Origin: Sabellastarte sp. h YS-2021
Lineage: Eukaryota > Annelida > Polychaeta > Sabellida > Sabellidae
Assembly: GCA_964017235.1 (NCBI GenBank)
Contig: OZ024940.1
Location: forward strand, 30,622,573-30,686,572
DNA: 64,000 nucleotides
Reading direction: 5' to 3'
Shown: positions 1 to 64,000 of the stretch, one piece after another
How positions within the stretch are numbered: position 1 is the first letter of the stretch
How the letters are laid out: each line of letters opens with the position of its first letter
Position numbers and translations under genes: made by a program
The notes under the pieces: model-generated
The model's database searches: none
Told to the model about the DNA's origin: nothing
Seen by the model: the letters and a program-made list of their open reading frames with translations, nothing else

Positions 1-119
1 TTCTTTAATTTTGCATATGTTTTAACAATAATTGCGGATATATTAGGCCCACTTGGAGTATTACATCTCTGAAAAGAAATTATTTCACCCATATATTGCT
101 GTAAAAATGGCCAAAAGTA

Positions 120-235
120 CATGTAAATTACACCAAACCAGTACCAAATGTTGGTCTATAATGCTGAAATTTGGCCAGAATATAAGGTGGCACATACTAA
201 ATCTGACTGAACCGGTTTTAAAATTACATCTGATA
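120..235 (+). repeat. Segment of the satellite 1 unit homologous to satellite 2 (example copy)
   Basis: The part from CATGT at 120 through CCAAATGTTGG (144) and AATTTGGCCAGA to TTACATCTGATATA aligns in the same orientation with the end of monomer C and the start of monomer D of satellite 2 (63793 onward, CCAAATATTG at 63814). Counting by hand over the best 44 positions, starting at 144 and at 63814, I find about 34 identities with one gap. Similarity is patchier on both sides. This suggests that both satellites derive from a common repeat. Confidence 0.7.
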
Positions 236-428
236 TAACAGTACTTATAGTTTGGCAATATTGGCTTCAGCTGGCCCCAAATTCGCTTCTGTGGGGCTGC
301 ATTAGGATATACTTAAATTTGGCAAAGTAAGACAAATTTAAGGCTGAAAACCATATTGTTTGCTAGAGCTGGCGCAACTAAATGAGATTCCACAAGAATA
401 TTCCTTAAGAAATACATAACTGGTCCAA

Positions 429-440
429 AATACATGTATT
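429..440. other. 12-bp perfect palindrome in each satellite 1 unit (example copy)
   Basis: AATACATGTATT equals its own reverse complement and is flanked by CC and GG. It recurs every 682 bp at the start of each phased unit. No variant of it was noticed while reading, although other sites vary between units. It could be a binding site for a dimeric protein or chance. I assign no function. Confidence 0.6.
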
Positions 441-754
441 GGAAGTGCAGGTATCGAGGGGGTGATCATATGGCACATCAGTCCAAAACCCCACTTAAAC
501 TTCATCAATCTGGCTCAGATTTTCACAGGAAACTCAGTTCATATCTGACATTGATATTGTATTGGCCTGACTTACTCAGGAAACCAATTAAAAATTTCAA
601 TTTTCCGGGGTTTGGGGCCAGGCTCAGCCCCCCTCAAATTAGGAAATATCAGGTATATCCTAATACAACCAATCTGAAGCTCTTCTTTAATTTTGCATAT
701 GTTTTAACAATAATTGAGGATATATTAGGCCCATTTGGAGCACTACATCTCTGA
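434..754 (+). other. Recurring 106-codon ATG open frame in the 682-bp unit (example); probably non-coding
   Basis: Most units contain an ATG frame of 106 codons, beginning MYWKCRYRGGDHM and ending at a TGA just after GCATCTC-like variants. I recognise no protein family, signal peptide or motif. It is disrupted by a two-base insertion in the 1116 unit, shifted in the 1800 and 32489 units, stopped early by TAG at 37546, extended to 124 codons where TGA became CGA at 18485, and cut by the array end at 54997. Because copies are nearly identical overall, an open frame in one ancestral unit would be inherited by almost all, so its persistence is weak evidence for coding. A following 61-codon frame starts only at TTG and is stopped at codon 4 in the many units with GCATTAAATC. 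Confidence 0.2.
605..638. other. GC-rich patch with hairpin potential in each satellite 1 unit (example copy)
   Basis: In this AT-rich unit one short stretch is strongly GC-rich. GGGGC at 614-618 can pair with GCCCC at 627-631 across an eight-base loop, and TTT at 611-613 with AAA at 636-638 beyond a four-base bulge. Several diagnostic variants of the satellite fall here (CCGGGG, CCTGGG, ACGGGG, GGGGATTGGGG, and an eight-C run near 1310). There are only two runs of four G on one strand, so a standard four-run G-quadruplex is not formed within a single unit. Confidence 0.5.
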
Positions 755-3162
755 AAATAAATTATTTCACCCATATATTGCTGTAAAAATGGCCAAAAAT
801 ACATGTAAATTACACCAAACCAGTACCAAATGTTGGTCTATAATGCTGAAATTTGGCCAGAATATAAGGTGGCACATACTAAATCTGACTGAACCGGTTT
901 TAAAATTACATCTGATATAACAGTACTTATAGTTTGGCAATATTGGCTTCAGCTGGCCCCAAATTCGCTTCTGTGGGGCTGCATTAAGATATACTTAAAT
1001 TTGGCAAAGTAAGACAAATTTAAGGCTGAAAACCATATTGTTTGCTAGAGATGGCGCCACTAAATGAGATTCCACAAGAATATTCCTTAAGAAATACATA
1101 ACTGGTCCAAAATACATGTATTGGAAGTGCAGGTATCGAGGGGGTGATCATATGGCACATCAGTCCAAAACCCCACTTAAACTTCATCAATCTGGCTCAG
1201 ATTTTCACAGGAAACTCAGTTCATATCTGACATTGATATTGTATTGGCTTGACTTACTCAGGAAACCAATTAAAATTTTCAATTTTCCGGGGTTTGGGGC
1301 CAGGCTCAGCCCCCCCCTCAAATTAGGAAATATCAGGTATATCCTAATACAACCAATCTGAAGCTCTTCTTTAATTTTGCATATGTTTTAACAATAATTG
1401 CGGATATATTAGGCCCACTTGGAGTATTACATCTCTGAAAAGAAATTATTTCACCCATATATTGCTGTAAAAATGGCCAAAAGTACATGTAAATTACACC
1501 AAACCAGTACCAAATGTTGGTCTATAATGCTGAAATTTGGCCAGAATATAAGGTGGCACATACTAAATCTGACTGAACCGGTTTTAAAATTACATCTGAT
1601 ATAACAGTACTTATAGTTTGGCAATATTGGCTTCAGCTGGCCCCAAATTCGCTTCTGTGGGGCTGCATTAGGATATACTTAAATTTGGCAAAGTAAGACA
1701 AATTTAAGGCTGAAAACCATATTGTTTGCTAGAGCTGGCGCAACTAAATGAGATTCCACAAGAATATTCCTTAAGAAATACATAACTGGTCCAAAATACA
1801 TGTATTGGAAGTGCAGGTATCGAGGGGTGATCATATGGCACATCAGTCCAAAACCCCACTTAAACTTCATCAATCTGGCTCAGATTTTCACAGGAAACTC
1901 AGTTCATATCTGACATTGATATTGTATTGGCTTGACTTACTCAGGAAACCAATTAAAAATTTCAATTTTCCTGGGTTTGGAGCCAGGCTCAGCCCCCCTC
2001 AAATTAGGAAATATCAGGTATATCCTAATACAACCAATCTGAAGCTCTTCTTTAATTTTGCATATGTTTTAACAATAATTGAGGATATATTAGGCCCATT
2101 TGGAGCACTACATCTCTGAAAATAAATTACTTCACCCATATATTGCTGTAAAAATGGCCAAAAATACATGTAAATTACACCAAACCAGTACCAAATGTTG
2201 GTCTATAATGCTGAAATTTGGCCAGAATATAAGGTGGCACATACTAAATCTGACTGAACCGGTTTTAAAATTACATCTGATATAACAGTACTTATAGTTT
2301 GGCAATATTGGCTTCAGCTGGCCCCAAATTCGCTTCTGTGGGGCTGCATTAGGATATACTTAAATTTGGCAAAGTAAGACAAATTTAAGGCTGAAAACCA
2401 TATTGTTTGCTAGAGCTGGCGCCACTAAATGAGATTCCACAAGAATATTCCTTAAGAAATACATAACTGGTCCAAAATACATGTATTGGAAGTGCAGGTA
2501 TCGAGGGGGTGATCATATGGCACATCAGTCCAAAACCCCACTTAAACTTCATCAATCTGGCTCAGATTTTCACAGGAAACTCGGTTCATATCTGACATTG
2601 ATATTGTATTGGCTTGACTTACTCAGGAAACCAATTAAAAATTTCAATTTTCCGGGGTTTGGGGCCAGGCTCAGCCCCCCTCAAATTAGGAAATATCAGG
2701 TATATCCTAATACAACCAATCTGAAGCTCTTCTTTAATTTTGCATATGTTTTAACAATAATTGAGGATATATTAGGCCCATTTGGAGCATTACATTTCTG
2801 AAAATAAATTATTTCACCCATATATTGCTGTAAAAATGGCCAAAAGTACATGTAAATTACACCAAACCAGTACCAAATGTTGGTCTATAATGCTGAAATT
2901 TGGCCAGAATATAAGGTGGCACATACTAAATCTGACTGAACCGGTTTTAAAATTACATCTGATATAACAGTACTTATAGTTTGGCAATATTGGCTTCAGC
3001 TGGCCCCAAATTCGCTTCTGTGGGGCTGCATTAGGATATACTTAAATTTGGCAAAGTAAGACAAATTTAAGGCTGAAAACCATATTGTTTGCTAGAGCTG
3101 GCGCAACTAAATGAGATTCCACAAGAATATTCCTTAAGAAATACATAACTGGTCCAAAATAC

Positions 3163-6100
3163 ATGTATTGGAAGTGCAGGTATCGAGGGGGTGATCATAT
3201 GGCACATCAGTCCAAAACCCCACTTAAACTTCATCAATCTGGCTCAGATTTTCACAGGAAACTCAGTTCATATCTGACATTGATATTGTATTGGCTTGAC
3301 TTACTCAGGAAACCAATTAAAAATTTCAATTTTCCTGGGTTTGGAGCCAGGCTCAGCCCCCCTCAAATTAGGAAATATCAGGTATATCCTAATACAACCA
3401 ATCTGAAACTCTTCTTTAATTTTGCATATGTTTTAACAATAATTGAGGATATATTAGGCCCATTTGGAGCACTACATCTCTGAAAATAAATTACTTCACC
3501 CATATATTGCTGTAAAAATGGCCAAAAATACATGTAAATTACACCAAACCAGTACCAAATGTTGGTCTATAATGCTGAAATTTGGCCAGAATATAAGGTG
3601 GCACATACTAAATCTGACTGAACCGGTTTTAAAATTACATCTGATATAACAGTACTTATAGTTTGGCAATATTGGCTTCAGCTGGCCCCAAATTCGCTTC
3701 TGTGGGGCTGCATTAAGATATACTTAAATTTGGCAAAGTAAGACAAATTTAAGGCTGAAAACCATATTGTTTGCTAGAGCTGGCGCCACTAAATGAGATT
3801 CCACAAGAATATTCCTTAAGAAATACATAACTGGTCCAAAATACATGTATTGGAAGTGCAGGTATCGAGGGGGTGATCATATGGCACATCAGTCCAAAAC
3901 CCCACTTAAACTTCATCAATCTGGCTCAGATTTTCACAGGAAACTCAGCTCATATCTGACATTGATATTGTATTGGCTTGACTTACTCAGGAAACCAATT
4001 AAAAATTTCAATTTTCCGGGGTTTGGGGCCAGGCTCAGCCCCCCTCAAATTAGGAAATATCAGGTATATCCTAATACAACCAATCTGAAGCTCTTCTTTA
4101 ATTTTGCATATGTTTTAACAATAATTGAGGATATATTAGGCCCATTTGGAGCATTACACCTCTGAAAATAAATTATTTCACCCATATATTGCTGTAAAAA
4201 TGGCCAAAAATACATGTAAATTACACCAAACCAGTACCAAATGTTGGTCTATAATGCTGAAATTTGGCCAGAATATAAGGTGGCACATACTAAATCTGAC
4301 TGAACCGGTTTTAAAATTACATCTGATATAACAGTACTTATAGTTTGGCAATATTGGCTTCAGCTGGCCCCAAATTCGCTTCTGTGGGGCTGCATTAAGA
4401 TATACTTAAATTTGGCGAAGTAAGATAAATTTAAGGCTGAAAACCATATTGTTTGCTAGAGCTGGCGCCACTAAATGAGATTCCACAAGAATATTCCTTA
4501 AGAAATACATAACTGGTCCAAAATACATGTATTGGAAGTGCAGGTATCGAGGGGGTGATCATATGGCACATCAGTCCAAAACCCCACTTAAACTTCATCA
4601 ATCTGGCTCAGATTTTCACAGGAAACTCAGTTCATATCTGACATTGATATTGTATTGGCTTGACTTACTCAGGAAACCAATTAAAAATTTCAATTTTCCT
4701 GGGTTTGGAGCCAGGCTCAGCCCCCCTCAAATTAGGAAATATCAGGTATATCCTAATACAACCAATCTGAAGTTCTTCTTTAATTTTGCATATGTTTTAA
4801 CAATAATTGAGGATATATTAGGCCCATTTGGAGCATTACATCTCTGAAAATAAATTACTTCACCCATATATTGCTGTAAAAATGGCCAAAAATACATGTA
4901 AATTACACCAAACCAGTACCAAATGTTGGTCTATAATGCTGAAATTTGGCCAGAATATAAGGTGGCACATACTAAATCTGACTGAACCGGTTTTAAAATT
5001 ACATCTGATATAACAGTACTTATAGTTTGGCAATATTGGCTTCAGCTGGCCCCAAATTCCCTTCTGTGGGGCTGCATTAAGATATACTTAAATTTGGCAA
5101 AGTAAGACAAATTTAAGGCTGAAAACCATATTGTTTGCTAGAGCTGGCGCCACTAAATGAGATTCCACAAGAATATTCCTTAAGAAATACATAACTGGTC
5201 CAAAATACATGTATTGGAAGTGCAGGTATCGAGGGGGTGATCATATGGCACATCAGTCCAAAACCCCACTTAAACTTCATCAATCTGGCTCAGATTTTCA
5301 CAGGAAACTCAGCTCATATCTGACATTGATATTGTATTGGCTTGACTTACTCAGGAAACCAATTAAAAAATTCAATTTTCCGGGGTTTGGGGCCAGGCTC
5401 AGCCCCCCTCAAATTAGGAAATATCAGGTATATCCTAATACAACCAATCTGAAGCTCTTCTTTAATTTTGCATATGTTTTAACAATAATTGAGGATATAT
5501 TAGGCCCATTTGGAGCATTACACCTCTGAAAATAAATTATTTCACCCATATATTGCTGTAAAAATGGCCAAAAATACATGTAAATTACACCAAACCAGTA
5601 CCAAATGTTGGTCTATAATGCTGAAATTTGGCCAGAATATAAGGTGGCACATACTAAATCTGACTGAACCGGTTTTAAAATTACATCTGATATAACAGTA
5701 CTTATAGTTTGGCAATATTGGCTTCAGCTGGCCCCAAATTCGCTTCTGTGGGGCTGCATTAAGATATACTTAAATTTTGCAAAGTAAGATAAATTTAAGG
5801 CTGAAAACCATATTGTTTGCTAGAGCTGGCGCCATTAAATGAGATTCCACAAGAATATTCCTTAAGAAATACATAACTGGTCCAAAATACATGTATTGGA
5901 AGTGCAGGTATCGAGGGGGTGATCATATGGCACATCAGTCCAAAACCCCACTTAAACTTCATCAATCTGGCTCAGATTTTCACAGGAAACTCAGTTCATA
6001 TCTGACATTGATATTGTATTGGCTTGACTTACTCAGGAAACCAATTAAAAATTTCAATTTTACGGGGTTTGGGGCCAGGCTCAGCCCCCCTCAAATTAGG

Positions 6101-6572
6101 AAATATCAGGTATATCCTAATACAACCAATCTGAAGCTCTTCTTTAATTTTGCATATGTTTTAACAATAATTGAGGATATATTAGGCCCATTTGGAGCAT
6201 TACACCTCTGAAAATAAATTATTTCACCCATATATTGCTGTAAAAATGGCCAAAAATACATGTAAATTACACCAAACCAGTACCAAATGTTGGTCTATAA
6301 TGCTGAAATTTGGCCAGAATATAAGGTGGCACATACTAAATCTGACTGAACCGGTTTTAAAATTACATCTGATATAACAGTACTTATAGTTTGGCAATAT
6401 TGGCTTCAGCTGGCCCCAAATTCGCTTCTGTGGGGCTGCATTAGGATATACTTAAATTTGGCAAAGTAAGACAAATTTAAGGCTGAAAACCATATTGTTT
6501 GCTAGAGCTGGCGCAACTAAATGAGATTCCACAAGAATATTCCTTAAGAAATACATAACTGGTCCAAAATAC
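3163..6572 (+). repeat. Satellite 1 five-unit block, copy 1 (3410 bp)
   Basis: Five units in the order CCTGGG, CCGGGG, CCTGGG, CCGGGG, ACGGGG. Rare changes mark individual units: GAAGTTCTTC near 4770, AATTCCCTTCTG near 5056-5066 and ATTAAAAAATTC near 5363-5372. Every one of these recurs exactly 3410 bp downstream in copy 2, which identifies the block as one copy of a recent tandem duplication. One difference seen is GAAACTC near 3405 against GAAGCTC in copy 2. Confidence 0.88.
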
Positions 6573-9500
6573 ATGTATTGGAAGTGCAGGTATCGAGGGG
6601 GTGATCATATGGCACATCAGTCCAAAACCCCACTTAAACTTCATCAATCTGGCTCAGATTTTCACAGGAAACTCAGTTCATATCTGACATTGATATTGTA
6701 TTGGCTTGACTTACTCAGGAAACCAATTAAAAATTTCAATTTTCCTGGGTTTGGAGCCAGGCTCAGCCCCCCTCAAATTAGGAAATATCAGGTATATCCT
6801 AATACAACCAATCTGAAGCTCTTCTTTAATTTTGCATATGTTTTAACAATAATTGAGGATATATTAGGCCCATTTGGAGCACTACATCTCTGAAAATAAA
6901 TTACTTCACCCATATATTGCTGTAAAAATGGCCAAAAATACATGTAAATTACACCAAACCAGTACCAAATGTTGGTCTATAATGCTGAAATTTGGCCAGA
7001 ATATAAGGTGGCACATACTAAATCTGACTGAACCGGTTTTAAAATTACATCTGATATAACAGTACTTATAGTTTGGCAATATTGGCTTCAGCTGGCCCCA
7101 AATTCGCTTCTGTGGGGCTGCATTAAGATATACTTAAATTTGGCAAAGTAAGACAAATTTAAGGCTGAAAACCATATTGTTTGCTAGAGCTGGCGCCACT
7201 AAATGAGATTCCACAAGAATATTCCTTAAGAAATACATAACTGGTCCAAAATACATGTATTGGAAGTGCAGGTATCGAGGGGGTGATCATATGGCACATC
7301 AGTCCAAAACCCCACTTAAACTTCATCAATCTGGCTCAGATTTTCACAGGAAACTCAGCTCATATCTGACATTGATATTGTATTGGCTTGACTTACTCAG
7401 GAAACCAATTAAAAATTTCAATTTTCCGGGGTTTGGGGCCAGGCTCAGCCCCCCTCAAATTAGGAAATATCAGGTATATCCTAATACAACCAATCTGAAG
7501 CTCTTCTTTAATTTTGCATATGTTTTAACAATAATTGAGGATATATTAGGCCCATTTGGAGCATTACACCTCTGAAAATAAATTATTTCACCCATATATT
7601 GCTGTAAAAATGGCCAAAAATACATGTAAATTACACCAAACCAGTACCAAATGTTGGTCTATAATGCTGAAATTTGGCCAGAATATAAGGTGGCACATAC
7701 TAAATCTGACTGAACCGGTTTTAAAATTACATCTGATATAACAGTACTTATAGTTTGGCAATATTGGCTTCAGCTGGCCCCAAATTCGCTTCTGTGGGGC
7801 TGCATTAAGATATACTTAAATTTGGCGAAGTAAGATAAATTTAAGGCTGAAAACCATATTGTTTGCTAGAGCTGGCGCCACTAAATGAGATTCCACAAGA
7901 ATATTCCTTAAGAAATACATAACTGGTCCAAAATACATGTATTGGAAGTGCAGGTATCGAGGGGGTGATCATATGGCACATCAGTCCAAAACCCCACTTA
8001 AACTTCATCAATCTGGCTCAGATTTTCACAGGAAACTCAGTTCATATCTGACATTGATATTGTATTGGCTTGACTTACTCAGGAAACCAATTAAAAATTT
8101 CAATTTTCCTGGGTTTGGAGCCAGGCTCAGCCCCCCTCAAATTAGGAAATATCAGGTATATCCTAATACAACCAATCTGAAGTTCTTCTTTAATTTTGCA
8201 TATGTTTTAACAATAATTGAGGATATATTAGGCCCATTTGGAGCATTACATCTCTGAAAATAAATTACTTCACCCATATATTGCTGTAAAAATGGCCAAA
8301 AATACATGTAAATTACACCAAACCAGTACCAAATGTTGGTCTATAATGCTGAAATTTGGCCAGAATATAAGGTGGCACATACTAAATCTGACTGAACCGG
8401 TTTTAAAATTACATCTGATATAACAGTACTTATAGTTTGGCAATATTGGCTTCAGCTGGCCCCAAATTCCCTTCTGTGGGGCTGCATTAAGATATACTTA
8501 AATTTGGCAAAGTAAGACAAATTTAAGGCTGAAAACCATATTGTTTGCTAGAGCTGGCGCCACTAAATGAGATTCCACAAGAATATTCCTTAAGAAATAC
8601 ATAACTGGTCCAAAATACATGTATTGGAAGTGCAGGTATCGAGGGGGTGATCATATGGCACATCAGTCCAAAACCCCACTTAAACTTCATCAATCTGGCT
8701 CAGATTTTCACAGGAAACTCAGCTCATATCTGACATTGATATTGTATTGGCTTGACTTACTCAGGAAACCAATTAAAAAATTCAATTTTCCGGGGTTTGG
8801 GGCCAGGCTCAGCCCCCCTCAAATTAGGAAATATCAGGTATATCCTAATACAACCAATCTGAAGCTCTTCTTTAATTTTGCATATGTTTTAACAATAATT
8901 GAGGATATATTAGGCCCATTTGGAGCATTACACCTCTGAAAATAAATTATTTCACCCATATATTGCTGTAAAAATGGCCAAAAATACATGTAAATTACAC
9001 CAAACCAGTACCAAATGTTGGTCTATAATGCTGAAATTTGGCCAGAATATAAGGTGGCACATACTAAATCTGACTGAACCGGTTTTAAAATTACATCTGA
9101 TATAACAGTACTTATAGTTTGGCAATATTGGCTTCAGCTGGCCCCAAATTCGCTTCTGTGGGGCTGCATTAAGATATACTTAAATTTTGCAAAGTAAGAT
9201 AAATTTAAGGCTGAAAACCATATTGTTTGCTAGAGCTGGCGCCATTAAATGAGATTCCACAAGAATATTCCTTAAGAAATACATAACTGGTCCAAAATAC
9301 ATGTATTGGAAGTGCAGGTATCGAGGGGGTGATCATATGGCACATCAGTCCAAAACCCCACTTAAACTTCATCAATCTGGCTCAGATTTTCACAGGAAAC
9401 TCAGTTCATATCTGACATTGATATTGTATTGGCTTGACTTACTCAGGAAACCAATTAAAAATTTCAATTTTACGGGGTTTGGGGCCAGGCTCAGCCCCCC

Positions 9501-9982
9501 TCAAATTAGGAAATATCAGGTATATCCTAATACAACCAATCTGAAGCTCTTCTTTAATTTTGCATATGTTTTAACAATAATTGAGGATATATTAGGCCCA
9601 TTTGGAGCATTACACCTCTGAAAATAAATTATTTCACCCATATATTGCTGTAAAAATGGCCAAAAATACATGTAAATTACACCAAACCAGTACCAAATGT
9701 TGGTCTATAATGCTGAAATTTGGCCAGAATATAAGGTGGCACATACTAAATCTGACTGAACCGGTTTTAAAATTACATCTGATATAACAGTACTTATAGT
9801 TTGGCAATATTGGCTTCAGCTGGCCCCAAATTCGCTTCTGTGGGGCTGCATTAAGATATACTTAAATTTTGCAAAGTAAGATAAATTTAAGGCTGAAAAC
9901 CATATTGTTTGCTAGAGCTGGCGCAATTAAATGAGATTCCACAAGAATATTCCTTAAGAAATACATAACTGGTCCAAAATAC
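6573..9982 (+). repeat. Satellite 1 five-unit block, copy 2 (3410 bp)
   Basis: This is the tandem duplicate of 3163-6572. The same rare changes recur at +3410 bp: GAAGTTCTTC near 8180, AATTCCCTTCTG near 8466-8476 and ATTAAAAAATTC near 8773-8782. Similarity appears to begin somewhat before 6573 and fades near 9850, where ATTAAGA, ATTTTGC and GCGCAATT replace the forms found in copy 1. The true exchange points are therefore offset from the phase marker used here. Confidence 0.85.
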
Positions 9983-11346
9983 ATGTATTGGAAGTGCAGG
10001 TATCGAGGGGGTGATCATATGGCACATCAGTCCAAAACCCCACTTAAACTTCATCAATCTGGCTCAGATTTTCACAGGAAACTCAGTTCATATCTGACAT
10101 TGATATTGTATTGGCTTGACTTACTCAGGAAACCAATTAAAAATTTCAATTTTACGGGGTTTGGGGCCAGGCTCAGCCCCCCTCAAATTAGGAAATATCA
10201 GGTATATCCTAATACAACCAATCTGAAGCTCTTCTTTAATTTTGCATATGTTTTAACAATAATTGAGGATATATTAGGCCCATTTGGAGCATTACACCTC
10301 TGAAAATAAATTATTTCACCCATATATTGCTGTAAAAATGGCCAAAAATACATGTAAATTACACCAAACCAGTACCAAATGTTGGTCTATAATGCTGAAA
10401 TTTGGCCAGAATATAAGGTGGCACATACTAAATCTGACTGAACCGGTTTTAAAATTACATCTGATATAACAGTACTTATAGTTTGGCAATATTGGCTTCA
10501 GCTGGCCCCAAATTCGCTTCTGTGGGGCTGCATTAAGATATACTTAAATTTTGCAAAGTAAGATAAATTTAAGGCTGAAAACCATATTGTTTGCTAGAGC
10601 TGGCGCAATTAAATGAGATTCCACAAGAATATTCCTTAAGAAATACATAACTGGTCCAAAATACATGTATTGGAAGTGCAGGTATCGAGGGGGTGATCAT
10701 ATGGCACATCAGTCCAAAACCCCACTTAAACTTCATCAATCTGGCTCAGATTTTCACAGGAAACTCAGTTCATATCTGACATTGATATTGTATTGGCTTG
10801 ACTTACTCAGGAAACCAATTAAAAATTTCAATTTTACGGGGTTTGGGGCCAGGCTCAGCCCCCCTCAAATTAGGAAATATCAGGTATATCCTAATACAAC
10901 CAATCTGAAGCTCTTCTTTAATTTTGCATATGTTTTAACAATAATTGAGGATATATTAGGCCCATTTGGAGCATTACACCTCTGAAAATAAATTATTTCA
11001 CCCATATATTGCTGTAAAAATGGCCAAAAATACATGTAAATTACACCAAACCAGTACCAAATGTTGGTCTATAATGCTGAAATTTGGCCAGAATATAAGG
11101 TGGCACATACTAAATCTGACTGAACCGGTTTTAAAATTACATCTGATATAACAGTACTTATAGTTTGGCAATATTGGCTTCAGCTGGCCCCAAATTCGCT
11201 TCTGTGGGGCTGCATTAGGATATACTTAAATTTGGCAAAGTAAGACAAATTTAAGGCTGAAAACCATATTGTTTGCTAGAGCTGGCGCAACTAAATGAGA
11301 TTCCACAAGAATATTCCTTAAGAAATACATAACTGGTCCAAAATAC
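9301..11346 (+). repeat. Satellite 1: run of three successive ACGGGG-type units
   Basis: Three adjacent units (starting 9301, 9983 and 10665) all carry TTTTACGGGG in place of TTTTCCGGGG, together with the CATTACACC end variant. Two successive copies also share GCGCAATT near 9922 and 10604. The same ACGGGG form is present in the unit at 5891. This looks like local single-unit amplification at the right end of the duplicated five-unit block. Confidence 0.75.
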
Positions 11347-14300
11347 ATGTATTGGAAGTGCAGGTATCGAGGGGGTGATCATATGGCACATCAGTCCAAA
11401 ACCCCACTTAAACTTCATCAATCTGGCTCAGATTTTCACAGGAAACTCAGTTCATATCTGACATTGATATTGTATTGGCTTGACTTACTCAGGAAACCAA
11501 TTAAAAATTTCAATTTTCCGGGGTTTGGGGCCAGGCTCAGCCCCCCTCAAATTAGGAAATATCAGGTATATCCTAATGCAACCAATCTGAAGCTCTTCTT
11601 TAATTTTGCATATGTTTTAACAATAATTGAGGATATATTAGGCCCATTTGGAGCACTACATCTCTGAAAATAAATTACTTCACCCATATATTGCTGTAAA
11701 AATGGCCAAAAATACATGTAAATTACACCAAACCAGTACCAAATGTTGGTCTATAATGCTGCAATTTGGCCAGAATATAAGGTGGCACATACTAAATCTG
11801 ACTGAACCGGTTTTAAAATTACATCTGATATAACAGTACTTATAGTTTGGCAATATTGGCTTCAGCTGGCCCCAAATTCGCTTCTGTGGGGCTGCATTAA
11901 GATATACTTAAATTTGGCAAAGTAAGACAAATTTAAGGCTGAAAACCATAGTGTTTGCTAGAGCTGGCGCCACTAAATGAGATTCCACAAGAATATTCCT
12001 TAAGAAATACATAACTGGTCCAAAATACATGTATTGGAAGTGCAGGTATCGAGGGGGTGATCATATGGCACATCAGTCCAAAACCCCACTTAAACTTCAT
12101 CAATCTGGCTCAGATTTTCACAGGAAACTCAGTTCATATCTGACATTGATATTGTATTGGCTTGACTTACTCAGGAGACCAATTAAAAATTTCAATTTTC
12201 CGGGGTTTGGGGCCAGGCTCAGCCCCCCTCAAATTAGGAAATATCAGGTATATCCTAATACAACCAATCTGAAGCTCTTCTTTAATTTTGCATATGTTTT
12301 AACAATAATTGAGGATATATTAGGCCCATTTGGAGCATTACATCTCTGAAAATAAATTATTTCACCCATATATTGCTGTAAAAATGGCCAAAAATACATG
12401 TAAATTACACCAAACCAGTACCAAATGTTGGTCTATAATGCTGAAATTTGGCCAGAATATAAGGTGGCACATACTAAATCTGACTGAACCGGTTTTAAAA
12501 TTACATCTGATATAACAGTACTTATAGTTTGGCAATATTGGCTTCAGCTGGCCCCAAATTCGCTTCTGTGGGGCTGCATTAGGATATACTTAAATTTGGC
12601 AAAGTAAGACAAATTTAAGGCTGAAAACCATATTGTTTGCTAGAGCTGGCGCAACTAAATGAGATTCCACAAGAATATTCCTTAAGAAATACATAACTGG
12701 TCCAAAATACATGTATTGGAAGTGCAGGTATCGAGGGGGTGATCATATGGCACATCAGTCCAAAACCCCACTTAAACTTCATCAATCTGGCTCAGATTTT
12801 CACAGGAAACTCAGTTCATATCTGACATTGATATTGTATTGGCTTGACTTACTCAGGAAACCAATTAAAAATTTCAATTTTCCGGGGTTTGGGGCCAGGC
12901 TCAGCCCCCCTCAAATTAGGAAATATCAGGTATATCCTAATGCAACCAATCTGAAGCTCTTCTTTAATTTTGCATATGTTTTAACAATAATTGAGGATAT
13001 ATTAGGCCCATTTGGAGCACTACATCTCTGAAAATAAATTACTTCACCCATATATTGCTGTAAAAATGGCCAAAAATACATGTAAATTACACCAAACCAG
13101 TACCAAATGTTGGTCTATAATGCTGCAATTTGGCCAGAATATAAGGTGGCACATACTAAATCTGACTGAACCGGTTTTAAAATTACATCTGATATAACAG
13201 TACTTATAGCTTGGCAATATTGGCTTCAGCTGGCCCCAAATTCGCTTCTGTGGGGCTGCATTAGGATATACTTAAATTTGGCAAAGTAAGACAAATTTAA
13301 GGCTGAAAACCATATTGTTTGCTAGAGCTGGCGCCACTAAATGAGATTCCACAAGAATATTCCTTAAGAAATACATAACTGGTCCAAAATACATGTATTG
13401 GAAGTGCAGGTATCGAGGGGGTGATCATATGGCACATCAGTCCAAAACCCCACTTAAACTTCATCAATCTGGCTCAGATTTTCACAGGAAACTCAGTTCA
13501 TATCTGACATTGATATTGTATTGGCTTGACTTACTCAGGAAACCAATTAAAAATTTCAATTTTCCGGGGTTTGGGGCCAGGCTCAGCCCCCCTCAAATTA
13601 GGAAATATCAGGTATATCCTAATACAACCAATCTGAAGCTCTTCTTTAATTTTGCATATGTTTTAACAATAATTGAGGATATATTAGGCCCATTTGGAGC
13701 ATTACATCTCTGAAAAGAAATTATTTCACCCATATATTGCTGTAAAAATGGCCAAAAATACATGTAAATTACACCAAAGCAGTACCAAATGTTGGTCTAT
13801 AATGCTGAAATTTGGCCAGAATATAAGGTGGCACATACTAAATCTGACTGAACCGGTTTTAAAATTACATCTGATATAACAGTACTTATAGTTTGGCAAT
13901 ATTGGCTTCAGCTGGCCCCAAATTCGCTTCTGTGGGGCTGCATTAAGATATACTTAAATTTGGCAAAGTAAGACAAATTTAAGGCTGAAAACCATAGTGT
14001 TTGCTAGAGCTGGCGCCACTAAATGAGATTCCACAAGAATATTCCTTAAGAAATACATAACTGGTCCAAAATACATGTATTGGAAGTGCAGGTATCGAGG
14101 GGGTGATCATATGGCACATCAGTCCAAAACCCCACTTAAACTTCATCAATCTGGCTCAGATTTTCACAGGAAACTCAGTTCATATCTGACATTGATATTG
14201 TATTGGCTTGACTTACTCAGGAGACCAATTAAAAATTTCAATTTTCCGGGGTTTGGGGCCAGGCTCAGCCCCCCTCAAATTAGGAAATATCAGGTATATC

Positions 14301-14756
14301 CTAATACAACCAATCTGAAGCTCTTCTTTAATTTTGCATATGTTTTAACAATAATTGAGGATATATTAGGCCCATTTGGAGCACTACATCTCTGAAAATA
14401 AATTATTTCACCCATATATTGCTGTAAAAATGGCCAAAAGTACATGTAAATTACACCAAACCAGTACCAAATGTTGGTCTATAATGCTGAAATTTGGCCA
14501 GAATATAAGGTGGCACATACTAAATCTGACTGAACCGGTTTTAAAATTACATCTGATATAACAGTACTTATAGTTTGGCAATATTGGCTTCAGCTGGCCC
14601 CAAATTCGCTTCTGTGGGGCTGCATTAAGATATACTTAAATTTGGCAAAGTAAGACAAATTTAAGGCTGAAAACCATATTGTTTGCTAGAGCTGGCGCCA
14701 CTAAATGAGATTCCACAAGAATATTCCTTAAGAAATACATAACTGGTCCAAAATAC
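11347..14756 (+). repeat. Satellite 1 block with two-unit and three-unit recurrences
   Basis: The units at 11347 and 12711 (1364 bp apart) share two rare changes, CCTAATGCAACC (11578, 12942) and GCTGCAATTTGG (near 11760 and 13124). The units at 12029 and 14075 (2046 bp apart) share GGAGACC, and both are preceded by CCATAGTG (near 11948 and 13994). The unit at 13394 carries CAAAGCAGT near 13778, a marker seen again near 32193 and 36285. Confidence 0.7.
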
Positions 14757-17700
14757 ATGTATTGGAAGTGCAGGTATCGAGGGGGTGATCATATGGCACA
14801 TCAGTCCAAAACCCCACTTAAACTTCATCAATCTGGCTCAGATTTTCACAGGAAACTCAGTTCATATCTGACATTGATATTGTATTGGCTTGACTTACTC
14901 AGGAAACCAATTAAAAATTTCAATTTTCCGGGGATTGGGGCCAGGCTCAGCCCCCCTCAAATTAGGAAATATCAGGTATATCCTAATACAACCAATCTGA
15001 AGCTCTTCTTTAATTTTGCATATGTTTTAACAATAATTGAGGATATATTAGGCCCATTTGGAGCATTAAATCTCTGAAAATAAATTATTTCACCCATATA
15101 TTGCTGTAAAAATGGCCAAAAATACATGTAAATTACACCAAACCAGTACCAAATGTTGGTCTATAATGCTGAAATTTGGCCAGAATATAAGGTGGCACAT
15201 ACTAAATCTGACTGAACCGGTTTTAAAATTACATCTGATATAACAGTACTTATAGTTTGGCAATATTGGCTTCAGCTGGCCCCAAATTCGCTTCTGTGGG
15301 GCTGCATTAGGATATACTTAAATTTGGCAAAGTAAGACAAATTTAAGGCTGAAAACCATATTGTTTGCTAGAGCTGGCGCCACTAAATGAGATTCCACAA
15401 GAATATTCCTTAAGAAATACATAACTGGTCCAAAATACATGTATTGGAAGTGCAGGTATCGAGGGGGTGATCATATGGCACATCAGTCCAAAACCCCACT
15501 TAAACTTCATCAATCTGGCTCAGATTTTCACAGGAAACTCAGTTCATATCTGACATTGATATTGTATTGGCTTGACTTACTCAGGAAACCAATTAAAAAT
15601 TTCAATTTTCCGGGGTTTGGGGCCAGGCTCAGCCCCCCTCAAATTAGGAAATATCAGGTATATCCTAATACAACCAATCTGAAGCTCTTCTTTAATTTTG
15701 CATATGTTTTAACAATAATTGAGGATATATTAGGCCCATTTGGAGCATTAAATCTCTGAAAAGAAATTATTTCACCCATATATTGCTGTAAAAATGGCCA
15801 AAAATACATGTAAATTACACCAAACCAGTACCAAATGTTGGTCTATAATGCTGAAATTTGGCCAGAATATAAGGTGGCACATACTAAATCTGACTGAACC
15901 GGTTTTAAAATTACATCTGATATAACAGTACTTATAGTTTGGCAATATTGGCTTCAGCTGGCCCCAAATTCGCTTCTGTGGGGCTGCATTAAGATATACT
16001 TAAATTTGGCAAAGTAAGACAAATTTAAGGCTGAAAACCATATTGTTTGCTAGAGCTGGCGCCATTAAATGAGATTCCACAAGAATATTCCTTAAGAAAT
16101 ACATAACTGGTCCAAAATACATGTATTGGAAGTGCAGGTATCGAGGGGGTGATCATATGGCACATCAGTCCAAAACCCCACTTAAACTTCATCAATCTGG
16201 CTCAGATTTTCACAGGAAACTCAGTTCATATCTGACATTGATATTGTATTGGCTTGACTTACTCAGGAAACCAATTAAAAATTTCAATTTTCCTGGGTTT
16301 GGAGCCAGGCTCAGCCCCCCTCAAATTAGGAAATATCAGGTATATCCTAATACAACCAATCTGAAGCTCTTCTTTAATTTTGCATATGTTTTAACAATAA
16401 TTGAGGATATATTAGGCCCATTTGGAGCACTACATCTCTGAAAATAAATTACTTCACCCATATATTGCTGTAAAAATGGCCAAAAATACATGTAAATTAC
16501 ACCAAACCAGTACCAAATGTTGGTCTATAATGCTGAAATTTGGCCAGAATATAAGGTGGCACATACTAAATCTGACTGAACCGGTTTTAAAATTACATCT
16601 GATATAACAGTACTTATAGTTTGGCAATATTGGCTTCAGCTGGCCCCAAATTCGCTTCTGTGGGGCTGCATTAAGATATACTTAAATTTGGCAAAGTAAG
16701 ACAAATTTAAGGCTGAAAACCATATTGTTTGCTAGAGCTGGCGCCACTAAATGAGATTCCACAAGAATATTCCTTAAGAAATACATAACTGGTCCAAAAT
16801 ACATGTATTGGAAGTGCAGGTATCGAGGGGGTGATCATATGGCACATCAGTCCAAAACCCCACTTAAACTTCATCAATCTGGCTCAGATTTTCACAGGAA
16901 ACTCAGCTCATATCTGACATTGATATTGTATTGGCTTGACTTACTCAGGAAACCAATTAAAAATTTCAATTTTCCGGGGTTTGGGGCCAGGCTCAGCCCC
17001 CCTCAAATTAGGAAATATCAGGTATATCCTAATACAACCAATCTGAAGCTCTTCTTTAATTTTGCATATGTTTTAACAATAATTGAGGATATATTAGGCC
17101 CATTTGGAGAATTACACCTCTGAAAATAAATTATTTCACCCATATATTGCTGTAAAAATGGCCAAAAATACATGTAAATTACACCAAACCAGTACCAAAT
17201 GTTGGTCTATAATGCTGAAATTTGGCCAGAATATAAGGTGGCACATACTAAATCTGACTGAACCGGTTTTAAAATTACATCTGATATAACAGTACTTATA
17301 GTTTGGCAATATTGGCTTCAGCTGGCCCCAAATTCGCTTCTGTGGGGCTGCATTAAGATATACTTAAATTTTGCAAAGTAAGATAAATTTAAGGCTGAAA
17401 ACCATATTGTTTGCTAGAGCTGGTGCCATTAAATGAGATTCCACAAGAATATTCCTTAAGAAATACATAACTGGTCCAAAATACATGTATTGGAAGTGCA
17501 GGTATCGAGGGGGTGATCATATGGCACATCAGTCCAAAACCCCACTTAAACTTCATCAATCTGGCTCAGATTTTCACAGGAAACTCAGTTCATATCTGAC
17601 ATTGATATTGTATTGGCTTGACTTACTCAGGAGACCAATTAAAAATTTCAATTTTCCGGGGTTTGGGGCCAGGCTCAGCCCCCCTCAAATTAGGAAATAT

Positions 17701-20700
17701 CAGGTATATCCTAATACAACCAATCTGAAGCTCTTCTTTAATTTTGCATATGTTTTAACAATAATTGAGGATATATTAGGCCCATTTGGAGCATTACATC
17801 TCTGAAAATAAATTATTTCACCCATATATTGCTGTAAAAATGGCCAAAAGTACATGTAAATTACACCAAACCAGTACCAAATGTTGGTCTATAATGCTGA
17901 AATTTGGCCAGAATATAAGGTGGCACATACTAAATCTGACTGAACCGGTTTTAAAATTACATCTGATATAACAGTACTTATAGTTTGGCAATATTGGCTT
18001 CAGCTGGCCCCAAATTCGCTTCTGTGGGGCTGCATTAAGATATACTTAAATTTGGCAAAGTAAGACAAATTTAAGGCTGAAAACCATATTGTTTGCTAGA
18101 GCTGGCGCCACTAAATGAGATTCCACAAGAATATTCCTTAAGAAATACATAACTGGTCCAAAATACATGTATTGGAAGTGCAGGTATCGAGGGGGTGATC
18201 ATATGGCACATCAGTCCAAAACCCCACTTAAACTTCATCAATCTGGCTCAGATTTTCACAGGAAACTCAGTTCATATCTGACATTGATATTGTATTGGCT
18301 TGACTTACTCAGGAAACCAATTAAAAATTTCAATTTTCCGGGGTTTGGGGCCAGGCTCAGCCCCCCTCAAATTAGGAAATATCAGGTATATCCTAATACA
18401 ACCAATCTGAAGCTCTTCTTTAATTTTGCATATGTTTTAACAATAATTGAGGATATATTAGGCCCATTTGGAGCATTAAATCTCCGAAAAGAAATTATTT
18501 CACCCATATATTGCTGTAAAAATGGCCAAAAATACATGTAAATTACACCAAACCAGTACCAAATGTTGGTCTATAATGCTGAAATTTGGCCAGAATATAA
18601 GGTGGCACATACTAAATCTGACTGAACCGGTTTTAAAATTACATCTGATATAACAGTACTTATAGTTTGGCAATATTGGCTTCAGCTGGCCCCAAATTCG
18701 CTTCTGTGGGGCTGCATTAGGATATACTTAAATTTGGCAAAGTAAGACAAATTTAAGGCTGAAAACCATATTGTTTGCTAGAGCTGGCGCCACTAAATGA
18801 GATTCCACAAGAATATTCCTTAAGAAATACATAACTGGTCCAAAATACATGTATTGGAAGTGCAGGTATCGAGGGGGTGATCATATGGCACATCAGTCCA
18901 AAACCCCACTTAAACTTCATCAATCTGGCTCAGATTTTCACAGGAAACTCAGTTCATATCTGACATTGATATTGTATTGGCTTGACTTACTCAGGAAACC
19001 AATTAAAAATTTCAATTTTCCGGGGTTTGGGGCCAGGCTCAGCCCCCCTCAAATTAGGAAATATCAGGTATATCCTAATACAACCAATCTGAAGCTCTTC
19101 TTTAATTTTGCATATGTTTTAACAATAATTGAGGATATATTAGGCCCATTTGGAGCATTAAATCTCTGAAAAGAAATTATTTCACCCATATATTGCTGTA
19201 AAAATGGCCAAAAATACATGTAAATTACACCAAACCAGTACCAAATGTTGGTCTATAATGCTGAAATTTGGCCAGAATATAAGGTGGCACATACTAAATC
19301 TGACTGAACCGGTTTTAAAATTACATCTGATATAACAGTACTTATAGTTTGGCAATATTGGCTTCAGCTGGCCCCAAATTCGCTTCTGTGGGGCTGCATT
19401 AAGATATACTTAAATTTGGCAAAGTAAGACAAATTAAAGGCTGAAAACCATATTGTTTGCTAGAGCTGGCGCCACTAAATGAGATTCCACAAGAATATTC
19501 CTTAAGAAATACATAACTGGTCCAAAATACATGTATTGGAAGTGCAGGTATCGAGGGGGTGATCATATGGCACATCAGTCCAAAACCCCACTTAAACTTC
19601 ATCAATCTGGCTCAGATTTTCACAGGAAACTCAGTTCATATCTGACATTGATATTGTATTGGCTTGACTTACTCAGGAGACCAATTAAAAATTTCAATTT
19701 TCCGGGGTTTGGGGCCAGGCTCAGCCCCCCTCAAATTAGGAAATATCAGGTATATCCTAATACAACCAATCTGAAGCTCTTCTTTAATTTTGCATATGTT
19801 TTAACAATAATTGAGGATATATTAGGCCCATTTGGAGCACTACATCTCTGAAAATAAATTATTTCACCCATATATTGCTGTAAAAATGGCCAAAAGTACA
19901 TGTAAATTACACCAAACCAGTACCAAATGTTGGTCTATAATGCTGAAATTTGGCCAGAATATAAGGTGGCACATACTAAATCTGACTGAACCGGTTTTAA
20001 AATTACATCTGATATAACAGTACTTATAGTTTGGCAATATTGGCTTCAGCTGGCCCCAAATTCGCTTCTGTGGGGCTGCATTAAGATATACTTAAATTTG
20101 GCAAAGTAAGACAAATTTAAGGCTGAAAACCATATTGTTTGCTAGAGCTGGCGCCACTAAATGAGATTCCACAAGAATATTCCTTAAGAAATACATAACT
20201 GGTCCAAAATACATGTATTGGAAGTGCAGGTATCGAGGGGGTGATCATATGGCACATCAGTCCAAAACCCCACTTAAACTTCATCAATCTGGCTCAGATT
20301 TTCACAGGAAACTCAGTTCATATCTGACATTGATATTGTATTGGCTTGACTTACTCAGGAAACCAATTAAAAATTTCAATTTTCCGGGGATTGGGGCCAG
20401 GCTCAGCCCCCCTCAAATTAGGAAATATCAGGTATATCCTAATACAACCAATCTGAAGCTCTTCTTTAATTTTGCATATGTTTTAACAATAATTGAGGAT
20501 ATATTAGGCCCATTTAGAGCATTAAATCTCTGAAAATAAATTATTTCACCCATATATTGCTGTAAAAATGGCCAAAAATACATGTAAATTACACCAAACC
20601 AGTACCAAATGTTGGTCTATAATGCTGAAATTTGGCCAGAATATAAGGTGGCACATACTAAATCTGACTGAACCGGTTTTAAAATTACATCTGATATAAC

Positions 20701-23700
20701 AGTACTTATAGTTTGGCAATATTGGCTTCAGCTGGCCCCAAATTCGCTTCTGTGGGGCTGCATTAGGATATACTTAAATTTGGCAAAGTAAGACAAATTT
20801 AAGGCTGAAAACCATATTGTTTGCTAGAGCTGGCGCCACTAAATGAGATTCCACAAGAATATTCCTTAAGAAATACATAACTGGTCCAAAATACATGTAT
20901 TGGAAGTGCAGGTATCGAGGGGGTGATCATATGGCACATCAGTCCAAAACCCCACTTAAACTTCATCAATCTGGCTCAGATTTTCACAGGAAACTCAGTT
21001 CATATCTGACATTGATATTGTATTGGCTTGACTTACTCAGGAAACCAATTAAAAATTTCAATTTTCCGGGGTTTGGGGCCAGGCTCAGCCCCCCTCAAAT
21101 TAGGAAATATCAGGTATATCCTAATACAACCAATCTGAAGCTCTTCTTTAATTTTGCATATGTTTTAACAATAATTGAGGATATATTAGGCCCATTTGGA
21201 GCATTAAATCTCTGAAAAGAAATTATTTCACCCATATATTGCTGTAAAAATGGCCAAAAATACATGTAAATTACACCAAACCAGTACCAAATGTTGGTCT
21301 ATAATGCTGAAATTTGGCCAGAATATAAGGTGGCACATACTAAATCTGACTGAACCGGTTTTAAAATTACATCTGATATAACAGTACTTATAGTTTGGCA
21401 ATATTGGCTTCAGCTGGCCCCAAATTCGCTTCTGTGGGGCTGCATTAAGATATACTTAAATTTGGCAAAGTAAGACAAATTTAAGGCTGAAAACCATATT
21501 GTTTGCTAGAGCTGGCGCCATTAAATGAGATTCCACAAGAATATTCCTTAAGAAATACATAACTGGTCCAAAATACATGTATTGGAAGTGCAGGTATCGA
21601 GGGGGTGATCATATGGCACATCAGTCCAAAACCCCACTTAAACTTCATCAATCTGGCTCAGATTTTCACAGGAAACTCAGTTCATATCTGACATTGATAT
21701 TGTATTGGCTTGACTTACTCAGGAGACCAATTAAAAATTTCAATTTTCCGGGGTTTGGGGCCAGGCTCAGCCCCCCTCAAATTAGGAAATATCAGGTATA
21801 TCCTAATACAACCAATCTGAAGCTCTTCTTTAATTTTGCATATGTTTTAACAATAATTGAGGATATATTAGGCCCATTTGGAGCATTACATCTCTGAAAA
21901 TAAATTATTTCACCCATATATTGCTGTAAAAATGGCCAAAAGTACATGTAAATTACACCAAACCAGTACCAAATGTTGGTCTATAATGCTGAAATTTGGC
22001 CAGAATATAAGGTGGCACATACTAAATCTGACTGAACCGGTTTTAAAATTACATCTGATATAACAGTACTTATAGTTTGGCAATATTGGCTTCAGCTGGC
22101 CCCAAATTCGCTTCTGTGGGGCTGCATTAAGATATACTTAAATTTGGCAAAGTAAGACAAATTTAAGGCTGAAAACCATATTGTTTGCTAGAGCTGGCGC
22201 CACTAAATGAGATTCCACAAGAATATTCCTTAAGAAATACATAACTGGTCCAAAATACATGTATTGGAAGTGCAGGTATCGAGGGGGTGATCATATGGCA
22301 CATCAGTCCAAAACCCCACTTAAACTTCATCAATCTGGCTCAGATTTTCACAGGAAACTCAGTTCATATCTGACATTGATATTGTATTGGCTTGACTTAC
22401 TCAGGAAACCAATTAAAAATTTCAATTTTCCGGGGTTTGGGGCCAGGCTCAGCCCCCCTCAAATTAGGAAATATCAGGTATATCCTAATACAACCAATCT
22501 GAAGCTCTTCTTTAATTTTGCATATGTTTTAACAATAATTGAGGATATATTAGGCCCATTTGGAGCATTAAATCTCTGAAAAGAAATTATTTCACCCATA
22601 TATTGCTGTAAAAATGGCCAAAAATACATGTAAATTACACCAAACCAGTACCAAATGTTGGTCTATAATGCTGAAATTTGGCCAGAATATAAGGTGGCAC
22701 ATACTAAATCTGACTGAACCGGTTTTAAAATTACATCTGATATAACAGTACTTATAGTTTGGCAATATTGGCTTCAGCTGGCCCCAAATTCGCTTCTGTG
22801 GGGCTGCATTAGGATATACTTAAATTTGGCAAAGTAAGACAAATTTAAGGCTGAAAACCATATTGTTTGCTAGAGCTGGCGCCACTAAATGAGATTCCAC
22901 AAGAATATTCCTTAAGAAATACATAACTGGTCCAAAATACATGTATTGGAAGTGCAGGTATCGAGGGGGTGATCATATGGCACATCAGTCCAAAACCCCA
23001 CTTAAACTTCATCAATCTGGCTCAGATTTTCACAGGAAACTCAGTTCATATCTGACATTGATATTGTATTGGCTTGACTTACTCAGGAAACCAATTAAAA
23101 ATTTCAATTTTCCGGGGTTTGGGGCCAGGCTCAGCCCCCCTCAAATTAGGAAATATCAGGTATATCCTAATACAACCAATCTGAAGCTCTTCTTTAATTT
23201 TGCATATGTTTTAACAATAATTGAGGATATATTAGGCCCATTTGGAGCATTAAATCTCTGAAAAGAAATTATTTCACCCATATATTGCTGTAAAAATGGC
23301 CAAAAATACATGTAAATTACACCAAACCAGTACCAAATGTTGGTCTATAATGCTGAAATTTGGCCAGAATATAAGGTGGCACATACTAAATCTGACTGAA
23401 CCGGTTTTAAAATTACATCTGATATAACAGTACTTATAGTTTGGCAATATTGGCTTCAGCTGGCCCCAAATTCGCTTCTGTGGGGCTGCATTAAGATATA
23501 CTTAAATTTGGCAAAGTAAGACAAATTAAAGGCTGAAAACCATATTGTTTGCTAGAGCTGGCGCCACTAAATGAGATTCCACAAGAATATTCCTTAAGAA
23601 ATACATAACTGGTCCAAAATACATGTATTGGAAGTGCAGGTATCGAGGGGGTGATCATATGGCACATCAGTCCAAAACCCCACTTAAACTTCATCAATCT

Positions 23701-26700
23701 GGCTCAGATTTTCACAGGAAACTCAGTTCATATCTGACATTGATATTGTATTGGCTTGACTTACTCAGGAGACCAATTAAAAATTTCAATTTTCCGGGGT
23801 TTGGGGCCAGGCTCAGCCCCCCTCAAATTAGGAAATATCAGGTATATCCTAATACAACCAATCTGAAGCTCTTCTTTAATTTTGCATATGTTTTAACAAT
23901 AATTGAGGATATATTAGGCCCATTTGGAGCACTACATCTCTGAAAATAAATTATTTCACCCATATATTGCTGTAAAAATGGCCAAAAGTACATGTAAATT
24001 ACACCAAACCAGTACCAAATGTTGGTCTATAATGCTGAAATTTGGCCAGAATATAAGGTGGCACATACTAAATCTGACTGAACCGGTTTTAAAATTACAT
24101 CTGATATAACAGTACTTATAGTTTGGCAATATTGGCTTCAGCTGGCCCCAAATTCGCTTCTGTGGGGCTGCATTAAGATATACTTAAATTTGGCAAAGTA
24201 AGACAAATTTAAGGCTGAAAACCATATTGTTTGCTAGAGCTGGCGCCACTAAATGAGATTCCACAAGAATATTCCTTAAGAAATACATAACTGGTCCAAA
24301 ATACATGTATTGGAAGTGCAGGTATCGAGGGGGTGATCATATGGCACATCAGTCCAAAACCCCACTTAAACTTCATCAATCTGGCTCAGATTTTCACAGG
24401 AAACTCAGTTCATATCTGACATTGATATTGTATTGGCTTGACTTACTCAGGAAACCAATTAAAAATTTCAATTTTCCGGGGATTGGGGCCAGGCTCAGCC
24501 CCCCTCAAATTAGGAAATATCAGGTATATCCTAATACAACCAATCTGAAGCTCTTCTTTAATTTTGCATATGTTTTAACAATAATTGAGGATATATTAGG
24601 CCCATTTGGAGCATTAAATCTCTGAAAAGAAATTATTTCACCCATATATTGCTGTAAAAATGGCCAAAAATACATGTAAATTACACCAAACCAGTACCAA
24701 ATGTTGGTCTATAATGCTGAAATTTGGCCAGAATATAAGGTGGCACATACTAAATCTGACTGAACCGGTTTTAAAATTACATCTGATATAACAGTACTTA
24801 TAGTTTGGCAATATTGGCTTCAGCTGGCCCCAAATTCGCTTCTGTGGGGCTGCATTAAGATATACTTAAATTTGGCAAAGTAAGACAAATTTAAGGCTGA
24901 AAACCATATTGTTTGCTAGAGCTGGCGCCATTAAATGAGATTCCACAAGAATATTCCTTAAGAAATACATAACTGGTCCAAAATACATGTATTGGAAGTG
25001 CAGGTATCGAGGGGGTGATCATATGGCACATCAGTCCAAAACCCCACTTAAACTTCATCAATCTGGCTCAGATTTTCACAGGAAACTCAGTTCATATCTG
25101 ACATTGATATTGTATTGGCTTGACTTACTCAGGAAACCAATTAAAAATTTCAATTTTCCTGGGTTTGGAGCCAGGCTCAGCCCCCCTCAAATTAGGAAAT
25201 ATCAGGTATATCCTAATACAACCAATCTGAAGCTCTTCTTTAATTTTGCATATGTTTTAACAATAATTGAGGATATATTAGGCCCATTTGGAGCACTACA
25301 TCTCTGAAAATAAATTACTTCACCCATATATTGCTGTAAAAATGGCCAAAAATACATGTAAATTACACCAAACCAGTACCAAATGTTGGTCTATAATGCT
25401 GAAATTTGGCCAGAATATAAGGTGGCACATACTAAATCTGACTGAACCGGTTTTAAAATTACATCTGATATAACAGTACTTATAGTTTGGCAATATTGGC
25501 TTCAGCTGGCCCCAAATTCGCTTCTGTGGGGCTGCATTAAGATATACTTAAATTTGGCAAAGTAAGACAAATTTAAGGCTGAAAACCATATTGTTTGCTA
25601 GAGCTGGCGCCACTAAATGAGATTCCACAAGAATATTCCTTAAGAAATACATAACTGGTCCAAAATACATGTATTGGAAGTGCAGGTATCGAGGGGGTGA
25701 TCATATGGCACATCAGTCCAAAACCCCACTTAAACTTCATCAATCTGGCTCAGATTTTCACAGGAAACTCAGCTCATATCTGACATTGATATTGTATTGG
25801 CTTGACTTACTCAGGAAACCAATTAAAAATTTCAATTTTCCGGGGTTTGGGGCCAGGCTCAGCCCCCCTCAAATTAGGAAATATCAGGTATATCCTAATA
25901 CAACCAATCTGAAGCTCTTCTTTAATTTTGCATATGTTTTAACAATAATTGAGGATATATTAGGCCCATTTGGAGAATTACACCTCTGAAAATAAATTAT
26001 TTCACCCATATATTGCTGTAAAAATGGCCAAAAATACATGTAAATTACACCAAACCAGTACCAAATGTTGGTCTATAATGCTGAAATTTGGCCAGAATAT
26101 AAGGTGGCACATACTAAATCTGACTGAACCGGTTTTAAAATTACATCTGATATAACAGTACTTATAGTTTGGCAATATTGGCTTCAGCTGGCCCCAAATT
26201 CGCTTCTGTGGGGCTGCATTAAGATATACTTAAATTTTGCAAAGTAAGATAAATTTAAGGCTGAAAACCATATTGTTTGCTAGAGCTGGCGCCATTAAAT
26301 GAGATTCCACAAGAATATTCCTTAAGAAATACATAACTGGTCCAAAATACATGTATTGGAAGTGCAGGTATCGAGGGGGTGATCATATGGCACATCAGTC
26401 CAAAACCCCACTTAAACTTCATCAATCTGGCTCAGATTTTCACAGGAAACTCAGTTCATATCTGACATTGATATTGTATTGGCTTGACTTACTCAGGAGA
26501 CCAATTAAAAATTTCAATTTTCCGGGGTTTGGGGCCAGGCTCAGCCCCCCTCAAATTAGGAAATATCAGGTATATCCTAATACAACCAATCTGAAGCTCT
26601 TCTTTAATTTTGCATATGTTTTAACAATAATTGAGGATATATTAGGCCCATTTGGAGCATTACATCTCTGAAAATAAATTATTTCACCCATATATTGCTG

Positions 26701-29700
26701 TAAAAATGGCCAAAAGTACATGTAAATTACACCAAACCAGTACCAAATGTTGGTCTATAATGCTGAAATTTGGCCAGAATATAAGGTGGCACATACTAAA
26801 TCTGACTGAACCGGTTTTAAAATTACATCTGATATAACAGTACTTATAGTTTGGCAATATTGGCTTCAGCTGGCCCCAAATTCGCTTCTGTGGGGCTGCA
26901 TTAAGATATACTTAAATTTGGCAAAGTAAGACAAATTTAAGGCTGAAAACCATATTGTTTGCTAGAGCTGGCGCCACTAAATGAGATTCCACAAGAATAT
27001 TCCTTAAGAAATACATAACTGGTCCAAAATACATGTATTGGAAGTGCAGGTATCGAGGGGGTGATCATATGGCACATCAGTCCAAAACCCCACTTAAACT
27101 TCATCAATCTGGCTCAGATTTTCACAGGAAACTCAGTTCATATCTGACATTGATATTGTATTGGCTTGACTTACTCAGGAAACCAATTAAAAATTTCAAT
27201 TTTCCGGGGTTTGGGGCCAGGCTCAGCCCCCCTCAAATTAGGAAATATCAGGTATATCCTAATACAACCAATCTGAAGCTCTTCTTTAATTTTGCATATG
27301 TTTTAACAATAATTGAGGATATATTAGGCCCATTTGGAGCATTAAATCTCTGAAAAGAAATTATTTCACCCATATATTGCTGTAAAAATGGCCAAAAATA
27401 CATGTAAATTACACCAAACCAGTACCAAATGTTGGTCTATAATGCTGAAATTTGGCCAGAATATAAGGTGGCACATACTAAATCTGACTGAACCGGTTTT
27501 AAAATTACATCTGATATAACAGTACTTATAGTTTGGCAATATTGGCTTCAGCTGGCCCCAAATTCGCTTCTGTGGGGCTGCATTAGGATATACTTAAATT
27601 TGGCAAAGTAAGACAAATTTAAGGCTGAAAACCATATTGTTTGCTAGAGCTGGCGCCACTAAATGAGATTCCACAAGAATATTCCTTAAGAAATACATAA
27701 CTGGTCCAAAATACATGTATTGGAAGTGCAGGTATCGAGGGGGTGATCATATGGCACATCAGTCCAAAACCCCACTTAAACTTCATCAATCTGGCTCAGA
27801 TTTTCACAGGAAACTCAGTTCATATCTGACATTGATATTGTATTGGCTTGACTTACTCAGGAAACCAATTAAAAATTTCAATTTTCCGGGGTTTGGGGCC
27901 AGGCTCAGCCCCCCTCAAATTAGGAAATATCAGGTATATCCTAATACAACCAATCTGAAGCTCTTCTTTAATTTTGCATATGTTTTAACAATAATTGAGG
28001 ATATATTAGGCCCATTTGGAGCATTAAATCTCTGAAAAGAAATTATTTCACCCATATATTGCTGTAAAAATGGCCAAAAATACATGTAAATTACACCAAA
28101 CCAGTACCAAATGTTGGTCTATAATGCTGAAATTTGGCCAGAATATAAGGTGGCACATACTAAATCTGACTGAACCGGTTTTAAAATTACATCTGATATA
28201 ACAGTACTTATAGTTTGGCAATATTGGCTTCAGCTGGCCCCAAATTCGCTTCTGTGGGGCTGCATTAAGATATACTTAAATTTGGCAAAGTAAGACAAAT
28301 TAAAGGCTGAAAACCATATTGTTTGCTAGAGCTGGCGCCACTAAATGAGATTCCACAAGAATATTCCTTAAGAAATACATAACTGGTCCAAAATACATGT
28401 ATTGGAAGTGCAGGTATCGAGGGGGTGATCATATGGCACATCAGTCCAAAACCCCACTTAAACTTCATCAATCTGGCTCAGATTTTCACAGGAAACTCAG
28501 TTCATATCTGACATTGATATTGTATTGGCTTGACTTACTCAGGAAACCAATTAAAAATTTCAATTTTCCGGGGTTTGGGGCCAGGCTCAGCCCCCCTCAA
28601 ATTAGGAAATATCAGGTATATCCTAATACAACCAATCTGAAGCTCTTCTTTAATTTTGCATATGTTTTAACAATAATTGAGGATATATTAGGCCCATTTG
28701 GAGCATTAAATCTCTGAAAAGAAATTATTTCACCCATATATTGCTGTAAAAATGGCCAAAAATACATGTAAATTACACCAAACCAGTACCAAATGTTGGT
28801 CTATAATGCTGAAATTTGGCCAGAATATAAGGTGGCACATACTAAATCTGACTGAACCGATTTTAAAATTACATCTGATATAACAGTACTTATAGTTTGG
28901 CAATATTGGCTTCAGCTGGCCCCAAATTCGCTTCTGTGGGGCTGCATTAGGATATACTTAAATTTGGCAAAGTAAGACAAATTTAAGGCTGAAAACCATA
29001 TTGTTTGCTAGAGCTGGCGCCACTAAATGAGATTCCACAAGAATATTCCTTAAGAAATACATAACTGGTCCAAAATACATGTATTGGAAGTGCAGGTATC
29101 GAGGGGGTGATCATATGGCACATCAGTCCAAAACCCCACTTAAACTTCATCAATCTGGCTCAGATTTTCACAGGAAACTCAGTTCATATCTGACATTGAT
29201 ATTGTATTGGCTTGACTTACTCAGGAAACCAATTAAAAATTTCAATTTTCCGGGGTTTGGGGCCAGGCTCAGCCCCCCTCAAATTAGGAAATATCAGGTA
29301 TATCCTAATACAACCAATCTGAAGCTCTTCTTTAATTTTGCATATGTTTTAACAATAATTGAGGATATATTAGGCCCATTTGGAGCATTAAATCTCTGAA
29401 AAGAAATTATTTCACCCATATATTGCTGTAAAAATGGCCAAAAATACATGTAAATTACACCAAACCAGTACCAAATGTTGGTCTATAATGCTGAAATTTG
29501 GCCAGAATATAAGGTGGCACATACTAAATCTGACTGAACCGGTTTTAAAATTACATCTGATATAACAGTACTTATAGTTTGGCAATATTGGCTTCAGCTG
29601 GCCCCAAATTCGCTTCTGTGGGGCTGCATTAAGATATACTTAAATTTGGCAAAGTAAGACAAATTTAAGGCTGAAAACCATATTGTTTGCTAGAGCTGGC

Positions 29701-30442
29701 GCCATTAAATGAGATTCCACAAGAATATTCCTTAAGAAATACATAACTGGTCCAAAATACATGTATTGGAAGTGCAGGTATCGAGGGGGTGATCATATGG
29801 CACATCAGTCCAAAACCCCACTTAAACTTCATCAATCTGGCTCAGATTTTCACAGGAAACTCAGTTCATATCTGACATTGATATTGTATTGGCTTGACTT
29901 ACTCAGGAAACCAATTAAAAATTTCAATTTTCCTGGGTTTGGAGCCAGGCTCAGCCCCCCTCAAATTAGGAAATATCAGGTATATCCTAATACAACCAAT
30001 CTGAAGCTCTTCTTTAATTTTGCATATGTTTTAACAATAATTGAGGATATATTAGGCCCATTTGGAGCACTACATCTCTGAAAATAAATTACTTCACCCA
30101 TATATTGCTGTAAAAATGGCCAAAAATACATGTAAATTACACCAAACCAGTACCAAATGTTGGTCTATAATGCTGAAATTTGGCCAGAATATAAGGTGGC
30201 ACATACTAAATCTGACTGAACCGGTTTTAAAATTACATCTGATATAACAGTACTTATAGTTTGGCAATATTGGCTTCAGCTGGCCCCAAATTCGCTTCTG
30301 TGGGGCTGCATTAAGATATACTTAAATTTGGCAAAGTAAGACAAATTTAAGGCTGAAAACCATATTGTTTGCTAGAGCTGGCGCCACTAAATGAGATTCC
30401 ACAAGAATATTCCTTAAGAAATACATAACTGGTCCAAAATAC
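14757..30442 (+). repeat. Satellite 1 block with 6-, 7- and 13-unit higher-order recurrences
   Basis: Rare markers set the spacing. GGGGATTGGGG occurs in the units at 14757, 20213 and 24305 (8 and 6 units apart). ACAAATTAAAGG occurs near 19430, 23522 and 28296 (6 and 7 units apart). GGAGAATTACACC occurs in the units at 16803, 25669 and 30443 (13 and 7 units apart). A run of about five units starting at 16121 therefore reappears at 24987. A six-unit run starting at 17485 reappears at 21577. The ends of the runs are mosaic: the unit at 24305 combines the GGGGATTGGGG marker with a downstream part matching the unit after it. That indicates exchange inside units. Confidence 0.75.
15439..16120 (+). 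repeat. Representative 682-bp satellite 1 unit
   Basis: A typical unit, chosen because it has no indel. It begins at the ATG inside the 12-bp palindrome. It then holds a short GC-rich patch with GGGGTTTGGGG followed by GCCCCCC, a long AT-rich stretch, the segment homologous to satellite 2 (around CCAAATGTTGG), and an ending around CCTTAAGAAATACATAAC. The length is close to four times 170 bp. Whether the unit arose from four degenerate monomers of nucleosomal size could not be shown by eye. Confidence 0.95.
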
Positions 30443-33400
30443 ATGTATTGGAAGTGCAGGTATCGAGGGGGTGATCATATGGCACATCAGTCCAAAACCC
30501 CACTTAAACTTCATCAATCTGGCTCAGATTTTCACAGGAAACTCAGCTCATATCTGACATTGATATTGTATTGGCTTGACTTACTCAGGAAACCAATTAA
30601 AAATTTCAATTTTCCGGGGTTTGGGGCCAGGCTCAGCCCCCCTCAAATTAGGAAATATCAGGTATATCCTAATACAACCAATCTGAAGCTCTTCTTTAAT
30701 TTTGCATATGTTTTAACAATAATTGAGGATATATTAGGCCCATTTGGAGAATTACACCTCTGAAAATAAATTATTTCACCCATATATTGCTGTAAAAATG
30801 GCCAAAAATACATGTAAATTACACCAAACCAGTACCAAATGTTGGTCTATAATGCTGAAATTTGGCCAGAATATAAGGTGGCACATACTAAATCTGACTG
30901 AACCGGTTTTAAAATTACATCTGATATAACAGTACTTATAGTTTGGCAATATTGGCTTCAGCTGGCCCCAAATTCGCTTCTGTGGGGCTGCATTAAGATA
31001 TACTTAAATTTTGCAAAGTAAGATAAATTTAAGGCTGAAAACCATATTGTTTCCTAGAGCTGGCGCCATTAAATGAGATTCCACAAGAATATTCCTTAAG
31101 AAATACATAACTGGTCCAAAATACATGTATTGGAAGTGCAGGTATCGAGGGGGTGATCATATGGCACATCAGTCCAAAACCCCACTTAAACTTCATCAAT
31201 CTGGCTCAGATTTTCACAGGAAACTCAGTTCATATCTGACATTGATATTGTATTGGCTTGACTTACTCAGGAAACCAATTAAAAATTTCAATTTTACGGG
31301 GTTTGGGGCCAGGCTCAGCCCCCCTCAAATTAGGAAATATCAGGTATATCCTAATACAACCAATCTGAAGCTCTTCTTTAATTTTGCATATGTTTTAACA
31401 ATAATTGAGGATATATTAGGCCCATTTGGAGCATTACACCTCTGAAAATAAATTATTTCACCCATATATTGCTGTAAAAATGGCCAAAAATACATGTAAA
31501 TTACACCAAACCAGTACCAAATGTTGGTCTATAATGCTGAAATTTGGCCAGAATATAAGGTGGCACATACTAAATGTGACTGAACCGGTTTTAAAATTAC
31601 ATCTGATATAACAGTACTTATAGTTTGGCAATATTGGCTTCAGCTGGCCCCAAATTCGCTTCTGTGGGGCTGCATTAGGATATACTTAAATTTGGCAAAG
31701 TAAGACAAATTTAAGGCTGAAAACCATATTGTTTGCTAGAGCTGGCGCCACTAAATGAGATTCCACAAGAATATTCCTTAAGAAATACATAACTGGTCCA
31801 AAATACATGTATTGGAAGTGCAGGTATCGAGGGGGTGATCATATGGCACATCAGTCCAAAATCCCACTTAAACTTCATCAATCTGGCTCAGATTTTCACA
31901 GGAAACTCAGTTCATATCTGACATTGATATTGTATTGGCTTGACTTACTCAGGAAACCAATTAAAAATTTCAATTTTCCGGGGTTTGGGGCCAGGCTCAG
32001 CCCCCCTCAAATTAGGAAATATCAGGTATATCCTAATACAACCAATCTGAAGCTCTTCTTTAATTTTGCATATGTTTTAACAATAATTGAGGATATATTA
32101 GGCCCATTTGGAGCATTACATCTCTGAAAAGAAATTATTTCACCCATATATTGCTGTAAAAATGGCCAAAAATACATGTAAATTACACCAAAGCAGTACC
32201 AAATGTTGGTCTATAATGCTGAAATTTGGCCAGAATATAAGGTGGCACATACTAAATCTGACTGAACCGGTTTTAAAATTACATCTGATATAACAGTACT
32301 TATAGTTTGGCAATATTGGCTTCAGCTGGCCCCAAATTCGCTTCTGTGGGGCTGCATTAAGATATACTTAAATTTGGCAAAGTAAGACAAATTTAAGGCT
32401 GAAAACCATATTGTTTGCTAGAGCTGGCGCCACTAAATGAGATTCCACAAGAATATTCCTTAAGAAATACATAACTGGTCCAAAATACATGTATTGGAAG
32501 TGCAGGTATCGAGGGGGTGATCATATGGCACATCAGTCCAAAACCCCACTTAAACTTCATCAATCTGGCTCAGATTTTCACAGGAAACTCAGTTCATATC
32601 TGACATTGATATTGTATTGGCTTGACTTACTCAGGAGACCAATTAAAAATTTCAATTTTCCTGGGTTTGGAGCCAGGCTCAGCCCCCCTCAAATTAGCAA
32701 AATATCAGGTATATCCTAATACAACCAATCTGAAGCTCTTCTTTAATTTTGCATATGTTTTAACAATAATTGAGGATATATTAGGCCCATTTGGAGCACT
32801 ACATCTCTGAAAATAAATTACTTCACCCATATATTGCTGTAAAAATGGCCAAAAATACATGTAAATTACACCAAACCAGTACCAAATGTTGGTCTATAAT
32901 GCTGAAATTTGGCCAGAATATAAGGTGGCACATACTAAATCTGACTGAACCGGTTTTAAAATTACATCTGATATAACAGTACTTATAGTTTGGCAATATT
33001 GGCTTCAGCTGGCCCCAAATTCGCTTCTGTGGGGCTGCATTAAGATATACTTAAATTTGGCAAAGTAAGACAAATTTAAGGCTGAAAACCATATTGTTTG
33101 CTAGAGCTGGCGCCACTAAATGAGATTCCACAAGAATATTCCTTAAGAAATACATAACTGGTCCAAAATACATGTATTGGAAGTGCAGGTATCGAGGGGG
33201 TGATCATATGGCACATCAGTCCAAAACCCCACTTAAACTTCATCAATCTGGCTCAGATTTTCACAGGAAACTCAGCTCATATCTGACATTGATATTGTAT
33301 TGGCTTGACTTACTCAGGAAACCAATTAAAAATTTCAATTTTCCGGGGTTTGGGGCCAGGCTCAGCCCCCCTCAAATTAGGAAATATCAGGTATATCCTA

Positions 33401-36400
33401 ATACAACCAATCTGAAGCTCTTCTTTAATTTTGCATATGTTTTAACAATAATTGAGGATATATTAGGCCCATTTGGAGAATTACACCTCTGAAAATAAAT
33501 TATTTCACCCATATATTGCTGTAAAAATGGCCAAAAATACATGTAAATTACACCAAACCAGTACCAAATGTTGGTCTATAATGCTGAAATTTGGCCAGAA
33601 TATAAGGTGGCACATACTAAATCTGACTGAACCGGTTTTAAAATTACATCTGATATAACAGTACTTATAGTTTGGCAATATTGGCTTCAGCTGGCCCCAA
33701 ATTCGCTTCTGTGGGGCTGCATTAAGATATACTTAAATTTTGCAAAGTAAGATAAATTTAAGGCTGAAAACCATATTGTTTCCTAGAGCTGGCGCCATTA
33801 AATGAGATTCCACAAGAATATTCCTTAAGAAATACATAACTGGTCCAAAATACATGTATTGGAAGTGCAGGTATCGAGGGGGTGATCATATGGCACATCA
33901 GTCCAAAACCCCACTTAAACTTCATCAATCTGGCTCAGATTTTCACAGGAAACTCAGTTCATATCTGACATTGATATTGTATTGGCTTGACTTACTCAGG
34001 AAACCAATTAAAAATTTCAATTTTACGGGGTTTGGGGCCAGGCTCAGCCCCCCTCAAATTAGGAAATATCAGGTATATCCTAATACAACCAATCTGAAGC
34101 TCTTCTTTAATTTTGCATATGTTTTAACAATAATTGAGGATATATTAGGCCCATTTGGAGCACTACATCTCTGAAAATAAATTACTTCACCCATATATTG
34201 CTGTAAAAATGGCCAAAAATACATGTAAATTACACCAAACCAGTACCAAATGTTGGTCTATAATGCTGAAATTTGGCCAGAATATAAGGTGGCACATACT
34301 AAATCTGACTGAACCGGTTTTAAAATTACATCTGATATAACAGTACTTATAGTTTGGCAATATTGGCTTCAGCTGGCCCCAAATTCGCTTCTGTGGGGCT
34401 GCATTAAGATATACTTAAATTTGGCAAAGTAAGACAAATTTAAGGCTGAAAACCATATTGTTTGCTAGAGCTGGCGCCACTAAATGAGATTCCACAAGAA
34501 TATTCCTTAAGAAATACATAACTGGTCCAAAATACATGTATTGGAAGTGCAGGTATCGAGGGGGTGATCATATGGCACATCAGTCCAAAACCCCACTTAA
34601 ACTTCATCAATCTGGCTCAGATTTTCACAGGAAACTCAGCTCATATCTGACATTGATATTGTATTGGCTTGACTTACTCAGGAAACCAATTAAAAATTTC
34701 AATTTTCCGGGGTTTGGGGCCAGGCTCAGCCCCCCTCAAATTAGGAAATATCAGGTATATCCTAATACAACCAATCTGAAGCTCTTCTTTAATTTTGCAT
34801 ATGTTTTAACAATAATTGAGGATATATTAGGCCCATTTGGAGAATTACACCTCTGAAAATAAATTATTTCACCCATATATTGCTGTAAAAATGGCCAAAA
34901 ATACATGTAAATTACACCAAACCAGTACCAAATGTTGGTCTATAATGCTGAAATTTGGCCAGAATATAAGGTGGCACATACTAAATCTGACTGAACCGGT
35001 TTTAAAATTACATCTGATATAACAGTACTTATAGTTTGGCAATATTGGCTTCAGCTGGCCCCAAATTCGCTTCTGTGGGGCTGCATTAAGATATACTTAA
35101 ATTTTGCAAAGTAAGATAAATTTAAGGCTGAAAACCATATTGTTTCCTAGAGCTGGCGCCATTAAATGAGATTCCACAAGAATATTCCTTAAGAAATACA
35201 TAACTGGTCCAAAATACATGTATTGGAAGTGCAGGTATCGAGGGGGTGATCATATGGCACATCAGTCCAAAACCCCACTTAAACTTCATCAATCTGGCTC
35301 AGATTTTCACAGGAAACTCAGTTCATATCTGACATTGATATTGTATTGGCTTGACTTACTCAGGAAACCAATTAAAAATTTCAATTTTACGGGGTTTGGG
35401 GCCAGGCTCAGCCCCCCTCAAATTAGGAAATATCAGGTATATCCTAATACAACCAATCTGAAGCTCTTCTTTAATTTTGCATATGTTTTAACAATAATTG
35501 AGGATATATTAGGCCCATTTGGAGCATTACACCTCTGAAAATAAATTATTTCACCCATATATTGCTGTAAAAATGGCCAAAAATACATGTAAATTACACC
35601 AAACCAGTACCAAATGTTGGTCTATAATGCTGAAATTTGGCCAGAATATAAGGTGGCACATACTAAATGTGACTGAACCGGTTTTAAAATTACATCTGAT
35701 ATAACAGTACTTATAGTTTGGCAATATTGGCTTCAGCTGGCCCCAAATTCGCTTCTGTGGGGCTGCATTAGGATATACTTAAATTTGGCAAAGTAAGACA
35801 AATTTAAGGCTGAAAACCATATTGTTTGCTAGAGCTGGCGCCACTAAATGAGATTCCACAAGAATATTCCTTAAGAAATACATAACTGGTCCAAAATACA
35901 TGTATTGGAAGTGCAGGTATCGAGGGGGTGATCATATGGCACATCAGTCCAAAACCCCACTTAAACTTCATCAATCTGGCTCAGATTTTCACAGGAAACT
36001 CAGTTCATATCTGACATTGATATTGTATTGGCTTGACTTACTCAGGAAACCAATTAAAAATTTCAATTTTCCGGGGTTTGGGGCCAGGCTCAGCCCCCCT
36101 CAAATTAGGAAATATCAGGTATATCCTAATACAACCAATCTGAAGCTCTTCTTTAATTTTGCATATGTTTTAACAATAATTGAGGATATATTAGGCCCAT
36201 TTGGAGCATTACATCTCTGAAAAGAAATTATTTCACCCATATATTGCTGTAAAAATGGCCAAAAATACATGTAAATTACACCAAAGCAGTACCAAATGTT
36301 GGTCTATAATGCTGAAATTTGGCCAGAATATAAGGTGGCACATACTAAATCTGACTGAACCGGTTTTAAAATTACATCTGATATAACAGTACTTATAGTT

Positions 36401-36581
36401 TGGCAATATTGGCTTCAGCTGGCCCCAAATTCGCTTCTGTGGGGCTGCATTAAGATATACTTAAATTTGGCAAAGTAAGACAAATTTAAGGCTGAAAACC
36501 ATAGTGTTTGCTAGAGCTGGCGCCACTAAATGAGATTCCACAAGAATATTCCTTAAGAAATACATAACTGGTCCAAAATAC
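30443..36581 (+). repeat. Satellite 1 block with a roughly six-unit recurrence (about 4093 bp)
   Basis: The order of marker units starting at 30443 (GGAGAATTACACC with GTTTCCTAG; then ACGGGG with AAATGTGAC; then CAAAGCAGT; then GGAGACC with CCTGGG) recurs starting at 34536. Between the two runs lie an extra marker unit at 33172 and a hybrid unit at 33854 that joins an ACGGGG left part to a CACTACAT/AATTACTTC right part. The unit at 32489 has an extra base near 32697-32701 (TTAGCAAAATATC against TTAGGAAATATC), giving a 683-bp spacing. Confidence 0.72.
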
Positions 36582-39500
36582 ATGTATTGGAAGTGCAGGT
36601 ATCGAGGGGGTGATTATATGGCACATCAGTCCAAAACCCCACTTAAACTTCATCAATCTGGCTCAGATTTTCACAGGAAACTCAGTTCATATCTGACATT
36701 GATATTGTATTGGCTTGACTTACTCAGGAGACCAATTAAAAATTTCAATTTTCCTGGGTTTGGAGCCAGGCTCAGCCCCCCTCAAATTAGGAAATATCAG
36801 GTATATCCTAATACAACCAATCTGAAGCTCTTCTTTAATTTTGCATATGTTTTAACAATAATTGAGGATATATTAGGCCCATTTGGAGCACTACATCTCT
36901 GAAAATAAATTACTTCACCCATATATTGCTGTAAAAATGGCCAAAAATACATGTAAATTACACCAAACCAGTACCAAATGTTGGTCTATAATGCTGAAAT
37001 TTGGCCAGAATATAAGGTGGCACATACTAAATCTGACTGAACCGGTTTTAAAATTACATCTGATATAACAGTACTTATAGTTTGGCAATATTGGCTTCAG
37101 CTGGCCCCAAATTCGCTTCTGTGGGGCTGCATTAAGATATACTTAAATTTGGCAAAGTAAGACAAATTTAAGGCTGAAAACCATATTGTTTGCTAGAGCT
37201 GGCGCCACTAAATGAGATTCCACAAGAATATTCCTTAAGAAATACATAACTGGTCCAAAATACATGTATTGGAAGTGCAGGTATCGAGGGGGTGATCATA
37301 TGGCACATCAGTCCAAAACCCCACTTAAACTTCATCAATCTGGCTCAGATTTTCACAGGAAACTCAGCTCATATCTGACATTGATATTGTATTGGCTTGA
37401 CTTACTCAGGAAACCAATTAAAAATTTCAATTTTCCGGGGTTTGGGGCCAGGCTCAGCCCCCCTCAAATTAGGAAATATCAGGTATATCCTAATACAACC
37501 AATCTGAAGCTCTTCTTTAATTTTGCATATGTTTTAACAATAATTTAGGATATATTAGGCCCATTTGGAGCATTACACCTCTGAAAATAAATTATTTCAC
37601 CCATATATTGCTGTAAAAATGGCCAAAAATACATGTAAATTACACCAAACCAGTACCAAATGTTGGTCTATAATGCTGAAATTTGGCCAGAATATAAGGT
37701 GGCACATACTAAATCTGACTGAACCGGTTTTAAAATTACATCTGATATAACAGTACTTATAGTTTGGCAATATTGGCTTCAGCTGGCCCCAAATTCGCTT
37801 CTGTGGGGCTGCATTAAGATATACTTAAATTTTGCAAAGTAAGATAAATTTAAGGCTGAAAACCATATTGTTTGCTAGAGCTGGCGCCATTAAATGAGAT
37901 TCCACAAGAATATTCCTTAAGAAATACATAACTGGTCCAAAATACATGTATTGGAAGTGCAGGTATCGAGGGGGTGATCATATGGCACATCAGTCCAAAA
38001 CCCCACTTAAACTTCATCAATCTGGCTCAGATTTTCACAGGAAACTCAGTTCATATCTGACATTGATATTGTATTGGCTTGACTTACTCAGGAAACCAAT
38101 TAAAAATTTCAAATTTACGGGGTTTGGGGCCAGGCTCAGCCCCCCTCAAATTAGGAAATATCAGGTATATCCTAATACAACCAATCTGAAGCTCTTCTTT
38201 AATTTTGCATATGTTTTAACAATAATTGAGGATATATTAGGCCCATTTGGAGCATTACACCTCTGAAAATAAATTATTTCACCCATATATTGCTGTAAAA
38301 ATGGCCAAAAATATATGTAAATTACACCAAACCAGTACCAAATGTTGGTCTATAATGCTGAAATTTGGCCAGAATATAAGGTGGCACATACTAAATCTGA
38401 CTGAACCGGTTTTAAAATTACATCTGATATAACAGTACTTATAGTTTGGCAATATTGGCTTCAGCTGGCCCCAAATTCGCTTCTGTGGGGCTGCATTAAG
38501 ATATACTTAAATTTGGCAAAGTAAGACAAATTTAAGGCTGAAAACCATAGTGTTTGCTAGAGCTGGCGCCACTAAATGAGATTCCACAAGAATATTCCTT
38601 AAGAAATACATAACTGGTCCAAAATACATGTATTGGAAGTGCAGGTATCGAGGGGGTGATCATATGGCACATCAGTCCAAAACCCCACTTAAACTTCATC
38701 AATCTGGCTCAGATTTTCACAGGAAACTCAGTTCATATCTGACATTGATATTGTATTGGCTTGACTTACTCAGGAGACCAATTAAAAATTTCAATTTTCC
38801 TGGGTTTGGAGCCAGGCTCAGCCCCCCTCAAATTAGGAAATATCAGGTATATCCTAATACAACCAATCTGAAGCTCTTCTTTAATTTTGCATATGTTTTA
38901 ACAATAATTGAGGATATATTAGGCCCATTTGGAGCACTACATCTCTGAAAATAAATTACTTCACCCATATATTGCTGTAAAAATGGCCAAAAATACATGT
39001 AAATTACACCAAACCAGTACCAAATGTTGGTCTATAATGCTGAAATTTGGCCAGAATATAAGGTGGCACATACTAAATCTGACTGAACCGGTTTTAAAAT
39101 TACATCTGATATAACAGTACTTATAGTTTGGCAATATTGGCTTCAGCTGGCCCCAAATTCGCTTCTGTGGGGCTGCATTAAGATATACTTAAATTTGGCA
39201 AAGTAAGACAAATTTAAGGCTGAAAACCATATTGTTTGCTAGAGCTGGCGCCACTAAATGAGATTCCACAAGAATATTCCTTAAGAAATACATAACTGGT
39301 CCAAAATACATGTATTGGAAGTGCAGGTATCGAGGGGGTGATCATATGGCACATCAGTCCAAAACCCCACTTAAACTTCATCAATCTGGCTCAGATTTTC
39401 ACAGGAAACTCAGTTCATATCTGACATTGATATTGTATTGGCTTGACTTACTCAGGAAACCAATTAAAAATTTCAATTTTCCGGGGTTTGGGGCCAGGCT

Positions 39501-42037
39501 CAGCCCCCCTCAAATTAGGAAATATCAGGTATATCCTAATACAACCAATCTGAAGCTCTTCTTTAATTTTGCATATGTTTTAACAATAATTGAGGATATA
39601 TTAGGCCCATTTGGAGCATTAAATCTCTGAAAATAAATTATTTCACCCATATATTGCTGTAAAAATGGCCAAAAATACATGTAAATTACACCAAACCAGT
39701 ACCAAATGTTGGTCTATAATGCTGAAATTTGGCCAGAATATAAGGTGGCACATACTAAATCTGACTGAACCGGTTTTAAAATTACATCTGATATAACAGT
39801 ACTTATAGTTTGGCAATATTGGCTTCAGCTGGCCCCAAATTCGCTTCTGTGGGGCTGCATTAGGATATACTTAAATTTGGCAAAGTAAGACAAATTTAAG
39901 GCTGAAAACCATATTGTTTGCTAGAGCTGGCGCCACTAAATGAGATTCCACAAGAATATTCCTTAAGAAATACATAACTGGTCCAAAATACATGTATTGG
40001 AAGTGCAGGTATCGAGGGGGTGATCATATGGCACATCAGTCCAAAACCCCACTTAAACTTCATCAATCTGGCTCAGATTTTCACAGGAAACTCAGTTCAT
40101 ATCTGACATTGATATTGTATTGGCTTGACTTACTCAGGAAACCAATTAAAAATTTCAATTTTCCGGGGTTTGGGGCCAGGCTCAGCCCCCCTCAAATTAG
40201 GAAATATCAGGTATATCCTAATACAACCAATCTGAAGCTCTTCTTTAATTTTGCATATGTTTTAACAATAATTGAGGATATATTAGGCCCATTTGGAGCA
40301 TTACACCTCTGAAAATAAATTATTTCACCCATATATTGCTGTAAAAATGGCCAAAAATATATGTAAATTACACCAAACCAGTACCAAATGTTGGTCTATA
40401 ATGCTGAAATTTGGCCAGAATATAAGGTGGCACATACTAAATCTGACTGAACCGGTTTTAAAATTACATCTGATATAACAGTACTTATAGTTTGGCAATA
40501 TTGGCTTCAGCTGGCCCCAAATTCGCTTCTGTGGGGCTGCATTAAGATATACTTAAATTTGGCAAAGTAAGACAAATTTAAGGCTGAAAACCATAGTGTT
40601 TGCTAGAGCTGGCGCCACTAAATGAGATTCCACAAGAATATTCCTTAAGAAATACATAACTGGTCCAAAATACATGTATTGGAAGTGCAGGTATCGAGGG
40701 GGTGATCATATGGCACATCAGTCCAAAACCCCACTTAAACTTCATCAATCTGGCTCAGATTTTCACAGGAAACTCAGTTCATATCTGACATTGATATTGT
40801 ATTGGCTTGACTTACTCAGGAGACCAATTAAAAATTTCAATTTTCCTGGGTTTGGAGCCAGGCTCAGCCCCCCTCAAATTAGGAAATATCAGGTATATCC
40901 TAATACAACCAATCTGAAGCTCTTCTTTAATTTTGCATATGTTTTAACAATAATTGAGGATATATTAGGCCCATTTGGAGCACTACATCTCTGAAAATAA
41001 ATTACTTCACCCATATATTGCTGTAAAAATGGCCAAAAATACATGTAAATTACACCAAACCAGTACCAAATGTTGGTCTATAATGCTGAAATTTGGCCAG
41101 AATATAAGGTGGCACATACTAAATCTGACTGAACCGGTTTTAAAATTACATCTGATATAACAGTACTTATAGTTTGGCAATATTGGCTTCAGCTGGCCCC
41201 AAATTCGCTTCTGTGGGGCTGCATTAAGATATACTTAAATTTGGCAAAGTAAGACAAATTTAAGGCTGAAAACCATATTGTTTGCTAGAGCTGGCGCCAC
41301 TAAATGAGATTCCACAAGAATATTCCTTAAGAAATACATAACTGGTCCAAAATACATGTATTGGAAGTGCAGGTATCGAGGGGGTGATCATATGGCACAT
41401 CAGTCCAAAACCCCACTTAAACTTCATCAATCTGGCTCAGATTTTCACAGGAAACTCAGTTCATATCTGACATTGATATTGTATTGGCTTGACTTACTCA
41501 GGAAACCAATTAAAAATTTCAATTTTCCGGGGTTTGGGGCCAGGCTCAGCCCCCCTCAAATTAGGAAATATCAGGTATATCCTAATACAACCAATCTGAA
41601 GCTCTTCTTTAATTTTGCATATGTTTTAACAATAATTGAGGATATATTAGGCCCATTTGGAGCATTAAATCTCTGAAAATAAATTATTTCACCCATATAT
41701 TGCTGTAAAAATGGCCAAAAATACATGTAAATTACACCAAACCAGTACCAAATGTTGGTCTATAATGCTGAAATTTGGCCAGAATATAAGGTGGCACATA
41801 CTAAATCTGACTGAACCGGTTTTAAAATTACATCTGATATAACAGTACTTATAGTTTGGCAATATTGGCTTCAGCTGGCCCCAAATTCGCTTCTGTGGGG
41901 CTGCATTAGGATATACTTAAATTTGGCAAAGTAAGACAAATTTAAGGCTGAAAACCATATTGTTTGCTAGAGCTGGCGCCACTAAATGAGATTCCACAAG
42001 AATATTCCTTAAGAAATACATAACTGGTCCAAAATAC
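36582..42037 (+). repeat. Satellite 1 three-unit higher-order repeat (2046 bp)
   Basis: GGAGACC with CCTGGG recurs in the units at 36582, 38628 and 40674, exactly 2046 bp apart, each preceded by CCATAGTG (near 36501, 38547 and 40593). The third unit of each trimer ends CATTACACC, with AAATATATGTAA in those at 37946 and 39992. The middle unit differs between the first trimer (CATTACACC, with a TAG near 37546) and the later two (GCATTAAATC). Confidence 0.78.
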
Positions 42038-45000
42038 ATGTATTGGAAGTGCAGGTATCGAGGGGGTGATCATATGGCACATCAGTCCAAAACCCCACTT
42101 AAACTTCATCAATCTGGCTCAGATTTTCACAGGAAACTCAGTTCATATCTGACATTGATATTGTATTGGCTTGACTTACTCAGGAAACCAATTAAAAATT
42201 TCAATTTTCCGGGGTTTGGGGCCAGGCTCAGCCCCCCTCAAATTAGGAAATATCAGGTATATCCTAATACAACCAATCTGAAGCTCTTCTTTAATTTTGC
42301 ATATGTTTTAACAATAATTGAGGATATATTAGGCCCATTTGGAGCATTAAATCTCTGAAAAGAAATTATTTCACCCATATATTGCTGTAAAAATGGCCAA
42401 AAATACATGTAAATTACACCAAACCAGTACCAAATGTTGGTCTATAATGCTGAAATTTGGCCAGAATATAAGGTGGCACATACTAAATCTGACCGAACCG
42501 GTTTTAAAATTACATCTGATATAACAGTACTTATAGTTTGGCAATATTGGCTTCAGCTGGCCCCAAATTCGCTTCTGTGGGGCTGCATTAGGATATACTT
42601 AAATTTGGCAAAGTAAGACAAATTTAAGGCTGAAAACCATATTGTTTGCTAGAGCTGGCGCCACTAAATGAGATTCCACAAGAATATTCCTTAAGAAATA
42701 CATAACTGGTCCAAAATACATGTATTGGAAGTGCAGGTATCGAGGGGGTGATCATATGGCACATCAGTCCAAAACCCCACTTAAACTTCATCAATCTGGC
42801 TCAGATTTTCACAGGAAACTCAGTTCATATCTGACATTGATATTGTATTGGCTTGACTTACTCAGGAAACCAATTAAAAATTTCAATTTTCCGGGGTTTG
42901 GGGCCAGGCTCAGCCCCCCTCAAATTAGGAAATATCAGGTATATCCTAATACAACCAATCTGAAGCTCTTCTTTAATTTTGCATATGTTTTAACAATAAT
43001 TGAGGATATATTAGGCCCATTTGGAGCATTACATCTCTGAAAATAAATTATTTCACCCATATATTGCTATAAAAATGGCCAAAAATACATGTAAATTACA
43101 CCAAACCAGTACCAAATGTTGGTCTATAATGCTGAAATTTGGCCAGAATATAAGGTGGCACATACTAAATCTGACTGAACCGGTTTTAAAATTACATCTG
43201 ATATAACAGTACTTATAGTTTGGCAATATTGGCTTCAGCTGGCCCCAAATTCGCTTCTGTGGGGCTGCATTAAGATATACTTAAATTTGGCAAAGTAAGA
43301 CAAATTTAAGGCTGAAAACCATAGTGTTTGCTAGAGCTGGCGCCACTAAATGAGATTCCACAAGAATATTCCTTAAGAAATACATAACTGGTCCAAAATA
43401 CATGTATTGGAAGTGCAGGTATCGAGGGGGTGATCATATGGCACATCAGTCCAAAACCCCACTTAAACTTCATCAATCTGGCTCAGATTTTCACAGGAAA
43501 CTCAGTTCATATCTGACATTGATATTGTATTGGCTTGACTTACTCAGGAAACCAATTAAAAATTTCAATTTTCCGGGGTTTGGGGCCAGGCTCAGCCCCC
43601 CTCAAATTAGGAAATATCATGTATATCCTAATACAACCAATCTGAAGCTCTTCTTTAATTTTGCATATGTTTTAACAATAACTGAGGATATATTAGGCCC
43701 ATTTGGAGCACTACATCTCTGAAAAGAAATTACTTCACCCATATATTGCTGTAAAAATGGCCAAAAATACATGTAAATTACACCAAACCAGTACCAAATG
43801 TTGGTCTATAATGCTGAAAATTTGGCCAGAATATAAGGTGGCACATACTAAATGTGACTGAACCGGTTTTAAAATTACATCTGATATAACAGTACTTATA
43901 GTTTGGCAATATTGGCTTCAGCTGGCCCCAAATTCGCTTCTGTGGGGCTGCATTAGGATATGCTTAAATTTGGCAAAGTAAGACAAATTTAAGGCTGGAA
44001 ACCATATTGTTTGCTAGAGCTGGCGCCACTAAATGAGATTCCACAAGAATATTCCTTAAGAAATACATAACTGGTCCAAAATACATGTATTGGAAGTGCA
44101 GGTATCGAGGGGGTGATCATAGGGCACATCAGTCCAAAACCCCACTTAAACTTCATCAATCTGGCTCAGATTTTCACAGGAAACTCAGTTCATATCTGAC
44201 ATTGATATTGTATTGGCTTGACTTACTCAGGAAACCAATTAAAAATTTCAATTTTCCGGGGTTTGGGGCCAGGCTCAGCCCCCCTCAAATTAGGAAATAT
44301 CAGGTATATCCTAATACAACCAATCTGAAGCTCTTCTTTAATTTTGCATATGTTTTAACAATAATTGAGGATATATTAGGCCCATTTGGAGCATTACATC
44401 TCTGAAAATAAATTATTTCACCCATATATTGCTGTAAAAATGGCCAAAATACATGTAAATTACACCAAACCAGTACCAAATGTTGGTCTATAATGCTGAA
44501 ATTTGGCCAGAATATAAGGTGGCACATACTAAATCTGACTGAACCGGTTTTAAAATTACATCTGATATAACAGTACTTATAGTTTGGCAATATTGGCTTC
44601 AGCTGGCCCCAAATTCGCTTCTGTGGGGCTGCATTAAGATATACTTAAATTTGGCAAAGTAAGACAAATTTACGGCTGAAAACCATATTGTTTGCTAGAG
44701 CTGGCGCCACTAAATGAGATTCCACAAGAATATTCCTTAAGAAATACATAACTGGTCCAAAATACATGTATTGGAAGTGCAGGTATCGAGGGGGTGATCA
44801 TATGGCACATCAGTCCAAAACCCCACTTAAACTTCATCAATCTGGCTCAGATTTTCACAGGAAACTCAGTTCATATCTGACATTGATATTGTATTGGCTT
44901 GACTTACTCAGGAAACCAATTAAAAATTTCAATTTTACGGGGTTTGGGGCCAGGCTCAGCCCCCCTCAAATTAGGAAATATCAGGTATATCCTAATACAA

Positions 45001-45447
45001 CCAATCTGAAGCTCTTCTTTAATTTTGCATATGTTTTAACAATAATTGAGGATATATTAGGCCCATTTGGAGCATTACACCTCTGAAAATAAATTATTTC
45101 ACCCATATATTGCTGTAAAAATGGCCAAAAATATATGTAAATTACACCAAACCAGTACCAAATGTTGGTCTATAATGCTGAAATTTGGCCAGAATATAAG
45201 GTGGCACATACTAAATCTGACTGAACCGGTTTTAAAATTACATCTGATATAACAGTACTTATAGTTTGGCAATATTGGCTTCAGCTGGCCCCAAATTCGC
45301 TTCTGTGGGGCTGCATTAGGATATACTTAAATTTGGCAAAGTAAGACAAATTTAAGGCTGAAAACCATATTGTTTGCTAGAGCTGGCGCCACTAAATGAG
45401 ATTCCACAAGAATATTCCTTAAGAAATACATAACTGGTCCAAAATAC
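42038..45447 (+). repeat. Satellite 1 transitional block containing founder-like variants of the following four-unit HOR
   Basis: Five successive units each carry markers seen elsewhere: GACCGAACC near 42492; TTGCTATAAAAATGG near 43064; a unit with AAATATCATG, AATAACTGAGG and an extra A in GCTGAAAATTTGG (43402 unit); a unit lacking one A in GGCCAAAATAC with TTTACGGCTG (44085 unit); and an ACGGGG/AAATATATG unit at 44766. Most of these recur in 45448-55215, but here they are adjacent rather than spread over successive four-unit repeats. Confidence 0.65.
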
Positions 45448-48400
45448 ATGTATTGGAAGTGCAGGTATCGAGGGGGTGATCATATGGCACATCAGTCCAA
45501 AACCCCACTTAAACTTCATCAATCTGGCTCAGATTTTCACAGGAAACTCAGTTCATATCTGACATTGATATTGTATTGGCTTGACTTACTCAGGAAACCA
45601 ATTAAAAATTTCAATTTTCCGGGGTTTGGGGCCAGGCTCAGCCCCCCTCAAATTAGGAAATATCAGGTATATCCTAATACAACCAATCTGAAGCTCTTCT
45701 TTAATTTTGCATATGTTTTAACAATAATTGAGGATATATTAGGCCCATTTGGAGCATTACATCTCTGAAAAGAAATTATTTCACCCATATATTGCTGTAA
45801 AAATGGCCAAAAGTACATGTAAATTACACCAAACCAGTACCAAATGTTGGTCTATAATGCTGAAATTTGGCCAGAATATAAGGTGGCACATACTAAATCT
45901 GACTGAACCGGTTTTAAAATTACATCTGATATAACAGTACTTATAGTTTGGCAATATTGGCTTCAGCTGGCCCCAAATTCGCTTCTGTGGGGCTGCATTA
46001 AGATATACTTAAATTTGGCAAAGTAAGACAAATTTAAGGCTGAAAACCATATTGTTTGCTAGAGCTGGCGCCACTAAATGAGATTCCACAAGAATATTCC
46101 TTAAGAAATACATAACTGGTCCAAAATACATGTATTGGAAGTGCAGGTATCGAGGGGGTGATCATATGGCACATCAGTCCAAAACCCCACTTAAACTTCA
46201 TCAATCTGGCTCAGATTTTCACAGGAAACTCAGTTCATATCTGACATTGATATTGTATTGGCTTGACTTACTCAGGAAACCAATTAAAAATTTCAATTTT
46301 CCGGGGTTTGGGGCCAGGCTCAGCCCCCCTCAAATTAGGAAATATCAGGTATATCCTAATACAACCAATCTGAAGCTCTTCTTTAATTTTGCATATGTTT
46401 TAACAATAATTGAGGATATATTAGGCCCATTTGGAGCATTAAATCTCTGAAAAGAAATTATTTCACCCATATATTGCTGTAAAAATGGCCAAAAATACAT
46501 GTAAATTACACCAAACCAGTACCAAATGTTGGTCTATAATGCTGAAATTTGGCCAGAATATAAGGTGGCACATACTAAATCTGACTGAACCGGTTTTAAA
46601 ATTACATCTGATATAACAGTACTTATAGTTTGGCAATATTGGCTTCAGCTGGCCCCAAATTCGCTTCTGTGGGGCTGCATTAGGATATACTTAAATTTGG
46701 CAAAGTAAGACAAATTTAAGGCTGAAAACCATATTGTTTGCTAGAGCTGGCGCCACTAAATGAGATTTCACAAGAATATTCCTTAAGAAATACATAACTG
46801 GTCCAAAATACATGTATTGGAAGTGCAGGTATCGAGGGGGTGATCATATGGCACATCAGTCCAAAACCCCACTTAAACTTCATCAATCTGGCTCAGATTT
46901 TCACAGGAAACTCAGTTCATATCTGACATTGATATTGTATTGGCTTGACTTACTCAGGAAACCAATTAAAAATTTCAATTTTCCGGGGTTTGGGGCCAGG
47001 CTCAGCCCCCCTCAAATTAGGAAATATCAGGTATATCCTAATACAACCAATCTGAAGCTCTTCTTTAATTTTGCATATGTTTTAACAATAATTGAGGATA
47101 TATTAGGCCCATTTGGAGCATTAAATCTCTGAAAAGAAATTATTTCACCCATATATTGCTGTAAAAATGGCCAAAAATACATGTAAATTACACCAAACCA
47201 GTACCAAATGTTGGTCTATAATGCTGAAATTTGGCCAGAATATAAGGTGGCACATACTAAATCTGACCGAACCGGTTTTAAAATTACATCTGATATAACA
47301 GTACTTATAGTTTGGCAATATTGGCTTCAGCTGGCCCCAAATTCGCTTCTGTGGGGCTGCATTAGGATATACTTAAATTTGGCAAAGTAAGACAAATTTA
47401 AGGCTGAAAACCATATTGTTTGCTAGAGCTGGCGCCACTAAATGAGATTCCACAAGAATATTCCTTAAGAAATACATAACTGGTCCAAAATACATGTATT
47501 GGAAGTGCAGGTATCGAGGGGGTGATCATATGGCACATCAGTCCAAAACCCCACTTAAACTTCATCAATCTGGCTCAGATTTTCACAGGAAACTCAGTTC
47601 ATATCTGACATTGATATTGTATTGGCTTGACTTACTCAGGAAACCAATTAAAAATTTTAATTTTCCGGGGTTTGGGGCCAGGCTCAGCCCCCCTCAAATT
47701 AGGAAATATCAGGTATATCCTAATACAACCAATCTGAAGCTCTTCTTTAATTTTGCATATGTTTTAACAATAATTGAGGATATATTAGGCCCATTTGGAG
47801 CATTACATCTCTGAAAATAAATTATTTCACCCATATATTGCTATAAAAATGGCCAAAAATACATGTAAATTACACCAAACCAGTACCAAATGTTGGTCTA
47901 TAATGCTGAAATTTGGCCAGAATATAAGGTGGCACATACTAAATCTGACTGAACCGGTTTTAAAATTACATCTGATATAACAGTACTTATAGTTTGGCAA
48001 TATTGGCTTCAGCTGGCCCCAAATTCGCTTCTGTGGGGCTGCATTAGGATATACTTAAATTTGGCAAAGTAAGACAAATTTAAGGCTGAAAACCATATTG
48101 TTTGCTAGAGCTGGCGCCACTAAATGAGATTCCACAAGAATATTCCTTAAGAAATACATAACTGGTCCAAAATACATGTATTGGAAGTGCAGGTATCGAG
48201 GGGGTGATCATATGGCACATCAGTCCAAAACCCCACTTAAACTTCATCAATCTGGCTCAGATTTTCACAGGAAACTCAGTTCATATCTGACATTGATATT
48301 GTATTGGCTTGACTTACTCAGGAAACCAATTAAAAATTTCAATTTTCCGGGGTTTGGGGCCAGGCTCAGCCCCCCTCAAATTAGGAAATATCAGGTATAT

Positions 48401-51400
48401 CCTAATACAACCAATCTGAAGCTCTTCTTTAATTTTGCATATGTTTTAACAATAATTGAGGATATATTAGGCCCATTTGGAGCATTACATCTCTGAAAAG
48501 AAATTATTTCACCCATATATTGCTGTAAAAATGGCCAAAAGTACATGTAAATTACACCAAACCAGTACCAAATGTTGGTCTATAATGCTGAAATTTGGCC
48601 AGAATATAAGGTGGCACATACTAAATCTGACTGAACCGGTTTTAAAATTACATCTGATATAACAGTACTTATAGTTTGGCAATATTGGCTTCAGCTGGCC
48701 CCAAATTCGCTTCTGTGGGGCTGCATTAAGATATACTTAAATTTGGCAAAGTAAGACAAATTTAAGGCTGAAAACCATATTGTTTGCTAGAGCTGGCGCC
48801 ACTAAATGAGATTCCACAAGAATATTCCTTAAGAAATACATAACTGGTCCAAAATACATGTATTGGAAGTGCAGGTATCGAGGGGGTGATCATATGGCAC
48901 ATCAGTCCAAAACCCCACTTAAACTTCATCAATCTGGCTCAGATTTTCACAGGAAACTCAGTTCATATCTGACATTGATATTGTATTGGCTTGACTTACT
49001 CAGGAAACCAATTAAAAATTTCAATTTTCCGGGGTTTGGGGCCAGGCTCAGCCCCCCTCAAATTAGGAAATATCAGGTATATCCTAATACAACCAATCTG
49101 AAGCTCTTCTTTAATTTTGCATATGTTTTAACAATAATTGAGGATATATTAGGCCCATTTGGAGCATTAAATCTCTGAAAAGAAATTATTTCACCCATAT
49201 ATTGCTGTAAAAATGGCCAAAAATACATGTAAATTACACCAAACCAGTACCAAATGTTGGTCTATAATGCTGAAATTTGGCCAGAATATAAGGTGGCACA
49301 TACTAAATCTGACTGAACCGGTTTTAAAATTACATCTGATATAACAGTACTTATAGTTTGGCAATATTGGCTTCAGCTGGCCCCAAATTCGCTTCTGTGG
49401 GGCTGCATTAGGATATACTTAAATTTGGCAAAGTAAGACAAATTTAAGGCTGAAAACCATATTGTTTGCTAGAGCTGGCGCCACTAAATGAGATTCCACA
49501 AGAATATTCCTTAAGAAATACATAACTGGTCCAAAATACATGTATTGGAAGTGCAGGTATCGAGGGGGTGATCATATGGCACATCAGTCCAAAACCCCAC
49601 TTAAACTTCATCAATCTGGCTCAGATTTTCACAGGAAACTCAGTTCATATCTGACATTGATATTGTATTGGCTTGACTTACTCAGGAAACCAATTAAAAA
49701 TTTCAATTTTCCGGGGTTTGGGGCCAGGCTCAGCCCCCCTCAAATTAGGAAATATCAGGTATATCCTAATACAACCAATCTGAAGCTCTTCTTTAATTTT
49801 GCATATGTTTTAACAATAATTGAGGATATATTAGGCCCATTTGGAGCATTAAATCTCTGAAAAGAAATTATTTCACCCATATATTGCTGTAAAAATGGCC
49901 AAAAATACATGTAAATTACACCAAACCAGTACCAAATGTTGGTCTATAATGCTGAAATTTGGCCAGAATATAAGGTGGCACATACTAAATCTGACCGAAC
50001 CGGTTTTAAAATTACATCTGATATAACAGTACTTATAGTTTGGCAATATTGGCTTCAGCTGGCCCCAAATTCGCTTCTGTGGGGCTGCATTAGGATATAC
50101 TTAAATTTGGCAAAGTAAGACAAATTTAAGGCTGAAAACCATATTGTTTGCTAGAGCTGGCGCCACTAAATGAGATTCCACAAGAATATTCCTTAAGAAA
50201 TACATAACTGGTCCAAAATACATGTATTGGAAGTGCAGGTATCGAGGGGGTGATCATATGGCACATCAGTCCAAAACCCCACTTAAACTTCATCAATCTG
50301 GCTCAGATTTTCACAGGAAACTCAGTTCATATCTGACATTGATATTGTATTGGCTTGACTTACTCAGGAAACCAATTAAAAATTTCAATTTTCCGGGGTT
50401 TGGGGCCAGGCTCAGCCCCCCTCAAATTAGGAAATATCATGTATATCCTAATACAACCAATCTGAAGCTCTTCTTTAATTTTGCATATGTTTTAACAATA
50501 ACTGAGGATATATTAGGCCCATTTGGAGCACTACATCTCTGAAAAGAAATTACTTCACCCATATATTGCTGTAAAAATGGCCAAAAATACATGTAAATTA
50601 CACCAAACCAGTACCAAATGTTGGTCTATAATGCTGAAAATTTGGCCAGAATATAAGGTGGCACATACTAAATCTGACTGAACCGGTTTTAAAATTACAT
50701 CTGATATAACAGTACTTATAGTTTGGCAATATTGGCTTCAGCTGGCCCCAAATTCGCTTCTGTGGGGCTGCATTAGGATATACTTAAATTTGGCAAAGTA
50801 AGACAAATTTAAGGCTGGAAACCATATTGTTTGCTAGAGCTGGCGCCACTAAATGAGATTCCACAAGAATATTCCTTAAGAAATACATAACTGGTCCAAA
50901 ATACATGTATTGGAAGTGCAGGTATCGAGGGGGTGATCATATGGCACATCAGTCCAAAACCCCACTTAAACTTCATCAATCTGGCTCAGATTTTCACAGG
51001 AAACTCAGTTCATATCTGACATTGATATTGTATTGGCTTGACTTACTCAGGAAACCAATTAAAAATTTCAATTTTCCGGGGTTTGGGGCCAGGCTCAGCC
51101 CCCCTCAAATTAGGAAATATCAGGTATATCCTAATACAACCAATCTGAAGCTCTTCTTTAATTTTGCATATGTTTTAACAATAATTGAGGATATATTAGG
51201 CCCATTTGGAGCATTACATCTCTGAAAAGAAATTATTTCACCCATATATTGCTGTAAAAATGGCCAAAAGTACATGTAAATTACACCAAACCAGTACCAA
51301 ATGTTGGTCTATAATGCTGAAATTTGGCCAGAATATAAGGTGGCACATACTAAATCTGACTGAACCGGTTTTAAAATTACATCTGATATAACAGTACTTA

Positions 51401-53633
51401 TAGTTTGGCAATATTGGCTTCAGCTGGCCCCAAATTCGCTTCTGTGGGGCTGCATTAAGATATACTTAAATTTGGCAAAGTAAGACAAATTTAAGGCTGA
51501 AAACCATATTGTTTGCTAGAGCTGGCGCCACTAAATGAGATTCCACAAGAATATTCCTTAAGAAATACATAACTGGTCCAAAATACATGTATTGGAAGTG
51601 CAGGTATCGAGGGGGTGATCATATGGCACATCAGTCCAAAACCCCACTTAAACTTCATCAATCTGGCTCAGATTTTCACAGGAAACTCAGTTCATATCTG
51701 ACATTGATATTGTATTGGCTTGACTTACTCAGGAAACCAATTAAAAATTTCAATTTTCCGGGGTTTGGGGCCAGGCTCAGCCCCCCTCAAATTAGGAAAT
51801 ATCAGGTATATCCTAATACAACCAATCTGAAGCTCTTCTTTAATTTTGCATATGTTTTAACAATAATTGAGGATATATTAGGCCCATTTGGAGCATTAAA
51901 TCTCTGAAAAGAAATTATTTCACCCATATATTGCTGTAAAAATGGCCAAAAATACATGTAAATTACACCAAACCAGTACCAAATGTTGGTCTATAATGCT
52001 GAAATTTGGCCAGAATATAAGGTGGCACATACTAAATCTGACTGAACCGGTTTTAAAATTACATCTGATATAACAGTACTTATAGTTTGGCAATATTGGC
52101 TTCAGCTGGCCCCAAATTCGCTTCTGTGGGGCTGCATTAGGATATACTTAAATTTGGCAAAGTAAGACAAATTTAAGGCTGAAAACCATATTGTTTGCTA
52201 GAGCTGGCGCCACTAAATGAGATTCCACAAGAATATTCCTTAAGAAATACATAACTGGTCCAAAATACATGTATTGGAAGTGCAGGTATCGAGGGGGTGA
52301 TCATATGGCACATCAGTCCAAAACCCCACTTAAACTTCATCAATCTGGCTCAGATTTTCACAGGAAACTCAGTTCATATCTGACATTGATATTGTATTGG
52401 CTTGACTTACTCAGGAAACCAATTAAAAATTTCAATTTTCCGGGGTTTGGGGCCAGGCTCAGCCCCCCTCAAATTAGGAAATATCAGGTATATCCTAATA
52501 CAACCAATCTGAAGCTCTTCTTTAATTTTGCATATGTTTTAACAATAATTGAGGATATATTAGGCCCATTTGGAGCATTAAATCTCTGAAAAGAAATTAT
52601 TTCACCCATATATTGCTGTAAAAATGGCCAAAAATACATGTAAATTACACCAAACCAGTACCAAATGTTGGTCTATAATGCTGAAATTTGGCCAGAATAT
52701 AAGGTGGCACATACTAAATCTGACCGAACCGGTTTTAAAATTACATCTGATATAACAGTACTTATAGTTTGGCAATATTGGCTTCAGCTGGCCCCAAATT
52801 CGCTTCTGTGGGGCTGCATTAGGATATACTTAAATTTGGCAAAGTAAGACAAATTTAAGGCTGAAAACCATATTGTTTGCTAGAGCTGGCGCCACTAAAT
52901 GAGATTCCACAAGAATATTCCTTAAGAAATACATAACTGGTCCAAAATACATGTATTGGAAGTGCAGGTATCGAGGGGGTGATCATATGGCACATCAGTC
53001 CAAAACCCCACTTAAACTTCATCAATCTGGCTCAGATTTTCACAGGAAACTCAGTTCATATCTGACATTGATATTGTATTGGCTTGACTTACTCAGGAAA
53101 CCAATTAAAAATTTCAATTTTCCGGGGTTTGGGGCCAGGCTCAGCCCCCCTCAAATTAGGAAATATCATGTATATCCTAATACAACCAATCTGAAGCTCT
53201 TCTTTAATTTTGCATATGTTTTAACAATAACTGAGGATATATTAGGCCCATTTGGAGCACTACATCTCTGAAAAGAAATTACTTCACCCATATATTGCTG
53301 TAAAAATGGCCAAAAATACATGTAAATTACACCAAACCAGTACCAAATGTTGGTCTATAATGCTGAAAATTTGGCCAGAATATAAGGTGGCACATACTAA
53401 ATCTGACTGAACCGGTTTTAAAATTACATCTGATATAACAGTACTTATAGTTTGGCAATATTGGCTTCAGCTGGCCCCAAATTCGCTTCTGTGGGGCTGC
53501 ATTAGGATATACTTAAATTTGGCAAAGTAAGACAAATTTAAGGCTGGAAACCATATTGTTTGCTAGAGCTGGCGCCACTAAATGAGATTCCACAAGAATA
53601 TTCCTTAAGAAATACATAACTGGTCCAAAATAC
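45448..53633 (+). repeat. Satellite 1 four-unit higher-order repeat, three copies (2728-2729 bp each)
   Basis: The copies are 45448-48175, 48176-50904 and 50905-53633. In each, unit 1 carries GAAAAGAAATT with AAAAGTACATG. Units 2 and 3 end GCATTAAATC, with GACCGAACC in unit 3 (near 47266, 49994 and 52723). Unit 4 differs between copies: the first has TTGCTATAAAAATGG, while the second and third have AAATATCATG, AATAACTGAGG, an extra A in GCTGAAAATTTGG and GGCTGGAAACC. The extra A makes the second and third copies 2729 bp long. Confidence 0.82.
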
Positions 53634-55215
53634 ATGTATTGGAAGTGCAGGTATCGAGGGGGTGATCATATGGCACATCAGTCCAAAACCCCACTTAAAC
53701 TTCATCAATCTGGCTCAGATTTTCACAGGAAACTCAGTTCATATCTGACATTGATATTGTATTGGCTTGACTTACTCAGGAAACCAATTAAAAATTTCAA
53801 TTTTCCGGGGTTTGGGGCCAGGCTCAGCCCCCCTCAAATTAGGAAATATCAGGTATATCCTAATACAACCAATCTGAAGCTCTTCTTTAATTTTGCATAT
53901 GTTTTAACAATAATTGAGGATATATTAGGCCCATTTGGAGCATTACATCTCTGAAAATAAATTATTTCACCCATATATTGCTGTAAAAATGGCCAAAATA
54001 CATGTAAATTACACCAAACCAGTACCAAATGTTGGTCTATAATGCTGAAATTTGGCCAGAATATAAGGTGGCACATACTAAATCTGACTGAACCGGTTTT
54101 AAAATTACATCTGATATAACAGTACTTATAGTTTGGCAATATTGGCTTCAGCTGGCCCCAAATTCGCTTCTGTGGGGCTGCATTAAGATATACTTAAATT
54201 TGGCAAAGTAAGACAAATTTACGGCTGAAAACCATATTGTTTGCTAGAGCTGGCGCCACTAAATGAGATTCCACAAGAATATTCCTTAAGAAATACATAA
54301 CTGGTCCAAAATACATGTATTGGAAGTGCAGGTATCGAGGGGGTGATCATATGGCACATCAGTCCAAAACCCCACTTAAACTTCATCAATCTGGCTCAGA
54401 TTTTCACAGGAAACTCAGTTCATATCTGACATTGATATTGTATTGGCTTGACTTACTCAGGAAACCAATTAAAAATTTCAATTTTCCGGGGTTTGGGGCC
54501 AGGCTCAGCCCCCCTCAAATTAGGAAATATCAGGTATATCCTAATACAACCAATCTGAAGCTCTTCTTTAATTTTGCATATGTTTTAACAATAATTGAGG
54601 ATATATTAGGCCCATTTGGAGCATTACATCTCTGAAAAGAAATTATTTCACCCATATATTGCTGTAAAAATGGCCAAAAATACATGTAAATTACACCAAA
54701 CCAGTACCAAATGTTGGTCTATAATGCTGAAATTTGGCCAGAATATAAGGTGGCACATACTAAATCTGACTGAACCGGTTTTAAAATTACATCTGATATA
54801 ACAGTACTTATAGTTTGGCAATATTGGCTTCAGCTGGCCCCAAATTCGCTTCTGTGGGGCTGCATTAAGATATACTTAAATTTGGCAAAGTAAGACAAAT
54901 TTAAGGCTGAAAACCATATTGTTTGCTAGAGCTGGCGCCACTAAATGAGATTCCACAAGAATATTCCTTAAGAAATATATAACTGGTCCAAAATACATGT
55001 ATTGGAAGTGCAGGTATCGAGGGGGTGATCATATGGCACATCAGTCCAAACCCCCACTTAAACTTCATCAATCTGGCTCAGATTTTCACAGGAAACTCAG
55101 TTCATATCTGACATTGATATTGTATTGGCTTGACTTACTCAGGAAACCAATTAAAAATTTCAATTTTCCGGGGTTTGGGGCCAGGCTCAGCCCCCCTCAA
55201 ATTAGGAAATATCAG
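53634..55215 (+). repeat. Terminal units of satellite 1, last one truncated
   Basis: Two complete units (53634 and 54315) are followed by the first 219 bp of a third unit that stops at AAATATCAG. The 53634 unit lacks one A near 53996 and has TTTACGGCTG, like the unit at 44085. Near the end a few private changes appear: AAATATATAAC at 54975-54985 instead of AAATACATAAC, and CCAAACCCCCAC near 55046-55057 instead of CCAAAACCCCAC. The array edge is therefore only slightly more diverged than its interior. Confidence 0.85.
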
Positions 55216-55216
55216 T
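55214..55216. other. Junction between satellite 1 and satellite 2
   Basis: Satellite 1 runs in register up to AAATATCAG (ending at 55215) and satellite 2 begins in the middle of a D monomer with AGTGAATGACACC. The two bases AG at 55214-55215 fit both sides, so the overlap is 2 bp. No target-site duplication, transposon end or spacer is present. This is what end joining or illegitimate recombination between arrays would leave. An assembly misjoin would look the same. Confidence 0.9.
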
Positions 55217-55353
55217 GAATGACACCAATAAATAGGAAATAGCTTTTAGACCTACAGACTGGGTTAAACCCATGTCACATTGCTCTTTAGCCGCCAATAA
55301 AGGGGTCTGGCTACAATAAACCATACACCTGGGGTGACATTTTGGCAGCATAG
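55216..55353 (+). repeat. Partial D monomer at the junction
   Basis: This is the last 138 bp of a D monomer (TGAATGACACCAATAAATAGG through GGCAGCATAG). It lacks the first roughly 49 bp because the junction falls inside the monomer. It carries CCATACACCTGGGG, where other D copies have CCATATACC or CCACATACC. Confidence 0.9.
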
Positions 55354-56103
55354 CTAAGCCAAATATTGGGATGTAATGCTGCAATTTGGGCCAAACATTA
55401 AGTGGGTGACACTTATAAATATGGAACAGCTTTGGGACTTACATCGAGGTTTAAATCTCATGTAGGAAGATTCCACGACCTGAAATGAGCTATACTGTTT
55501 GCAGTAGCTCATATATACAGGGCGTCCCGTTCCCAAAATAACTAAGCCAAATATTGAGATATAATACTGCAATTTGGTACAAACACTAAGTAAAAAATAC
55601 TAATGCATATGGAATAGCTTTGAAACCTATAAAATGGGTTATACCATGTCACATTGCTCTGCGACCTGCAATGAAGTGGTATAGCTTCATAAAACCCACA
55701 TACCTAGTGCCCCATTTTGGCAGCATAACTAAATCAAATATTGGGATGTAATGCTGCAATTTGGGCCAAATGTTAAGGGAGTGACACTAATAAAAATAGA
55801 ACAGCTTTCAGACTTACATCTATAAAGGAAATCCTCAACGAAAGCTTTTACGACTGGGAATGAGCCACACTGGTGGCAGTAAACTAATATATACAGAGGT
55901 TCATGTTTCCACCATAACTAAGCCAAATATTGACCTAGAATACTGTAATTTGGTCCAGACACTAAGTAAATGACACCAATAAATAGGAAATAGCTTTGAG
56001 ACCTACAGACTGGGTTAAACCCATGTCACATTGCTCTTTAGCCGCCATAAAGGGGTCTGGCTGCAATAAACCACATACCTGGGGTGACATTTTGGCAGCA
56101 TAG

Positions 56104-56291
56104 CTAAGCCAAATATTGGGATGTAATACAGCAATTTGGGCCAAACATTAAGTGGGTGACACTAATAAATATGGAATAGCTTTGGGACTTACATCAAGCT
56201 TTAAATCTCGTGTAGGAAGATTCCACGACCTGAAATGAGCTATACTGTTTGCAGTAGCTCATGTATACAGGGGGTCCCGTTCCCAACATAA
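56104..56291 (+). repeat. Monomer type A of satellite 2 (representative, 188 bp)
   Basis: The anchor is followed by GGGATGTAATACAGC, then GGGCCAAACATTAAGTGGG, GACTTACATC, a GTAGGAAGATTCCACGACC segment and TGTTTGCAGTAGCTC, ending GTCCCGTTCCCAACATAA. The end of this type carries the CENP-B-box-like sequence. Monomers A and C share their first ~70 bp closely and align throughout, so they form one family. Confidence 0.92.
56275..56291 (-). promoter_or_regulatory. CENP-B-box-like 17-mer at the end of an A monomer
   Basis: The plus strand reads TCCCGTTCCCAACATAA; the minus strand is TTATGTTGGGAACGGGA. Against the mammalian CENP-B box consensus YTTCGTTGGAARCGGGA this matches 14 of 17 positions; the mismatches are positions 3, 4 and 10. 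In mammals the residues TTCG, A10 and CGGG matter for binding, so three of nine essential positions differ. It could be a divergent box for a related pogo-type protein, or coincidence. Confidence 0.35.
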
Positions 56292-56479
56292 CTAAGCCAA
56301 AATATTGAGATATAATACTGCAATTTGGTACAAACACTAAGTAAAAAATACTAATGCATATGGAATAGCTTTGAAACCTAAAAAATGGGTTATACCATGT
56401 CACATTGCTCTGCCACCTGCAATGAAGTGGTCTAGCTGCATAAAACCCATATACCTAGTGCCCCATTTTGGCAGCATAA
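56292..56479 (+). repeat. Monomer type B of satellite 2 (representative, 188 bp)
   Basis: The anchor is followed by GAGATATAATACTGC, TTGGTACAAACACTAAG and AAAAAATACTAATGCATATGG, then CATGTCACATTGCTCTGCC, ending CCCCATTTTGGCAGCATAA. A variant with ACTGCTATTTCATAC instead of ACTGCAATTTGGTAC occurs at 58921, 60799 and 63432. B and D share the CATGTCACATTGCTC block and the end of the monomer. Confidence 0.92.
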
Positions 56480-56668
56480 CTAAGCCAAATATTGGGATGT
56501 AATGCTGCAATTTGGGCCAAACATTAAGGGTGTGACACTACTAAAAATAGAACAGCTTTCAGACTTACATCTATAAAGGAAACTCTCGACACAAGCTTTT
56601 ATGACTGGGAATGAGCCACACTGGTTGCAGTAAACTAATGCATACAGGGGTTCATGTTTCCACCATAA
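56480..56668 (+). repeat. Monomer type C of satellite 2 (representative, 189 bp)
   Basis: The anchor is followed by GGGATGTAATGCTGC as in A, then by TTAAGGG, AATAGAACAGCTTTCAGAC, TTTTATGACTGGGAATGAGCC (written in part) and an end with GTTCATGTTTCCACC. Some copies have CTAAATC in place of CTAAGCC at the anchor (55729, 57231, 59109, 60987, 62864). A rarer C form with AATGAAAACAGAAC recurs at 57982, 59860 and 61738. Confidence 0.92.
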
Positions 56669-56855
56669 CTAAGCCAAATATTGACATAGAATACTGCAAT
56701 TTGGTCCAGACACTTAGTGAATGACACCAATAAATAGGAAATAGCTTTGAGACCTACAGACTGGGTTAAACTCATGTCACATTGCTCTCTAGCCGCCAAT
56801 AAAGGGGTCTTGCTACAATAAACCATATACCTGGGGTGACATTTTGGCAGCATAG
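56669..56855 (+). repeat. Monomer type D of satellite 2 (representative, 187 bp)
   Basis: The anchor is followed by ACATAGAATACTGC (usually ACCTAGAATACTG), TTGGTCCAGACACT and ACACCAATAAATAGGAAATAG, then CATGTCACATTGCTC and AATAAAGGGGTCT, ending TGGGGTGACATTTTGGCAGC. Of the four types, D and its junction with C align best with satellite 1. D copies are 186 or 187 bp, depending on CCGCCATAAAGG or CCGCCAATAAAGG. Confidence 0.92.
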
Positions 56856-58357
56856 CTAAGCCAAATATTGGGATGTAATGCTGCAATTTGGGCCAAACAT
56901 TAAGTGGGTGACACTTATAAATATGGAACAGCTTTGGGACTTACATCGAGGTTTAAATCTCATGTAGGAAGATTCCACGACCTGAAATGAGCTATACTGT
57001 TTGCAGTAGCTCATATATACAGGGCGTCCCGTTCCCAAAATAACTAAGCCAAATATTGAGATATAATACTGCAATTTGGTACAAACACTAAGTAAAAAAT
57101 ACTAATGCATATGGAATAGCTTTGAGACCTATAAAATGGGTTATACCATGTCACATTGCTCTGCCACCTGCAATGAAGTGGTATAGCTTCATAAAACCCA
57201 CATACCTAGTGCCCCATTTTGGCAGCATAACTAAATCAAATATTGGGATGTAATGCTGCAATTTGGGCCAAATGTTAAGGGAGTGACACTAATAAAAATA
57301 GAACAGCTTTCAGACTTACATCTATAAAGGAAATCCTCAACAAAAGCTTTTACGACTGGGAATGAGCCACACTGGTGGCAGTAAACTAATATATACAGAG
57401 GTTCATGTTTCCACCATAACTAAGCCAAATATTGACCTAGAATACTGTAATTTGGTCCAGACACTAAGTGAATGACACCAATAAATAGGAAATAGCTTTG
57501 AGACCTACAGACTGGGTTAAACCCATGTCACATTGCTCTTTAGCCGCCATAAAGGGGTCTGGCTGCAATAAACCACATACCTGGGGTGACATTTTGGCAG
57601 CATAGCTAAGCCAAATATTGGGATGTAATACTGCAATTTGGGCCAAACATTAAGTGGGTGACACTAATAAATATGGAATAGCTTTGGGACTTACATCAAG
57701 CTTTAAATCTCGTGTAGGAAGATTCCACGACCTCAAATGAGCTATACTGTTTGCAGTAGCTCATGTATACAGGGGGTCCCGTTCCCAACATAACTAAGCC
57801 AAAATATTGAGATATAATACTGCAATTTGGTACAAACACTAAGTAAAAAATACTAATGCATATGGAATAGCTTTGAGACCTATAAAATGGGTTATACCAT
57901 GTCACATTGCTCTGCCACCTGCAATGAAGTGGTATAGCTGCATAAAACCCACATACCTAGTGCCCCATTTTGGCAGCATAACTAAGCCAAATATTGGGAT
58001 GTAATGCTGCAATTTGGGCCAAATATTAAGGGAGTGACACTAATGAAAACAGAACAGCTTTCAGACTTACATCTATAAAGGAAACTCTCAACGCAAGCTT
58101 TTACGACTGGGAATGAGCCACACTGGTGGCAGTAAACTAATATATACAGGGGTTCATGTTTCCACCATAACTAAGCCAAATATTGACCTAGAATACTGCA
58201 ATTTGGTCCAGACACTAAGTAAATGACACCAATAAATAGGAAATAGCTTTTAGACCTACAGACTGGGTTAAACCCATGTCACATTGCTCTCTAGCCCCCA
58301 ATAAAGGGGTCTGGCTACAATAAACCATATACCTGGGGTGACATTTTGGCAGCATAG
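56856..58357 (+). repeat. Satellite 2 eight-monomer repeat ABCDABCD, copy 2 (1502 bp)
   Basis: Tetramers 56856-57605 and 57606-58357 (A 56856, B 57044, C 57231, D 57420, A 57606, B 57794, C 57982, D 58171). They match copy 1 base for base over long stretches at an offset of 1502 bp, with scattered differences such as CTGCCACC here against CTGCGACC in copy 1. From about 57231 the same monomers also match at +1878, so this copy is part of the 1878-bp repeat as well. Confidence 0.88.
57777..57793 (-). promoter_or_regulatory. CENP-B-box-like 17-mer, second copy
   Basis: Same 17 bases as at 56275-56291, 1502 bp downstream, at the A-to-B boundary. It matches 14 of 17 positions of the CENP-B box on the minus strand. 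Confidence 0.35.
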
Positions 58358-60235
58358 CTAAGCCAAATATTGGGATGTAATGCTGCAATTTGGGCCAAAC
58401 ATTAAGTGGGTGACACTTATAAATATGGAAGAGCTTTGGGACTTACATCAAGGTTTAAATCTCATGTAGGAAGATTCCACGACCTGAAATGAGCTATACT
58501 GTTTGCAGTACCTCATATATACAGGGCATCCCGTTAACAAAATAACTAAGCCAAATATTGAGATATAATACTGCAATTTGGTACAAACACTAAGTAAAAA
58601 ATACTAATGCATATGGAATAGCTTTGAGACCTATAAAATGGGTTATACCATGTCACATTGCTCTGCCACCTGCAATGAAGTGGTATAGCTGCATAAAACC
58701 CACATACCTAGTGCCCCATTTTGGCAGCATAACTAAGCCAAATATTGGGATGTAATGCTGCAATTTGGGCCAAACATTAAGTGGGTGACACTTATAAATA
58801 TGGAACAGCTTTGGGACTTACATCGAGGTTTAAATCTCATGTAGGAAGATTCCACGACCTGAAATGAGCTATACTGTTTGCAGTAGCTCATATATACTGG
58901 GGGTCCCGTTCCCACCATAACTAAGCCAAATATTGAGATATAATACTGCTATTTCATACAAACACTAAGTAAAAAATACTAATGCATATGGAATAGCTTT
59001 TGAGACCTATAAAATAGGTTATACCATGTCACATTGCTCTGCCACCTGCAATGAAGTGGTATAGCTTCATAAAACCCACATACCTAGTGCCCCATTTTGG
59101 CAGCATAACTAAATCAAATATTGGGATGTAATGCTGCAATTTGGGCCAAATGTTAAGGGAGTGACACTAATAAAAATAGAACAGCTTTCAGACTTACATC
59201 TATAAAGGAAATCCTCAACAAAAGCTTTTACGACTGGGAATGAGCCACACTGGTGGCAGTAAACTAATATATACAGAGGTTCATGTTTCCACCATAACTA
59301 AGCCAAATATTGACCTAGAATACTGTAATTTGGTCCAGACACTAAGTGAATGACACCAATAAATAGGAAATAGCTTTGAGACCTACAGACTGGGTTAAAC
59401 CCATGTCACATTGCTCTTTAGCCGCCATAAAGGGGTCTGGCTGCAATAAACCACATACCTGGGGTGACATTTTGGCAGCATAGCTAAGCCAAATATTGGG
59501 ATGTAATACTGCAATTTGGGCCAAACATTAAGTGGGTGACACTAATAAATATGGAATAGCTTTGGGACTTACATCAAGCTTTAAATCTCTTGTAGGAAGA
59601 TTCCACGACCTGAAATGAGCTATACTGTTTGCAGTAGCTCATGTATACAGGGGGTCCCGTTCCCAACATAACTAAGCCAAAATATTGAGATATAATACTG
59701 CAATTTGGTACAAACACTAAGTAAAAAATACTAATGCATATGGAATCGCTTTGAGACCTATAAAATGGGTTATACCATGTCACATTGCTCTGCCACCTGC
59801 AATGAAGTGGTATAGCTGCATAAAACCCACATACCTAGTGCCCCATTTTGGCAGCATAACTAAGCCAAATATTGGGATGTAATGCTGTAATTTGGGCCAA
59901 ATATTAAGGGAGTGACACTAATGAAAACAGAACAGCTTTCAGACTTACATCTATAAAGGAAACTCTCAACGCAAGCTTTTACGACTGGGAATGAGCCACA
60001 CTGGTGGCAGTAAACTAATATATACAGGGGTTCATGTTTCCACCATAACTAAGCCAAATATTGACCTAGAATACTGCAATTTGGTCCAGACACTAAGTGA
60101 ATGACACCAATAAATAGGAAATAGCTTTTAGACCTACAGACTGGGTTAAACCCATGTCACATTGCTCTCTAGCCCCCAATAAAGGGGTCTGGCTACAATA
60201 AACCATATACCTGGGGTGACATTTTGGCAGCATAG
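58358..60235 (+). repeat. Satellite 2 ten-monomer repeat ABABCD-ABCD, copy 1 (1878 bp)
   Basis: Hexamer 58358-59483 (A 58358, B 58546, A 58733, B 58921, C 59109, D 59298; 1126 bp) followed by tetramer 59484-60235 (A 59484, B 59672, C 59860, D 60049; 752 bp). The extra A-B pair appears where C would be expected: the B end with GGCAGCATAA leads into an A body, and the exchange falls in the first ~70 bp that A and C share. Private marks include CCCGTTAACAAAATAAC near 58531 and GGAATCGC near 59741. Confidence 0.9.
59655..59671 (-). promoter_or_regulatory. CENP-B-box-like 17-mer, third copy
   Basis: Identical 17-mer at the end of the A monomer that starts at 59484, 1878 bp after the preceding copy. 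The neighbouring A at 58733 has the weaker form TCCCGTTCCCACCATAA (58904-58920, 13 of 17). Confidence 0.35.
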
Positions 60236-62113
60236 CTAAGCCAAATATTGGGATGTAATGCTGCAATTTGGGCCAAACATTAAGTGGGTGACACTTATAA
60301 ATATGGAAGAGCTTTGGGACTTACATCAAGGTTTAAATCTCATGTAGGAAGATTCCACGACCTGAAATGAGCTATACTGTTTGCAGTACCTCATATATAC
60401 AGGGCATCCCGTTAACAAAATAACTAAGCCAAATATTGAGATATAATACTGCAATTTGGTACAAACACTAAGTAAAAAATACTAATGCATATGGAATAGC
60501 TTTGAGACCTATAAAATGGGTTATACCATGTCACATTGCTCTGCCACCTGCAATGAAGTGGTATAGCTGCATAAAACCCACATACCTAGTGCCCCATTTT
60601 GGCAGCATAACTAAGCCAAATATTGGGATGTAATGCTGCAATTTGGGCCAAACATTAAGTGGGTGACACTTATAAATATGGAACAGCTTTGGGACTTACA
60701 TCGAGGTTTAAATCTCATGTAGGAAGATTCCACGACCTGAAATGAGCTATACTGTTTGCAGTAGCTCATATATACTGGGGGTCCCGTTCCCACCATAACT
60801 AAGCCAAATATTGAGATATAATACTGCTATTTCATACAAACACTAAGTAAAAAATACTAATGCATATGGAATAGCTTTTGAGACCTATAAAATAGGTTAT
60901 ACCATGTCACATTGCTCTGCCACCTGCAATGAAGTGGTATAGCTTCATAAAACCCACATACCTAGTGCCCCATTTTGGCAGCATAACTAAATCAAATATT
61001 GGGATGTAATGCTGCAATTTGGGCCAAATGTTAAGGGAGTGACACTAATAAAAATAGAACAGCTTTCAGACTTACATCTATAAAGGAAATCCTCAACAAA
61101 AGCTTTTACGACTGGGAATGAGCCACACTGGTGGCAGTAAACTAATATATACAGAGGTTCATGTTTCCACCATAACTAAGCCAAATATTGACCTAGAATA
61201 CTGTAATTTGGTCCAGACACTAAGTGAATGACACCAATAAATAGGAAATAGCTTTGAGACCTACAGACTGGGTTAAACCCATGTCACATTGCTCTTTAGC
61301 CGCCATAAAGGGGTCTGGCTGCAATAAACCACATACCTGGGGTGACATTTTGGCAGCATAGCTAAGCCAAATATTGGGATGTAATACTGCAATTTGGGCC
61401 AAACATTAAGTGGGTGACACTAATAAATATGGAATAGCTTTGGGACTTACATCAAGCTTTAAATCTCTTGTAGGAAGATTCCACGACCTGAAATGAGCTA
61501 TACTGTTTGCAGTAGCTCATGTATACAGGGGGTCCCGTTCCCAACATAACTAAGCCAAAATATTGAGATATAATACTGCAATTTGGTACAAACACTAAGT
61601 AAAAAATACTAATGCATATGGAATCGCTTTGAGACCTATAAAATGGGTTATACCATGTCACATTGCTCTGCCACCTGCAATGAAGTGGTATAGCTGCATA
61701 AAACCCACATACCTAGTGCCCCATTTTGGCAGCATAACTAAGCCAAATATTGGGATGTAATGCTGTAATTTGGGCCAAATATTAAGGGAGTGACACTAAT
61801 GAAAACAGAACAGCTTTCAGACTTACATCTATAAAGGAAACTCTCAACGCAAGCTTTTACGACTGGGAATGAGCCACACTGGTGGCAGTAAACTAATATA
61901 TACAGGGGTTCATGTTTCCACCATAACTAAGCCAAATATTGACCTAGAATACTGCAATTTGGTCCAGACACTAAGTGAATGACACCAATAAATAGGAAAT
62001 AGCTTTTAGACCTACAGACTGGGTTAAACCCATGTCACATTGCTCTCTAGCCGCCAATAAAGGGGTCTGGCTACAATAAACCATATACCTGGGGTGACAT
62101 TTTGGCAGCATAG
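60236..62113 (+). repeat. Satellite 2 ten-monomer repeat ABABCD-ABCD, copy 2 (1878 bp)
   Basis: Hexamer 60236-61361 (A 60236, B 60424, A 60611, B 60799, C 60987, D 61176) followed by tetramer 61362-62113 (A 61362, B 61550, C 61738, D 61927). It repeats copy 1 at exactly +1878, including the private marks CCCGTTAACAAAATAAC and GGAATCGC, so the duplication is recent. Confidence 0.9.
61533..61549 (-). promoter_or_regulatory. CENP-B-box-like 17-mer, fourth copy
   Basis: Identical 17-mer at the end of the A monomer that starts at 61362, again 1878 bp after the preceding copy. Weaker 13-of-17 forms lie at 60782-60798 and 63415-63431. Confidence 0.35.
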
Positions 62114-63994
62114 CTAAGCCAAATATTGGGATGTAATGCTGCAATTTGGGCCAAACATTAAGTGGGTGACACTTATAAATATGGAAGAGCTTTGGGACTT
62201 ACATCAAGGTTTAAATCTCATGTAGGAAGATTCCACGACCTGAAATGAGCTATACTGTTTGCAGTACCTCATATATACAGGGCATCCCGTTCCCCAAATA
62301 ACTAAGCCAAATATTGAGATATAATACTGCAATTTGGTACAAACACTAAGTAAAAAATACTAATGCATATGGAATAGCTTTGAGACCTATAAAATGGGTT
62401 ATACCATGTCACATTGCTCTGCCACCTGCAATGAAGTGGTATAGCTTCATAAAACCCACATACCTAGTGCCCCATTTTGGCAGCATAACTAAATCAAATA
62501 TTGGGATGTAATGCTGCAATTTGGGCCAAACATTAAGTGGGTGACACTTATAAATATGAAACAGCTTTGGGACTTACATCGAGGTTTAAATCTCATGTAG
62601 GAAGATTCCACGACCTGAAATGAGCTATACTGTTTGCAGTAGCTCATATATACTGGGGGTCCCGTTCCCATCATAATTAAGCCAAATATTGAGATATAAT
62701 ACTGCAATTTGGTACAAACACTAAGTAAAAAATACTAATGCATATGGAATAGCTTTGAGACCTATAAAATGGGTTATACCATGTCACATTGCTCTGCCAC
62801 CTGCAATGAAGTGGTATAGCTGCATAAAACCCACATACCTAGTGCCCCATTTTGGCAGCATAACTAAATCAAATATTGGGATGTAATGCTGCAATTTGGG
62901 CCAAACGTTAAGGGAGTGACACTAATAAAAATAGAATAGCTTTCAGACTTACATCTATAAAGGAAATCCTCAACGCAAGCTTTTACGACTGGGAATGAGC
63001 CACACTGGTGGCAGTAAACTAATATATACAGAGGTTCATGTTTCCACCATAACTAAGCCAAATATTGACCTAGAATACTGCAATTTGGTCCAGACACTAA
63101 GTGAATGAAACCAATAAATAGGAAATAGCTTTTAGACCTACATACTGGGTTAAACCCATGTCACATTGCTCTCTAGCCGCCAATAAAGGGGTCTGGCTAC
63201 AATAAACCATATACCTGGGGTGACATTTTGGCAGCATAGCTAAGCCAAATATTGGGATGTAATGCTGCAATTTGGGCCAAACATTAAGTGGGTGACACTT
63301 ATAAATATGGAACAGCTTTGGGACTTACATCGCGGTTTAAATCTCATGTAGGAAGATTCCACGACCTGAAATGAGCTATACTGCATGTTTGCAGTAGCTC
63401 ATATATACTAGGGGTCCCGTTCCCACCATAACTAAGCCAAATATTGAGATATAATACTGCTATTTCATACAAACACTAAGTAAAAAATACTAATGCATAT
63501 GGAATAGCTTTTGAGACCTATAAAATAGGTTATACCATGTCACATTGCTCTGCTACCTGCAATGGAGTGGTATAGCTGCATAAAACCCATATACCTAGTG
63601 CCCCATTTTGGCAGCATAACTAAGCCAAATATTGGGATGTAATGCTGCAATTTGGGCCTAACGTTAAGGGAGTGACACTAATAAAAATAGAACAGCTTTC
63701 AGACTTACATCTATAAAGGAAATCCTCAACGCAAGCTTTTACGACTGGGAATGAGCCACACTGGTGGCAGTAAACTAATATATACAGAGGTTCATGTTTC
63801 CACCATAACTAAGCCAAATATTGACCTAGAATACTGCAATTTGGTCCAGACACTAAGTGAATGACACCAATAAATAGGAAATAGCTTTGAGACCTACAGA
63901 CTGGGTTAAACCCATGTCACATTGCTCTTTAGCCGCCATAAAGGGGTCTGGCTGCAATAAACCACATACCTGGGGTGACATTTTGGCAGCATAG
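62114..63994 (+). repeat. Satellite 2 ten-monomer repeat ABABCD-ABCD, copy 3 (1881 bp, more diverged)
   Basis: Hexamer 62114-63239 (A 62114, B 62302, A 62489, B 62677, C 62864, D 63053) followed by tetramer 63240-63994 (A 63240, B 63432, C 63620, D 63809). It has the same order as the two preceding copies but lacks their private marks. The A at 62489 begins with CTAAATC, otherwise a C feature. The A at 63240 has a four-base insertion (CTGCATGTTTGC near 63381-63392), giving a 192-bp monomer. The next A starts at 63995 and is cut by the window edge. Confidence 0.85.
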
Positions 63995-64000
63995 CTAAGC

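Follow-up and report, generated by a model that had tools for sequence, protein, structure and literature searches.

Adjoining 682-bp and 188-bp satellites share a monomer-derived core and probably descend from one monomer family

Two satellites that standard repeat-finding tools would report as unrelated adjoin each other in the stretch of 64,000 nucleotides analysed here (the window), yet they share ancestry. Both probably derive from a single ancestral monomer of about 188 bp, the 682-bp unit of the longer one being a rearranged block of monomer pieces and the two arrays apparently switching in register where they meet. We read this arrangement as the split of one family into a short and a long satellite, which would mean that one family can yield two very different-looking satellites. 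The 188-bp form of the monomer appears to be the ancestral one, and both arrays may be (peri)centromeric. The origin of new satellite families is mostly inferred after the fact. A mosaic unit, an inverted piece and the register of a junction constitute testable marks of one monomer family splitting in two.

Organization of the two arrays

The window consists of a 682-bp satellite array (1-55215, plus strand) joined abruptly to a 188-bp satellite (55216-64000, plus strand). The former contains 81 copies in head-to-tail arrangement, of which 80 are full and the last stops at unit position 652. A single orientation is maintained throughout the window, over these 81 copies and the 45 monomer starts of the second array, and no array-level inversion (macro-dyad) was seen in it. 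Full copies of the 682-bp unit carry on average 4.26 differences from the consensus, the divergence between copies is about 1% at all copy distances listed, and multi-unit exact repeats extend up to 3139 bp. This uniformity and these exact repeats fit ongoing unequal exchange.

The 188-bp satellite is composed of four monomer types, A to D, which are 95-98% identical within a type and 58-77% between types; conservation between types is clearly higher in the first half of the monomer. These diverged monomers are repeated as a fixed set, in the order B-C-A-D, and thus form a higher-order repeat of 751 bp (for example 59298-60048, plus strand). Irregular blocks of 10 monomers (1878 bp) are also present, as well as a hybrid monomer (62489-62676, plus strand) that is of type D at its start and of type C thereafter. 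Both arrays are AT-rich, with a GC content of 36-40%.

The secondary structure of one 682-bp copy (z -1.79, 1 of 20 shuffles as good) and that of one 751-bp repeat (z -1.41, 2 of 20 shuffles as good) are not notable, and no RNA family was detected in 53000-58000 up to an E value of 0.5. In IMG/VR, a degenerate 19-base pattern of the monomer was found at three loci with one match each, about the number expected by chance according to our own estimate, and a 21-base pattern of the 682-bp unit had no occurrence in IMG/VR or in the GTDB genomes. The comparison of one 682-bp unit with plasmids in distant mode gave no match either.

A core shared by the two satellites

The initial annotation had aligned the 682-bp unit with the 188-bp satellite in the same orientation, and this shared segment is real. 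Its extent is slightly shorter than the 120-235 first proposed: homology to monomer positions 6-95, on the same strand, covers unit 144-233, a significant stretch of about 90 bp. The Smith-Waterman scores of the 682-bp consensus against the monomer consensuses are 189 (A), 198 (B), 207 (C) and 219 (D), and for each type none of 1000 dinucleotide shuffles reached the core score. The largest shuffle scores were 187 for A, a narrow margin, 183 for B, and 172 for both C and D. The monomer profile HMM (nhmmer) separates the core more clearly, with 27.2 bits and an E value of 8e-7 in a target of 1002 sequences, the best of 1000 shuffles attaining 7.1 bits. In the first unit copy the core lies at 143-233 (plus strand, monomer positions 5-95), and it recurs in every copy. 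BLAST gives 38 identical columns out of 46 between unit 144-187 and the 188-bp monomer, in line with an earlier count by hand of 34 of 44 in the best part. The matching region of the satellite, at 63793, described at first as C-to-D, is a D-to-B monomer boundary in the present naming. The ends of the core are those of the conserved half of the monomer.

These scores, above all shuffled controls, strongly support the earlier suggestion that the two satellites are branches of one family, as judged from the sequence of the core. The diagnostic columns of the monomer represented by the core (U1) are mixed: five C/D, one A/B and two other in the core, and seven A/B, three C/D and five other in the other half. 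U1 therefore looks like an outgroup to A/B and C/D, and its placement beside either pair was rejected.

A mosaic of degenerate pieces in the 682-bp unit

The complete 682-bp unit appears to be a patchwork of degenerate monomer pieces rather than a tandem tetramer. The direct monomer spans unit 130-345, more weakly past 240. Its possible continuation to the next monomer start (unit 234-345, plus strand) has a posterior mostly of 0.8-0.9, and the profile HMM supports 241-346 on the direct strand with p=0.020. In one test of forward extension anchored on the core, type B was above all 60 shuffles and the other three types were not; in another, the best single type gave p 0.02-0.03. Over the four types, the forward extension gave p 0.085-0.09 with loose gaps and 0.60 with strict gaps, and the anchored backward extension was not significant (p 0.25-0.63). 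Outside the core, direct Smith-Waterman alignment with tandem monomers did not stand out from shuffles in any of four gap schemes (p 0.37-0.76). The direct profile-HMM signal is weak there, being reached by 11 of 400 and 29 of 900 shuffles, and comes mainly from 241-346. The four-type profile gives no support on either strand in unit 346-664 (p 0.81 and 0.87).

A piece in the opposite orientation is suggested at unit 34-125 (minus strand, best part 34-70), where the end of one monomer would be followed by monomer positions 1 to about 48; it matches type D in 49 of 72 columns. The minus-strand log-odds outside the core is 4.64. Dinucleotide shuffles attained this value in none of 400 trials and, in a second series, in 1 of 900 (1 of 1300 pooled), second-order Markov sequences in 2 of 300 and base shuffles in none of 300; column-permuted profiles gave at most 1.19 in 60. 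On the same strand, an AB match at unit 41-110 (7.9 bits) was exceeded by 4 of 2000 shuffles. With Smith-Waterman over both strands, the inverted piece obtains p 0.008-0.045 depending on gap cost. Its best part is overlapped by a competing direct A-type match of the 31-bp box described below, at 26-56 (score 75, p=0.012 on the plus strand and 0.028 over ten comparisons).

Two additional direct pieces escape the 188-bp profile and emerge once the profile is built from the unit's own monomer. The first, U2, is a degenerate monomer piece lying across the arbitrary unit border (633-715, that is unit 633-682 followed by 1-33, plus strand) and aligning with U1 in 55 of 86 columns. The second, U3 (unit 352-440, plus strand), is a second direct copy of the latter monomer half and matches unit 256-329 in 50 of 82 columns. 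Their joint log-odds is 6.70, a value that none of 1000 dinucleotide shuffles or 600 Markov sequences attained; the highest among 100 permuted profiles was 3.72. On the plus strand, U2 is not supported by the A-D profile (p 0.95, or 0.96 with U1 added), whose posterior leans towards an inverted orientation at about 673-33 (0.55-0.8), against the direct reading. A U1-only profile also finds U2 on the minus strand (at 600-33 none of 200 shuffles did as well, and at 621-33 p=0.007), with a higher score on the plus strand. The self-match between U1 and U2 has p 0.005-0.035 in two gap schemes and is not the best match in a third. A fourth self-similarity, inverted, between 243-370 and about 57-187 (p 0.01-0.02 in two schemes), does not fit this layout.

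Unit 441-632 is a remainder to which no monomer piece is assigned. The profiles give no support at 440-620 (p 0.07-0.43 in four tests) or at 440-600 (p 0.79 and 0.79), and two of four Smith-Waterman schemes extend the inverted match through 462-632. As a whole, support for the inverted piece and for U2 and U3 is at p of about 0.001-0.01, in a large number of tests all made on one 682-bp consensus.

The junction between the arrays

The passage from one array to the other (55206-55225, plus strand) leads from unit position 652 to position 50 of a type B monomer, with a shared AG at the join. In the U1-U2 alignment, unit 652 pairs with unit 186, which itself pairs with B position 48 or 49. If U2 is read as direct, the arrays switch in register within 1 bp at this one junction, an abrupt chimera between two related subunits, both truncated, in which the register of U2 has a posterior of 0.58. 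This switch, observed once, fits an exchange at matching positions of related monomers, whether by crossover, conversion or a microhomology join. The divergence between U2 and B at the junction is today too great for ordinary homologous recombination.

Origin of the two satellites

The favoured and probable account starts from one ancestral monomer. In one branch, the monomer would have stayed simple and built up a tandem higher-order repeat, first as a dimer of A/B-like and C/D-like halves and later as the tetramer B-C-A-D. The other branch would have produced the new 682-bp unit from a block of rearranged monomer pieces, of which one or more had been inverted while others had lost part of their length or been duplicated. 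This unit would then have drifted, and unequal exchange would have amplified it into a highly uniform array.

It is unlikely, though worth serious attention, that satellites otherwise unrelated came to share a captured segment, a short mobile element of about 90 bp or a stray monomer that had entered the ancestral 682-bp unit before it was amplified. In favour of a capture, the core is the one part of the unit whose homology is beyond doubt, this clear homology stops at the limits of the conserved half of the monomer, and the direct Smith-Waterman comparison makes the rest of the unit no better than shuffles. Against it stand the inverted piece, U2 and U3 outside the core, the weak collinear extension to 345, and an in-register junction located inside U2.

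The initial annotation suggested growth of the unit from a block of about four tandem monomers of 170 bp, diverged beyond recognition. This derivation now seems very improbable, further direct monomers at a spacing of about 170-188 bp having not been found. The length of the unit (682 bp, or 3.6 monomers), the monomer-related nature of several segments and the direct box-like match at 26-56 speak for it. Against it, one of the supported segments is inverted, U2, U1 and U3 are in different monomer phases with another spacing, and the direct signal against A-D outside the core is absent or weak according to the method. More than one monomer-like segment does seem to exist in the unit, and because these comprise an inverted piece at 34-125 and direct pieces at 633-33 and 352-440, a rearranged and decayed mosaic, inverted in part, describes the unit better.

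Chance resemblance between AT-rich satellites sharing nucleosome-friendly words is scarcely credible: shuffled sequences do yield long weak alignments, but never the core scores, and rarely or never those of the other pieces.

Comparison with known satellites

By description, not by sequence, the closest known case with the same architecture would be that of the flour beetle Tribolium madens. According to the accessible part of its report, TmSat1 (225 bp) and TmSat2 (704 bp) derive from a single ancestral unit of about 110 bp and form adjoining arrays; TmSat2 consists entirely of degenerate subunits in both orientations, 49.5-92.9% alike, an earlier "extraneous" segment of 408 bp proving on re-analysis to be made of subunits, and the junction TRANS_2 is sharp and chimeric, two related subunits being truncated there (PMC13081366). 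As in that portion of the report, a short and a long satellite share a homologous subunit here and their arrays adjoin, the 682-bp unit holds several degenerate subunits, some inverted, with moderate significance and conflicts of orientation, and the single junction is also a subunit chimera (PMC13081366). Unlike the beetle case as described there, the element is of 188 bp with other unit lengths, 192 bp of the unit (441-632) have no profile support, which decay may explain, and within the window no array-level inversions were seen (PMC13081366). This architecture of one flour beetle recurs in satellites of other lengths and may represent a general route.

In the available text on the manatee satellite TMAsat, the unit of 684-687 bp comprises two diverged related halves (55.8%) and no short partner satellite is seen, unlike the 682-bp unit which has one (PMC8421680). 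TMAsat was rejected as a counterpart, both published primers being without a match at up to 4 substitutions and its AT content being 54.5% against about 63% here (PMC8421680). The kiwifruit centromere, in the portion of the paper covered, has 188- and 189-bp monomers together in one repeat unit on one chromosome; the likeness is of monomer length alone, the same unit holds a 152-bp monomer not seen here, and that text contains no "682" (PMC9909506). A cane toad "682 bp" was discarded, as it designates, in the text available, the length of 3' untranslated regions and not a satellite.

A 31-bp box conserved in both satellites

The best conserved part of the core is a 31-bp box, CCAAAT-N19-ATTTGG (unit 144-174, plus strand), which matches monomer 6-36 without gaps in 25-26 of 31 positions, the best ungapped 31-mer in 200 shuffles having 22. 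Its exact arms occur at 78 places in the 682-bp array and at 33 in the 188-bp array, for example in a type C monomer at 55359-55389 (plus strand). In the accessible text on published satellites that are very divergent (32-64%), a short conserved box is shared and monomer transitions occur at such boxes. In a similar manner, the switch of the hybrid D/C monomer falls within monomer positions 6 to 43, and the 31-bp box is part of this interval. Unlike those transitions, the junction of the two arrays is found 13 bp beyond the equivalent of the box, of which the last 11 bases alone are aligned in U2 (9 of 11 to U1). As far as that text goes, the published families are mixed within higher-order repeats and their Box 1 resembles the CENP-B box, whereas the 682-bp and 188-bp satellites form separate blocks and the 31-bp box has no such resemblance.

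The box could be a putative binding site for a dimeric centromere or transposase-like protein, kept while the rest decays, nearby breaks or exchange letting the arrays switch in register; we regard this as a doubtful proposal. If true, a single protein-DNA pair would maintain a function and also give rise to new families of satellites. Constraint by function is unsupported for the core, since within types polymorphic sites are not significantly rarer there (28 of 368 against 36 of 352, p=0.24); the same holds for the core of the 682-bp unit (4 of 91 against 56 of 591, p=0.16).

Primate alpha satellite is composed of nucleosomal-size monomers organized in higher-order repeats with hybrid monomers, and by description the 188-bp satellite shares these three properties. 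Unlike alpha satellite, the window contains no CENP-B box (NTTCGNNNNANNCGGGN) at 0 or 1 mismatch, and an identity as a CENP-B-box satellite was rejected on this ground. Sites with two mismatches number 82, of which 79 are at one position of the 682-bp unit and three at another; they exceed the 50 expected from shuffles because one unit position is repeated.

Organization of the adjoining satellites

The 682-bp satellite forms a head-to-tail array of 81 copies (positions 1-55215), the last one cut at unit position 652, and the 188-bp satellite follows without interval (55216-64000); the initial annotation had noted that the two lie next to each other. The latter is composed of four monomer types of 187-189 bp, arranged in the order B-C-A-D with 751 bp per set. 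Identity reaches 77% between A and B and 74% between C and D, against 58-64% across pairs; since each pair is closer within than across, the B-C-A-D set seems, at the sequence level, to be a doubled dimer. Between A/B and C/D, identity is 66-77% up to column 100 of the alignment, then falls to about 47-53%.

Added C-A pairs produce blocks of 1878 bp. At 58358-60985, these ten-monomer blocks (the 751-bp repeat plus extra C-A pairs) constitute a second higher-order layer. Forty-five monomer starts were found, defining 44 blocks, one of which measures 375 bp and encloses a missed start with a hybrid monomer; this block and the incomplete end pieces are excluded from the monomer profiles. The hybrid (62489-62676) begins as D and continues as C; the change of type falls somewhere within monomer positions 6-43, an interval that contains the conserved 31-bp box described below. 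It makes the order of the higher-order repeat irregular.

A conserved core common to both satellites

The two satellites share a homologous segment in the same orientation, which the initial annotation had placed at unit positions 120-235 (numbering of the first copy). The best match of the unit consensus to each of the A-D consensuses starts at unit 143 on the same strand, with a score reached by none of 1000 dinucleotide shuffles for any type, the margin being narrow for type A (189 observed, 187 for the best shuffle). The 375-bp block alone gave a score reached by 1/1000 shuffles. The monomer profile scores 27.2 bits at unit 144-233, whereas the top of 1000 shuffles is 7.1, and this homologous part corresponds to the monomer half best kept between monomer types.

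In the best 31 bases of the core, 25-26 are identical (at most 22 in 200 shuffles). The 31-bp box carries CCAAAT at its start and ATTTGG at its end, an inverted pair 19 bases apart, and these exact arms occur at 78 places in the 682-bp array and 33 in the 188-bp array. Compared with the remaining core positions, the box shows higher conservation in types A (p 0.006) and B (p 0.038); no significant excess was detected for C and D (p 0.086 and 0.15).

Probable additional monomer pieces in the long unit

Growth of the unit from about four tandem monomers had also been proposed, with degenerate monomers expected elsewhere in it. In direct orientation, Smith-Waterman comparison of the rest of the unit with tandem monomers was no better than shuffles, and this part of the proposal is not supported; in inverted orientation, the score did exceed most shuffles. 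Using 3000 shuffles and four gap schemes, the inverted comparison yielded p 0.002-0.02 on the minus strand and 0.008-0.045 when both strands are taken together. A custom-built circular profile HMM applied outside the core gave a minus-strand log-odds of 4.64, reached by 0/400 and, separately, 1/900 dinucleotide shuffles, by 2/300 second-order Markov sequences and by 0/300 base shuffles; 60 permuted profiles gave at most 1.19. The signal is located at unit 34-70 (0/150 shuffles of that piece), but unit 71-125 is weaker (minus strand p=0.020, plus strand p=0.027). The plus-strand score outside the core was reached by 11/400 and 29/900 shuffles and 7/300 Markov sequences; its main source is unit 241-346 (p=0.020), the stretch in which a continuing direct monomer would pass into the next one.

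A profile of the unit's own direct monomer (138-331) finds two more direct segments, U2 (633-33, over the arbitrary unit border) and U3 (352-440). The log-odds of 6.70 was attained by 0/1000 dinucleotide shuffles and 0/600 Markov sequences (largest 5.78). Relative to the core monomer U1, 55/86 columns are identical in U2 and 50/82 in U3. These results support the inverted piece (34-125), U2 and U3; unit 441-632 lacks profile support on both strands.

Some signals conflict in orientation. A direct box match at unit 26-56, which scores 75 (p=0.028 across ten comparisons), overlaps the inverted piece, and orientation is blurred there because the box itself is nearly a dyad. The A-D profile gives no direct support for U2 (p 0.95) and its posterior at about 673-33 leans toward the inverted reading; when U1 alone serves as the profile, both strands of U2 score, plus being the higher. 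The inverted match is carried from 110 back to 462 in two of four Smith-Waterman schemes and not in the other two. An inverted self-match of unit 243-370 with about 57-187 (p 0.01-0.02) falls outside the proposed layout.

The junction

The array switches after unit base 652, inside U2. This base pairs with unit 186 in the U1-U2 alignment, and unit 186 in turn pairs with B position 49 pairwise; against the profile it takes position 48 at a posterior of 0.76 and position 49 at 0.17. Past the junction the sequence resumes at B position 50, AG being common to both sides. The join seems to respect the monomer register, a supported reading that concerns one event and requires U2 to be direct (posterior 0.58 for that register); random placement would achieve this within 1 bp with an estimated chance of about 3 in 188. 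The last 682-bp copy shows 3 mismatches in 652, and no decay of this side toward the junction was seen.

Known architectures and proposed origin

The 225-bp and 704-bp satellites of Tribolium madens derive from a single element of about 110 bp, the long unit holds inverted subunits, and a sharp chimeric transition separates the satellites (PMC13081366). The present pair shares this type of architecture. Meloidogyne satellites have conserved boxes in common, with monomer transitions located at the boxes (PMC3694981). No relatives of the present satellites were found in the collections searched (IMG/VR, GTDB genomes, plasmids).

Most likely, blocks of monomers would have undergone unequal exchange and amplification, and one block with inverted and truncated pieces would have been adopted as a new long unit, which then drifted from the 188-bp form while the latter continued as a higher-order repeat. 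The core homology and the arrangement of both arrays are demonstrated here; which way the change ran, how the join came about and where on the chromosome the arrays lie are inferred.

Homogeneity and variation of the 682-bp array

Copy-to-copy spacing is exactly 682 in 72 of 80 cases, full copies show a mean of 4.26 differences from the consensus, and pairwise divergence is about 1% at all 15 copy distances listed. Multi-unit exact repeats extend up to 3139 bp. Judged from its copies, the array is young and well homogenised.

Within 1-55215, a 3139-bp block is repeated exactly at lag 2729 and a 3035-bp block at lag 3410. The 81 copies represent 38 haplotypes, and common variants among the 80 full copies fall mostly in three unit clusters (58-117, 305-378 and 538-616). 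A short direct repeat inside the unit, 105-125 versus 418-438 in the first copy, contains AAAATACATGTA and is identical at 18/21 positions (p=0.030 in one gap scheme).
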